A DNA stretch of 41,093 nt from a virus: positions 1 to 41,093 of IMG/VR virus record IMGVR_UViG_3300039308_000010; one strand, given 5' to 3'. Shown here piece by piece: positions 1 through 41,093 of this stretch. The notes beneath the pieces are model-generated. The model was not told the origin of the DNA. It saw only the letters and a list, made by a program, of their open reading frames with translations, and ran no database searches. The position numbers and the translations under genes were made by a program. Within the stretch, counting starts at the first letter, position 1; the number at the start of each line of letters is the position of its first letter.

Positions 1-127
1 CATTTTGAAAAATTTTTAAAAGAGCCCAGGCGCTGCGAACAACGCCGGAAAACCGGAAGAAATACAGGGCCTACCTGCTCGCCTGGGGTGTCTTAATATT
101 TTAATAAATTTTTGCTGGATTTGTGTT
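1..127. repeat. Terminal 127-bp overlap of a circular contig (left copy)
   Basis: Bases 1-127 are identical to bases 40967-41093. An exact 127-bp overlap equals the largest k-mer of common short-read assemblers and marks a closed circle, so this is one locus shown twice. The start codon of the 92-residue gene at 40691-40969 lies in it (cat at 1-3, equal to 40967-40969). A genuine short terminal repeat is possible but less likely, given the exact length. Confidence 0.9.
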
Positions 128-141
128 CCAGCGTTGTTCGC
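1..141 (-). ncRNA. Unexplained structured element, possible pseudoknotted RNA or leader
   Basis: This AT-rich intergenic stretch holds a dense set of GC-rich inverted repeats. CCCAGGCG (25-32) pairs with CGCCTGGG (80-87). GCGAACAACGC (35-45) pairs over 11 bp with GCGTTGTTCGC (131-141). The two stems cross, so they form a pseudoknot or exclude each other. Smaller hairpins are CCGG-AAAA-CCGG (45-56), CAGG/CCTG (65-77) and GCTGGA/TCCAGC (114-132). On the minus strand the element ends just before the start codon of the 92-residue gene. I recognise no known riboswitch; it could also be a DNA site such as an origin or packaging signal. The structure is seen, the RNA role is inferred. Confidence 0.45.
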
Positions 142-171
142 GTTACAAACGTGGGAATAAGTTTTGAGATT

Positions 172-294
172 TCAAAACACAAAATGGTAAAGGTGATAAC
201 AAATGGAGAAAATTACTGCTCCGGCAAGTATTCGCAATAGTATTTTATATATTATTGGCTGGTCTTCAAAGTCTTTGTGGTGATTCGGTCGCAT
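172..294 (-). CDS. Small single-pass membrane protein (40 aa)
   Basis: Short reading frame from an ATG at 294. It starts with a polar segment (MRPNHHKDFEDQP) followed by one hydrophobic helix at about residues 16-38 (IIYKILLRILAGAVIFSICY). The frame is open further upstream to 408, but that part lies over a terminator hairpin (322-349) and a perfect palindrome (359-372), so I start it at 294. It lies between the KilA-N gene and the structured element next to the circular junction. No function is recognised; a small phage membrane protein in the accessory region is the most that can be said. Confidence 0.4.
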   Translation of the reverse strand: MRPNHHKDFEDQPIIYKILLRILAGAVIFSICYHLYHFVF

Positions 295-321
295 TGAGAG
301 AGAATTTGTACTAAAATAAAA

Positions 322-349
322 AATCCCGCTGAAATTAATCAGCGAGATT
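322..349 (-). terminator. Terminator downstream of the KilA-N gene
   Basis: Stem GCTGA (328-332) with TCAGC (339-343), extended across a 2-nt mismatch by AATC/GATT. On the minus strand it is followed by a run of T residues. It lies between the stop of the KilA-N gene (395) and the start of the 40-residue gene (294). Confidence 0.65.
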
Positions 350-358
350 CTTTTATCC

Positions 359-372
359 TCACCTACAGGTGA
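359..372. other. Perfect 14-bp palindrome
   Basis: TCACCTACAGGTGA consists of two perfect 6-bp arms around AC. It lies between the KilA-N stop codon and its terminator. It could be a protein-binding site or part of a larger hairpin (CCTAC/GTAGG also pairs here). Function unknown. Confidence 0.3.
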
Positions 373-394
373 ACAGCCCGTAGGTAGAGATAAG

Positions 395-985
395 TTATTC
401 CTCGTCAAACAAGCTTTTGTTGAAGCTTTTATTTAGCTTAAAAGAATAGCTAGTTAAATCCTGTAATTCTTCATTTAATCGGAAAATTTTATTCGCCGTT
501 GGGTTATTTATAGATGCTTCTTGCAACAGTGCAAGTTCTTTTCTTATTTCAAGTTTTCGAGTTTCTATTTTCCTCTTCTCAAGGCTAAAATCAACGAATA
601 GCAAATCTATCTTTTCAAGCACCCAAATTTTAAAATCTACGTCTAAGTACATTGCAAAGTCAATTGCTAACCAACGGTGCATCCAAGTAGAACCTTCCCG
701 ACCAGGAATAGTAATTAAAATAGGGGTTCCATTTACGCATTTAACCACATTTTCAGAAGTCAAATCTTTGAATTGAGACAGAAAAGGCGTAAAATCTGCT
801 CCTTTTTTTCCTCCAATCGCCTTCTTTTTCATTGCTTCGATTGTTCTTTGCGTTTCTTCTCGTCGAGTAAACTCATAAGGCTTTACATTAAATACTGCAC
901 CCATTTCTGTAGCATTCACCATTAGGTCGCCGCTCAGCATGAATTCTACCACTCTGTTTTTGTACTGATAATTAATTGTGTTCAT
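395..985 (-). CDS. KilA-N domain protein, possible antirepressor-type regulator
   Basis: Protein of 196 residues from the ATG at 985; an in-frame ATG at 1030 would add 15 residues. The N-terminal half matches the KilA-N pattern: a short strand pair (NYQYKNRVVEF), LMVNATEMGAVF, then a basic segment, and after a charged insert the diagnostic STWMHRWLAIDFAMYLD with FKIWVLEKIDLL. The C-terminal third is helical and charged, likely a coiled coil. KilA-N proteins of phages bind DNA and often act as antirepressors or regulators; here that is inference. The gene is isolated by its own promoter (1063-1070) and terminator (322-349), and is divergent from the membrane protein gene at 1111. Confidence 0.85.
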   Translation of the reverse strand: MNTINYQYKNRVVEFMLSGDLMVNATEMGAVFNVKPYEFTRREETQRTIEAMKKKAIGGKKGADFTPFLSQFKDLTSENVVKCVNGTPILITIPGREGSTWMHRWLAIDFAMYLDVDFKIWVLEKIDLLFVDFSLEKRKIETRKLEIRKELALLQEASINNPTANKIFRLNEELQDLTSYSFKLNKSFNKSLFDEE

Positions 986-1035
986 ATTGTTGGATAAAAA
1001 TTTTGCAATAATTATCCATGCATCTAGCATGGAGC

Positions 1036-1055
1036 CGATGCAGTGCGAGGGGTGC
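1036..1055 (-). repeat. Dispersed motif, copy A
   Basis: On the minus strand this reads GCACCCCTCGCACTGCATCG. It lies in the leader between the KilA-N promoter and its start codon. Related copies lie at 6494-6513, 13911-13929 and 17303-17323, all intergenic. Confidence 0.45.
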
Positions 1056-1062
1056 GCGGATT

Positions 1063-1070
1063 CAAAAGTA
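1063..1070 (-). promoter_or_regulatory. Promoter -7 element for the KilA-N gene
   Basis: TACTTTTG on the minus strand matches the Bacteroidota -7 consensus TAnnTTTG exactly. No good -33 TTTG is seen. The implied leader to the ATG at 985 is about 70 nt. The intergenic region also holds a likely plus-strand -7 (TATTTTAG) ending 5 nt before the ATG at 1111. Confidence 0.5.
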
Positions 1071-1110
1071 GGAAAATTCTACTAAAAGGAAGTTTTGTAT
1101 TTTAGGAGCT

Positions 1111-1704
1111 ATGAATGTCTTATTAGATACTCCTAATGTCACTGATTGGTTTCAAGGTTGGTCAGCCGTAGGGCAATTAATTTTAGCCATCTTTACTCTT
1201 TTTTTGGTTTTTTATACATTTAAATTTCAAATAAAAACCTTTCAAAAGCAAGCTGAAGCTACCGAACATCAAGCAAAGGCAACGGAGGCACAAAAAGATT
1301 TGTTGAAACTTGAACTGGAAAGAGAAAGAAGACGCTTAACTCCTCACTTTAGGGTAGAGGAGACGAAAGAAGTCTTTGAAAAGGGTAAAATTATATATCT
1401 TGTCCTATATAAAAATGATGCTTTGAACGTGCGTATTGATTTTATACAATATCACGGTCTTCATATCGATGGTCATCCACTTCCTTCTAGTAAATATGAA
1501 TGGTTTGAAGGTGAGAAGGAAAAGTTATGGTTAGTTGATAGTGTAGATTACTTTCACACAGGGCGGGCTATTCATTTAGCGTCCATACGGTTTTTTGACT
1601 CAACAGGAGCAAATGAGTATTCACAACGGGTATACTGCTCTGGACTTTTGAACTTTAATTTTGAAGTGAGTTATCCTGAGTTAATCAGTCCAGGTCTCGA
1701 ATAA
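1111..1704 (+). CDS. Membrane-anchored coiled-coil protein (accessory)
   Basis: One of the few plus-strand genes; 197 residues. A single transmembrane helix spans about residues 18-37 (AVGQLILAIFTLFLVFYTF). A heptad-rich coiled coil follows (residues about 42-76, rich in A, E, Q and K), then a soluble, probably beta-rich domain to the end. No enzyme motif is visible. It overlaps the convergent 73-residue gene by 20 bp at its 3' end. It interrupts the minus-strand head and accessory genes with its own promoter, the layout of a moron. A role at the host membrane, such as superinfection exclusion, is only a guess. Confidence 0.75.
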   Translation: MNVLLDTPNVTDWFQGWSAVGQLILAIFTLFLVFYTFKFQIKTFQKQAEATEHQAKATEAQKDLLKLELERERRRLTPHFRVEETKEVFEKGKIIYLVLYKNDALNVRIDFIQYHGLHIDGHPLPSSKYEWFEGEKEKLWLVDSVDYFHTGRAIHLASIRFFDSTGANEYSQRVYCSGLLNFNFEVSYPELISPGLE

Positions 1705-1906
1705 TTAGCACGCCAAACTTATCAGAAGGAGCTGTATTATCAGCAATAAAAGTATAACTCCTATAGCGCCATGCAAATTCATAATCTTTAATCCCAAAAA
1801 TAGCTTTAGCAGTATCTTTATTCATCACTATTACCGTGTTACCCGGCTTGTAGTGTCCACCCTGAATTAATCCTGAAACTTTAATGTCGAGCTCTCTCCG
1901 GTCCAT
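1685..1906 (-). CDS. Hypothetical protein (73 aa)
   Basis: I use the ATG at 1906 (MDRRELDI); the longer frame to 1921 would need a TTG inside a terminator. Small soluble protein of mixed charge with an aromatic cluster (YEFAWRYRSYTF) near the middle. No family recognised. It lies just downstream of the terminator that ends the head-gene operon (1921-1950), and its 3' end overlaps the convergent gene at 1111-1704. Confidence 0.55.
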   Translation of the reverse strand: MDRRELDIKVSGLIQGGHYKPGNTVIVMNKDTAKAIFGIKDYEFAWRYRSYTFIADNTAPSDKFGVLIIRDLD

Positions 1907-1920
1907 ATCCAAATAAAACA

Positions 1921-1950
1921 AAAAAAGCCCTGATTACTCAGAGCTTTTTT
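1921..1950. terminator. Bidirectional terminator after the head/tail-tube operon
   Basis: AAAAAAGC, one unpaired C, CTGA, loop TTAC, TCAG, one unpaired A, GCTTTTTT. It has T runs on both strands. On the minus strand the loop is GTAA, a GNRA-type tetraloop shared with the terminators at 40666-40685 and 19209-19230. Confidence 0.8.
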
Positions 1951-2006
1951 ACAACATAAATTTATTTGAACCTAACCTAAACTACTCTTGCCAAAGAAGT
2001 ACTGCT

Positions 2007-2207
2007 TCACAATTTTTCCCTCTTTCTACGTGGCTTTACCCTTTTTAGATACCGACAATTTAACTTTTCTAATTCTTCAGCCTGGTTAAGTGTAATAGTG
2101 CGGAAATCTATTAAACCAATTCTGCTGTGAAGAGTTGGAAGATGCGTATTTACTACCGTAAACTTCCCTTCAATTGCCGGACTTAACTTAAAAGGTAATT
2201 TGTCCAT
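2007..2207 (-). CDS. Hypothetical phage protein (66 aa), end of head operon
   Basis: Small basic protein; the last 15 residues are strongly basic (RYLKRVKPRRKREKL). It starts 10 nt after the stop of the probable tail tube gene and is the last gene before the terminator at 1921-1950. The position would suit a minor tail or assembly factor, but no family is recognised. Confidence 0.65.
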   Translation of the reverse strand: MDKLPFKLSPAIEGKFTVVNTHLPTLHSRIGLIDFRTITLNQAEELEKLNCRYLKRVKPRRKREKL

Positions 2208-2216
2208 GTTTTAAGA

Positions 2217-2771
2217 TTAAGGGGTTGCAGGTGCAGGAAGATCGCCATCGTATTTGTACATCGGTACAGTATCGAAAGCTTTCAGAGTTATTTTCAAACC
2301 TACCTCAGCAGATGGACCTACACCTAAACCGCCAGCAATATCCTGAACTTTAGCAGGCATTGCTTTAGTACCTATCTGGTAGAAGCCAGCATCTTCACCA
2401 ACACGTTTTACCAAAATGATAAAGCGGTAGTTTTTGATTGCTGTTGCAGAACCTAAAGTATCAGCGTTGATTTGCGGAATAAATAGCTCCACATCATTTT
2501 CAAATAATTTAGAAAGCTCTTCACCTGCTAATTTGAAGGTATTACCAGATTTAGTATTTAGCGGGTTAACCTCGATAGGAGTTTTACCAGCTTTAAGGAT
2601 ATGATCGCCAGAAATGGTAACAACACTCGCACTTGTTGTTTGAGCTGCCTTTGCACCTTCTGTTTCAATCCAGCTAAGCGGAATCAGGTAAGCAATTTCT
2701 TGTATGCCTGAAGGGTTTTCAAGTCCATCCTGAAACTTGAAACCTAAATTTGTTAAACTATCGTAGCTCAT
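2217..2771 (-). CDS. Probable major tail tube protein
   Basis: Protein of 184 residues, soluble and beta-rich, with many short strands separated by G, T and N turns, and a C-terminal Ala/Pro tail (DLPAPATP). It follows the capsid gene and one short gene, the usual place for the major tail protein of a siphovirus. The start codon overlaps the stop of the preceding gene (TAATG). The call rests on size, composition and position, not on a diagnostic motif; an outer capsid or decoration protein is the main alternative. Confidence 0.5.
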   Translation of the reverse strand: MSYDSLTNLGFKFQDGLENPSGIQEIAYLIPLSWIETEGAKAAQTTSASVVTISGDHILKAGKTPIEVNPLNTKSGNTFKLAGEELSKLFENDVELFIPQINADTLGSATAIKNYRFIILVKRVGEDAGFYQIGTKAMPAKVQDIAGGLGVGPSAEVGLKITLKAFDTVPMYKYDGDLPAPATP

Positions 2772-2968
2772 TATTCTGCATCAGTTTGTGGTTCAACTTC
2801 GCTAACAGCGCCAGAACCGATTTCCAATAAATAAGCTAATACTTCAGGTGCTGCTTCCAGCTCTGCTTTAGTATAGCTTTGTTTAGTTTCTGGTATTTCA
2901 ACTCCAAAGTTTACTTTAACCACTTTACCATTTTCGAGGGTAATTCCCTCTACTTTCTTTTTAGCCAT
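2771..2968 (-). CDS. Small protein between capsid and tail tube genes (65 aa)
   Basis: Acidic C-terminus and basic N-terminus (MAKKKVEG). The region TKAELEAAPEVLAYLLEIGS looks like one amphipathic helix. It lies after the capsid gene and its hairpin and is coupled to the next gene by a one-base TAATG overlap. A small head or head-tail protein is plausible; no family recognised. Confidence 0.6.
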   Translation of the reverse strand: MAKKKVEGITLENGKVVKVNFGVEIPETKQSYTKAELEAAPEVLAYLLEIGSGAVSEVEPQTDAE

Positions 2969-2983
2969 TCGGGTATTTAAAAA

Positions 2984-3006
2984 AGTCCCGATTTAAAACC
3001 GGGACT
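2984..3006 (-). terminator. Terminator-like hairpin after the capsid gene
   Basis: AGTCCCG (2984-2990) pairs with CGGGACT (3000-3006) and is followed on the minus strand by TTTTTT. It lies between the capsid stop codon and the next start, so it may be a leaky terminator that keeps capsid mRNA above its downstream neighbours. Confidence 0.7.
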
Positions 3007-3024
3007 GATTAAAAACTTTATTAA

Positions 3025-4128
3025 TTAAGCCTGATCGTTAATTTTGATGGCTTTCAAGTCTCTGATTTGGAAACCTACTGCGAACAATACTCTCCATTTA
3101 AGGATTTCTAATTCTATATCAGTATGGATTTTATCCATATCGCCCAAACCATCAATACCAGCTAAAAGGTTTTCTTTCGGAGTAGAGATAACTCTTTGAG
3201 AAGTACCCATCCAAGTACAAGGAACAATTTTAACCTTACGAGCAGTGTTATCAATGAAGTACTCGCCATTAGTATTTTGCTCTAAATACTTTTTGTAGCG
3301 CTCACGGTAATCTTCGTTGTATTTATCAAATACATCAAAAGAAACATAGTGATTAAATCCAGCACGACGGAAAGCAACGGGCATTGCTTTAGTCATCTGC
3401 TCTAATTTCGATACTGCATTCACGTTAGTGATAGCACCAGTAGCAACAGGGGCTAAACCAGTACCAGCTACAGCAGTTTCAGCAGCGATAGCAGCAGCGA
3501 TCAATGTACCTAAACCATCAAAGGTTGTAGCTACAGAGGTGCCAGCACCTTTTGCTGCTAAGTAAGCATTATCATTTACCTCCTGAGCAATTTTACCCAT
3601 CACCTGATCAGAAATGAATTTTGCAAAAGGAATATCATCAGGATTAACACCATCTTTCATTACCTCACTCATCCAAGTGCTGCGGTATTTAAGAGGGTTA
3701 ATTAGCATGTCACGTTTTAAAAGCTCTACTGATAAATCACGTCCAGAATAAGATAAATCGTCATCAGCAGCATCAAAAGCTTCGCGGTAAGCACGAACAC
3801 CATCCTTAACAGTAAGCTTTGTTAATTTAAGTGTGTTTTTAATACCAGGAAGAACAGTGATATCATTAAAAATATCAAGGCTGTTTCTCAAAGTAGAAAA
3901 AAGCGCTTTTTGATATTTACCAGCATAAGCCGATAAAGCAGAAGTGTCAGGAGTAGCCATAAACAAAGAGCTAATCTGAGTTTTAGGGATTGAACCTAAA
4001 AGAACTAGGGCTCCTGAAAACAATGCAGAGTATTGCGGTACTCCGAAAGCTGAAGCGATAAATGAACCAAGCAAAAAGCATAGTACCAATGCCGATGCTA
4101 AAGAAAATGCGGAATTTTTGTTTTTCAT
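3025..4128 (-). CDS. Major capsid protein with an N-terminal hydrophobic domain
   Basis: Protein of 367 residues directly downstream of the prohead protease-scaffold gene, as expected for an HK97-fold capsid protein. From about residue 55 it reads like one: long helical stretches around residues 75-165, a loop region, then FDVFDKYNEDYRERYKKYL and a C-terminal part with strands and an E-L-E-I-LKWR helix. The first 50 or so residues are odd: two hydrophobic segments at about 8-28 (SLASALVLCFLLGSFIASAF) and 31-47, which look like a signal or membrane anchor. They may be a delta-domain equivalent cut off by the protease. Role from position and size; sequence match judged by eye. Confidence 0.75.
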   Translation of the reverse strand: MKNKNSAFSLASALVLCFLLGSFIASAFGVPQYSALFSGALVLLGSIPKTQISSLFMATPDTSALSAYAGKYQKALFSTLRNSLDIFNDITVLPGIKNTLKLTKLTVKDGVRAYREAFDAADDDLSYSGRDLSVELLKRDMLINPLKYRSTWMSEVMKDGVNPDDIPFAKFISDQVMGKIAQEVNDNAYLAAKGAGTSVATTFDGLGTLIAAAIAAETAVAGTGLAPVATGAITNVNAVSKLEQMTKAMPVAFRRAGFNHYVSFDVFDKYNEDYRERYKKYLEQNTNGEYFIDNTARKVKIVPCTWMGTSQRVISTPKENLLAGIDGLGDMDKIHTDIELEILKWRVLFAVGFQIRDLKAIKINDQA

Positions 4129-4150
4129 TCTATTTTAAATAATCGAGTGC

Positions 4151-5182
4151 TTAAATAAGACCTTTTGCAGCTTTAACTTCTCTGTCGAAAGATGTTTCAA
4201 AACTGTCTTCCACTTTATCAGTTGGAAGTTTATCATCACCAGCTGGCGGGTTTGTAGGAGGAACTCCTGCAGCTCCGTCAATCTTTGCCTTTTGCTCGGC
4301 AACGGTCGCTTCTAACTGAGTGATTTTTGCATCTTTTTCAGATACCTGAGTTTCTAGGTTAGTTACCTTGTTTGATACTTCTTCAAGCTCTGAATCAAGT
4401 ACTAGGGTAACCCCTTCAATTTCCGATTCTGCAATCTCAGTATTTGCTTTAGCAACCTGATCTGCGGTGATGGCTGATGCTGCTACTTTAGCCAGCGCAG
4501 CCAGATTTTTAAATTTGTTTCCGAACATATTCTGATTTTGATTTTCAGCTTGGGTAGGATGGTAGAGAGCAGCAACTTTATGTAAAGGCATATTAGTAAC
4601 TCCTTCAGGAATACCTTCTGCTTCATAAGTTTCTACTAAATCAACCAGGTTCAAGTCAGCAGCTTCCTGAGCTGTTAAGTAATGGTCTTTGTAATCGAAC
4701 CATTTTTCTTTAACCTCTTCAATGGTTAAGCCCGATTTATCGGCAAAGAAGCTTGCCAGCACATCATCATGTTTATCGAGAAATTCAGCAGCTTCTTTCA
4801 TGTCACCACTGTTTCCCCAACTTACTGTTGACGCACTATGAATCATTAAAAGAGAACCTTTTGCAGCATAAGTCTTTTTGCCAGCACAGAAGATTGTTGC
4901 AGCCATACTTGCTGCGATACCATCATTATAAGTATTGATGTTTTTCTTAGAAGCCTTAATTGCGTTCGCAATTGCTAAACCTTCCCAAACATCTCCACCT
5001 GGTGAGTTGATATGAATATCGATATCATCAAACTGAGTTTCTAAAGCATAAAGCTCTTTGATAAACTTTCTAGCAGTAAGCGGATCTTCCGAATACCAGG
5101 AATCACCAATAATTCCATAAAGATGAATTTCACCTTTAGAGATACTCTGATTCTTAATAACTGACAGCGATGGCTTTCTCAT
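4151..5182 (-). CDS. Prohead protease (ClpP-like) fused to a scaffold domain
   Basis: I take the ATG at 5182 (MRKPSLSVIK, 343 residues). An ATG at 5242 is in frame, but it would overlap the previous gene, and a late promoter ends 5 nt before 5182. Residues about 15-185 are a ClpP-fold serine protease: INSPGGDVWEG, the nucleophile Ser92 in GIAASMAA, His115 in LLMIHSAS, and probable Asp166 in YKDHYLTAQEAADLNLVD. Residues about 255-310 are a coiled coil, followed by a Pro/Asp-rich linker and a basic C-terminal tail, typical of an internal scaffold. The enzyme matures the procapsid and should process the scaffold and perhaps the capsid N-terminus. Confidence 0.88.
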   Translation of the reverse strand: MRKPSLSVIKNQSISKGEIHLYGIIGDSWYSEDPLTARKFIKELYALETQFDDIDIHINSPGGDVWEGLAIANAIKASKKNINTYNDGIAASMAATIFCAGKKTYAAKGSLLMIHSASTVSWGNSGDMKEAAEFLDKHDDVLASFFADKSGLTIEEVKEKWFDYKDHYLTAQEAADLNLVDLVETYEAEGIPEGVTNMPLHKVAALYHPTQAENQNQNMFGNKFKNLAALAKVAASAITADQVAKANTEIAESEIEGVTLVLDSELEEVSNKVTNLETQVSEKDAKITQLEATVAEQKAKIDGAAGVPPTNPPAGDDKLPTDKVEDSFETSFDREVKAAKGLI

Positions 5183-5187
5183 TGAAC

Positions 5188-5224
5188 CAAAATTGTAACT
5201 TCTCAATCTATCCGGAAAGGACAG
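5188..5224 (-). promoter_or_regulatory. Late promoter P5, protease-scaffold gene
   Basis: Minus strand: CTGTCCTTTC (5215-5224), 19 nt, then CAATTTTG (5188-5195). Only 5 nt separate the -7 element from the ATG at 5182, so the transcript should be leaderless or nearly so. It lies directly after the stop codon of the preceding gene. Member of a six-copy family; see findings. Confidence 0.75.
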
Positions 5225-5225
5225 C

Positions 5226-5663
5226 CTAAGCTGTAACAGCAACGGAATCCTGTTCTATCTTAAATTGAAATTCCATTCCGTTTTCGTCTGCGTATCGCTG
5301 GCCGGTTGTTGCAGAAAGTTCGAGGGTGACAGGGCAACCTGGTTTACCGATGATGTAAACTTCACCATTCAGGTCCGTTACTTTTAAAATCAGGTGCTGA
5401 CCAAGGAAGGGATATAAAGTAGATCTTACATCTGCTCGTTGCTTATGGATGAAGAAACGACCGGCATAGTTGAATGAAATACCATGGTCGGTATCATCTG
5501 CTTTTAATTGCAGTACTCCGCTTTCCTCTTTAAAAGGAATATCAATCCAGCCTTTACCGAAGTGAAAAGCTACAGGATTAAAGCCAGAGAAATCATAATG
5601 AGGAGCAGCTTCAAGTTTTAGAATACTGCCAATATTATCGCCTTCGTGAAATTGTAAACTCAT
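5226..5663 (-). CDS. Conserved-looking phage structural protein (145 aa)
   Basis: Soluble, beta-rich protein with an acidic middle. Its place between the late promoter P4 and the protease gene points to a virion or head-assembly role. It contains many aromatic and glycine residues in alternating strands (HYDFSGFNPVAFHFGKGW, NYAGRFFIHKQ). No family recognised. Its stop codon touches the -33 element of P5. Confidence 0.7.
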   Translation of the reverse strand: MSLQFHEGDNIGSILKLEAAPHYDFSGFNPVAFHFGKGWIDIPFKEESGVLQLKADDTDHGISFNYAGRFFIHKQRADVRSTLYPFLGQHLILKVTDLNGEVYIIGKPGCPVTLELSATTGQRYADENGMEFQFKIEQDSVAVTA

Positions 5664-5668
5664 GAAAG

Positions 5669-5705
5669 CAAAACTCCCTGTTTAGCAGGGAGAGGGAAAG
5701 GACGG
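5669..5705 (-). promoter_or_regulatory. Late promoter P4
   Basis: Minus strand: CCGTCCTTTC (5696-5705), 19 nt, GAGTTTTG (5669-5676), then 5 nt to the ATG at 5663. One base differs from the family in the upstream element. The spacer contains a perfect hairpin (5674-5692). Confidence 0.7.
5674..5692 (-). terminator. Hairpin inside the P4 spacer
   Basis: CTCCCTG, loop of 5, CAGGGAG, followed on the minus strand by TTTTG. It can terminate readthrough from the gene at 5713-5943 while the same DNA serves as spacer and -7 element of P4. Confidence 0.6.
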
Positions 5706-5712
5706 GCTAAAT

Positions 5713-5943
5713 CTATGGAAGTTTATCAATAGTTATTTCTTTACCCTTTTTGTCGACGTAAAAGTACTCTCCGTCATAAAAATAGTAGACTTGCCCTGTT
5801 TTTTTATTTAAAATAATAATAGAACCTTGAGAGTCTCTTGTTATGTATTTATCACTTTTAACTTCTAAATAGATAAAAAAGAGAATAACAACTGTAGCAA
5901 TTATTCCGACAATTGCTACTGATTTTAATAAGTTATTAATCAT
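5713..5943 (-). CDS. Small membrane protein (76 aa)
   Basis: One N-terminal transmembrane helix at about residues 9-27 (VAIVGIIATVVILFFIYLE), then a short Lys/Tyr-rich soluble domain (YYFYDGEYFYVDKKGK) that looks like two or three beta strands. It lies between the gene at 5968-6477 and the terminator/promoter at 5669-5705, and so may be expressed from P6. No family recognised. Confidence 0.65.
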   Translation of the reverse strand: MINNLLKSVAIVGIIATVVILFFIYLEVKSDKYITRDSQGSIIILNKKTGQVYYFYDGEYFYVDKKGKEITIDKLP

Positions 5944-5967
5944 AATTGAGATTTAAATGCTGCAAAT

Positions 5968-6477
5968 TTAAAAACTTAGCACCAATTGGGGCTCCCTCTT
6001 CGGTACAAAGTTTAGTCTATCAGCAAACCGTTGACGCTCCCGGTAATACCAGCGCTTCAGATTATCAAAAGGAAGATCATCTTCAGTAAAGCCGTTTATT
6101 TCCTGAAAGTGGCGAATATTATAATCAACTTCTTTAAATGGTGCATTTGGATGGCTAACGTAATGAAACATCTGTTCTCGAATCAAATCATCAATAGCAT
6201 CATTGAAACGCTCTAAGTTTCCGGGAGTAATATAGGCCCCGCGAGTTTTGAGAATGTTTGCGCCTACATAGACAGGATAAGGAAAGTAGATTTTGTTATC
6301 TATGAGTTTTTGGGAAGGGCGGACTTTCGATGGGTCCAGCTTATCATGCTTTGTCAATAAGCCCAGAAGCATTGTGGGAGCAGGCCCCCTGCTACTGATC
6401 GCCATAATTTGTCCATAATGTTTTTGAAGGTACTTAAGTACGTGCGGTAATACAGGAATTAAGAATTTAGCATCCAT
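5968..6477 (-). CDS. Hypothetical protein downstream of the half-site cluster (169 aa)
   Basis: I use the ATG at 6477 (MDAKFLIPVLPHV); the longer frame to 6516 would start at a TTG. Mostly helical, with a basic, aromatic C-terminal part (FDNLKRWYYRERQRFADRLNF) that could bind nucleic acid. No catalytic motif and no family recognised. It is the first gene downstream of late promoter P6 and of the TGTAAT cluster, so a regulatory or DNA-binding role is reasonable but unproven. A structural role is the alternative, since the head genes follow. Confidence 0.65.
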   Translation of the reverse strand: MDAKFLIPVLPHVLKYLQKHYGQIMAISSRGPAPTMLLGLLTKHDKLDPSKVRPSQKLIDNKIYFPYPVYVGANILKTRGAYITPGNLERFNDAIDDLIREQMFHYVSHPNAPFKEVDYNIRHFQEINGFTEDDLPFDNLKRWYYRERQRFADRLNFVPKREPQLVLSF

Positions 6478-6493
6478 CTGTTTTTGCGTTAAT

Positions 6494-6513
6494 CGGATGC
6501 AGTACGAGGGTGA
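6494..6513 (-). repeat. Dispersed motif, copy B
   Basis: Minus strand: TCACCCTCGTACTGCATCCG, matching copy A at 1036-1055 in most positions. It lies 16 nt upstream of the ATG at 6477. Confidence 0.45.
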
Positions 6514-6628
6514 CAAGAAACGGGGTTTGGTTGCCCTAATATACTCAATTTTTCGGCTTTAGTTGCGCGAATTTTCGCTCCTTCATTTTTTCTATAATTA
6601 TAGCTAGTGCAAAAACTCGGAAATTTTC

Positions 6629-6849
6629 TGTAATTCTGTAATGGTGTAATAACACTTTGATTATTAGTTCTTTAGGTCATTACAGCGTTTTGTAATTGAG
6701 TTTAGAATTTTTGTAAGAAATCTGTAATCCCTTTTCTTATTACAAACTTTTTGTAATTCCTTACAAAAAATTACAAAAAGAAAAATAATCTGTAATCGCT
6801 GTCCTTCAAGGGGTTATTATATAGAATTTGCAAAAATTACAGAATTACA
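6629..6849. repeat. Cluster of TGTAAT/ATTACA half-sites (iteron-like)
   Basis: About 14 copies in 221 bp. TGTAAT or a close form starts at 6629, 6637, 6645, 6691, 6712 (TGTAAG), 6723, 6752 and 6791. The inverse starts at 6679, 6739, 6760 (CTTACA), 6770, 6836 and 6844. The first three are tandem at exactly 8 bp. The same TGTAA half-site forms an inverted repeat over the early promoter. Likely a multi-site protein-binding region; origin or operator. Confidence 0.6.
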
Positions 6850-6933
6850 AAATATTTCCCTAAACTAATTCAGAGGGTAAAGGGAGAAAGCCGAAGCCCT
6901 GCGAATGGATACGGAAAAAATGATTCAGAGTTC

Positions 6934-6970
6934 CAAAAATATGACGGGTGCAGTGCTGGTAAAAGGACAG
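6934..6970 (-). promoter_or_regulatory. Late promoter P6, best -7 match of the family
   Basis: Minus strand: CTGTCCTTTT (6961-6970), 19 nt, TATTTTTG (6934-6941), a perfect TAnnTTTG. No reading frame starts close by; the first gene downstream begins at 6477, giving a leader of about 450 nt that passes through the half-site cluster. Confidence 0.7.
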
Positions 6971-7092
6971 GAAAAAAGGCTCTGCAAACCTCTCTAGAAT
7001 TGCGTATTTGGAAACGGGCTTACCATTGGTGCAGAATATTGAAAAATAGAGGGCTTATAAAACCTGTTAGATTTATTACTTGTATTTATAGC

Positions 7093-7326
7093 ATGGAAGG
7101 ATTTTCTTTTAAATGTGCTATTGCAGACACGCCCTGCGAAGTATTTGTTCAACCTGTAGAATTAGGCTTAAAAGGGCAGAGTTATCGCATACTTCAGAAT
7201 GGGAAGTTTTGTTCTTATATCCATCAATCGCCAGAAGGATTATATAGGGCTGTAGATGATAGTACTTTAACTCAGGATGATGTAGACGCTCTGGGAGAGT
7301 ATATTGATGCGAAAGGGAGCACATAA
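7093..7326 (+). CDS. Hypothetical small protein (77 aa), plus strand
   Basis: Start at the ATG at 7093 (MEGFSFKCAIAD). The open frame extends upstream to a TTG at 7000, but the preceding part reads like non-coding DNA. Small acidic beta-rich protein with two Cys residues in the first 20; the C-terminus (TLTQDDVDALGEYIDAKG) is helical. The minus-strand frame over the same bases has more Cys and His and looks like a shadow. Convergent with the gene at 7350-7583 across a shared terminator. Confidence 0.55.
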   Translation: MEGFSFKCAIADTPCEVFVQPVELGLKGQSYRILQNGKFCSYIHQSPEGLYRAVDDSTLTQDDVDALGEYIDAKGST

Positions 7327-7329
7327 AAA

Positions 7330-7347
7330 AAGCCCCTTTCGGAGCTT
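7330..7347. terminator. Terminator between convergent genes
   Basis: AAGC, mismatch, CC, loop TTTC, GG, mismatch, GCTT, with an A run on the left and a T-rich stretch on the right. It lies between the stop codons of the genes at 7093-7326 and 7350-7583 and can serve both. Confidence 0.6.
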
Positions 7348-7349
7348 CC

Positions 7350-7583
7350 TTATTTTGATACCTGTTCCATTATTCCATTTTCAATCCAGCTTATCATTTC
7401 TGGCCAACTTGGGTATTGTGGCTCCGTCTTACCAACTTCGATTAAAACAACTGTATTGAATCTGATTGAGCCTTCGTGTGGTTCACCACGGCGTTCTACC
7501 ACGCAAAAGAACCTGGTGCCAGTAGAGCTGATATTTTTCCACCAGCTGTATTGAGTTATTATAGCGTTGTAATTGATAGCCAT
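7350..7583 (-). CDS. Hypothetical early protein (77 aa)
   Basis: Last gene of the early operon. Rich in Trp (four residues) with strands such as FFCVVERRGEPHEG and FNTVVLIEVG. It starts 1 nt after the stop of its upstream neighbour and ends just before the terminator at 7330-7347. No family recognised. Confidence 0.65.
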   Translation of the reverse strand: MAINYNAIITQYSWWKNISSTGTRFFCVVERRGEPHEGSIRFNTVVLIEVGKTEPQYPSWPEMISWIENGIMEQVSK

Positions 7584-7584
7584 A

Positions 7585-7776
7585 TCAAAACGGATTTAGA
7601 TCATCAGGACCTTTAACTACCGGAGATAAAACTTCATCAAGCTCTGTTCCTGTTATAATATGGTTGCAGGGTTTATACAAGCAAATGATATAAGCGAGCT
7701 GGCTTATCTTGGTATGGTCTACTTTACCCTGTTGCTTCATTTTGCAAATAGGGCAGGTAAATTTTATTAAGCTCAT
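7585..7776 (-). CDS. Small protein with a possible zinc ribbon (63 aa)
   Basis: I use the ATG at 7776, which overlaps the stop of the MazG-like gene as ATGA; the longer frame (to 7827) would overlap it by 55 bp. It contains FTCPICK near residue 7 and KPCNHIITG about 25 residues later. CPIC and CNH could bind one zinc. The family is not recognised; a small nucleic acid or protein-binding factor is possible. Confidence 0.6.
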   Translation of the reverse strand: MSLIKFTCPICKMKQQGKVDHTKISQLAYIICLYKPCNHIITGTELDEVLSPVVKGPDDLNPF

Positions 7777-8012
7777 TCTGGTAGGTTTTTGAGTAGCCTG
7801 AAGCACATTGCTGCTGTTTGAATGCATTCCTCTATAAGATTTTCGATATTCCCTTCACCCTCTCGAATCAGATTTCCTTCGCGTACCAGTTCGCCACATT
7901 CTTCACTTATAATAGAAGTTTGATGAACGATATCGACAGGCCAATCAGGATGTTTTATTTCTGCTCTTTCGTATTCTGCTATGATTCGCTTTAGTATTTC
8001 CTGAGTTTCCAT
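7773..8012 (-). CDS. MazG-like nucleotide pyrophosphohydrolase
   Basis: All-helical protein of 79 residues. The central SEECGELVREGN carries the EExxE metal-binding motif of the all-alpha NTP pyrophosphatase superfamily, and a second acidic helix follows (ENLIEECIQTA). Such phage proteins hydrolyse (d)NTPs to monophosphates, or possibly ppGpp-type nucleotides. It is coupled by TAATG to the methyltransferase gene upstream and by ATGA to the next small gene. The superfamily is a good match; the substrate is unknown. Confidence 0.75.
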   Translation of the reverse strand: METQEILKRIIAEYERAEIKHPDWPVDIVHQTSIISEECGELVREGNLIREGEGNIENLIEECIQTAAMCFRLLKNLPE

Positions 8013-8797
8013 TATATCCTATTATATAGTTCTATTGCTTTAAAAATTTGAAGTGCAACCTGCGGAACTACTGCGTTTCCTCCGGCTTTGATGGATTCTC
8101 GCCTCCATTGCGAAACGGTTGTTCCGACCACCTGGTAGGGAAACCCATCATCCACCAGTAAAACTGGGGGGTTATTTGCCCAAGAACCGCCCCGAAAAGT
8201 CTGTACAGTTGTTCCGTTAATGCTCCAGGGCTTCTGTGATGCCTCTTCCTGTACATTGGAAAAGAAAGTTTGTCCCTTTTGTAATCCGATGCTGTTGGAG
8301 TAAGCAACCAAATACAACCGGGCTCTGTGGTGGGGGGCACCGACCTCTGAAGCTCTACAAACTCGCCATTCTGCATTATACCCCATTCGGGATAATTCAC
8401 TGAGTATTCGACTAAAGTCTTTCCCCCCGTTTGTTTTAAGAATGTTTGATACATTTTCGGCAACAATAAACGTGGGCCCGATTTCGGAAATAGCTCTGCA
8501 CATTTCGTAGAATAAACCTGTTCGTTCACCTCGTAGCCCCTGTTGACCTTGACCATCTTGTTTTGCGATACTTGCGTCTTGACAGGGGAACCCGCCAGTG
8601 AGAATATCAATTGCTCCTCTGTGAATAGAGAAATCTGTTTTAGTGATGTCTGCATATGATTGAGCCTTTGGCCAGTAGTATTTTAAAATTTTCTGCCCGA
8701 ATGGATTCCACTCGCAGTGGAACTTATTTTCCCATCCCATCCATTCCGCAGCGAGGTCAAAGCCTCCTATTCCTGAGAATAATGAACCGTGTGTCAT
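8012..8797 (-). CDS. C5 cytosine-specific DNA methyltransferase
   Basis: Protein of 261 residues with the conserved motifs in order: I, FSGIGGFDLA (residues about 7-16, SAM binding); IV, GGFPCQDAS with the nucleophile Cys72; VI, AENVSNIL with Glu114; VIII, HHRARLYLVA (156-165); and X, GNAVVPQVA (240-248). The target recognition domain between VIII and X is short, about 70 residues. It transfers a methyl group from SAM to cytosine. No restriction enzyme gene is adjacent, so it is an orphan, presumably protecting phage DNA or acting in regulation. The target sequence cannot be read from the protein. It starts 3 nt after the primase-helicase gene. Confidence 0.95.
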   Translation of the reverse strand: MTHGSLFSGIGGFDLAAEWMGWENKFHCEWNPFGQKILKYYWPKAQSYADITKTDFSIHRGAIDILTGGFPCQDASIAKQDGQGQQGLRGERTGLFYEMCRAISEIGPTFIVAENVSNILKTNGGKDFSRILSELSRMGYNAEWRVCRASEVGAPHHRARLYLVAYSNSIGLQKGQTFFSNVQEEASQKPWSINGTTVQTFRGGSWANNPPVLLVDDGFPYQVVGTTVSQWRRESIKAGGNAVVPQVALQIFKAIELYNRI

Positions 8798-8800
8798 CGC

Positions 8801-11797
8801 TTAAAAGGGTAATTTTTTATCTGATTGGTTCGTAATTACATTTTCACCGATTCCTTCGGTTGGTGTGGGGGAAAGGGGAGAAGGCTCTGCTGTTGGGTCG
8901 TTTACTGCATCAGTAAGCGGTTTACCAGGTGTTTGGATGTAAACTACTTCAGTCGTTTTGGTAGAACCTGTTTTTGCCCACGTTTTGCTTCTGATATCGA
9001 ACTCATAAGCTGGCAAGGTTTTAACCATACGGCCGTCAGCATTTCTAAGGTCTTTAGGGTTCAGGGTTAAGCCTCTGAACGCAGCCCACAGTTTTAAGCG
9101 CTTGCTGAATGCTTGGGCAGTCCATCCGGTAGTTTTGGTTTCCTTTATAAAGTCATCATTTGCAACCTGCTTGATAACATAAGAATCACGTTTGCCACCT
9201 TCTTCGCTGAAATAGATATCAGCCCACCCAAGAAAGTTAACCCCGATTTGATTCATGTAATTACGTGCCATTACGTTACCCATCGGAGGAGCAATCTTGC
9301 TGAAGTTCATGTACCAGCGACAGCACTGAGCCATGAAATTGCAGAAGTCGTTCCATTCCTTCTCGTTAAAGTCTAAGAAGAGGTTCTTGCCTAAATCATC
9401 TTTTGGTGACCGGCTTTCGTTGTATTCGCCGTTGGTGCTGAAGTGGTAGTAATCGCTGAATACGGTGTAAAGCAAACGTCTTTCGGTACTCGGGTCTATC
9501 TCGTTAGGGGTGAAGTTCGATGTGATACAAAGCTTTGGAACCTGCTCGAAAGGAATTTCAAACTGCTTATTGTTTTTCGGGTTCACTACCATCTCGCCGG
9601 TAAGCATCGAAAAGAAGAAATCAAACTTTAGTCCTTTGTTGGCATCATCAATTAAAACGTAATCAGTGTGAACACTGACACGTTCGAAAACGTGAGGGTT
9701 ATCAGTAAGCTTCGGGTTACGACCTTCGAGAGTTACGCTGGTCATGAACTCGCGAACAGATTTATAAGCAATTGATTTACCAGAACCACCATGCGAAAGA
9801 CCGTCATCAGTCAGCTTATGATCCATCGCAAATACGCACCAGGGGCGGGAAGGGTCTTTGTATCGGTGAAGCAAGTAGCCTATGCTGTAGATTTTGTTTA
9901 TTAGATGCAGCTTCTGCTCTTTAATTTCTTCTGCTGTAAGGTTAGGGCCATCGATAGAAAACTTGTGCTTCGCCTGGTATTCTTCCTGAACCTGCATCGG
10001 CTCTCCCGCCAAACTATCTTCCAGCTCTTTCTTCCAGTGGATACGACTTGCATTAATCAGGTAGCGAAAGAATAGGCAATCAGTGTTTTTAATATCAATA
10101 TCGTATTCATCAAGCTCTTCGTTGTGGTTAATGGTGAAGAAATCATCAAGCTTTTTAACCTTGTGCTTAATTACCTCTTTATCCCAAACCAGCTTATCTA
10201 CATCGCCAGATTTAAAAGCCTCAATACCATCCTTAGTTACCTTCCAGGTATTGTTCTCGAAGAAGAAATACTGAGTGTGCTTATCAAAATCGGTAAAGTC
10301 GATATCAATCATTTTAAGAGCGCTTAGGCTGGCTTCGCCTAATTGATTGGTGCGGTAGAAAGCGTTTCTCAGGTTTTCATCCATCTTACGCTTCTCAAGG
10401 AAATCGTAAATGAAGTTTTTAATCAAAGCATCATCAACAGCTCTTACTATGTTGCCATCAATATGAATGAAGATGTAGCCATTCTTATCGTTCTCACTTT
10501 TGAAGCGGAAGAAGCCGTTCTTCATCAGGAAGTTATACATCCTTAAGTTATTCGGCTTGTATTCAATCTTGCTGTTTTTGGTGTAGGTAACATCCCAAAA
10601 GCGATAAGGAAGGGCAGTGGCAACGAGTGATTTGAAATCTTTACGGGAATAGAAGCGCAAATAATCGCGAACGTCTTTGCAGGCATTGCCTCTGAAATCT
10701 CTCTTTTGCTTTAGCTCTTCCGGTAAAGCAATGGTTTTGATATCCAAGAAAACAGGGTCGCTATCATCCATGCAAAGGCGGTGATTTTGCTTCTGGCCGG
10801 TTAGGTCAAGGTCAGGAGCAGTCATTACATCCTTAGCAATGGCGAAGAACTTCTTAACTGTAGCTGCAGTAAGCTTGTAGTATTCGGATGACGGCCAAAC
10901 CACTTCGTAACCTAAAGCAGCAATATTTAAAGCATCACTACCACCTGTACAGTAGATAAGCTCAGGAAGCTTTTCAACCTTTGCCTCTACCGCGTTGCCT
11001 TCTTCATCAAACTGTTCGCCTTGATTTTGCAGGGCATTGAAAGCAACTTGTGCCTGGTCGTATCCGTGAAGAAAATTCTTGTCAACCTCGCCATAGTACA
11101 TAAACCGCTTGCCTTTATCTTGCGATTTTGGCTGGTAAATCTTTTTAAATCCTTTCTCCTCAATGAGGAAAATAGGGTAAAACTCGGTTGAAGCTATTTT
11201 GATCGCTTTACGGTTCTTTATAATGGTATAGCTTTTTAAAGCGAAGTAATGGAGCTTGCTGCAAGTTTTACGAAGCTGGTCATAAGTAGCTTTCTTCCTT
11301 TCTTCCGGATCTGCGATGTTGCGTTTGTCGTAATCGATACCTTTAATAATAAGCTCACTGAATAGAGCCTCTATATAGTTGTTTGGTATTTCGTCGTATG
11401 GTTCAAATAACCATTCCTTTTCCTTTTGGTCTGGCTCTGCATCATCTGTAGTAATAACCGGCTGAAACAGGCTTTTAATTTCTTCATCGCTGGCTACTGC
11501 ATAGCGCTCTGCTAGTAGACGAATTGCACTTCCAAAGTCCAAACCCTCCTCAAGCATGCAAACAGCTATTGCATTGCGAGGCTTGGCATCATCACCAAAA
11601 TCTGTTACAACCCAGTTTCCATCAGGTAGTTGTTTCAAGGTAGCTGAGGCGGTGCGTTCACTATCACGCATCTTAAATTTTTCACCCTTACGGTCCACGC
11701 ACTTTTGAGATTGCGGATAGTAGTAAAGGATGATGTCTAAGCCGTTATTTGTGGCCTGTAATATATCTTCTTTGCGGATGCGGTAATTCGATGACAT
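8801..11797 (-). CDS. Large DNA primase-helicase, SF3-type ATPase
   Basis: Protein of 998 residues. The N-terminal 110 residues resemble the DUF3874/CHC2-like start of phage primases but lack the zinc cysteines (KCVDRKGEKFKMR...DSERTASATLKQLPDG). Around 278-345 is a TOPRIM-like part (LIYCTGGSDALNIAALGYEVVWPSS, later CMDDSDP). The C-terminal half is a helicase: Walker A GGSGKS (about 670-675), Walker B YVLIDDAN (about 713-720), and motif C KLCITSNFTPN (about 755-765) followed by the ERR arginine finger. Motif C of this form is typical of superfamily 3. It should synthesise primers and unwind DNA at the phage origin. Confidence 0.85.
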   Translation of the reverse strand: MSSNYRIRKEDILQATNNGLDIILYYYPQSQKCVDRKGEKFKMRDSERTASATLKQLPDGNWVVTDFGDDAKPRNAIAVCMLEEGLDFGSAIRLLAERYAVASDEEIKSLFQPVITTDDAEPDQKEKEWLFEPYDEIPNNYIEALFSELIIKGIDYDKRNIADPEERKKATYDQLRKTCSKLHYFALKSYTIIKNRKAIKIASTEFYPIFLIEEKGFKKIYQPKSQDKGKRFMYYGEVDKNFLHGYDQAQVAFNALQNQGEQFDEEGNAVEAKVEKLPELIYCTGGSDALNIAALGYEVVWPSSEYYKLTAATVKKFFAIAKDVMTAPDLDLTGQKQNHRLCMDDSDPVFLDIKTIALPEELKQKRDFRGNACKDVRDYLRFYSRKDFKSLVATALPYRFWDVTYTKNSKIEYKPNNLRMYNFLMKNGFFRFKSENDKNGYIFIHIDGNIVRAVDDALIKNFIYDFLEKRKMDENLRNAFYRTNQLGEASLSALKMIDIDFTDFDKHTQYFFFENNTWKVTKDGIEAFKSGDVDKLVWDKEVIKHKVKKLDDFFTINHNEELDEYDIDIKNTDCLFFRYLINASRIHWKKELEDSLAGEPMQVQEEYQAKHKFSIDGPNLTAEEIKEQKLHLINKIYSIGYLLHRYKDPSRPWCVFAMDHKLTDDGLSHGGSGKSIAYKSVREFMTSVTLEGRNPKLTDNPHVFERVSVHTDYVLIDDANKGLKFDFFFSMLTGEMVVNPKNNKQFEIPFEQVPKLCITSNFTPNEIDPSTERRLLYTVFSDYYHFSTNGEYNESRSPKDDLGKNLFLDFNEKEWNDFCNFMAQCCRWYMNFSKIAPPMGNVMARNYMNQIGVNFLGWADIYFSEEGGKRDSYVIKQVANDDFIKETKTTGWTAQAFSKRLKLWAAFRGLTLNPKDLRNADGRMVKTLPAYEFDIRSKTWAKTGSTKTTEVVYIQTPGKPLTDAVNDPTAEPSPLSPTPTEGIGENVITNQSDKKLPF

Positions 11798-11803
11798 GAA
11801 AGG

Positions 11804-12169
11804 TTACTTTGTAGTTGAGGGGTTAGAGCCGTTTTCGTTATTGGATTCATTTAGCAAAGCCGATAATTCTGGCTTCCAGTCTAAATAGTCCTTGTTTGGG
11901 TCGCAACAGTTAGAGACAAGAGTTTCGTATCCCCAGATAACTCTTCCATATCCTGAACCGAAATGCCTGAATGCGAATTCTATAAATTCTAACTTGTTAA
12001 GAATTCCATTTTCATCAGCAAATTGCTGCATTAGTTTATAGTCCTTGTCTTCTTTATCCAATTCGTTGATGTCGAATTCATCATAAGGGCCTTCGAAAAT
12101 CCATTCAAGCAACTGACAGAATCTGTATAAATCCTTTGGCTCGTTAGGTAAAGCTTTTGCCATTCTCAT
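11804..12169 (-). CDS. Hypothetical early protein (121 aa)
   Basis: Acidic, largely helical, with FAFRHFGSGYGRVIWGYETLVSNCCDPN near the C-terminus. Its ATG overlaps the stop of the preceding gene (ATGA); a second ATG lies two codons in. It is followed by the primase-helicase gene with a 6-nt gap. A replication accessory role is possible from position only. Confidence 0.7.
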   Translation of the reverse strand: MRMAKALPNEPKDLYRFCQLLEWIFEGPYDEFDINELDKEDKDYKLMQQFADENGILNKLEFIEFAFRHFGSGYGRVIWGYETLVSNCCDPNKDYLDWKPELSALLNESNNENGSNPSTTK

Positions 12170-12519
12170 TTCAATTCCTCCTCACGCATCTTTTCAATGC
12201 CATCTAAATACTCGCGGATTTTTTCGATAGGGAAGCCGATAAAGAACTGGAAGATGCGGTGAAGCTCTAAAGCGTAATCGAAAGTGAAGTCTTTGTCTGC
12301 ATTCTTAAACTGTACTTTTGGATCTGATTGCAGGTGAAGCAGGATAGCAGCAGCATCTTTAGAAATACGACTAGCGAAGTTGTTAATCTGAGGCCTTTTA
12401 AAATCAACATCCATATGGATGCCATGCTCTATCTGAATCATTTCAGCCATTAGTGCCATAAACTGCACTGAGCTGAATACTTTTTCTTTTCTTTCGGGAG
12501 TTAGCGTTTGCTTTATCAT
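12166..12519 (-). CDS. Hypothetical early protein (117 aa)
   Basis: Helical protein with a charged C-terminus (KIREYLDGIEKMREEELK). Coupled by ATGA overlaps on both sides within the early operon. No motif or family recognised. Confidence 0.7.
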   Translation of the reverse strand: MIKQTLTPERKEKVFSSVQFMALMAEMIQIEHGIHMDVDFKRPQINNFASRISKDAAAILLHLQSDPKVQFKNADKDFTFDYALELHRIFQFFIGFPIEKIREYLDGIEKMREEELK

Positions 12520-13235
12520 GATGCAACCTCCTCTTGGTTAAGGAAAGCCGGTTTCCCTGTAGAGCTTAATACTTCAAATTCTACTACCCAAACCCAAGGA
12601 TTGCCGGCATCAGGAGTGATTTTATTGAATAGGCTGATATAAGAGAATTTAGGGTCAAATACTCCACTTTTGTTTTCTTCTGAACTTAGGTAGTTACGGT
12701 ATACAGGTTTCTCAGGAGCTTCTGGCCATGAGGGAAGTACTTCAATCCCTTCATTAAGGCAATCGCTGTCAGAAATACCATGAAGCCTTTCAACTCTAAC
12801 ATCTTTAATTTGAAGCCAAAGGCGGGAAGCAGCTTTTGGCATATGGATAGAAGGTTTCCAGGTAACGCTATGCTTTTTAAGCGCATCCAATTCTGCACGA
12901 CTTGTATAGTCGGCTTTATACAAGAAAGGTAGTTTTGTTTCCTTGTTTACAACATCTCCAACACCTAAAAAAGCACCAGTTTCCCTCACCCACAGTATAT
13001 CCCCTGGTTTACCGTAAGGGCATTTGATAAAGCGTTCTGCAAATTGTAGCTCACCATCAGCTTGATTAAATTTTCCTCTGGCACTAACACATCCCTCAGG
13101 AGTGAAACAAGTGAATCCAACAGTTTCAGCAGCTTCTGGTATATCTTTTACTATTCTTCTTGTTTGAGTTTTTCTACCTGAAAGAATGGCTTGAACCATC
13201 GGAGTAGAGAATAGGATAGGTCTTTCAGTTCTCAT
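12516..13235 (-). CDS. ASCH/PUA-like phage protein
   Basis: Protein of 239 residues. The N-terminus (RPILFSTPMVQAILSGRKTQTRRIV) and later GDILWVRETGAF, ASRLWLQIKDVRVERLHGISDSDCLNEGI and WVWVVEFEV follow a widespread phage family with an ASCH-type beta-barrel fold. These proteins are often annotated as morphogenetic or hypothetical. The fold binds RNA or modified bases in relatives; here the function is unknown. It overlaps both neighbours by 4 nt (ATGA). A tight early cluster with the DUF4406-like gene suggests a nucleic acid or nucleotide role. Confidence 0.8.
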   Translation of the reverse strand: MRTERPILFSTPMVQAILSGRKTQTRRIVKDIPEAAETVGFTCFTPEGCVSARGKFNQADGELQFAERFIKCPYGKPGDILWVRETGAFLGVGDVVNKETKLPFLYKADYTSRAELDALKKHSVTWKPSIHMPKAASRLWLQIKDVRVERLHGISDSDCLNEGIEVLPSWPEAPEKPVYRNYLSSEENKSGVFDPKFSYISLFNKITPDAGNPWVWVVEFEVLSSTGKPAFLNQEEVAS

Positions 13236-13573
13236 GCTGCAACCTCCTTTACTTTAGCATCGTGATTTCTCAAGAAGATGGCGTAGTGTTCAACTTCGAT
13301 ACCGATATCAGAAGCGAGATTACTTTCAATGATTGCTCCGCGACTAAACACCCAGTCATCAAGCAAAACCACTATGTCACATTCCATCATTACTGCAATG
13401 CATTTCCGCATACACTTATGCCATTCTTCTTCTGGCAACCCATCACAGATTTCATGAGGGTTGCGAACTATGAAACCGCGAGAACGGAGCTCACGAACGG
13501 CAGCGTCAAACTTTGGTTTATTTAGATCTGGTAGACCAGTTATTTTTCCGGCAACATATATGGTTTTGCTCAT
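13232..13573 (-). CDS. DUF4406-like, nucleoside deoxyribosyltransferase-fold protein
   Basis: Starts with IYVAGKITGLPD, followed by KFDAAVRELRSRGFIVRNPHEI, CDIVVLLDDWVFSRGAIIESNLASDIGIEV. The glycine-rich first strand, the NP turn, the DIVVLLDDW strand and the E after RGA are typical of DUF4406, related to nucleoside 2-deoxyribosyltransferases. The active-site Glu is probably that in AIIES. It may process nucleotides or nucleosides during infection; substrate unknown. ATGA overlaps link it to both neighbours. Confidence 0.8.
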   Translation of the reverse strand: MSKTIYVAGKITGLPDLNKPKFDAAVRELRSRGFIVRNPHEICDGLPEEEWHKCMRKCIAVMMECDIVVLLDDWVFSRGAIIESNLASDIGIEVEHYAIFLRNHDAKVKEVAA

Positions 13574-13719
13574 ATGAATAAATTCTTGTTAGGGTCGAAA
13601 TAATTTCTTTTGTTCAATTTTCTGTTGTAGCGCTCTTTCTGTTGGAAGTACATGCTGCGGAGTATGGCCAGAAGAGCAAAAAGTATAGAGCCGCAAGTGA
13701 TATATTCTCGTATTTCCAT
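13570..13719 (-). CDS. Small membrane protein (49 aa)
   Basis: From the ATG at 13719 (MEIREYITCGSILFALLAIL): one hydrophobic helix at about residues 7-21, then a very basic tail (KERYNRKLNKRNY). An ATG at 13800 would add 27 residues read through the hairpin at 13739-13772, so I prefer the shorter form. It overlaps the DUF4406-like gene by 4 nt. Function unknown. Confidence 0.5.
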   Translation of the reverse strand: MEIREYITCGSILFALLAILRSMYFQQKERYNRKLNKRNYFDPNKNLFI

Positions 13720-13738
13720 AATGATTTTTGGATTAAAA

Positions 13739-13772
13739 AACCCGCTCCCGTACAAGCGATAGAGAGCAGGTT
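13739..13772. terminator. Terminator-like hairpin within the early operon
   Basis: AACC, mismatch, GCTC pairs with GAGC, mismatch, GGTT around a 16-nt loop. T runs follow on both strands. It stands directly before the 49-residue gene and the rest of the early operon, so transcription must read through or restart here. Confidence 0.55.
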
Positions 13773-13910
13773 TTTGACTGAAATAGGGCGCTGTCACCAT
13801 CAGCAGTTTAAAGAACGAAGTGAGTGGTTAACTCAATAAAGAACTACTCATTTGCAGCTGAGTCGACTGTTTTTGCTGGCAACGGTACCAGCTACCAAAC
13901 CTTATTAAAG

Positions 13911-13929
13911 TGCACCCCTGCACTGCGTG
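13911..13929 (+). repeat. Dispersed motif, copy C
   Basis: TGCACCCCTGCACTGCGTG, related to copies A, B and D, with a 2-base contraction. It lies between the hairpin at 13739-13772 and the gene at 13938-14189. The 13773-13910 stretch also holds small hairpins (ACTCA/TGAGT, GCTGG/CCAGC). Confidence 0.35.
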
Positions 13930-13937
13930 TATTTGTT

Positions 13938-14189
13938 TTAATCCCGTTGAGTATGGTTGTAGTAGATATCCGCTAATACATCATTGATATCTTTCTTTTC
14001 TAGTGTTGACTCGAGTAGAGCGATGATGCAATTCTTTTCGCCATTAAGCTCATAAAGCGTTTGGTTTAGGCGCTCGTTGAACTTTGCCTGTTTAGGGAAC
14101 TGCTTTTTTACCTCGTTAATGATTTCGATAGTCTTGGTTACATAATTCAGCCTTTCAAATAGGGAAGAGGCTTCCAGTAGATTTAGCAT
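13938..14189 (-). CDS. Hypothetical early protein (83 aa)
   Basis: From the ATG at 14189 (MLNLLEASSLFERL); the frame opens at 14219 but that part overlaps the previous gene. Entirely helical and charged, compatible with a small helical bundle or coiled coil. Its start overlaps the stop region of the upstream gene. No family recognised. Confidence 0.6.
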   Translation of the reverse strand: MLNLLEASSLFERLNYVTKTIEIINEVKKQFPKQAKFNERLNQTLYELNGEKNCIIALLESTLEKKDINDVLADIYYNHTQRD

Positions 14190-14548
14190 TGTTTTCTCCT
14201 TTCTAAATAGATTCGACATTCGTTAAATGCTGCATCCACCTTTGCGGTGAATGACCTGTGAAGTTTAGAAGTTGTACTTGGAGTAAGAGAGCGGAACTTG
14301 TGCTCTAAGCGTAGGCAAATTTTAATAGCATCTGTAGGGTTAAAGCATTGTTTAGCAACTTTTAACTCATAGCGGATGTACTCAATAGTTTGAAGCTTTT
14401 CTGTAGCGCCCGGTGCATGCTTGTAAGCACTGATAGCATGAATGCGAGACTCTGAGATGTGTGTAAGCGTATCGATTAGATACTCACTTGAGGAAATTTT
14501 TTGGAGGGGTAAACTATTACCCGTACTTTTGGTTTTAAGAATCAACAT
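14183..14548 (-). CDS. Hypothetical early protein (121 aa)
   Basis: From the ATG at 14548 (MLILKTKSTGNS); the longer frame would start with TTG inside a hairpin. The protein is basic and helical (YIRYELKVAKQCFNPTDAIKICLRLEHKFRSL). It follows the hairpin at 14565-14592. No family recognised. Confidence 0.65.
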   Translation of the reverse strand: MLILKTKSTGNSLPLQKISSSEYLIDTLTHISESRIHAISAYKHAPGATEKLQTIEYIRYELKVAKQCFNPTDAIKICLRLEHKFRSLTPSTTSKLHRSFTAKVDAAFNECRIYLERRKQC

Positions 14549-14564
14549 AAATTTATTTTTATTT

Positions 14565-14592
14565 AACCCGCTGAGCGCCAACTCGTCGGGTT
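14565..14592. terminator. Terminator-like hairpin after the LuxR-type regulator gene
   Basis: AACCCG pairs with CGGGTT around a 16-nt loop. On the plus strand TTTTTTT follows directly; on the minus strand the T tract is weak (TTAAAT). It may act as a partial terminator between the first two early genes and the rest of the operon. Confidence 0.5.
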
Positions 14593-14601
14593 TTTTTGTT
14601 T

Positions 14602-15177
14602 CTAGTCTATAAGCTTCAACCGGTACGCCAATACCGATAAAGCAGCTTTTCTTGATATTCCCGCCTTTTGTGAAATATTGTCTTTATGATTGCGAAGAGT
14701 GTCTTGAGCGATAGAGAGTAGGTCTGTTATTTCCTTATCTAATAAGCCTAAGCCGATAAGCTTTAAAACATCAATCTCTCTTTTGGTAAGTACTCCATTT
14801 TCTAATTGGATAGAGGCGCAAAGTTTACCTTCATAAGCACACTGGCCACGTCTGCCGCAGTTTACATATTCAGCAGGTTTAATATTTCCATCAGTGCAGA
14901 TATCCGGGCTGTTATCAAAGCCACCGAAGCGGCAGGTGATGTATTGCTTAATTTGGTTGTTTTGGTCAGTGATGTTCCAATCTGCAAGAGCTTTCATAGC
15001 TTTTGGATTAGCAAGCATATCCGACTCAACAGTTTCAAGAACCTCTGTAGGAAATTGATCGAAACTCAACACACTACCTTTATGCAAGCACTTTACTTCA
15101 TTTTCATGAAGAAAGAACTCCACTCCATTATCAATAAGTCCCGGCGGTAGATGCTGATTGTTATCGATTAAATTCAT
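14602..15177 (-). CDS. LuxR-type HTH regulator with a Cys-rich domain
   Basis: Protein of 191 residues. The C-terminal 60 residues are a GerE/LuxR helix-turn-helix: LTKREIDVLKLIGLGLLDKEITDLLSIAQDTLRNHKDNISQKAGI. Upstream lies a Cys-rich segment with Cys82, 94, 107, 113 and 120 (DICTDG, VNCGRRGQCAYEGKLC), which could bind zinc or an iron-sulfur cluster. There is no receiver or autoinducer domain. Second gene of the early operon, coupled by one base to the Cro-like gene. A good candidate for the activator of middle or late transcription; that is inference from position and fold. Confidence 0.8.
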   Translation of the reverse strand: MNLIDNNQHLPPGLIDNGVEFFLHENEVKCLHKGSVLSFDQFPTEVLETVESDMLANPKAMKALADWNITDQNNQIKQYITCRFGGFDNSPDICTDGNIKPAEYVNCGRRGQCAYEGKLCASIQLENGVLTKREIDVLKLIGLGLLDKEITDLLSIAQDTLRNHKDNISQKAGISRKAALSVLAYRLKLID

Positions 15178-15401
15178 TATGCTGTTACTTCTTTTATTTC
15201 TGTTTTAAGTGCCAATATTTCCTGTTTATAATCCTTAATCACAGAAAGAGCCGTCTTGATAATTGTAGGATTATATCGTTTGGGCTCACTCAAAACTTTC
15301 CTGATTGCCTCCTTAGAAGTCCCTGCTTTTTCAGCGATCAACTGGTACCCATTTTCGGGCAGGGCTTTCTTAATCTGTGTTAATTCTCGCTTAGTGATCA
15401 T
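15177..15401 (-). CDS. Cro-like HTH protein (74 aa)
   Basis: First gene of the early operon. The helix-turn-helix lies at about residues 19-40 (QLIAEKAGTSKEAIRKVLSEPK), followed by a short helix and a Lys/Glu-rich coiled tail. Divergent from the repressor gene across a 186-bp control region. By position it should counter the repressor, as Cro does. The ATG at 15401 lies about 70 nt downstream of the early promoter. Confidence 0.75.
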   Translation of the reverse strand: MITKRELTQIKKALPENGYQLIAEKAGTSKEAIRKVLSEPKRYNPTIIKTALSVIKDYKQEILALKTEIKEVTA

Positions 15402-15424
15402 GGCAGTAATGTGTGATTGTCTTT

Positions 15425-15463
15425 GTCCGTTATATGTCCGTTTTTTGTCCTACTTACGTCCGT
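15425..15463. promoter_or_regulatory. Four phased GTCCGT repeats in the early leader
   Basis: GTCCGT starts at 15425, 15436 and 15458, with GTCCTA at 15447: a spacing of exactly 11 bp, one helical turn. They lie in the transcribed leader between the early promoter and the Cro-like gene. Likely operator sites bound by a protein that polymerises along one DNA face, or an RNA-level signal. Confidence 0.65.
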
Positions 15464-15478
15464 CAATTATTATACTGA

Positions 15479-15510
15479 CAAATGTAAGGGAAAGTTACAG
15501 TAAAAAGCAA
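15479..15510 (-). promoter_or_regulatory. Early leftward promoter
   Basis: Minus strand: TTG (15508-15510), 21 nt, TACATTTG (15479-15486), a perfect Bacteroidota -7 element. It should drive the early operon starting with the Cro-like gene. The inverted repeat TGTAA-N7-TTACA (15483-15499) covers the -7 element. Confidence 0.7.
15483..15499. promoter_or_regulatory. Operator-like inverted repeat over the early promoter
   Basis: TGTAA (15483-15487), 7 nt, TTACA (15495-15499). It overlaps the early -7 element. A second, shorter-spaced version, TTAC-N5-GTAA, lies at 15519-15531. These are likely binding sites of the CI-like or Cro-like protein. Confidence 0.5.
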
Positions 15511-15575
15511 TAATTATTTACCAATTGTAAGTAAATCCCCTTTCTTCTGTCAACAGTAGCTGAAAGTCAGGCAAT

Positions 15576-15583
15576 TAATTTTG
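15576..15583 (+). promoter_or_regulatory. Repressor promoter -7 element
   Basis: TAATTTTG, a perfect TAnnTTTG, ending 4 nt before the ATG at 15588. The transcript should be leaderless, as for the lambda repressor gene from PRM. No clear -33 is seen, so activation may be needed. Confidence 0.6.
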
Positions 15584-15587
15584 CATT

Positions 15588-15989
15588 ATGTCAAGAATAA
15601 AGGAGGAAAGTCTGGGGGAAATCATTAAAAAAGCAATAGAAAAAAGCGGATTAAAGCAGTCTGTTATTGCTGATAGGATGGGTCTAAAAAGACAAACAAT
15701 CAACCAGATAGATAGGAAGAAAACCTTTGACATAGAGTTTCTCCAAAAGTTAAAAGATGCTTCTGGCTTAGATTTTACTAATTATGTATTTGGCGAATCT
15801 AAATCATATCCTAACTCTGAAGACCAAAACCTTGCTCTATTCAGGGACTCAGCTACTGACACTAGTCAATTAGTTGAAATGTCCTTGTCAATAAGAATAA
15901 AAGCAGAACCTGCTTATGTAAATAAAATGGGTGAGTTAATCATTGCTGTTAAGAAAGAAGCTGCCAAGCTTGGATTTACTATAAACTAA
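15588..15989 (+). CDS. CI-like XRE-family repressor
   Basis: Protein of 133 residues. An XRE helix-turn-helix covers about residues 10-60: IKKAIEKSGLKQSVIADRMGLKRQTINQIDRKKTFDIEFLQKLKDASGL. The C-terminal half is helical and has no LexA-type peptidase motif, so induction would not be by RecA-stimulated self-cleavage. Divergent from the Cro-like gene over an operator region, and first gene of the operon with the 77-residue protein and the TIR gene. It should maintain lysogeny. Confidence 0.85.
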   Translation: MSRIKEESLGEIIKKAIEKSGLKQSVIADRMGLKRQTINQIDRKKTFDIEFLQKLKDASGLDFTNYVFGESKSYPNSEDQNLALFRDSATDTSQLVEMSLSIRIKAEPAYVNKMGELIIAVKKEAAKLGFTIN

Positions 15990-15999
15990 AGCCTCAATT

Positions 16000-16233
16000 A
16001 TGAAATCAAATGAAAATATTGGAATAGGTGACGTTGTACGCCATCTGCTTTTTCGCTCTCCCATCTACATCTTAAACTATGATGATGAAACAGGAGACCT
16101 CACCGGCCGCTATCGGTTAGACGATGGTGAGCTAGTGACCGGGGAGTTCAAGTACTACGAATTAGAAGTGATTTCGAAAGAGGAACAAGAGCATATAGAA
16201 AACCAGTATCTCCTACTTTATCCGGGATTGTAA
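16000..16233 (+). CDS. Small protein in the repressor operon (77 aa)
   Basis: Acidic beta-rich protein. IGIGDVVRHLLFRSPIYILNYDDETGDLTGRYRL with a strand at FKYYELEVI resembles the small YodC/DUF2158-type fold, judged by eye only. Ten nt after the repressor stop and 12 nt before the TIR gene, so co-transcribed with both. It could be a modulator, sensor or partner of the TIR protein; nothing in the sequence proves it. Confidence 0.7.
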   Translation: MKSNENIGIGDVVRHLLFRSPIYILNYDDETGDLTGRYRLDDGELVTGEFKYYELEVISKEEQEHIENQYLLLYPGL

Positions 16234-16245
16234 AATAGCCTACCT

Positions 16246-17118
16246 ATGAAAGTATTTTTAAGTTGGTCAGGAACCAGAAGTCTTTATATAGCAGAGACTT
16301 TAAAGGTTTGGTTGGAAGAAGTGCTACAAGCAACTGAACCTTGGATTTCTAAGGACATCGATAAAGGGAAAAGATGGAGTGCTGAAATTGCTAAGAGCTT
16401 GAAAGAGTCAAAAATTGGTATCATTTGTCTTACTGAAGATAATTTGAAATCAGAATGGATCAATTTCGAAGCAGGCGCAATATCCAATACTGAAGGAGCT
16501 TACGTTTGTACCTTCCTTTATGGTTTGTCTGCTACGGAAGTTAAGCCTCCTCTTTCTGAATTTCAGGCTACAAAATTTGAAAAGGATGATGTCTTAAAAT
16601 TGTTAATGACTATAAACGGAATCATAGGTGAGGTGTCTGGAAAGTCAATATCAGAAACAAATCTTTGTAGCGTGTTTGAAAAGAATTGGAGTTATCTCGT
16701 CGAGGGTCTGTCGAAAACTCCACCGTTGACCGCTCCCAAAAATTTAAAACGCACATCTGAAGATATACTTGAAGAAGTTCTTCAAAATACTCGAAGTATA
16801 TTGAATTGGCAGGACATGTTTCGAGAGCGACGAATTGAAAAAAGTCATCCACGTGAACTTATAAGTCCAAAGACATATGAGTTGATTAAAGTTTTAGCCC
16901 TCGACTACATCAGCTCTCATCAAATATCATCTCCGGAGCTAATAAGCCGCATGGCTGACGTAATAAGATTTGTCAAATATAAATTGAAGTTTCAGGGAGA
17001 GGAAGTTTCCAGTGATATACTAGAAGCAATACTAGTCCAAATGCTGAAGCAGGCTAGAACTGAAAAGACTGGAATTACTTTTCCTGCAACTATTGAAGAT
17101 GTTATTCGAGACCGCTAA
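16246..17118 (+). CDS. TIR-domain protein, candidate prophage anti-phage effector
   Basis: Protein of 290 residues. Residues 1-150 are a bacterial TIR (TIR_2-like) domain: the first strand MKVFLSWSG, a helix with LYIAETLKVWLEEVL, the loop SKDIDKGKRW, then KIGIICLTEDNL and WINFEAGAIS with Glu75 in the place of the catalytic glutamate. Such domains in bacteria cleave NAD+ or make cyclic ADP-ribose signals in defence systems. The C-terminal 130 residues are helical and unrecognised; they may sense the trigger or oligomerise. It lies in the repressor operon ahead of the integrase gene, so it should be made in the lysogen. No Thoeris ThsA-type partner is nearby. The domain is clear; the defence role is inference. 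Confidence 0.85.
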   Translation: MKVFLSWSGTRSLYIAETLKVWLEEVLQATEPWISKDIDKGKRWSAEIAKSLKESKIGIICLTEDNLKSEWINFEAGAISNTEGAYVCTFLYGLSATEVKPPLSEFQATKFEKDDVLKLLMTINGIIGEVSGKSISETNLCSVFEKNWSYLVEGLSKTPPLTAPKNLKRTSEDILEEVLQNTRSILNWQDMFRERRIEKSHPRELISPKTYELIKVLALDYISSHQISSPELISRMADVIRFVKYKLKFQGEEVSSDILEAILVQMLKQARTEKTGITFPATIEDVIRDR

Positions 17119-17267
17119 AACTTGAGATAGTTTAATTGGAATTATTAAAACGAACGGAGAATGTTAGCACAATGTTTCAACATAGTTTTTTAAGTAATTG
17201 AAAATAAGGCAGTAATAGGGATTTGGGTCACCCGGCCCAAGGTACTGGAATTACAAACCCAAACTTA

Positions 17268-17300
17268 AAAGGGGCTTTACAAGCGAAATAAAGCCCCTTT
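17268..17300 (+). terminator. Strong terminator after the TIR gene
   Basis: AAAGGGGCTTTA (17268-17279) pairs perfectly over 12 bp with TAAAGCCCCTTT (17289-17300), and TTT follows. It isolates the repressor-TIR operon from the integrase gene and lies inside the presumed attP region. Confidence 0.85.
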
Positions 17301-17302
17301 TT

Positions 17303-17323
17303 TGCACCCCTAGTACTGCTACG
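17303..17323 (+). repeat. Dispersed motif, copy D
   Basis: After an initial T it reads GCACCCCTAGTACTGCTACG, matching copy A in 15 or 16 of 20 positions. It lies just after the terminator and about 40 nt before the integrase start, as copy A lies about 50 nt before the KilA-N start. Confidence 0.45.
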
Positions 17324-17364
17324 TTTCAACATTGTGTCAACACAATTTAAATGGAAGCAGCATC

Positions 17365-18543
17365 ATGTATAGCTACTCGGTAAAGCTGGTGGTCAATCAG
17401 CAAAGGATAAAGACGAATGCGCTTTGTTCACTCTATTTACGTGTCATTATTAATCGCGTTAAAATTCAATTGCATTTGGGTATAAGCTGGCCTTATCAGT
17501 TTATCGATGTAAAGAATGGCAGAATACTTCCGCGCAACCGATCTGATAAGGATTTTAGAGATTATGAGATGATCATCTCCACGGAAATAGGGAAGGTGAA
17601 CGAAATCTTTAAGATTTATCGGCTTCAGGATAAATTACTCTCACCGGAGCAATTCAGAAAGGAATTACAATATTTTTCTAGAAGGAAGGATCTTATCGCG
17701 TACATGCGTCAAGAACTTGATGATCGATTTAAGGATAAGCAGATTGTTAAGCGTACCTGGAAGAATCACAATACTACCATTAATCGCCTGGAAGAGTTCA
17801 AATCATCTGTTCCCTTCTTTAGTGTTGACTCGAAATTCTTGAATAAGTTCTGCAAGTGGCTGGAAAGTGAGCACAATAACGATACTCTAACGGTATGGTC
17901 TCGGATCAAGGATATCAAATACTACCTGCATAAAGCCAGAGAAGAAGGAATTGGAGTCAATGCTGACTTTGAGAAGTTCACATACTCAACAGGGGTAGCA
18001 AGGCCAGTATTTATTGAAGATTCGGAAATCAAGACGCTAATTCAATTACTGAAAAGCGGAACTTTAACAGGAACCCAAACCAAAACGTTAAGAGCATTCC
18101 TTTTCTCTTGCTTTACCTCTTTAAGAATTAGCGATGTGTTTAGGGCAAATTGGGGATGGGTAAACATGAAAAACGAAATGATATTTCTTCCATGGAAGAC
18201 TCGAAAGTTCGGAAGGCTTTTAACCGTCCCGCTAAGTGAAACTGCAATTCGATTTATAGATAAGAAGAAAGGGCATTTTTTTGAGCTACCGACAGAGCAG
18301 GAGATGAACCGAAGCCTGAAGGAGATAGCTGCAAAGGCAGGAATCAAAGTACACTTAACTTTCCATGTAAGCCGCCATACTTTTGCAACGCACTTCTATC
18401 GAAATACAAAAGATATTCTAACCCTCAGCAAAATTCTAGGCCATAGTAAAATACAAACCACGATGATTTACGCTCACATTAACGATGAGGATAAACTAAC
18501 AGGCATGCAGAAATTTGAAAAGATGATGTTGGAGATGTTATAA
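17365..18543 (+). CDS. int: Tyrosine integrase
   Basis: 392 residues from the ATG at 17365 (MYSYSVKLV); the frame extends to a TTG at 17332 inside the attP repeat, so I start at the ATG. The N-terminal part has the arm-type and SAM-like core-binding domains of Bacteroidota integrases (residues about 1-200). The catalytic residues are visible: Arg254 in TSLRISD, His334-x-x-Arg337 in HVSRHTF, His360 in LGHSKIQTT and the nucleophile Tyr369 in MIYAH. It integrates and, with an excisionase, excises the prophage. No excisionase gene is recognised; one of the small early genes may fill that role. Confidence 0.93.
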   Translation: MYSYSVKLVVNQQRIKTNALCSLYLRVIINRVKIQLHLGISWPYQFIDVKNGRILPRNRSDKDFRDYEMIISTEIGKVNEIFKIYRLQDKLLSPEQFRKELQYFSRRKDLIAYMRQELDDRFKDKQIVKRTWKNHNTTINRLEEFKSSVPFFSVDSKFLNKFCKWLESEHNNDTLTVWSRIKDIKYYLHKAREEGIGVNADFEKFTYSTGVARPVFIEDSEIKTLIQLLKSGTLTGTQTKTLRAFLFSCFTSLRISDVFRANWGWVNMKNEMIFLPWKTRKFGRLLTVPLSETAIRFIDKKKGHFFELPTEQEMNRSLKEIAAKAGIKVHLTFHVSRHTFATHFYRNTKDILTLSKILGHSKIQTTMIYAHINDEDKLTGMQKFEKMMLEML

Positions 18544-18549
18544 AAGAAA

Positions 18550-18569
18550 AAGCCCTTTGGCGAGGGCTT
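18550..18569 (+). terminator. Terminator after integrase
   Basis: AAGCCC pairs with GGGCTT around an 8-nt loop, followed by CTTGTTT. It begins 7 nt after the integrase stop codon. Confidence 0.7.
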
Positions 18570-18648
18570 CTTGTTTCTGCGGTTAGGCAGCGTAGGGGTT
18601 ATTTATTTATGTTGATGTACAAAGATGAGTATAACCGAAAACTGCCGC

Positions 18649-18668
18649 AATCGCACTTAAGTGTGATT
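18649..18668. other. Near-perfect 20-bp palindrome
   Basis: AATCGCACTTAAGTGTGATT has one mismatched pair that would be a wobble pair in RNA. It overlaps the stop codon of the secreted moron gene. No T run follows, so it may be a protein-binding site instead of a terminator. Confidence 0.35.
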
Positions 18669-19152
18669 ATACTTTTTGATCTACTAAACAGTTGAACCAG
18701 TCGAAGTATTTTTGTTGGTCAAAATCCTTTAAGGCAATATCATAGATGTAAAGTCTAGCATCTGTTATTTTATTCTTCTTGAGTTCCAAAACATGTTCAG
18801 GTTTTAGTTCGACAAAGGTGCTAGCAACGTAACTAGAGGAACTGTAACGACTCTTGTTTACATTTATTTCTACTTTGGCATTCTCCCAGTTTAGTACTTT
18901 CCCGTCAGCTAATAATAGCTTTAATCCGGTCTTTCCAATGTTAATTGTCGAAGCTGGAGCTTCAATTCTTAAGTAGATGTGTTCTTCACCAGACTCAATT
19001 TTCCTCAAAAAGACTAAGTTTTCTACTACCGGTGTGTTTATTCTGGTAGTTTTTTCAAATTTGTCAAATTCTGTTTTCAGAAAACCTTCGCATTGAGAAA
19101 AGCTGTTTAGATAGAGTAGACCAGTAATGATTGTGAGTAATAGTTTTTTCAT
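18667..19152 (-). CDS. Secreted moron protein
   Basis: 161 residues with an N-terminal signal peptide (MKKLLLTIITGLLYLNSFSQ; hydrophobic core at 4-17), cleaved about residue 20. The mature part is mixed alpha/beta with a Lys/Ser-rich middle (NVNKSRYSSSSYVASTF) and a C-terminal FDQQKYFDWFNCLV. Two Cys could form a disulfide. A terminator isolates it from the tail operon, and it has a plausible promoter of its own (TAAATTTA on the minus strand), so it looks like a moron expressed independently. A periplasmic host-altering role is plausible; no family recognised. Confidence 0.75.
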   Translation of the reverse strand: MKKLLLTIITGLLYLNSFSQCEGFLKTEFDKFEKTTRINTPVVENLVFLRKIESGEEHIYLRIEAPASTINIGKTGLKLLLADGKVLNWENAKVEINVNKSRYSSSSYVASTFVELKPEHVLELKKNKITDARLYIYDIALKDFDQQKYFDWFNCLVDQKV

Positions 19153-19208
19153 TAAAAAGTTAAGTTAAATTTATGTGAGCCTTTATACGGAAAACTCCCA
19201 TAAAAGTT

Positions 19209-19230
19209 AAAAGGGAATTACTTCCCTTTT
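19209..19230 (-). terminator. Terminator of the tail operon
   Basis: AAAAGGGAA, loop TTAC, TTCCCTTTT: a perfect 9-bp stem. On the minus strand the loop is GTAA. It overlaps the tape measure stop codon. Confidence 0.8.
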
Positions 19231-21817
19231 ATACGCTCTGACTCTGAAATGCCATCTGTCTTTTCTTTTGCTCGTCTTCAAAGGTGTTAAAGTTAAATTC
19301 AATTCCCTTTTCGTTTGCTTGCCTCTGAGCCTCTATCAATTCTTCCATTAATTCTTCCATTCGTGTTAGAGGAACATTAAGCTGAGTAGGAGAGGAACTT
19401 GTTGATTTCGATGCCACGGATGGTAACACCCCGCCTGTTCTATAGTGCCTTTCCGCTCTGCCTATTGCTGCGGAGTCAAGAGATACTCCTGCTCCTCCTT
19501 TTCGCTGAGAACTGTAAAGGAGAGCATCGATAGTTTCTTTATTGTTGGCGTAGGTAGATTTGCTTAAGATTGGTTCGCCTCCTTCAATTTCACCAACCAC
19601 CGCGCCGGTTAAATTATTCACCAGGGAAATACCTCCCTGGCTGTGTGAAGGTCCAACTGGTGCGAAGCCTCCTAATGCGTATTCTTTTCCGCTTTTACCA
19701 CTTGATTTTGCTTCTTTAATTCCCTGAGCAACAATTGTTGCAATTGAAATGCCTGCTCTTACTTTGGCAGTTGTGGCTAATCCGGTAGCAACGGCAACTC
19801 CACCAGGAATAGCTGAGTAAGCGGCATAATAACCAGCAATCTCTTTTTGAGTGTTCATGATTACTTGTGAGATGGCAATGGCTTTCTCTGCAATAAGTAA
19901 AGCTTTGAATGCTGCACCTCGTTGATTCACCAATCCTTTTAACAGACTCACCCCGGCAGACATATTTTCTAAGGTAGCTTCCTCAATAGCTGCTTCACCT
20001 TCTGCAAGTTGTTGCCTCTGGTCTAGCTCTTTTTGCTTTTGTTCTAGCTTCCGCGCTGAAAGTGATTTTTGGTATTCAAGGGAAGACTCGCCATAAGCTT
20101 CTGATAGGGTTTGAAGAGCAATTAATCGCTCAGTTTCAAGATCGTATTCTAATGTATCAAATTCCTCTTGAGACAGTTCGCCATTCGCTAGTTTGTCCTG
20201 ATTTTCTAAACTCCTGCTATCAAAACCATCGTTGATAATTGCTTCTCCTTTATCAAATTCTTCTTTCTGTTCCTTTTGTGCTCGTTCTCGCTGTTTTTTG
20301 GATTCTTCACCCGTTGCAAATTGTGTTTCCCCTGCCTTTAAAGTTTCAAATATCCTAAGAGAAGCAGCATCTTTAAAAGCTTTCGCTTTCGCTATTAATG
20401 GATTGTACTTTTGGTCAATCTCCGCCAACTTTCTGTCGAGGCCATCTAAGCCAACCAAACTAAAATCTTGCTGCATCTCAGCAGCGAGTTTTTTCAAATT
20501 CTCTTTTTCTTTTTCAAGTTGGTCAGCAATTCGTTTCGCCTCTTTTTCGCGCTCCTTTTGCCGATGCTCAGCTTCTTCATTCGCCTTCTGCTTAGCAATT
20601 CGTAGCTTTTCGTCTTCCGCCTTTTTCTTGATTGTAACCTCCTGCTTTTGGAAGTCTTCGTACGCCGCTAGTGTCTTTTTTGCAATTTCATATCGGTCCT
20701 TAAGCCTCTGATTAGATTCAGGATCATCATTTGGATTCATAGCAGCAATTCGCTTTTCATAATTTTTAATCATGATTTGCGTAGTCTCAATTTCATCCTT
20801 ACGTTGCTGTTCGTTCATCTGCCTGAATTTTGCAACGTTACCAGTAGCAATTTTGTCCATTTCTTCGCCGACCCGCTGCTCGGTGCTTTTGATTGCATTG
20901 TTAAGCCAATCAAGATATCCGCCAATAGCAGAAACCGCATCATAGATAACTCCACCGGTTTTAGAACCCATTGTTGCAAGAAGCTGATCCCAAGAGTCAG
21001 ATAGGTTGCTAATCTTACCGCCCAGAGTAGCACTTGTTTTAGCTGTGGAACCAGCAACACCATCTAATTCTCCGAATGCAAGTACTGCCTGTTGTATGGC
21101 ATCTTCCGAATTTTTAACCTCTTTTGTGATTCCTTTGAAAGAAAGCGATACTTTATCTCCATTCTTACTTGCTTGTATCCCGAATTCCTTCAAACGTTCA
21201 AATTCTCCGGTTCCAGCATCCAGAACAGCTTCGGTTAATTGCTTAAAGTCTTTACCCTGAGACGCTGCCAAATCTCCCATCTTTTGCATCTCCTCCATCG
21301 AAGGCTGAAATCCACGGTTAACAAGCTGCACATAGCTTTCGGTTAATTCATCGAGAGCAAATGGAGTTGTTTTAGCAAACTCTCTAAGCTCAGAAAGAGC
21401 TCTGTTGGCTGCACCCTGAGAACCTAGTGTATTTTCGAGAACTGCTGCAAATCTTTCGTATTTGGTATAAGTGTTTACCACCTCCATTCCGAAATCTTTT
21501 ATCATGCCTATACCTTGCTGGATAGCGCCACCAGCAATAACGCCCTTCGCAATATCTTTCCAGTTCGATTGGAATTTCTTTCCTTCATCTGAAAGGCCGT
21601 TCATTTCTTTTTTGGCCTCATTCAAGGCTCCCTTCAGCGTTTTTATTGCATCGGCCTTTTGTTTGTAAAGAGTCGGATTATCCGCTTTATGCATGTTCCG
21701 GATCTCGGATTCATACTTGCGAATACTGTCTGAAAGTTCCTTAACAGAAGTTTTCGCTTGTTGGCCATTAATAACCAGATTCAATACTGCTTTTTCGTCG
21801 GTTCTTGTTTTTGCCAT
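19229..21817 (-). CDS. Tail tape measure protein
   Basis: 862 residues. The N-terminus is helical with heptads (SVKELSDSIRKYESEIRNM). Residues about 125-290 match the conserved tape measure domain (FAAVLENTLGSQGAANRALSELREFAKTTPFALDELTESYVQL ... SLSFKGI). A long Lys/Glu-rich coiled coil spans about 390-470, and hydrophobic Ala/Gly-rich helices follow at about 630-700. The length of the tail is set by such proteins; at the usual 1.5 angstrom per residue this predicts a tail of about 130 nm. Last gene of the tail operon. Confidence 0.92.
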   Translation of the reverse strand: MAKTRTDEKAVLNLVINGQQAKTSVKELSDSIRKYESEIRNMHKADNPTLYKQKADAIKTLKGALNEAKKEMNGLSDEGKKFQSNWKDIAKGVIAGGAIQQGIGMIKDFGMEVVNTYTKYERFAAVLENTLGSQGAANRALSELREFAKTTPFALDELTESYVQLVNRGFQPSMEEMQKMGDLAASQGKDFKQLTEAVLDAGTGEFERLKEFGIQASKNGDKVSLSFKGITKEVKNSEDAIQQAVLAFGELDGVAGSTAKTSATLGGKISNLSDSWDQLLATMGSKTGGVIYDAVSAIGGYLDWLNNAIKSTEQRVGEEMDKIATGNVAKFRQMNEQQRKDEIETTQIMIKNYEKRIAAMNPNDDPESNQRLKDRYEIAKKTLAAYEDFQKQEVTIKKKAEDEKLRIAKQKANEEAEHRQKEREKEAKRIADQLEKEKENLKKLAAEMQQDFSLVGLDGLDRKLAEIDQKYNPLIAKAKAFKDAASLRIFETLKAGETQFATGEESKKQRERAQKEQKEEFDKGEAIINDGFDSRSLENQDKLANGELSQEEFDTLEYDLETERLIALQTLSEAYGESSLEYQKSLSARKLEQKQKELDQRQQLAEGEAAIEEATLENMSAGVSLLKGLVNQRGAAFKALLIAEKAIAISQVIMNTQKEIAGYYAAYSAIPGGVAVATGLATTAKVRAGISIATIVAQGIKEAKSSGKSGKEYALGGFAPVGPSHSQGGISLVNNLTGAVVGEIEGGEPILSKSTYANNKETIDALLYSSQRKGGAGVSLDSAAIGRAERHYRTGGVLPSVASKSTSSSPTQLNVPLTRMEELMEELIEAQRQANEKGIEFNFNTFEDEQKKRQMAFQSQSV

Positions 21818-21819
21818 GA

Positions 21820-22275
21820 TTAGAGCGTTATTTTAAGATTTGCGGCAAGGGAGTTCTCTAGGCCATTTACCAGCTCAATTCCCATTTCCTTTATCAGAAT
21901 TTCTTTTAAACGGAGAGTTTGATGCACTTTCTCCTTAGCGTACCAGCGTTTGGGTTGCCTTCTGGTATAATCAACATCAGCACCGTATTTTTTGGCAGCA
22001 ATCAAGTTCTGCTTGTTACTTTTTACCTCATGTGAGCTTACACCTCGACCAACTCCCATATCCCGAAAGCGACCGTAGAAGTTAAAACGAATCATTACTG
22101 CAGTCACGTCTCCGCCAGAAAGTTTAAGCTCCCGGGCAAAGGAGTTGAAAAGCTGCTGAGACTGGCCGACACGCTTTTTCTTTAGTTGGCTTTGAAAGGC
22201 TGCAATAGCATAACGAGCCCAGGCATCAACGGTGCCTCGCATGTTTATTCGTTTATGTAAATCTTCTGCTGCCAT
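21820..22275 (-). CDS. Hypothetical tail-region protein (151 aa)
   Basis: Basic protein with many Arg and Lys (QSQLKKKRVGQSQQLF, RRQPKRWYAKEKV). It lies 2 nt upstream of the tape measure gene and 3 nt after the large tail protein. Position suits a tail assembly or tail completion role. No family recognised. Confidence 0.7.
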   Translation of the reverse strand: MAAEDLHKRINMRGTVDAWARYAIAAFQSQLKKKRVGQSQQLFNSFARELKLSGGDVTAVMIRFNFYGRFRDMGVGRGVSSHEVKSNKQNLIAAKKYGADVDYTRRQPKRWYAKEKVHQTLRLKEILIKEMGIELVNGLENSLAANLKITL

Positions 22276-22278
22276 AGA

Positions 22279-23841
22279 TTAGCCTCTTGATGGTCTTCCG
22301 CCTGTATCGGTGCTTGTAGTGGCGGCTTCTACCGTAATGGTTGTATTTGATTGATTGGAAATGCGGTAAGCTTCGATTTTGGTTTTGATAAGTGAAACCT
22401 GCTCGCCTAAGTCGTAGGATATTTTAAGAACTACACATTCAGTATAGATACCTTCAGCGGTTACAAAAGCGATACGGTTGGAAGGTTTAAGTTTAGCAAG
22501 TTCAACCGGAGGAATATTTGCATAAAGAATAATCTTTTTTGCATCGTTAATAAACCTGTACCAGCTTTCATCTTCGGTGCTTCCTAAGCTGTAAGGAACG
22601 GACTCAGGCCATTCCTGACCGTTCACCAGCTTCATTCCGTTATACTTGAATAACCTAAGTGACCAATTAAGCGGCGTTTCGAAACTGCCATACCAGGTAA
22701 TTCCCGGTTTAATTATGCTTTGCCTTGTTTTCAGGTAGTTTTTGCCAGCATTGGTTTCAGCTTTAAGGGTAGAGCATTTAAGCTCGGTAATGTTATCAGA
22801 ACCTTGATTCACTACCAACTTTTGGGTAGTGGTTTTATCATCATCTACAAAAAGCTCATCGAAAGCATCAGGTTCTAGCACTGCGGTTAACCCTTTTTGC
22901 TCCGGCCTGTTTATTTCTTCGATTGATTCCACATAATCCGAGATATCGACAAGATTTGAAGCGCTGTATAGAGCGGCTGAAACTGATTCTGCTTTTGCGG
23001 TTCTTGTAATTAAATCAAATTCAATCCCTACGTGCACTCTTTCCCTAATTTGCTTCAGGAAATCTGATATCAGGAGGCCGGGAGGCATGTAAGAAAAATG
23101 GCTTCGGATTACCTGACCATCAGGAGCGGGAAATACGGAGCGCCTTGTGTAGATGTAAATCTTATTAATTTCCGGATCATCAAAAAAGCCACCTGTTGGT
23201 TTAAATCCGAGGTAAGTAATAATCTTTTTAAGAATGTGCGTTAGCTTGAAGAACGGGCATTCAACATGTCGGTAAGTATTTTGCGGAACAGCAGTTTCGA
23301 AGCCAGCGCCTACAATGAAATAGTTCATCCAATTGAAGGAAAGCTCCGCCGCATCGTTACTGATTTTATCGTTGTAGACTGGCGCGAAAACATAATTATG
23401 GTTTTCAGGAAACTTGCAGGTGTTGTACATCAGCGCTTCAAATTGCGCTTCTGTCAGGTCCTTAACTACGCCTTCATCCGTATCAGCTATCGAACCGAAT
23501 TTGCGTTTTACCTTATCTACAACCGTTGCAAAATTTACGAGCAGCTGAAAGTTGAAGCCGTTTTTAGCAACTCTGTACTGCAACTGGCCAGAAAAAAAGT
23601 GCGTACCTGAAACATAGAGTTGCACCGGAAATTCATAAACTTCGTTTTTAGCATCTACCAGGTGCCCGTAATTGAAGAATGATTTATTAGCTGGCGAAAG
23701 AGGAGCAGTACCCGGATAGGTAATGTCCTGAAAAAACTTGTCAGCATCATTGAATAGCGGGTTGTTCCTTTCTACCGGTATTTTCATATCCGGAGTAAGC
23801 TCCATGATTTCGCCTCGCTCGTTTATGATTTCTAATGCCAT
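22279..23841 (-). CDS. Tail protein, probable hub or tail-associated structural protein
   Basis: 520 residues, beta-rich. The first 130 residues start MALEIINERGEIMELTPDMKIPVERNNPLF and look like a folded N-terminal domain; the middle (LLISDFLKQIRERVHVGIEFDLITRTAKA) and the C-terminal half (LVVNQGSDNITELK ... GITWYGSFETPLNWSLRLFKYNGM) recall tail hub or baseplate proteins of the gp27/gpD-like type, by layout only. In the operon it lies between the fibre genes and the tape measure gene. Virion part; the exact position is inferred. Confidence 0.65.
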   Translation of the reverse strand: MALEIINERGEIMELTPDMKIPVERNNPLFNDADKFFQDITYPGTAPLSPANKSFFNYGHLVDAKNEVYEFPVQLYVSGTHFFSGQLQYRVAKNGFNFQLLVNFATVVDKVKRKFGSIADTDEGVVKDLTEAQFEALMYNTCKFPENHNYVFAPVYNDKISNDAAELSFNWMNYFIVGAGFETAVPQNTYRHVECPFFKLTHILKKIITYLGFKPTGGFFDDPEINKIYIYTRRSVFPAPDGQVIRSHFSYMPPGLLISDFLKQIRERVHVGIEFDLITRTAKAESVSAALYSASNLVDISDYVESIEEINRPEQKGLTAVLEPDAFDELFVDDDKTTTQKLVVNQGSDNITELKCSTLKAETNAGKNYLKTRQSIIKPGITWYGSFETPLNWSLRLFKYNGMKLVNGQEWPESVPYSLGSTEDESWYRFINDAKKIILYANIPPVELAKLKPSNRIAFVTAEGIYTECVVLKISYDLGEQVSLIKTKIEAYRISNQSNTTITVEAATTSTDTGGRPSRG

Positions 23842-23845
23842 TGAA

Positions 23846-24304
23846 CTAAGCTGTAGGTTCTAAACTTTTAAGAAGTTCCTGCTCAAATAGGATTCCGGTA
23901 AGCTCTTCCACGAACAGGATATCTAGTTCGCTCATGCGAGGGCAGGCAGTGGATATATACGTTTCGAAGCTAATTTTAATTGCTTCAACTCGCTTTTGCT
24001 CTGCTCTGATAGCCTTGTTTAATGTAATTAATTGAGGAGCGGTGTATTTGTATCGCTCGCCTTTTTCGGTTTGTTCTACGATAAGAACACCTGTTTCAGC
24101 ATCAGTGAGGGCATGATTGATTTGCAGGTCAGCAACTACCTCTCCTAACTCGTCGAAGTGAGGTTTGCAGGCCTTATCAATATTGCTGATTAGACGTTTA
24201 GCCGCATAGGTAAGCTTATCATTTACGCCACCGTCAATATTTGCTACGATTAGCCCTTTAATCCTTTGAGCCTCGCCGATTGTTAGCTTTTTCAATTCTT
24301 TCAT
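23846..24304 (-). CDS. Hypothetical tail-operon protein (152 aa)
   Basis: Helical protein with DNA-free features: KLTIGEAQRIKGLIVANIDGGVNDKLTYAAKRLISNIDKA at the start and a long helix around KAIRAEQKRVEAIKISFETYI. It is coupled by overlap to the 111-residue gene upstream. It could be a tail assembly chaperone, but no slippery site or fused longer product was found. No family recognised. Confidence 0.65.
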   Translation of the reverse strand: MKELKKLTIGEAQRIKGLIVANIDGGVNDKLTYAAKRLISNIDKACKPHFDELGEVVADLQINHALTDAETGVLIVEQTEKGERYKYTAPQLITLNKAIRAEQKRVEAIKISFETYISTACPRMSELDILFVEELTGILFEQELLKSLEPTA

Positions 24305-24639
24305 TATGCCTGATTGGAATTGTTTAACTGATAGTCTGCTTTTAAAGCTGTTTCTAAAGCAGGAGTAATTGCATTAATGAAGGTGTTCCAAATAGCAATA
24401 CGAGCATCGGCTTTTTCTTTCTCTGCACCTTGAAGCGTTACTTGAGAAAGTTCATTCATTCTGATTCCGGTATATGGGAGCTGGCTTGTTTGTTCTCTTC
24501 CGCTAATCAGTTTTAAAACCTGAGTTCCCGATACCGTAATTATACCTTCATTTAGCCCGATGGAGAGGCTTAAGTTTTTTGCTGTAACAGCTGCTTCACC
24601 TTGTGAAGTTGCTTCTAGTATGATTTCTACGTTTTGCAT
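24304..24639 (-). CDS. Hypothetical tail-operon protein (111 aa)
   Basis: N-terminal half beta-rich (VEIILEATSQGEAAV, ITVSGTQVLKLI), C-terminal half helical (KADARIAIWNTFINAITPALETALKADY). It lies 6 nt after the 396-residue tail protein and overlaps the next start by one base. No family recognised. Confidence 0.65.
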   Translation of the reverse strand: MQNVEIILEATSQGEAAVTAKNLSLSIGLNEGIITVSGTQVLKLISGREQTSQLPYTGIRMNELSQVTLQGAEKEKADARIAIWNTFINAITPALETALKADYQLNNSNQA

Positions 24640-24645
24640 GATTAC

Positions 24646-25836
24646 TTATAAAATTGGATTTCCGGTTGTACATGAGTAGGTGGTTCCTTCAGTTCCCGCA
24701 CTTGTTAATACAGTCACTATTCTGCCGTACTCATCATCGTTTCTTGAATAGCTACCCACTGCTGCCAGCGTTGTACAAGCAGCCTCGTTGTAGTGAAGGC
24801 CATCTGCATGTTTCTTGTAAGTGGTTCTGCCGTTTGTTCCTGTTCCGCAGGCTGTAGATCTACCAGCCGAATTAGTTGAGGTCGTGTAATTAACCCAGAT
24901 ATAAGTTGTACTTGCAGGATTAGGGGTAACAGTGCCACTTTCCGTAATTAATCCCAAGTCTTGAACCCTGTAATATTGGTTGGCTGTTCCATTATTATAG
25001 TAGCCACCTAGTGGGTAAGCGCCGTTTCCACTCGCATCTTTTCCCGTTGGAGTCGTATGCATTTTGGTATCCATTGAAATGACAGAATAGTCATCAATAT
25101 AAAATGTAGTTAAGGCCCCTGTAGAAGTTGCTGCTTGAGATGCTGTAGAAAATGGCCCTCTTAGTTGTATCGGCTTTAATGATGTGGTAATAAAAACGCT
25201 CGGTGAAAGATATGTGCCTTCTTCATTTACTGCGGTAGCTCTAACTTCCCAAGTTGTAATTTCATCGGTGATTCCTAATGCAAATTCTTTTCCCTGCTCT
25301 GCTCTTTCTGGTATTGGAGGAGGTGTACCAGCTACCGTGACGTATTTTGTCCACGGTGTTGATGCATCTGCCTTTCTCACTTCAATAAAATAGTCGGTTG
25401 TAGGAGAGTAAAAAGCAGATTTAAAAGTGGTGAGTATGGTAAAGTTTGTAAACGTTGAATCGGCAGGTTCAATCATTAGCGACTTTGCCAGGGTATTTAA
25501 TCCCGCGTCATTAAATAGTATTACTGTTTCCAGACTACCATTTGATTTTTTTCTTGCTAACCGGACAGGGCTCTTTCTAGTGGTTAAATTATGCATCTTG
25601 ATATTGCTTCCACCAGCAAGGCATCCGCCGATAAAAGTGTAGCTAACAGAATTATCTGCATTCTTTTTAGCCACTTTGAAGAGATAGTCTAAGTAGAAAA
25701 TCGACTTGCTAAGGGAGTCGGTATTGTAATCAACCATATAAATTCCAAGAAGCAAATCGTATTTCGCTGTACCTGCTTTATGAGCAGGCATTTTAGTATT
25801 TCCGTTATTAAAATATGCTGAAGCTGGTGCCGCCAT
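24646..25836 (-). CDS. Tail-associated structural protein (396 aa)
   Basis: Beta-rich and strongly Thr/Ser/Gly-rich, as in fibre or tip proteins. Residues about 150-240 look like one fibronectin type III module (FIEVRKADASTPWTKYVTV ... TTWEVRATAVNEEGTYLSPSVFITTS). The C-terminal 150 residues are low in charge, with regularly spaced aromatic residues and four Cys. It lies directly after the big fibre gene and likely contacts it. A host-binding role is plausible. Confidence 0.65.
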   Translation of the reverse strand: MAAPASAYFNNGNTKMPAHKAGTAKYDLLLGIYMVDYNTDSLSKSIFYLDYLFKVAKKNADNSVSYTFIGGCLAGGSNIKMHNLTTRKSPVRLARKKSNGSLETVILFNDAGLNTLAKSLMIEPADSTFTNFTILTTFKSAFYSPTTDYFIEVRKADASTPWTKYVTVAGTPPPIPERAEQGKEFALGITDEITTWEVRATAVNEEGTYLSPSVFITTSLKPIQLRGPFSTASQAATSTGALTTFYIDDYSVISMDTKMHTTPTGKDASGNGAYPLGGYYNNGTANQYYRVQDLGLITESGTVTPNPASTTYIWVNYTTSTNSAGRSTACGTGTNGRTTYKKHADGLHYNEAACTTLAAVGSYSRNDDEYGRIVTVLTSAGTEGTTYSCTTGNPIL

Positions 25837-25840
25837 TAGT

Positions 25841-28800
25841 TTAATCAGTTATGTACAAATACCATCTGTTTACGTCCATGCTAGCTACCTGGGGCGCTAT
25901 ATCCGGTGGACTGAAGTAGTTGTTGGCCTGTAGACTTGTTGCTTCCACCTTACGGTCACAATAGAAATTTTTCTGGCCGTAGGTTCTAATCGAAGTATTA
26001 TCTACCATGTGAAGTCCACCGCCCCAGTCCTGAAAATATAATCCGTTATTTTGGTGAGCGCGGAACCATCCTGATGCATAAATATCACTTGCATGATAGG
26101 CTTTACCGTCCGCGCCTATTGTGAAATATTTAACTCCGTCCCGTCCGATTGCAAAGGTGTCTGTCTCGTTTTTGAATATCCCCGCATCCCAATAGTGGCT
26201 CGCCGCCGAGTCCGAGGCATATCGAACCCTTGCACCTCCCGTTGATGTAGTTAAAAACGGGATATGTGGTGCATGTATCATAATCCACTCATCGCCCGCT
26301 GTTCCATATAGTGTCGGATATTCAATCCCTGCCCACGCTGTTTTAATTCCGAGTTTTGCGTTTGCTGATCCTCCGTTTACTTCAATCTCTCCCTTTGCAA
26401 AATAAGTGCGGGCCGACTCTATGTTTAAGTTTTTAAATTGTCCCGTGTTTCTATCGTAGGCTAGGATACTTGCGACTCCGCTCGAGTGATAATATAACTC
26501 AAGTCCTGGCCCCCCTGAGAGTCCGCTTTCTCCCGTTATTCGGATCGCTCTGTTCGTATTATTTCCGATATCGGTAACGGCTTGCAAACTTGCGTTTGCT
26601 GAGTGAAGAAGGTTATTAAGCTTAAACCTCTGCGTACCATTGGAATAGTATGCCAAATCGCCATCACCTTCCCAGTGAAATCCAGTATCATAATCGCCAA
26701 TGGCAAGAGCTACAGTAGGAGTTGTTACCGAAGCGTTAAAAGAGCCTCCGTTACGATAAATAAACAGCGGATTGCTTGTATAATATTGCTTTCCTAGATC
26801 GGCGAGGGAAGAGACGAAATCGGGAGTCCAATTCTTCCATTTGCCAGCAGCTGAATCATATCTTAGAAGCTGGCCATTCAACAAGCCTGAAAGTGCGACA
26901 TCTGTGAGACTCGCTAAATTAGTTACAGCAGCAGGAGCTGAACTACCAACGCCTCCGGAAGTATCATCAATGTAAAGGTTCCATTCATCAGCAGCAGCTG
27001 AGGCACTCGAAAAAGCGCCGGGAAGAACCAGATAAGCCGTAGCTTTTAGCTTATTTGCATTTACGGCAGGTCCATTCAAAGTTCCTGAGAGTGTTCCACC
27101 AGTTAGCGGTAGATAATTAGCAAGAGCTGAATTAGCCTGAGCAGATGTGTAGTAGCCAGCAGAAGCATGATTTCCCCAGCCATAAGCTGCTAGAGCTTTA
27201 GTTGCGGCATCATCCCAGGTAGATTTATTATAGCCTGCTTTTGCAGTATTTCCGGCAAGAATACTGTCAATATCGCTTCGGTTATAGTAGTTCGATAAGT
27301 CGACAGTACCGGAAGGAGGAGGAGTTTCGCCCGGGTGAGCAGTGCCGTCATCAGAAATGTAAATACAAAACTCACCTGCTTCGGCTTCCGCAGTATCAAA
27401 TGAAGTTGGCAGAGCCAGAAAATCAGAAGCTTTTATTTTGGTGCCATAAAGCGAACCGGTTAAGGTTCCACCGGTAAGAGGCAAATAACCATCAATACTT
27501 GAACTAGCATTCCACCTGGTGATATCAGCAGTGGTAATACTTTTAACCCAGCTAGGAACAGTAGGATCTGTTTCCGCCAAACCACTGGAATGAACTAAAG
27601 GGTTGGCGGAGTTAAAAAAAAAACCGTCGAAACTAATACCGGGTTCTTCAACATCACCTTCGGTATATGCATCATCATCAAATAAATATTGGTACTCAAA
27701 TTCCTGATAGTATAAGTTGGAGCCATCCCGAAGCTCAGGTATTTGTTTTGAGGTAAGCTTTATTGGAAGCATCAGCCCTTTCACATAGCGGAACTTTTTA
27801 GCAGACGTATAGAAATCTCTATTCAGAACCAGAGCATTCCTGCTGATAAATCCGGTAGATACTTTAAAAGACGAAGTTTGCTTTACATCAAAAACAGTAC
27901 TATCCCCAGCTTTAATGTCGTAGCCCGGCTTTCTAATCCGTTTAGCTTCCTGCTGGTTTATTTCGCTTTCCGAAGTGCCTTTACCGTAACAAACTCTGCT
28001 ATCTAAAGCTCCCCAGCTACTCCAATTCAGGAAGTAGCGAACATATTGCTTAAGCTCATAATCAATCCAGAAAGTACGTGTTTCTGATAGTACGGTTCCA
28101 TTTGCTGCTTCAAGCCACACCTCATACCGCTGCACAACTTTTTCGGAGACAATAAGCTGATCGAACCTAACATTGAAAGCATACTTGCGATACTGTTCAA
28201 GATTGAAGGCAGCTGAACTCGAAACAAGCGGAGCGGTTCCATCAGTAAAGAGCACTTTCTTTTTTAAGACTGCATTTGCCTGTGTTGCCCTGGTATTAAA
28301 GAAGTATAGAAACTGAGGCTGATTGCTTCTGGTGTAAACCTGATTGTTGCCTTGCCTTAAAAAACGGTCTTTAGAAGGATTAGCATTATCAGGAACGATG
28401 TAAGATTTAAGATTATTAAGGTAAGAACCAACATAACTCAAACCACCTTCGATTACCGTATAAGAAGCTGAAGTATGAAGCGTTTTAACGGAGATATCTG
28501 CGCCCCAAGATTCTCCATAGCGGAAATAGAACTTTCTAGCTGTTTTCTTGCAAACTAAGGGAACGAGTGAACCAGAATCAGGAATGTCGATACCAGATTT
28601 CTGAATATAGCTATTCAGAACCTCTGCAACATCATCTTCACAAACTCCGCTGGTTCCGTACTTTACAGGTAGACGTGTTTCCCGAATCAATTCAAATCCG
28701 GTGTAATCTTCCTTTTCGCAAAATAGCTGTAGTACAACTGCAAAGTTAGCCCGTGGTACTTCTGGCACTCCCGCTGTTTTTACAGAAGTACTGTAGATTG

Positions 28801-29188
28801 AACTATTAAAAGCATTGAAGCCATAGCCATGATTCTTTTTCTTCGCTGTAAAAATCAGATTAAGGCCAACAGCAGTGATATCGAAATCAGAGCTTAGTTT
28901 ATAATTTGCCTGAAAGTAAGGAAGGATTGATGCTACATAAGCAGCAAAGCCGTCTCCGGTTGGAAACTGTGTACCGCTATCATCGGGACTAGCAACAGCA
29001 GACATAACGACTGTGGTGCTTCCCCAAGTGATGGAAACAGTACCAGAAACAGGCATGCCCTGAAAAGCGACTTCATTAACAGCTGCTACACCTGGTTGCT
29101 CAAGATAATTATCACAAGAAAACTTTACCGTGATAAAGTTTCTGGAAAATGAAAAGGTATCAGGTGCTTTTATTAATGAAACGGCCAT
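25841..29188 (-). CDS. Large tail fibre / receptor-binding protein
   Basis: 1115 residues. The N-terminal ~520 residues look like a tail-attachment and carrier region. Two imperfect repeats follow: YLPLTGGTLTGSLYG with a further ~35 residues (about 568-614) and YLPLTGGTLSGTLNG with a matching tail (about 692-744). Both read like fibre stalk modules. Near the C-terminus NNGLYFQDWGGGLHMVD and IRTYGQKNFYC match the distal domain used by many tail fibres and shufflon-type adhesins. A T10 run at 27614-27623 codes for Phe-Phe-Phe at the border between the two halves. Transcribed from late promoter P3. Confidence 0.85.
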   Translation of the reverse strand: MAVSLIKAPDTFSFSRNFITVKFSCDNYLEQPGVAAVNEVAFQGMPVSGTVSITWGSTTVVMSAVASPDDSGTQFPTGDGFAAYVASILPYFQANYKLSSDFDITAVGLNLIFTAKKKNHGYGFNAFNSSIYSTSVKTAGVPEVPRANFAVVLQLFCEKEDYTGFELIRETRLPVKYGTSGVCEDDVAEVLNSYIQKSGIDIPDSGSLVPLVCKKTARKFYFRYGESWGADISVKTLHTSASYTVIEGGLSYVGSYLNNLKSYIVPDNANPSKDRFLRQGNNQVYTRSNQPQFLYFFNTRATQANAVLKKKVLFTDGTAPLVSSSAAFNLEQYRKYAFNVRFDQLIVSEKVVQRYEVWLEAANGTVLSETRTFWIDYELKQYVRYFLNWSSWGALDSRVCYGKGTSESEINQQEAKRIRKPGYDIKAGDSTVFDVKQTSSFKVSTGFISRNALVLNRDFYTSAKKFRYVKGLMLPIKLTSKQIPELRDGSNLYYQEFEYQYLFDDDAYTEGDVEEPGISFDGFFFNSANPLVHSSGLAETDPTVPSWVKSITTADITRWNASSSIDGYLPLTGGTLTGSLYGTKIKASDFLALPTSFDTAEAEAGEFCIYISDDGTAHPGETPPPSGTVDLSNYYNRSDIDSILAGNTAKAGYNKSTWDDAATKALAAYGWGNHASAGYYTSAQANSALANYLPLTGGTLSGTLNGPAVNANKLKATAYLVLPGAFSSASAAADEWNLYIDDTSGGVGSSAPAAVTNLASLTDVALSGLLNGQLLRYDSAAGKWKNWTPDFVSSLADLGKQYYTSNPLFIYRNGGSFNASVTTPTVALAIGDYDTGFHWEGDGDLAYYSNGTQRFKLNNLLHSANASLQAVTDIGNNTNRAIRITGESGLSGGPGLELYYHSSGVASILAYDRNTGQFKNLNIESARTYFAKGEIEVNGGSANAKLGIKTAWAGIEYPTLYGTAGDEWIMIHAPHIPFLTTSTGGARVRYASDSAASHYWDAGIFKNETDTFAIGRDGVKYFTIGADGKAYHASDIYASGWFRAHQNNGLYFQDWGGGLHMVDNTSIRTYGQKNFYCDRKVEATSLQANNYFSPPDIAPQVASMDVNRWYLYITD

Positions 29189-29208
29189 CGTTGCTTTAAA
29201 ATCTTAAT

Positions 29209-29245
29209 GCAAGATGGCCGAAATTGCTCTACTGAGAAAGGACAG
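29209..29245 (-). promoter_or_regulatory. Late promoter P3, tail fibre operon
   Basis: Minus strand: CTGTCCTTTC (29236-29245) is exact. At the 19-nt spacing the downstream element is CATCTTGC, a weak match to NAnnTTTG. The ATG at 29188 lies about 20 nt further, so this transcript would carry a short leader. Confidence 0.6.
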
Positions 29246-29339
29246 GGAAAGTAGGAGTTTTAAGCTTTGCTATTACTTTGTCTATTCGGAGTAGTGGCAT
29301 TGTTTGTATATTTTTATGGTAGAAAGAACCATTTATCTA

Positions 29340-31694
29340 TTAAATTATAACCGTTACTTTCAATTGTATAGAAGCAGGGTCTATCGCTGAACCTGTTATA
29401 TTGGTTGCTCTTACCGTCACTGTATCATTTGCGCTAACAAAGGCAGATAGTATAATTCCTGATTCTAGAGATGGATGCCCCAGAGAAACTACTTGTCCTG
29501 TCCTTGCTCCGAACACCGTTACGGTTAAACTTGAACTTGAATACGCATTGATTGAAGGGAAATCTAGCGTTGGAAATCTTGACACTCTATTTTGAAACGC
29601 TGCGTACACCGCATTTGCTAACAAAGTATGCCCTGAATCATTAGGGTGTAAATTATCCCCAAAGTAACTGGACGGTGTTCCTGTATCTAAAAATAGGTGA
29701 TAGGCATCTATAAATGTAGCGCCCCTTAAAGCACATACTTCAGCAACCGCAGCAACGTAAGCTAAATTTTTTGTTGCACTTACGTTTCCGGTCCACGGGG
29801 GTGAAGCTACTAAGACGCGTAACCGTTGATTCATAAAATTAGAAATCATTACAGACAGCTTACTTTTAAAATCCGCAATTATTGTCGCGTCTCCGTCTGT
29901 TGTACTATCTGCCGAACCCATATCATTTGTACCATACATAATTACAATAGAATTGGCGGGTATAGTAAGCATTTCAGTATGTCGCTGATAACCTCCAATA
30001 ATACCGTTAGTAGCTCCTCCTGTTGTTATGGTTTGCCTAAGCTGACTCGACGCAACCCCAACATTTTGCTCTCTTGAACCCAAAAATCTACACAATTGAG
30101 TAGTCCACCGTCCATTACTTGAACTTGTTGCGCCCTGTCCTAGTGTAATCGAATCGCCTAGAAATAGTGTTAGACCTCCGTTAACGTTTATTCTGCCTGC
30201 CCCTACATTAAGGTCGTAAATAGCATGATTCAAAGATTTTGATTGTGCTGCTGTCAATGGGTCGCCTAGAAAAAAGAATCCTAAGCGCCCTTTTGCAAAT
30301 GAAAATGTTCCGTTATTCCTAACCCTGAACAGATTCAATTCAGTATCTAGTGCAGTTGTACCCAATGTTGCAGCCGTACTATTACGAGAAGAAACCCCGT
30401 TAATATTGGAATGCCATGTTGTCGAGTTATTGAACGAGATGATATTTATAGAAGGTGAATAGCCTCTATTTTCATAACTAGGCTGCCCGATATTTAACGG
30501 AAAGGATGCACAATAAATCGGAGTTGTGCCGGATGCGGGAGTTAATCCCATATAATATGTTCCATTCTTCTCCGAATCATCTGGAACAAATACTCCCATG
30601 CTTAAATTACGTTGCGTCAACCCAAGTGAAGATGGTATAATACCGGAAGCCAGGTATTTTGTTGTATTAGCCACCGTTCCACTTCCAAAACCTAACGGTT
30701 GAGAGTAGTCAGATTCAGTGAAATTGTTATTTGTTAAGCTAATAGGAACGCCTGACGTTGCTACTAGATTCACTAACGACGCGTTCAGATTAGAACCCAA
30801 AGGACACCAAGCCCATTTTAACAAGGGAAGCCACCCGTCAATCTTACCTCTTAAATAAAATCTATCTACTGCGTTAATTGTCGCAGCATCTAAAGCTCCT
30901 CCTGCCGAGGTAATTCTACTTATATATTCTGTAGTTTCCTGCTGGAGTGTAGGCGTGGAAGTGACTTTTGCAATCGCCTGAGCAGTTGCAAGCGGAGTCA
31001 TGTACTTGCTGTTGTCTACTCCTGATTCTGCTTCCGACTGACTTGCCTTGTCAGAATTTTTATCTAGTTTTTTATCATTTTCAGCGCTGATCTTATTACT
31101 ACTCCAAGTCTTATTCGCTAACGCTTGTGTATCATCAATAGCAACACCCGGGTCACCTTGGTCTCCTTTATCTCCCTTTAATCCTTGTGGCCCTTGTGCT
31201 CCGGTGTCTCCTTTTAAACCTTGAGTACCCTGTTCACCTGTGTCGCCCTTTGGCCCTTGAACGCCTTGCAATCCCTGAGCACCTTGAGCGCCAGTATCCC
31301 CCTTCGGTCCTTGAACGCCTTGCAGTCCCTGAGTGCCTGTGTCTCCTTTATCCCCTTTGTCTCCCTTAGGCCCTTTTAAACTTAAAAGCCATGCGGCTTC
31401 AGTTCCTACGAAACCATTTCTTACGGCAACTTCATAAGCATCATCCCCATCTGCCCCCGGAACAGGAACGGTTTCGCCATCTCCTGCAATAGTGAAGGAA
31501 ACATCACTTTCAAGAGATTTGACTTCCCCATTTATGGTAATAGTTCTTGATTTAGGTACGAGTTGAAAAATGTAGGCAGCAAGCTGTTTAAACAACGCAG
31601 CCAGTCCGGCCCTTGTAACAGAGCCTTTCGCGGTCTTATTTACTACATCACTATCAACCTTGCTTTTAAAATTATCGAGTTCCTGAGAGGTCAT
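29340..31694 (-). CDS. Collagen-like tail fibre with a C-terminal SGNH hydrolase domain
   Basis: 784 residues. An N-terminal helical/beta cap is followed by about 25 Gly-X-Y triplets (residues about 108-183: GPKGDKGDKGDTGTQG and so on). A beta-rich region (about 250-500) follows, LamG-like by eye. From about 505 to 700 is an SGNH/GDSL hydrolase: block I LFLGDSITLGQG with Ser515, block III YGTNDMG, and block V DNLHPNDSGH with Asp680 and His683. It should deacetylate or cleave esters on surface glycans of the host. The operon places it just before the big fibre. Collagen repeats in phage fibres are known to trimerise. Confidence 0.9.
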   Translation of the reverse strand: MTSQELDNFKSKVDSDVVNKTAKGSVTRAGLAALFKQLAAYIFQLVPKSRTITINGEVKSLESDVSFTIAGDGETVPVPGADGDDAYEVAVRNGFVGTEAAWLLSLKGPKGDKGDKGDTGTQGLQGVQGPKGDTGAQGAQGLQGVQGPKGDTGEQGTQGLKGDTGAQGPQGLKGDKGDQGDPGVAIDDTQALANKTWSSNKISAENDKKLDKNSDKASQSEAESGVDNSKYMTPLATAQAIAKVTSTPTLQQETTEYISRITSAGGALDAATINAVDRFYLRGKIDGWLPLLKWAWCPLGSNLNASLVNLVATSGVPISLTNNNFTESDYSQPLGFGSGTVANTTKYLASGIIPSSLGLTQRNLSMGVFVPDDSEKNGTYYMGLTPASGTTPIYCASFPLNIGQPSYENRGYSPSINIISFNNSTTWHSNINGVSSRNSTAATLGTTALDTELNLFRVRNNGTFSFAKGRLGFFFLGDPLTAAQSKSLNHAIYDLNVGAGRINVNGGLTLFLGDSITLGQGATSSSNGRWTTQLCRFLGSREQNVGVASSQLRQTITTGGATNGIIGGYQRHTEMLTIPANSIVIMYGTNDMGSADSTTDGDATIIADFKSKLSVMISNFMNQRLRVLVASPPWTGNVSATKNLAYVAAVAEVCALRGATFIDAYHLFLDTGTPSSYFGDNLHPNDSGHTLLANAVYAAFQNRVSRFPTLDFPSINAYSSSSLTVTVFGARTGQVVSLGHPSLESGIILSAFVSANDTVTVRATNITGSAIDPASIQLKVTVII

Positions 31695-31697
31695 ATC

Positions 31698-32285
31698 TTA
31701 TTCAAATTGTATTTCAAACTGAGGTTCAAAGAAGTTGGGCTCTGTTCCATCACCTGTATCTAAGTCGGCCCAAATTGAGGAATCTACGGTGTAAGAGAAA
31801 GGACATGCAAACTGGAAAGTAAAAAGCCATCCGTGGAAATGTTGAGGTAAGGAAGGAGGAGCCAGTGGTGTATAAGGGATATCAGCAATATTAAAGTTTA
31901 CCAGTTTACCAGGTACAATGCCTCCTTTGCCCCCAGTTTTCTTTCCATCGGTTCTTACCCTTGCCAGAATATCAATACCGATCCGCTTACACTTTTCCCT
32001 GAGTAGCGCAACCTCCTCCTGCGTTTTAGCTTTTCCGATGATAGAGAAAGAACCATTAATAGTATCGACATAGTTATTGGTGCCGTTATCATCGAGAACA
32101 CCTTCAGGAGTATCTAAAAGCATGAAGGGAGGCTGAAGCTTGTTATTAATAGCTTCATCAACCTCATCCCAATCAAAAGGATTATCAACATAGAAAAAGG
32201 ATTTCTTTTTATCCTTTCCATGCAGTATTTCCTTATGCTGAGTAGCAAGGTTCTGAAAGTAGTTTTTGTATTCCTGCTCGGTCAT
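31698..32285 (-). CDS. Hypothetical virion-region protein (195 aa)
   Basis: Acidic N-terminus, KKKSFFYVDNPFDWDEVDEAI, then a domain with GGKGGIVPGK and SLPQHFHGWLFTFQFACPF. The layout resembles small tail-terminator or neck proteins, but no clear family match. It overlaps its upstream neighbour by 4 nt and lies directly before the collagen fibre gene. Confidence 0.65.
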   Translation of the reverse strand: MTEQEYKNYFQNLATQHKEILHGKDKKKSFFYVDNPFDWDEVDEAINNKLQPPFMLLDTPEGVLDDNGTNNYVDTINGSFSIIGKAKTQEEVALLREKCKRIGIDILARVRTDGKKTGGKGGIVPGKLVNFNIADIPYTPLAPPSLPQHFHGWLFTFQFACPFSYTVDSSIWADLDTGDGTEPNFFEPQFEIQFE

Positions 32286-33067
32286 GATTTAGCATTAAGG
32301 CGTTCAACTTCTTTTACGGTTTCAAGTAAATGCTCTAAGAAGTCATAAAGCATGGCGCTGTTGGTTTCTTCGAATGTTCCAAACTTACCACCGGCAATTG
32401 TTCTGATAATTCCATTGAAATCAAAAAGCTCTTTACTTGGAGTATCACTTTTGCTGGTTGGAAGCTTAGAGAGATAATTGGCATGGATAAAGCCACGGCA
32501 GCCTTCGTAATTCAGAAGCGTAGCCTGGCGAAACTTGCGGGACAAAGATTTCAGGCGCTTAGCTCGGTTTCTTATCCCGTATTCGGTTATATCTTCGCGA
32601 ATGTCTTTATCTATCAAACCCTTTCTTTTGGCCCTGTAAAGGGTAGCAATAAGCAAATCAAGATATTCATCCTGTCCGGTCTTTATGTATGCCTGATAGT
32701 AAAGTTCCGTTCTTCGAAATTCTGCTATAGTAATGTTTCCGAGTCTGTCTTCAGGTCCGTAATAATTACGGAAGCCGCAACCTATCTGCGGAATTACCCA
32801 CTTCACTAAATTGTTCTTTTCGAATAAGAATTTTATTGTTGGTGCCAGCTCCACCTTTTGAGATTCCGGAATTAGAAAGAATTCCATAGGCGGGATGCCA
32901 TACATAGCAATCAAAGCCAAGCGAATCGCATTATCAATACTAAGCTTCTTAAGGCAGATAGCAGCCCAGGCAATAAGCTGTTTCTCATTCAACTCATTCC
33001 AATGGGATGGAGCTGTATAAGTAACCTTTTTTTTAGTGATAGAATTGATAGCGATAACCTTATTCAT
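32282..33067 (-). CDS. Hypothetical virion-region protein (261 aa)
   Basis: Start at the ATG at 33067 (MNKVIAINSITKKKV), which overlaps the stop of a 32-residue gene as ATGA. The frame continues upstream to a TTG at 33211, but that part is occupied by two short coupled genes in another frame. The protein is helical, with a basic middle (YGIRNRAKRLKSLSRKFRQATLL). No family recognised; a neck or tail adaptor role is possible. Confidence 0.65.
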   Translation of the reverse strand: MNKVIAINSITKKKVTYTAPSHWNELNEKQLIAWAAICLKKLSIDNAIRLALIAMYGIPPMEFFLIPESQKVELAPTIKFLFEKNNLVKWVIPQIGCGFRNYYGPEDRLGNITIAEFRRTELYYQAYIKTGQDEYLDLLIATLYRAKRKGLIDKDIREDITEYGIRNRAKRLKSLSRKFRQATLLNYEGCRGFIHANYLSKLPTSKSDTPSKELFDFNGIIRTIAGGKFGTFEETNSAMLYDFLEHLLETVKEVERLNAKS

Positions 33068-33162
33068 AATATGAAGGAAGCGATAAGAATCATAGTAAAG
33101 GCGATGGAAGCGCCCAGAAAGAAACCCATCCAAAACATTATCTGGGCAATTTTTGGAATCAT
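33064..33162 (-). CDS. 32-residue transmembrane peptide, holin candidate
   Basis: Read directly from the minus strand: MIPKIAQIMFWMGFFL, then GASIAFTMILIASFIL and stop. It is almost wholly hydrophobic, one membrane span. Its ATG overlaps the stop of the 35-residue gene (ATGA), and its own stop overlaps the start of the 261-residue gene (ATGA). The double coupling argues that it is real although very short. In a lysis cassette next to the endolysin a tiny membrane peptide is a candidate pinholin or holin. No homology could be checked. Confidence 0.5.
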   Translation of the reverse strand: MIPKIAQIMFWMGFFLGASIAFTMILIASFIL

Positions 33163-33266
33163 ACTTCTTTATTCTTGCGAGCTTCTTTTGCCTTTTTAAT
33201 TTCTGAAGCAACCGTTAAGATGATTTCGAATATTAATCCCAGTGTTGACTTGAATTTACTTTTCAT
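33159..33266 (-). CDS. 35-residue peptide in the lysis cassette
   Basis: Read as MKSKFKSTLGLIFEII, LTVASEIKKAKEARKNKEV, stop. Amphipathic with a hydrophobic middle and a very basic C-terminus. It starts within the stop of the 61-residue gene (TAATG) and ends with ATGA into the 32-residue gene. No family recognised; possibly a holin, antiholin or membrane-associated peptide. Confidence 0.5.
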   Translation of the reverse strand: MKSKFKSTLGLIFEIILTVASEIKKAKEARKNKEV

Positions 33267-33451
33267 TACTGTAAGGCTTTATTTAGTTTCTCCGTCGAAA
33301 CTTGTAAATGGTCAATAGAAGAATTCAAAGAGTCTATACTAGTTACAAATGCCCTTAACTCAGGGGCTATTACCTTTTTTTGCCGAGACTTTTCTACAGC
33401 GCCACCAGTTAAGACTACAAAGGCGCAAAGGCATACTAAAACCTTTTTCAT
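33266..33451 (-). CDS. Small exported protein of the lysis cassette (61 aa)
   Basis: Signal-peptide-like N-terminus (MKKVLVCLCAFVVLTGG) followed by a basic patch and an amphipathic helix (AFVTSIDSLNSSIDHLQVSTEKLNKAL). No lipobox at the expected place, so it is not a clear outer-membrane spanin. It lies between the membrane protein at 33453-33719 and two tiny coupled genes. A spanin-like role is a hypothesis. Confidence 0.6.
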   Translation of the reverse strand: MKKVLVCLCAFVVLTGGAVEKSRQKKVIAPELRAFVTSIDSLNSSIDHLQVSTEKLNKALQ

Positions 33452-33452
33452 G

Positions 33453-33719
33453 TTATCTATTTTGATTCATAATGTTGTTTGCAAGCGTATCCACCTTATC
33501 AGCGGCTTTATTTACTCGTTTCAAGGTTGGGTCAACATAGATGATCATCTTTTCATACAATTCCTTCTGCATTTCGTCCTTCTCTTTGTATAGCTGGTCT
33601 ACCTTCCTTGATAAGCTCCAGTTAACTGCTAGTGAAAGGGAAAGAAAGCCAATCATAATTCCTGACCTTAACCATTTTGGTATTTGAAAAATTGAAAATT
33701 CCCTTTCCTGAGCGTTCAT
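33453..33719 (-). CDS. Membrane-anchored coiled-coil protein, i-spanin-like
   Basis: One transmembrane segment at about residues 17-35 (LRSGIMIGFLSLSLAVNWSL), then a coiled coil (KVDQLYKEKDEMQKELYEKM) and a second helix to the end. The topology (N-in, periplasmic coiled coil) is that of inner-membrane spanins, and it directly follows the endolysin gene. Role assigned from topology and context only. Confidence 0.65.
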   Translation of the reverse strand: MNAQEREFSIFQIPKWLRSGIMIGFLSLSLAVNWSLSRKVDQLYKEKDEMQKELYEKMIIYVDPTLKRVNKAADKVDTLANNIMNQNR

Positions 33720-33722
33720 TAT

Positions 33723-34289
33723 TTATGCTGCATGTTTTAAAAATTGAGCGTACGCCCGTCCTAGTTTCCCTGCGTAATCATTCTTTTGATAAAGTGGGCC
33801 GTTGTAAGCTTTAGCGAATGCATCCCAATTCTTTGCCCTCAATTCATCATCAAGCCTCACGCTTTTTACATACATAGCAAAAGCTATTAAATGATTCCCC
33901 TCATCCACTTTTAAAAAGTCCACGAATTCACCTACTGATTTGAACCCGCAGGAAGAATGATTAAATCCCATAATCTGGAATCTCCCAAAAGATGTTGCCA
34001 GCATGGCAGCTTTAGGATCTAGTTTAAAAGCTTCGTTGAACCGATTATAAGAGGCTTCACCAAAAGCAGAATATTTCTCTGTCCATTTGGGATAGGAAAG
34101 ATGCGGATGGCTCTTATCGTACTTGCCTTTTGTTAGCTTATGAAATTGATGCCCTTCAAACTTGATAACCAGTTTGCCGGATTTAAGGAAGCCACTGCCA
34201 CTACTTTCTACCGTACCTACTGCTTTTATTGCTGCCACATCGCAAACCAATAGAGCAGCTGCCATTCTGTATTTTTCTTCAGTTATCAT
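33723..34289 (-). CDS. Endolysin, N-acetylmuramidase (DUF3380-like)
   Basis: 188 residues with no signal peptide. VGTVESSGSGFLKSGKLVIKFEGHQFHKLT contains Glu28, the expected acid catalyst, and the KFEGH segment of the N-acetylmuramidase family. Further family features are YPKWTEKYSAFGEASYNRFNEAF, SFGRFQIMGFNHSSCGF and WDAFAKAYNGPLY. It cuts the peptidoglycan glycan chain at lysis. It overlaps the preceding virion gene by 4 nt (ATGA) and opens the lysis cassette. Confidence 0.9.
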   Translation of the reverse strand: MITEEKYRMAAALLVCDVAAIKAVGTVESSGSGFLKSGKLVIKFEGHQFHKLTKGKYDKSHPHLSYPKWTEKYSAFGEASYNRFNEAFKLDPKAAMLATSFGRFQIMGFNHSSCGFKSVGEFVDFLKVDEGNHLIAFAMYVKSVRLDDELRAKNWDAFAKAYNGPLYQKNDYAGKLGRAYAQFLKHAA

Positions 34290-35263
34290 ATAAAGTAAAG
34301 GCCGGATGAAGGATTAGTATTGATAGAAGCCAGAGAAGCAGCGGTGCTTTCTTCGTAGCCTGCAAATTCTTCTTTATGCTTGTTTAGCCACTTGCGAAGG
34401 CTTTCAAGGTCAGCTTCGCTTTGGTTTACCAGCTTATTCATGGACAGCTGCAAACGATTTAATTCTGCTGGGTTTCTATTCTCTACGTTACCGGAAATAC
34501 CACCAACAGTATCGCTGTAGGTGTAAGCGCCCGTGGCATCCAGATTTACCAGTTTATAAGGAATAGCTTCAGCAAGGGTACGCGAGCCAACTACTTTACG
34601 AATCCGTTTTAATAAGTCTTTTTGCGGGTCAGTAAGCGTATTATTAAGAATGGCTGCCCGTAACTGGTCGGTAACATCTTCACCTAGAAGCGGCTCAATG
34701 AATTCTACTTCTATATTGGCAAGGATGCTACTAAGCGAAGCAAATAGTTCAGCACTTACAGGAAGCGTTTGAGGGAAGTCGCGGGAAGAGTTTATGAATA
34801 AACAACGATTGATTTTATGATTATCAGAAGCGCCGTAAGTAGCAAAGTCGGCAATGTTCAGCTCAAGGAAATCAACCGCAAGCTCTAAAGCATTGTACCC
34901 ATCAGCAATACACTGCCTGCGGAACTGCATTAGCTTTTTATCCGAAGCAGGAAGACGTTTATCTGACTTGGTGACATTGATACCAGCATCAGATATCTCT
35001 AAAGCTCCTGAATTAGAGAAATAGCCTAAAGCAAAGTTTACTTCTGCCTTTTGCAGAATGAATATGGCTGTTTCCAGCTTGCTACCGGGTTCTACAGTTT
35101 CCAATGCTGCAATCAATTCAGCATAGAAAGCTCTGCCGACAGCAGGTATAATATGTTGCTCTATTCCGTCGGTAAGAAATGATTCAATTGATTCTATTTC
35201 AAAGCCTGCAGAAACAGAACTGAAATGTTTTTTAATGTCTTGGTTGGTAGTAATTAAGCGCAT
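34286..35263 (-). CDS. Head-tail connector region protein (DUF6712-like)
   Basis: 325 residues, mostly helical, with a duplicated look: an N-terminal half with FLTDGIEQHIIPAVGRAFYAELI and a second with ILANIEVEFIEPLLGEDVTDQL, both followed by helices. This layout reminds me of DUF6712, a family next to portal genes in Bacteroidota phages. The ATG overlaps the portal stop. A head completion or adaptor role is inferred. Confidence 0.6.
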   Translation of the reverse strand: MRLITTNQDIKKHFSSVSAGFEIESIESFLTDGIEQHIIPAVGRAFYAELIAALETVEPGSKLETAIFILQKAEVNFALGYFSNSGALEISDAGINVTKSDKRLPASDKKLMQFRRQCIADGYNALELAVDFLELNIADFATYGASDNHKINRCLFINSSRDFPQTLPVSAELFASLSSILANIEVEFIEPLLGEDVTDQLRAAILNNTLTDPQKDLLKRIRKVVGSRTLAEAIPYKLVNLDATGAYTYSDTVGGISGNVENRNPAELNRLQLSMNKLVNQSEADLESLRKWLNKHKEEFAGYEESTAASLASINTNPSSGLYFI

Positions 35264-36600
35264 TAGTTATTTCCCTCCTTTGCTGTCTGGTGAGTATTAT
35301 CAAGCGTATCAATGGAAATTTCAGTGAATTTGAAGCGAAGGCGTGGGTATTTCGTCTTCCAACCATTGTAGCGAGCAATGAAGTTCAACGGTTCAAGAAT
35401 TACATCCCGGTAAGGTCGTTGAAGTGCTACGTAGATATTGAAAGCAACTCGTTTATCAGAACCGGAACCACCACCCATATTTTTACCAGGGCCGTTACCT
35501 ACAAGCGTTGGATCTAAACCGAGCGAACGCATCAAGTGAGCTGAAGCTTCCTGCGAATCTTCCAGATACATTCCATCTTTCATACGCTCATCAATCGGAA
35601 CTATGTTCCAGCTTTTAATCTCTTCGCCGCCTCTGGTTGTACCAACTTCAGTGAGAATCGATTTCCCAGCGTTCTTCTGTCCGGTAAGCGTATTGTTTAT
35701 TTCAGTTAGCTTTTGCTTTTTGATTTCAGCTTTAAATTCAGGCTTTTGAGAATCCCAATCCGGATAGAGCGAATACCAGTAAGTGACAGGAATTTCAATC
35801 TTGTACTTCAAACTGATTTGGTTCTGCATTAAAGCCTGCTTAAACTCAGGAATCTTAAATGCTACATCAAGCCATTTAGATGTACGTATTCCATCCCATG
35901 GAGCTAATTGATAGTAAGCTTTACCAGGTGAAGGATATGATATTGGATAGATAAACTGCTTAAGACCAGAATCAGCTTTCACTGCATCAACCAAAAGCGG
36001 CTGATAAGGATCTACAACTTTAAGTTTAATGGCATCTGCTACTTTTGCATCTGGCCAGCTTGAAGCGATGAAACATGATTCGATAATACCTTTCTTATTC
36101 ATCTTACCCCATCTGCACCAAGAAGCATCTTGCGTACCGAGATAAGCGATTTTTGAACCGTCAGCATTTTTGATGAGCTCGGGAAACACATTCCAAAACC
36201 AGAAGAAATCATTAGAAGCTTCTCGCATGTAGCGTTTGAAAGTTTCCTGATCCAGAAAATCAAGTATTTCTTCATCCCAAATCAGTTTTTCTTCGACTTT
36301 CCCTGTCTCAGGATTTAAAAACAACTCATAAGGAAGTACTTCGAGCCCCTGCAATGCTCTCGCTTTCCAGTCGAGCAGGGCAGGAAGCTCTGTACTTTTC
36401 TCAGCTAACTCAATAATTACTTGCGGAAAATTATTGTCTTCACCCCAGAAGGATATCTCATTGCTAGAACCACCACCGGTTTCTTTAACTACCGGAGAAC
36501 GAGGAGCAACAACAGGCTCTGAAGCCATGGAAACAATAATTCCATGCTCAATTAGTAAAGCTGCTTCGCCATGTCCTGCTAGTATTACTTTCTCGCTCAT
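35263..36600 (-). CDS. Portal protein
   Basis: 445 residues, with the portal-like mix of helices and strands: ALLDWKARALQGLEVLPYEL near residue 75, FNPIISYPSPGK-like loops, a long stem helix, then SAHLMRSLGLDPTLVGN and a Gly-rich loop (GPGKNMGGGSGSDKR) before FNIYVALQRPYRDVILEPLNFIARYNGW. The last element, a catch-all clip/stem segment, is typical of Bacteroidota portal proteins. It follows terminase in the gene order and should form the DNA entry ring. Confidence 0.75.
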   Translation of the reverse strand: MSEKVILAGHGEAALLIEHGIIVSMASEPVVAPRSPVVKETGGGSSNEISFWGEDNNFPQVIIELAEKSTELPALLDWKARALQGLEVLPYELFLNPETGKVEEKLIWDEEILDFLDQETFKRYMREASNDFFWFWNVFPELIKNADGSKIAYLGTQDASWCRWGKMNKKGIIESCFIASSWPDAKVADAIKLKVVDPYQPLLVDAVKADSGLKQFIYPISYPSPGKAYYQLAPWDGIRTSKWLDVAFKIPEFKQALMQNQISLKYKIEIPVTYWYSLYPDWDSQKPEFKAEIKKQKLTEINNTLTGQKNAGKSILTEVGTTRGGEEIKSWNIVPIDERMKDGMYLEDSQEASAHLMRSLGLDPTLVGNGPGKNMGGGSGSDKRVAFNIYVALQRPYRDVILEPLNFIARYNGWKTKYPRLRFKFTEISIDTLDNTHQTAKEGNN

Positions 36601-36899
36601 TATAAAGTGATTTGCATTTGGTTGAATCGGGTAACCAGCAAAGGATGAATCTTTAAAATTCTATCGCCTTTAGCTGATTTGATATTCCTGGTGTAGTTCT
36701 CAAAATGATTCGGGTTTCTTGAATCACTGTTGCTTTTACCTCCGCCTACAAGCACTGCTTCAGCAAGGGTTATTTTTTCCCCACCAGTATTTTTCTTTTG
36801 GTCACAGGTAACGAAGGTTATTGAAAACGGAATAGGCTCGCCATCGCTGGTTCGCATTGCCATTGTCTTTAACATATCCGCTACTCTGATTAAATCCAT
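36600..36899 (-). CDS. Small protein ahead of portal (99 aa)
   Basis: Basic beta-rich protein with PFSITFVTCDQKKNTGGEKITLAEAVLVGGG and a C-terminal RILKIHPLLVTRFNQMQITL. First gene of the portal-lysis operon, its ATG 4 nt after the -7 element of late promoter P2. Similar small proteins lie at this place in related phages; function unknown. Confidence 0.7.
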   Translation of the reverse strand: MDLIRVADMLKTMAMRTSDGEPIPFSITFVTCDQKKNTGGEKITLAEAVLVGGGKSNSDSRNPNHFENYTRNIKSAKGDRILKIHPLLVTRFNQMQITL

Positions 36900-36903
36900 T
36901 AAC

Positions 36904-36940
36904 CAAAAGTCTCCAAATACACACGCGCACGAAAGGACAG
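36904..36940 (-). promoter_or_regulatory. Late promoter P2, portal operon
   Basis: Minus strand: CTGTCCTTTC (36931-36940), 19 nt, GACTTTTG (36904-36911), then 4 nt to the ATG at 36899. Leaderless mRNA predicted. Confidence 0.75.
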
Positions 36941-37129
36941 GGAAATGAGGGCAGAAATATCAACTCAATCCTTCGCAGTGAGATTTTTTGCAACTATTTG
37001 AGTATCAATGAGGGGGGGTTAAACTGAGTCAAAAGCAGTTACACCGACACCAAGTTGACCACGCCACGCACTATCCGAGAGGGAAAGTAAATCGGAGTGT
37101 TTTTGCGATATATGAATGAGGGGGTATGG

Positions 37130-37150
37130 GTGCCCGTGGGGCTTGGGCAC
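37130..37150 (-). terminator. Hairpin at the end of the terminase gene
   Basis: GTGCCC pairs with GGGCAC around a 9-nt loop, ending at the terminase stop codon. There is no T run, so it may be a weak terminator or an mRNA stabiliser. The 250-bp gap below it also holds a direct repeat, TATCAATGAGGGGG (37003-37016) and TATGAATGAGGGGG (37111-37124). Confidence 0.45.
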
Positions 37151-38781
37151 TACGATGAGAAGATTAGGTCTCCCTGCACATCTGCGAAGCCATACTCATG
37201 CTTGTTGGCTCCAATGTATAAGGTATCTAGTGCATCACCTTGGTGAGGTGCTTCTTCTTGGGGAAAGTTAGAGTTCTTCTCTGGTCGCTTGTCTTTCTCG
37301 AAGCCGTTCTTTCCCTGTACAACTCCGGTGCGTTGCATTGATACGATAACAGAAGCAGCGTTATCTTTATTGAACTTAACAGGTTTAAACCTTGGATCTC
37401 GTTCAGTGAATACAGCTCCCCACATCCGGTACCTGGTCTCGTGCCTTGGTTGTTGACCAATATAGATACGGTTAACCTTCCAACCTTTCTTTGTTAAGTA
37501 AGCGCTTACGATATCAGCTAAGGTTTCGTTCCTTGAACTGTCAGTTTGCATGGAGGTATGGTCATAGTAGTAGTTGACCTCCTTGCAATTGTGATGCGTG
37601 TAATAGTTGGTGAAGTCTTCCAGCACATCTTGCACCAGCTTAGGAGCTTTAACATACATGGACTTTATAACACGGAAGGTGTTATGCATGGATTGAGCTA
37701 TCACTAAGCTATTGATGCTGGCATTGTGATCCATACCAATATCAAGTGGCATTCCTTTGATCAGGTCTCCATCTTTGCGGCAATCGCTAATTGTACCAGA
37801 TGGAAGATACAAGCCTAAGCTATCGATGTAGTTATAATCGTACGCATTATAAGTATGATGGTCTTCATCAAACAGACCGTAAAAGCCATTCTCAATATGG
37901 ATAAGTCGACGGTTAAGAATAGCTGCTTGAAATACCGGCCACATCAATTCTCTTCGCCATTGCTTTATCTGGTCTTCACCTAAAATTTGAATATTATCGA
38001 GAGAGGAAGCTTCAGAATAGTATACCAGGTCTTTCCGGAGAGCATTAAGCACAAAAGCGTAATCATTCATTTTACGCATCAGCCACTTCTTGCGGGGAGC
38101 AGTAGTTTGCGGAAGCTGGCACTCCAATTTCAGTTTGTTGTAGGCTAATTGAATATTGATAACCTGAGCAACTTTCCCTTTATCCATCTGCTGCTCTTTT
38201 TCGAATATCCATTTACCATCAGCATTTGTTGGCATGTCAGTATACATGGTTACCATGTGATGCTCTGCTAAATGACCGAAAAACTCTCGGTTACCACGAT
38301 TGGTAGGAGCAATATCATCCATATATCGCTTGTGGTTCATCAGCTTCACCTCATCAGCAGCCATAGCATCAAGAGATTTACCGTTAGCAAGTCCAGGTCT
38401 ATCTTGTGATATCAGATGAAAAACGTGGCCATTGTACCAGAAGATTGAATGTTCAGGGGAAAGTACCGGATAAATGGCTTTAGGAATGTTATACTTTTTA
38501 TCGGGGAATCTTCGAAACCAGTAATGAACTCCTTCATAATAACCGAATTTCTCCCATGACTTAAGTAAGGGAGGAAGTGTTCTATCAAGAAGTTGCATGT
38601 AAGTAGCGCCAACAATACCGGTAGCGCCGCGAGGCATAACGTTTGCAGCGTGGGAAGTTCTATCAGCAAAAGGACCTTGCGTTTTTCCGGTACCACGACC
38701 CCAAACTCCGTATTCCTCTTTGGCTCTTACTAGGTGAGCTTTGCGCTGCGGTTTATTTAGCCAGATTTTAACCTTCCTCAA
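37150..38781 (-). CDS. terL: Terminase large subunit
   Basis: 543 residues. ATPase: Walker A WGRGTGKT (27-34), Walker B LDAMAADE (137-144) with the catalytic Glu. Nuclease of RNase H fold: Asp347/Asp351 in PLDIGMDHN, Asp407 in NYYYDHTS and Asp516/Asp519 in HQGDALDT. It drives DNA into the procapsid and cuts it. It overlaps the small-subunit gene by 14 bp. Cutting mode (cos or headful) cannot be decided from the sequence. Confidence 0.93.
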   Translation of the reverse strand: MRKVKIWLNKPQRKAHLVRAKEEYGVWGRGTGKTQGPFADRTSHAANVMPRGATGIVGATYMQLLDRTLPPLLKSWEKFGYYEGVHYWFRRFPDKKYNIPKAIYPVLSPEHSIFWYNGHVFHLISQDRPGLANGKSLDAMAADEVKLMNHKRYMDDIAPTNRGNREFFGHLAEHHMVTMYTDMPTNADGKWIFEKEQQMDKGKVAQVINIQLAYNKLKLECQLPQTTAPRKKWLMRKMNDYAFVLNALRKDLVYYSEASSLDNIQILGEDQIKQWRRELMWPVFQAAILNRRLIHIENGFYGLFDEDHHTYNAYDYNYIDSLGLYLPSGTISDCRKDGDLIKGMPLDIGMDHNASINSLVIAQSMHNTFRVIKSMYVKAPKLVQDVLEDFTNYYTHHNCKEVNYYYDHTSMQTDSSRNETLADIVSAYLTKKGWKVNRIYIGQQPRHETRYRMWGAVFTERDPRFKPVKFNKDNAASVIVSMQRTGVVQGKNGFEKDKRPEKNSNFPQEEAPHQGDALDTLYIGANKHEYGFADVQGDLIFSS

Positions 38782-39418
38782 AATCTACCTCCTCTGCATC
38801 ATCTGTAACAGCATCAAGAATGTTCTTCTTGAATGATTGCTTAAGCTTATTTACAACATCATCCGGATTATCAATTTTCTCGAAACCAAGTTCAGAAGGG
38901 TCATCAACGATAATAAGCTCAGTCGGTTGAAGCAGATCGGCGTTCATTGTTTCCGGATCTACACGGTCTAAGCCTCTTATCTTGGCAAGCTCCCGAAAGA
39001 AAGCTGCAGCAGACTTAAAATCTCCCATGCTTACAGCTAAATGCATAAATTCTTCACCCTGAAGTATCATTTGACCTCTGGCAAATTCTTTATCTTCCCT
39101 TCCTTCAACGGAAAGGAAAAATTGCTTAGCCATTGCTATGTCTACATAAGCTTGCCTGTGACTTATTCCGAACTTCTCAACCAACCACTCAACTAGTTCC
39201 TTATATCGAATAGGACGGTTAAAAACATGTATTTTTTTATTGACTGTTTTCTTTACAATTTGACCTTCTTTAAGTCGATTGTCTGCCTCCGTAATTCTTT
39301 CAAGAATTTTCTTGTCAGACTCGCTAAGTTGGTCGAGCTTATGCTCAATATGTGCTCTTAAAATTCGGTCTAGGGGTGTGTCTTGACCTATATTTTTTGC
39401 TTTAATTAATTTATCCAC
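38768..39418 (-). CDS. terS: Terminase small subunit (probable)
   Basis: 216 residues. The middle holds a helix-turn-helix-like part (YKELVEWLVEKFGISHRQAYVDIAMAKQFF), followed by helices suited to oligomerisation and an acidic C-terminus (DAVTDDAEEVDFEEG) that may contact the large subunit. Position immediately upstream of terL with overlap supports the call. It should recognise the packaging site. Confidence 0.75.
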   Translation of the reverse strand: MDKLIKAKNIGQDTPLDRILRAHIEHKLDQLSESDKKILERITEADNRLKEGQIVKKTVNKKIHVFNRPIRYKELVEWLVEKFGISHRQAYVDIAMAKQFFLSVEGREDKEFARGQMILQGEEFMHLAVSMGDFKSAAAFFRELAKIRGLDRVDPETMNADLLQPTELIIVDDPSELGFEKIDNPDDVVNKLKQSFKKNILDAVTDDAEEVDFEEG

Positions 39419-40049
39419 GCTTCAACTCCTTCTTCATTTCGTCAAGTTGTGTCTGGCTGGTTTTTATTAACTCCAAAGTTTTTTCCGGATTACGACACTT
39501 GCCAGAAGCGTACCTAGCTTTCGCCTTGCTAATTGTTTGATGTAATAGTTGGATTGATTGAGATGTACTTCTTTTAGGAGGCTCGGGCTTTGGTTCTAAC
39601 ACAGGGAAAGTTCCATTTTCATCGTAAAAGTCCAACTGCATCCAAATTTCTTTAATCTGGCTATCGAGGGAAAGTATCTGCTTTGCGGTAAGATGAAGAA
39701 CATCCTGCTTTTTCTCATAATCAAGCTGAGCCATGTTCCTTTTCAGTTGATCATACTTCCTGCTCAGTGTTTGCTTAAGCTGCAAGTACTTCTCAATGTC
39801 TTTGGATTTATCAGCGATAGGAGCAGCTTTCGGTTCTTGTATCTTGATATTTGCTACCTGCTTTTGAGGGATGGCAGGTGTAGCTGGTGCGAGAACTTCT
39901 AACTCTGCAACCAGCTTCTTTAAGTTGTATGGCGTAGGTCCCGCTGTTAAAAGCGTTTTGAAGAAATTGTTAGTGCCGAACTTTTTATAAAGCTCGACAC
40001 CCTTGGTGAAATCTCTTTCCGATTTGAGCCACGCGAGTATATCCTGCAT
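39411..40049 (-). CDS. Coiled-coil protein ahead of terminase (212 aa)
   Basis: The N-terminal ~40 residues (ILAWLKSERDFTKGVELYKKFGTNNFFKTLL) are typical of a protein often found before terminase in Bacteroidota phages. A Pro/Ala-rich linker (60-80) leads to a long coiled coil (about 85-130) and a basic C-terminus. It overlaps terS by 8 bp. First gene downstream of late promoter P1. Function unknown. Confidence 0.7.
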   Translation of the reverse strand: MQDILAWLKSERDFTKGVELYKKFGTNNFFKTLLTAGPTPYNLKKLVAELEVLAPATPAIPQKQVANIKIQEPKAAPIADKSKDIEKYLQLKQTLSRKYDQLKRNMAQLDYEKKQDVLHLTAKQILSLDSQIKEIWMQLDFYDENGTFPVLEPKPEPPKRSTSQSIQLLHQTISKAKARYASGKCRNPEKTLELIKTSQTQLDEMKKELKRG

Positions 40050-40053
40050 GGCT

Positions 40054-40090
40054 CAAAGGTGTGAAAGGGTAAGTATGAGGGAAAGGACAG
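40054..40090 (-). promoter_or_regulatory. Late promoter P1, terminase operon
   Basis: Minus strand: CTGTCCTTTC (40081-40090), 19 nt, CACCTTTG (40054-40061), then 4 nt to the ATG at 40049. Leaderless mRNA predicted. Confidence 0.75.
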
Positions 40091-40094
40091 GTAG

Positions 40095-40631
40095 TTACTT
40101 GATTAGGTCATTTTTATAAACTCGGTCATACAAAAGCTGATTCAGTTTGAGGAAAGCCGGTAAGAATTTTATATATCCATAAGTTAAAGAAATAGCATTT
40201 AAATAACTAAGACTCTTGCGAATTACATTCGCGGCATTAGGGTATTCCCTTGGAATAATATACTCCGTATGTAAGCTAGAATATTTAAAAATTGATGCAA
40301 TTAAGAAGATTACAGCAGAGTGAAAAAAAACCTCTCCAGCATTTGTTATTTTCTTTATAGCTACGGATTCTTCTTTGCTATCTAAGCACCGAGACCAAGA
40401 AAAGCAAATTGAACCCATTCCCGCCAATATAGCAAATCCATAATTGGTAAGATTGGTGGTGTCAGATTTAAGATTTTTGAAGTTGTAGAGTACAGCAGCG
40501 GTAATTAAAAAGTACAGAAGAATATCAGGTATTCTTACTAATACCAATCTGTAGGGACTTTTTACAGGTCTTATTAACCAAAAGAATCCTGACTTAATCC
40601 CTTTAGTTATTTTTAAAAAAAAATCAACCAT
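40095..40631 (-). CDS. Four-helix membrane protein (178 aa)
   Basis: Four likely transmembrane helices at about residues 33-50 (IPDILLYFLITAAVLYNF), 63-79, 100-116 and 142-161. The N-terminus is basic and both ends are probably cytoplasmic. It sits alone between a terminator and the terminase promoter P1, as accessory genes do. No family recognised; a role in superinfection exclusion is possible but unproven. Confidence 0.7.
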   Translation of the reverse strand: MVDFFLKITKGIKSGFFWLIRPVKSPYRLVLVRIPDILLYFLITAAVLYNFKNLKSDTTNLTNYGFAILAGMGSICFSWSRCLDSKEESVAIKKITNAGEVFFHSAVIFLIASIFKYSSLHTEYIIPREYPNAANVIRKSLSYLNAISLTYGYIKFLPAFLKLNQLLYDRVYKNDLIK

Positions 40632-40665
40632 TATTGATGACGTTAAATGTTAAGTATAATAGAAA

Positions 40666-40685
40666 AAGCCTGATTACTCAGGCTT
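40666..40685 (-). terminator. Terminator with GTAA loop
   Basis: AAGCCTGA, loop TTAC, TCAGGCTT: a perfect 8-bp stem followed on the minus strand by TTTTTCT. It closes the transcript of the 92-residue gene. Confidence 0.8.
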
Positions 40686-40690
40686 CATTT

Positions 40691-40969
40691 CTATTCTTGT
40701 TCTCGATACAATCCATTGAATAAGTACTTCAATTGCCTGAGTAATTTTAATGAACGTTTTACTTCTTCAAACCTAACCCTATCTTCTGTTGCATCAATGA
40801 CAGCTATTTCAATGCTTTCTAATTCAATTATCAGTTCTTCAATATTCATGAACTGACTTGTTTCTTCTATAAACTCTTCGATAGGAGTTAAAAATACTCG
40901 ATAATCTTTACCATTAGCTTCAATGGTAATCTTTGGTGCACTTGGTGTTTCATTTTTCGTTGTTCTCAT
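40691..40969 (-). CDS. Hypothetical protein (92 aa) across the circular junction
   Basis: Its start codon lies in the duplicated terminal segment (cat at 40967-40969, same as 1-3). Acidic, with a beta start (KITIEANGKDYRVFLTPIEEF) and a helical C-terminus (RSLKLLRQLKYLFNGLYREQE). It lies directly downstream of the structured element at 1-141 and ends in a terminator, so it is a single-gene unit. No family recognised. Confidence 0.7.
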   Translation of the reverse strand: MRTTKNETPSAPKITIEANGKDYRVFLTPIEEFIEETSQFMNIEELIIELESIEIAVIDATEDRVRFEEVKRSLKLLRQLKYLFNGLYREQE

Positions 40970-41093
40970 TTTGAAAAATTTTTAAAAGAGCCCAGGCGCT
41001 GCGAACAACGCCGGAAAACCGGAAGAAATACAGGGCCTACCTGCTCGCCTGGGGTGTCTTAATATTTTAATAAATTTTTGCTGGATTTGTGTT
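40967..41093. repeat. Terminal 127-bp overlap of a circular contig (right copy)
   Basis: Second copy of bases 1-127, with no mismatch. Merging the copies gives a circle of 40,966 bp and places the gene at 172-294 upstream of the gene at 40691-40969 on the minus strand. Confidence 0.9.

What the first reader, a model, noticed from the sequence alone, without database searches (positions are those of the whole stretch)
5188..40090. A six-member late promoter family, CTGTCCTTTC-N19-NAnnTTTG
On the minus strand CTGTCCTTTC (one base off in two copies) occurs at 40081-40090, 36931-36940, 29236-29245, 6961-6970, 5696-5705 and 5215-5224. In five of six the next element NAnnTTTG begins after exactly 19 nt: CACCTTTG, GACTTTTG, TATTTTTG, GAGTTTTG, CAATTTTG. 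The spacing equals that of the Bacteroidota promoter TTTG-N19-TAnnTTTG, but the -33 element is a 10-bp phage-specific sequence. The copies stand before terminase, portal, tail fibre and three head units. This looks like a regulon read by a phage activator or an altered sigma interaction. I know of no description of this promoter.
Basis: partly seen in the sequence, partly recalled or inferred. Interest (0 to 1): 0.8.

Follow-up and report, generated by a model that had tools for sequence, protein, structure and literature searches.

The report
Late-gene promoters of Bacteroidota phages
A short DNA signal (a TGTCCTTT box, then 20 bases, then a Bacteroidota-type transcription-start element, often right against the gene's start codon) recurs before the virion genes of many related viruses of Bacteroidota bacteria and looks like a so far undescribed switch for their late genes.

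Summary
The window has 7 fits to nYGTCCTTT-N20-NAnnTT, all on the late strand; shuffles give mean 0.11, maximum 2. One fit (31770-31806) may be only coding.

In 43 phage records found by protein homology, TGTCCTTT-N20-NAnnTT occurs 68 times on the late strand and once on the other; other spacings give at most 12, permuted cores 0.5 on average. One record (2 sites) had also come up in the motif scan. The motif marks one deep lineage of Bacteroidota siphoviruses. In some members the box drifts (TGTCACAA, TGTCCTCY, TGTCGTTT) while geometry stays nearly fixed.

In four window sites ATG starts 4-5 nt after the -7 element, where Flavobacterium transcripts begin: those mRNAs should be leaderless.

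Best reading: activator-dependent late promoters used by host RNA polymerase. The LuxR-type gene is probably not the common reader; the 5968-6516 family, found in 31 of 31 plus 5 of 5 genomes and usually just before the first head genes, is a better candidate. That assignment is inference. I found no description in the papers searched.

The parts
40054..40090 (-). Late promoter-like site, CTGTCCTTT-N20-CACCTTTG; ATG of 39411-40049 begins 4 nt after TTTG
36904..36940 (-). Late promoter-like site, CTGTCCTTT-N20-GACTTTTG; ATG of 36600-36899 (gene ahead of portal) begins 4 nt after TTTG
29209..29245 (-). Late promoter-like site with variant second element, CTGTCCTTT-N20-CATCTTGC; about 20 nt further down starts the tail-fibre-like gene 25841-29188
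6934..6970 (-). Site CTGTCCTTT-N20-TATTTTTG, 454 nt upstream of gene 5968-6516, no ORF called directly downstream
5669..5705 (-). Site CCGTCCTTT-N20-GAGTTTTG; ATG of 5226-5663 begins 5 nt after TTTG
5188..5224 (-). Site CTGTCCTTT-N20-CAATTTTG; ATG of the head protease gene begins 5 nt after TTTG, at 5182
31770..31806 (-). Ambiguous seventh fit, ATGTCCTTT-N20-CAATTTGG, inside the 3' end of gene 31698-32285
5968..6516 (-). Candidate late activator (5968 family; likelier start ATG at 6477); found in 31 of 31 lineage genomes and 5 of 5 further phages
   Evidence: function inferred
39411..40049 (-). Gene behind site 40090, ahead of 38768-39418 and large terminase 37150-38781
   Evidence: terminase by similarity to annotated phage terminases
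35263..36600 (-). Portal protein gene, second gene behind site 36940
4151..5182 (-). Head maturation protease behind site 5224; the leaderless ATG at 5182 is a likelier start than the mechanical TTG at 5242
14602..15177 (-). LuxR/GerE-type regulator (P0001), rival candidate reader; homologues in only 15 of 31 lineage genomes

Best explanation
These are the late promoters of the phage. Host RNA polymerase with its primary sigma factor contacts a -7 element of Bacteroidota type (NAHHTTTG, in which the usual T at -12 is often replaced), and a phage-made activator binds the 8-9 bp box (n)TGTCCTTT at about -41 to -33, beside or in place of the host -33 element. The 20-nt spacing keeps the two in register. 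Several late modules each have a copy, so they are switched on together. Where ATG starts 4-5 nt after the -7 element the mRNA should begin at or next to the start codon (leaderless); at other sites it should have a leader. Shown: the sequence family, its strand, spacing, gene context, conservation and drift. Inferred: that it is a promoter, that it acts late, that it needs an activator, that transcripts are leaderless, and that the activator is the 5968 family (my odds for that last step alone about 0.45).
For: Window: 7 fits, one strand, shuffle mean 0.11. Homology-chosen records: 68 late-strand against 1; other spacings at most 12; 29 permuted cores mean 0.5, max 5; without L316, which the motif scan had also hit, 66 against 1 in 42 records. 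Portal-homology loci: 19 of 19 copies of CTGTCCTTT on the portal strand, NAnnTT in register in 16 of 19. Contig scan: at least 118 stretches against 27 for a permuted core. Second element matches the TAHHTTTG of F. johnsoniae including the rarity of G at its two middle places. ATG at 4-5 nt in 8 of 13 TTTG sites of three genomes not chosen by the motif, against 3.5% for any TTTG. Box drift at kept geometry in laban, L321/L328 and L331 points to a phage-encoded reader. 5968 family in 31 of 31 and 5 of 5 genomes, with a strict site within 100 nt of its stop in 8 of 31 and within 1000 nt in 18 of 31; BT-TP2 member annotated 'transcriptional regulator' by its depositors.
Against: No transcript data. 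16 of the 43 homology-chosen records have no TGTCCTTT-N20-NAnnTT site; five of those (laban, L321, L324, L328, L331) show drifted boxes, but for 6H no box was found. 26 of 99 sites fall inside mechanically called ORFs. In the homology set T at -12 is still the commonest base (28 of 66), so the 'weak -7' argument is partial. ATG follows at 4-5 nt in only 23 of 66 of those sites, at 3 nt in 7, and not within 16 nt in 25. Some drifted-box copies lie on the opposite strand, and two of these (L321 11422, L324 14066) also have NAnnTT in register. For the 5968 family: tblastn against the phage collection found nothing, Pfam, PHROGs and fold searches give no regulator match, and the 5226 family is just as universal.
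Confidence: 0.72

Rival explanations
1. An alternative sigma factor (a host ECF sigma, or a phage-encoded one) reads box and second element together, with no activator.
For: One box at one fixed spacing from a second element is what a sigma factor recognises; Bacteroidota have many ECF sigma factors (stated in the passage read).
Against: The second element is the primary-sigma -7 type. The box drifts between phages. In the genome scan the 46 hits beside lineage genes are phage regions and the other 40 are close to the about 30 I estimate by chance, so no host regulon is seen. Tallies of 144 early proteins of 12 genomes without P0001 showed no recurring sigma factor among the 25 families displayed.
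Confidence: 0.1
2. Ordinary primary-sigma promoters with an extended -33 element, needing no activator; timing comes from elsewhere (for example DNA replication or repressor loss).
For: TTT of the box lies where the host -33 TTTG lies, and T at -12 is the commonest base in the homology set (28 of 66).
Against: An 8-bp invariant box is not seen in host promoters: in F. johnsoniae the -33 element is barely visible. Laban's box (TGTCACAA) has no TTT yet keeps the geometry. T at -12 is nearly invariant in host promoters but 42% here.
Confidence: 0.1
3. The reader is the LuxR/GerE-type protein encoded at 14602-15177 (P0001 family), as a class II activator.
For: A DNA-binding domain is clearly recognised (PF00196, E 3.7e-9); homologues in 15 of 31 genomes including laban, 6H, Ingeline and Mea-Yong924-1, and in Leef.
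Against: Not found in 16 of 31 genomes; some of these contigs are truncated (G001), but others span the early region (G012) and the two P. gingivalis phages and BT-TP2 have sites and no match better than E 0.29. 6H has the protein and no box was found.
Confidence: 0.05
4. Not a promoter: an RNA-level element near the start codon (translation or processing signal) or a linker sequence that helps module exchange.
For: Fixed distance to ATG at many sites; several copies begin a few nt after the previous stop codon.
Against: Box and second element keep their spacing at sites without a nearby ATG (25 of 66), and the second element matches the host -7 consensus base by base.
Confidence: 0.03

Closest known systems
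Bacteroidota primary-sigma (sigma ABfr) promoter, -33 TTTG / -7 TAnnTTTG
   Same: Second element NAHHTTTG at the same distance from the TTT of the box; ATG (hence presumed +1) 4-5 nt after it at many sites.
   Different: An 8-9 bp box in place of the weak -33 element; T at -12 kept in 28 of 66 homology-set sites only; several phages have a box without TTT.
Activator-dependent phage promoters with a phage box replacing the -35 element (T4 middle promoters with MotA box; P2-type late promoters with Ogr) (recalled, no call)
   Same: Phage-specific box upstream of a host -10-type element at fixed spacing, repeated before co-regulated operons.
   Different: Other host phylum and sigma type, other box, often leaderless start, no homology shown between the 5968 family and MotA or Ogr.
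Late regulators of other temperate phages encoded at the end of the early region (lambda Q, ArpU/RinA type) (recalled, no call)
   Same: The 5968 gene mostly stands between early genes and the first head genes.
   Different: Several scattered promoters instead of one; no sequence match of the 5968 family to a named regulator in Pfam or PHROGs.

Membership tests
sigma ABfr-type Bacteroidota promoter | -7 element TA(H)(H)TTTG | tested here: inconclusive
   A at -11, HH and TTTG fit; T at -12 is 23% in 199 mostly motif-selected sites and 28 of 66 in the homology set, whereas it is nearly invariant in F. johnsoniae
sigma ABfr-type Bacteroidota promoter | -33 TTTG | tested here: inconclusive
   TTTn in register in the TGTCCTTT type; absent in laban's TGTCACAA and in TGTCCTCY
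sigma ABfr-type Bacteroidota promoter | Transcript starts 4-5 nt after the -7 element | not testable with these tools
   Needs 5' end mapping
Activator-dependent phage late promoter | Shared phage-specific box at fixed spacing before several late operons | tested here: met
Activator-dependent phage late promoter | A phage protein binds the box and is required for activity | not testable with these tools
   5968 family is a candidate by presence and position only
Activator-dependent phage late promoter | Expression late in infection | not testable with these tools
   Only the function of the downstream genes (portal, protease, terminase side, tape measure) is known
Leaderless mRNA | Start codon at or next to the 5' end | not testable with these tools
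   Geometry fits at 4 of the 7 window matches, 8 of 13 TTTG sites of three genomes not chosen by motif, 23 of 66 sites of the homology set
LuxR/GerE regulators (P0001 as reader) | Reader present wherever the box is used | tested here: not met
   No match in P. gingivalis phages 017a and 026a or BT-TP2, which have sites; absent from 16 of 31 genomes, some truncated
Helix-turn-helix activator (5968 family) | DNA-binding fold | tested here: inconclusive
   Confident models (pLDDT 88, 92) ending in three helices; best PDB second-look Z 5.0 to a mitochondrial ribosome chain, then a transposase protein 4.2; for the C-terminal part alone a homeodomain at Z 4.0; none significant

The most novel reading that the evidence does not exclude
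A new class of phage late-transcription activator (the 5968 family) redirects the Bacteroidota primary-sigma RNA polymerase to often leaderless late promoters through an 8-9 bp box. Box and activator co-evolve across a deep lineage of Bacteroidota siphoviruses, giving distinct activator-promoter pairs (TGTCCTTT, TGTCCTCY, TGTCACAA, TGTCGTTT).
Probability: 0.4. Interest if true: 0.85.

Novelty: new variant of a known kind. Interest (0 to 1): 0.72.

Why it matters
How phages of Bacteroidota time their late genes is not described in the papers I could search. This gives a precise promoter definition, a candidate activator and named culturable phages to test (BT-TP2, Leef, Ingeline), and a way to find late transcription units and correct start codons in many phage genomes. 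If confirmed it would be a widespread use of leaderless mRNA in a phylum where leaderless genes are reported as rare, and a source of phage-derived expression parts for Bacteroides.

Tried and rejected
A shared sigma factor or activator in genomes lacking P0001: of 165 early-region proteins picked from 12 genomes, 144 were scanned against Pfam and PHROGs; only the 25 commonest of 41 and 112 families were displayed, none a recurring sigma factor or activator beyond repressor-type HTH families; four other genomes without P0001 (G001, G005, G009, G062) were not scanned this way. Fold of the 5968 family: in the viral library only an uncharacterised Leef protein (E 4.3e-8); nothing significant in the PDB. 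Its sequence found nothing in the phage collection by tblastn and nothing convincing in Pfam or PHROGs. Automatic de novo motif search found the box in some genomes and was swamped by AT-rich words in others. No box found for Flavobacterium phage 6H. No Rfam family in the window.

Papers: ten searches. Searches returned no paper; in the listings of 73, 74, 79 and 107 I saw no title on such a promoter. The literal string CTGTCCTTT occurs in 516 papers, of which 20 titles were listed, none on phages of Bacteroidota. Passages only were read of PMC3160421, PMC7366714, PMC8776804 and PMC10367356 (the last two do not contain the word promoter); of PMC6847099 passages and section 14. The library holds open-licence papers only.
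Full report
WHAT WAS CHECKED. CTGTCCTTT occurs five times in the window, all on the minus strand; 200 dinucleotide shuffles give 0.51 on average, at most 3. nYGTCCTTT-N20-NAnnTT gives seven matches, all on the minus strand, against 0.11 on average and at most 2. The seventh match (31770-31806) lies in the end of a gene; counterparts in relatives seem to encode a similar peptide (read by eye), so it may be coding only.

RELATIVES BY MOTIF. In 80 of the 118 loci there are 112 CTGTCCTTT copies, with TTTG at offset 24 in 93 and at any other offset in at most 2; most of the 93 are the copies that were selected for. For 100 of the 118 loci (97 distinct records) CTGTCCTTT-N24-TTTG was counted over whole records: 46 records hold two to four copies, in 45 of the 46 all on one strand, and the pattern read backwards matched nowhere.

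RELATIVES BY HOMOLOGY. This is the fair test. G001, the only contig found with the window's portal protein, has seven copies within one mismatch in the 21 kb first held, 0.94 expected, all on the portal strand, five with TTTG at the same spacing. A portal alignment gave 39 loci. Leaving out G001's and five whose contigs had been listed in the motif scan leaves 33: CTGTCCTTT occurs 19 times on the portal strand and never on the other (59 permuted boxes: mean 2.0 on the portal strand, maximum 10), with NAnnTT at offset 20 in 16 of 19 and at no other offset four times or more. A later check showed that one of the 33, L316, also overlaps a motif-scan locus whose name had not been displayed; it holds 2 of the 19. 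Adding G001, Mea-Yong924-1, Ingeline, laban, 6H, Leef, two P. gingivalis prophages, BT-TP2 and MT835542 makes 43 records. TGTCCTTT-N20-NAnnTT occurs 68 times on the late strand and once on the other; the other spacings from 8 to 35 give at most 12; 29 permuted boxes give 0.5 on average, at most 5; 27 of 43 records have at least one. Without L316 these are 66 against 1, in 26 of 42. The 68 are 66 distinct sequences, but some records are related to one another, so they are not 43 independent trials. I set the late strand of laban, 6H and MT835542 by hand.

WHICH PHAGES. All 31 genomes compared (the window, G001, 25 motif-selected contigs, and the four named phages Mea-Yong924-1, laban, 6H, Ingeline) share terminase, portal, head protease and major capsid clusters by linked BLAST hits, so the motif marks one deep lineage. 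Named members include Duneviridae (laban, 6H, Ingeline), Helgolandviridae (Leef), P. gingivalis prophages and Bacteroides phage BT-TP2. In the species genomes the pattern with ATG at 4 nt gave 86 stretches. 46 lie within 8-kb loci that match core families of the lineage, one of them (L257) by integrase only; of the 43 whose titles were displayed 42 are Bacteroidota and one is a MAG labelled Alphaproteobacteria. The other 40 match none; of the 37 displayed 21 are Bacteroidota and 16 other phyla or unplaced, many with only a very short reading frame at the ATG (phyla read from titles). About 30 hits are expected by chance from the size of the collection (my arithmetic, no call). No host regulon is visible, though the 21 leave room for some true sites outside the lineage.

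WHERE THE SITES STAND. In the 31 genomes 99 box-plus-TTTG sites (one mismatch allowed in the box) fall before the small gene ahead of portal (19), the protease (18), the 39411 family ahead of terminase (14), the 5226 family (5), tape measure (4), portal (3), no gene (9), the rest scattered; 73 lie outside and 26 inside called ORFs (the caller is mechanical and favours long ORFs). With NAnnTT required there are 125 sites on the strand of the 5968 gene and 6 on the other.

SECOND ELEMENT AND START CODON. Over 199 distinct sites, most of them motif-selected, the second element reads NAHHTTTG: G is rare at its two middle places (11% and 7%), and its first place is C 41%, G 28%, T 23%, A 9%. In the 66 distinct homology-set sites the first place is T 28, C 24, G 12, A 2 and the last four bases are TTTG in 39, TTCG in 9, TTGC in 6, TTCA in 6. 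In F. johnsoniae T at that place (-12) is nearly invariant, G is virtually absent from the two middle places, transcripts start 4-5 nt after the element and 87% of leaders exceed 10 nt (PMC6847099 section 14). In B. thetaiotaomicron about 3.7% of 5' UTRs are shorter than 10 nt (PMC7366714, passage). Here ATG starts 4 nt (85) or 5 nt (27) after TTTG in 112 of 154 distinct TTTG sites, but most were selected for ATG at 3-5 nt. Fairer counts: 8 of 13 in three genomes not so selected; 15 of 38 in the selected genomes after removing one matching site each; 1 of 7 in the portal loci; 3.5% for any TTTG in these genomes; 23 of 66 in the homology set, with 7 more at 3 nt and 25 without ATG within 16 nt. 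So a third or more of the sites are built for leaderless mRNA and the rest are not.

DRIFT OF THE BOX. Laban has five ATGTCACAA on its late strand and none on the other, four followed after exactly 20 nt by NAnnTTYG and the fifth by TAAACTTG. L321 and L328 have TGTCCTC boxes: 4 of 4 and 4 of 6 late-strand copies have NAnnTT at spacing 20; L324 is similar but noisier; there are opposite-strand copies too, and two (L321 11422, L324 14066) also have NAnnTT in register, which counts against specificity. L331 has four TGTCGTTT copies with the second element one base closer, ATG at 4 nt in three and 3 nt in one. TGTC is common to all. A host sigma factor would not be expected to follow such drift; a phage protein would.

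WHO READS IT. The LuxR/GerE protein (14602-15177) has homologues in 15 of 31 genomes. Some absences are truncated contigs (G001 starts near the primase gene), but G012 spans the region and the P. gingivalis phages and BT-TP2 lack it while having sites. The 5968 family was found by iterated profile in 31 of 31 genomes (6H only at E 6.5e-4) and in 5 of 5 further phages (E 1e-28 to 2.5e-11). In most genomes it stands just before the 5226 or protease genes; a strict site begins within 100 nt of its stop in 8 of 31 and within 1000 nt in 18 of 31. L331's homologue ends at 897 and its first TGTCGTTT site is at 966. BT-TP2's member gp8 is annotated 'transcriptional regulator' by its depositors. Models are confident and end in three helices, but no PDB match is informative. 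The link rests on presence and position only, and the 5226 family is as universal.

VERDICT. A real, conserved late-promoter-like family of Bacteroidota siphoviruses, probably activator-dependent and in part leaderless, with a candidate activator. In kind it resembles other phage promoters in which a phage box replaces the -35 element (recalled); the box, the polymerase, the partly leaderless layout and the candidate protein appear new within the papers searched.

Noticed in passing
window 6590-6860: ORF-free AT-rich stretch with many TGTAAT/ATTACA words in both orientations and 24-nt inverted arms at 6619-6642 and 6836-6859; looks like an origin, iteron array or operator between the 6961 site and gene 5968-6516.
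   Followed up: partly
MZ447863 (L210), 'Microcystis phage' Mea-Yong924-1: Carries these Bacteroidota-type late sites and shares terminase and portal with Bacteroidota phages; its host label may be wrong (a Bacteroidota bacterium in the Microcystis culture).
   Followed up: partly
window 14602-15177: LuxR/GerE-type regulator with a cysteine-rich middle part, in about half of the lineage genomes compared; role open, perhaps early control.
   Followed up: partly
   Followed up: no
contig G046: Nine sites of the form NTGTCCTTT-N20-NAnnTT on one strand, the most of the 31 genomes compared.
   Followed up: no
L224 7778 (Croceitalea): A perfect site with ATG at 4 nt stands before a gene whose start looks like DNA polymerase IV, with no lineage genes found in the 8-kb locus; chance or a captured host promoter.
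   Followed up: no
window 4151-5242: The mechanical start TTG (5242) of the protease gene overlaps the box; the promoter layout argues for ATG at 5182.
   Followed up: partly

Follow-up and report, generated by a model that had tools for sequence, protein, structure and literature searches.

In SaPI and SCCmec elements, the C-terminal domain of a helicase recognizes iterons that are directly 3' of the helicase gene, and for the origins of SaPIbov1, SaPI5, and SCCmec Cch2, binding by two hexamers has been proposed (PMC7581432). In the PLE satellite of Vibrio cholerae, repeats in a large non-coding region were shown to be the origin, and there is a dedicated initiator, RepA_N (PMC7145576). pRN1-type plasmids have an essential non-coding region 3' of the gene for the primase-helicase ORF904 (PMC4234260). 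Replication origins of Bacteroidota phages appear to be largely undescribed, and our full-text searches of a collection of papers did not find a description of one. In the published description of the Polaribacter phage Leef_1, the main text is silent on replication origins and iterons (PMC8776804).

Here we analyze a virus record of 41,093 bases ("the window"), which is from a temperate Bacteroidota phage. Its relatives are prophages of Pedobacter, Mucilaginibacter, and Sphingobacterium, and its genes include a tyrosine integrase, an HTH repressor, a LuxR-type regulator, a primase-helicase, and a ClpP-type head protease. We propose that a 221-bp cluster of short repeats in the window is the replication origin, that the repeated word TGTAAT is the iteron, and that the phage's own primase-helicase of 998 amino acids is the initiator. 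Based on computational comparisons, we put the probability of this proposal at roughly 0.87.

By analogy, the cluster most likely works like a SaPI origin. Both have an array of short iterons 3' of the gene for a D5/AAA+ helicase, as do the SCCmec Cch2 origins, and the window's helicase has SaPI5 Rep as one of its best structural matches. Unlike the SaPI and SCCmec origins, the window's candidate belongs to a whole temperate Bacteroidota phage, and 2 kb separate it from the helicase gene. It also differs in having 14 sites in both orientations, outer pairs at 8 bp, and an IHF-type site, and in that its word is not constant among relatives. PLE is likewise a phage-related element with a dedicated initiator and repeats in a large non-coding region, but RepA_N is not a helicase, and PLE's iterons are longer, semi-palindromic direct repeats. 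pRN1 is similar in having a non-coding region 3' of a primase-helicase gene, but it has a stem-loop, and its authors found no iterons (PMC4234260). Leef_1 (Helgolandviridae) has a homologous primase/helicase and an array of TGTAATC between its early and head genes; it differs from the window's phage in its host genus, Polaribacter.

The TGTAAT cluster

The cluster contains 12 exact copies of TGTAAT (or ATTACA, on the other strand) and two of TGTAAG, for a total of 14 TGTAA half-sites in both orientations (Table 1). A first-pass annotation of this DNA, made by a model from the sequence alone, had described about 14 copies, three of them in tandem at 8 bp, and our counts agree. It had also suggested comparing the count to a Markov model. 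In 200 simulated 41-kb genomes for each Markov order (1, 2, and 3), no 221-bp stretch contained more than 4 sites, and the maximum was also 4 in 20,000 shuffles of the 221 bp itself, so base composition is not sufficient to explain the cluster. Elsewhere in the genome there are 26 sites, close to the number that the models give for the genome as a whole.

The cluster region is 74% A+T and lies in the largest non-coding gap of the genome. This gap spans 615 bp (6478-7092) when the homology-supported ATG is taken as the start of the downstream gene and the first ATG (7093) as that of the + strand ORF; no other gap exceeds 250 bp. An inverted repeat of 24 nt (92%) bounds the TGTAAT block and was absent from the first-pass annotation. 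We did not find any matches to the cluster region in Rfam (with or without curated thresholds) or in a nucleotide search of 50,697 phage records.

Table 1. Features of the proposed origin and of nearby genes in the window
Feature	Position	Strand	Basis or use
ORF182, conserved first gene of the head operon; start at ATG 6477 is supported by homologs	5968..6477	-	Used as the anchor for finding relatives
Iteron array, proposed replication origin	6629..6849	.	Site count, simulations, covariation
Left outer block, three TGTAAT at 8-bp spacing (6629, 6637, 6645)	6629..6650	+	Sequence; spacing seen again in relatives
Right outer block, two TGTAAT at 8-bp spacing (6836, 6844), inverted relative to the left block	6836..6849	-	Sequence
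Terminal inverted repeat, left arm, 24 nt, 92%	6619..6642	+	Repeat search
Terminal inverted repeat, right arm, 24 nt	6836..6859	-	Repeat search
IHF-type consensus site TAACACTTTGATT (other strand WATCAANNNNTTR), proposed HU/IHF-family bend site	6650..6662	-	Enrichment in origins
Primase/helicase of 998 aa, DUF5906-like, D5/SaPI5-Rep-type; proposed iteron-binding initiator	8801..11797	-	Family distribution, model, fold match
C-terminal winged-helix-like domain (aa ~853-957); proposed iteron reader	8927..9241	-	AlphaFold model pLDDT 82; Salinibacter swap

We also note some features of the surrounding genes. A lone + strand ORF (7000-7326, with the ATG at 7093) adjoins the proposed origin and lies between two minus-strand operons; it had no family matches. 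A C-5 cytosine DNA methylase (8012-8797, - strand; E = 2.6e-45) is almost wholly overlapped by a 195-aa ORF in another frame of the same strand (8068-8655). Next to the HTH repressor and the integrase is a gene for a 290-aa protein with an N-terminal TIR domain (16246-17118, + strand; TIR_2, E = 1.2e-9), which is a candidate for a defence or lysogenic-conversion gene.

Clusters with other words in related phages

IMG/VR and Sphingobacteriaceae prophages both contain relatives of ORF182 with 35-50% identity. Some 30 related phages and prophages have one cluster each, as dense as the window's but with differing words: TTAACC, TTAACT, TTAACA, TGTAAC, TGGACA, TGGATA, TAGACA, GGGACA, or GGAACG. In 30 of the 31 related loci that we scored, the 6-mer cluster ranked above every shuffled control and above everything else in its own locus. 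None of the first ten relatives had TGTAA at a window-like density beside ORF182. Two loci were left out of the statistics: in L129, the automatic choice of motif (CAGAAG) was wrong, and in L114, the top clusters were a coding repeat and the next choice was weak.

These loci encode four types of replication protein. Type A is the window's DUF5906-like helicase of 998 amino acids; type B has about 950 amino acids, with a BT4734-like_N domain and usually PriCT_2; type C has 462 amino acids and DUF3987; and type D has 774-778 amino acids and DUF5906. In 29 of 30 loci, the array is on the 3' side of the helicase gene; the distance is 5-24 bp in L159 and L156 and 1,952 bp in the window. In one locus with a type-A helicase (L188), a word cluster was not detectable within 19 kb. 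A class-wide genome search yielded L187, which has 12 copies of TGTAAT and a helicase that is sister to the window's (support of 1.0), and L189, whose array word is TGTAACT, as well as L188.

Five of the type-A loci (L187, L189, L123, L162, and L163) share a frame of 220-245 bp with the window, regardless of the word: two or three sites 8 bp apart on the left, and inverted partners 8 bp apart on the right. The 8-bp outer spacing is found in these five and again in L107 and L045. Most of the compact type-B origins have a plain array, with sites in one orientation (+++) and then in the other (---) on either side of an AT-rich stretch of about 100 bp.

Some loci have more than one array. L126 and L131 each have two separate TTGGACA arrays, one on each side of ORF182, which raises the possibility of two origins, or of a split origin, in some type-B phages. 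L156 has two clusters (6883-7015 and 11953): the array that immediately follows the helicase gene on its 3' side uses GGGACA, and the one on the 5' side uses TAGACA. The C-terminus of the L156 helicase (FGGKQNR) is the same as that of L118, whose array is TAGACA. L156, L118, and L119 are from one Pedobacter metagenome bin, and this pattern could reflect hybrid or tandem prophages or a misassembly.

The word follows the replication protein

Each type of replication protein has its own class of words, with TGTAAC present in both types A and D. Given ORF182, the distance between motifs was correlated with replication-protein type (partial Mantel r = 0.68, p = 2e-4). Given the type, the partial Mantel correlation of motif distance was 0.03 with ORF182 (p = 0.34) and -0.04 with ClpP. 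For example, ORF182 is 78% identical between L121 and L123, yet both the helicases and the words differ. The window-type helicase was present in 11 of 11 phages of its class and in 0 of 19 others, and it was the only ORF family near the locus with such a distribution. The ClpP protease, the capsid, ORF182, and the LuxR-type regulator are common across word classes (all four classes, for the LuxR-type regulator), and among the ORF families near the locus, no regulator family tracked the word class. We also considered ORF182 as the protein that binds the cluster, but this was ruled out, as the words do not follow the phylogeny of ORF182.

Within type A, no domain of the helicase tracks the word better than another (partial Mantel for the wHTH given the N-terminus, r = 0.13, p = 0.16). 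Within type B, the change from TGGACA to TGGATA coincides with a change from FGGxY to FGGxQ in the C-terminal domain, in a single clade.

Arrays in more distant phages and in plasmids

Similar arrays are found beyond this phage family. The helicase of Leef_1 is 38.5% identical to the window's, and its array has ten TGTAAT sites, mostly TGTAATC. The helicase of Bacteroides phage BT-TP2 is 37% identical, and this phage has 11 copies of GTAAC. In the Salinibacter ruber plasmids pSR14 and pSR31, the arrays begin 9-12 bp past the stop codon of the helicase gene. The helicases of these plasmids are 94% identical, with the differences concentrated in amino acids 1-40 and the last ~30 amino acids. The layout of the origin is kept between the two plasmids, and every iteron is changed, from GGTCCA to TGTCACA. 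This swap suggests that the part of the protein beyond the third helix may set the word.

We also searched the DNA of 2.9 million viral contigs, without regard to the genes nearby, for TGTAAT occurring three times at 8-bp steps, and 94 loci were returned. Among the densest, L107, L045, and L047 (which has nine sites) encode type-A helicases (35-42% identity) and have outer sites at 8 bp. In four other cases (L039:12021, L046:4855, L028:12410, and L049:1927), the gene for a type-B-like helicase ends beside a dense TGTAAT array, which implies that TGTAAT is also used by an unrelated type of helicase.

The helicase as the putative initiator

The window's helicase scored below the family cut-off for Pfam's DUF5906, and a profile of its sequence had no matches among PDB sequences; only fold comparison gave any. 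An earlier model of the full-length protein (998 aa, from 7 sequences) had a pLDDT of 57, which is too weak, and was set aside. In a model of residues 575-998 (pLDDT 82, pTM 0.74), an AAA+ domain is followed by a helix-strand-helix-helix-hairpin arrangement, which we read as a winged helix. The best fold matches in PDB were poxvirus E5/D5, ASFV PrimPol, and the SaPI5 primase-helicase (E = 1e-7 to 1e-5), with modest TM-scores of 0.3-0.44. For the SaPI5 protein, Foldseek reported E of ~2e-6 to 4e-5, TM of 0.30-0.43, and rmsd of 5-7.

The IHF-type site

WATCAANNNNTTR is the IHF consensus of E. coli. We found 23 such sites in 17 of 30 origins, versus 1.4 expected and at 20 times the density in flanking DNA. 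This motif was tested after being spotted by eye, so an unbiased scan for gapped words is cleaner evidence. The scan identified ATCA.....TTA in 19 of 27 origins versus 35 of 288 AT-rich control windows, and this was the only non-iteron pattern among its top 30. An IHF-type site was rare near the TGTAAT clusters of other viruses (2 of 32), so it is not a universal companion of these clusters. Given the enrichment in origins, a bend by an HU/IHF-family protein at this site in the window is probable.

Putting these elements together, the winged-helix-like domain at the C-terminus of the helicase would bind the TGTAAT iterons, and two facing hexamers of the helicase would probably form on the inverted outer blocks. 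With assistance from the HU/IHF-family bend, the helicase would then melt the AT-rich interior (74% A+T), and replication would start.

Alternative explanations

The cluster might instead be a large operator, at which a phage repressor or activator (CI/Cro-like or LuxR-type) recognizes the TGTAAT half-sites and regulates the head operon, of which ORF182 is the first gene. The window's cluster is about 110-150 bp upstream of ORF182, and the first-pass annotation had noted that TGTAA is also the arm of an inverted repeat over the early promoter, so that the cluster could be a secondary site of the early repressor. We did find that repeat (TGTAAGGGAAAGTTACA, at 15483-15499), but its arms are TGTAAG and TGTAAC rather than TGTAAT, and a shuffled genome is expected to contain about 0.75 such repeats, so it is at the level of chance. 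As described above, the word tracks the helicase and not ORF182 or any regulator. Furthermore, in phages with the DUF3987 (type C) protein, the array is 5-662 bp from the helicase gene and 3-6 kb from ORF182 and the late operon, so a role as the promoter or operator for ORF182 is not the shared function. We consider an operator to be improbable, and a secondary site of the early repressor is not supported. Nor did we find support for the suggestion that the cluster is in the leader of a transcript from a promoter named P6: matches to sigma-70-like promoters, the only type modelled, are at the level of chance, and there were no matches in Rfam.

In iteron plasmids, arrays of iterons can also act in copy control. 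The helicase might bind the cluster as a copy-control or incompatibility locus, which would regulate initiation while synthesis starts elsewhere, and the distance of 2 kb from the helicase gene fits with this. We think this is quite unlikely: the array is the only one of its kind that we found in the window, such an array is the top cluster in nearly every locus, and in some relatives it is directly 3' of the helicase gene, as in the SaPI and SCCmec origins (PMC7581432). The cluster also resembles the layout of an attP in being about 240 bp long, in the symmetry of its outer sites, and in having IHF-type sites; the attP of phage lambda has arm-type sites for the integrase as well as IHF sites. 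However, integration would split an attP, and the cluster is whole, between the helicase and the head genes, within prophages on chromosome-scale contigs (L155, L157, L158, and others). Also, the window's integrase family is present in just 3 of the 11 same-class loci that were examined, and the same kind of array is found on plasmids that encode the helicase. We rejected attP as very improbable. Lastly, an AT-rich region might accumulate such sites by accident, but this is refuted by the simulations and the shuffles, and we consider its probability to be negligible.

In contrast to these alternatives, an iteron-type origin, which the first-pass annotation had offered as one of two possibilities, is strongly supported by the comparisons: the covariation of word and helicase, the location 3' of the helicase gene, the related plasmids, and the SaPI5-like fold. 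Several observations count against this proposal: GC skew, which had been suggested as a check, did not have a turning point at the cluster (and was uninformative); L188 lacks a detectable cluster; the window's candidate origin is not directly beside the helicase gene but 2 kb away; no helicase domain stands out within type A as tracking the word; the TM-scores of the fold matches are modest; and the IHF-type site is rare near TGTAAT clusters outside this set of phages.

Implications for initiator-origin recognition

What is new here is the Bacteroidota phage context, an apparent exchange of whole cassettes of initiator and word beneath a single set of head genes, and the conservation of a frame in which the word is rewritten. 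These phages may all use one origin frame (of about 220-290 bp with an HU/IHF bend site, and in the window's type, inverted outer pairs 8 bp apart) whose word is rewritten wholesale as a few residues change in the C-terminal wing of the helicase, with at least four kinds of initiator-word cassette being exchanged under the same head genes. We view this broader scenario as an even bet. If it is true, then there is a large and decipherable code for the recognition of iterons by initiators that is evolving in nature. Many words are paired with many helicases, including a natural pair of helicases that are 94% identical and have different words, so this code is directly testable. The rule of a dense word cluster 3' of a primase-helicase gene gave a candidate origin in about 30 phages and in several plasmids, and it opens a way to build vectors that replicate in Pedobacter, Sphingobacterium, and Salinibacter.
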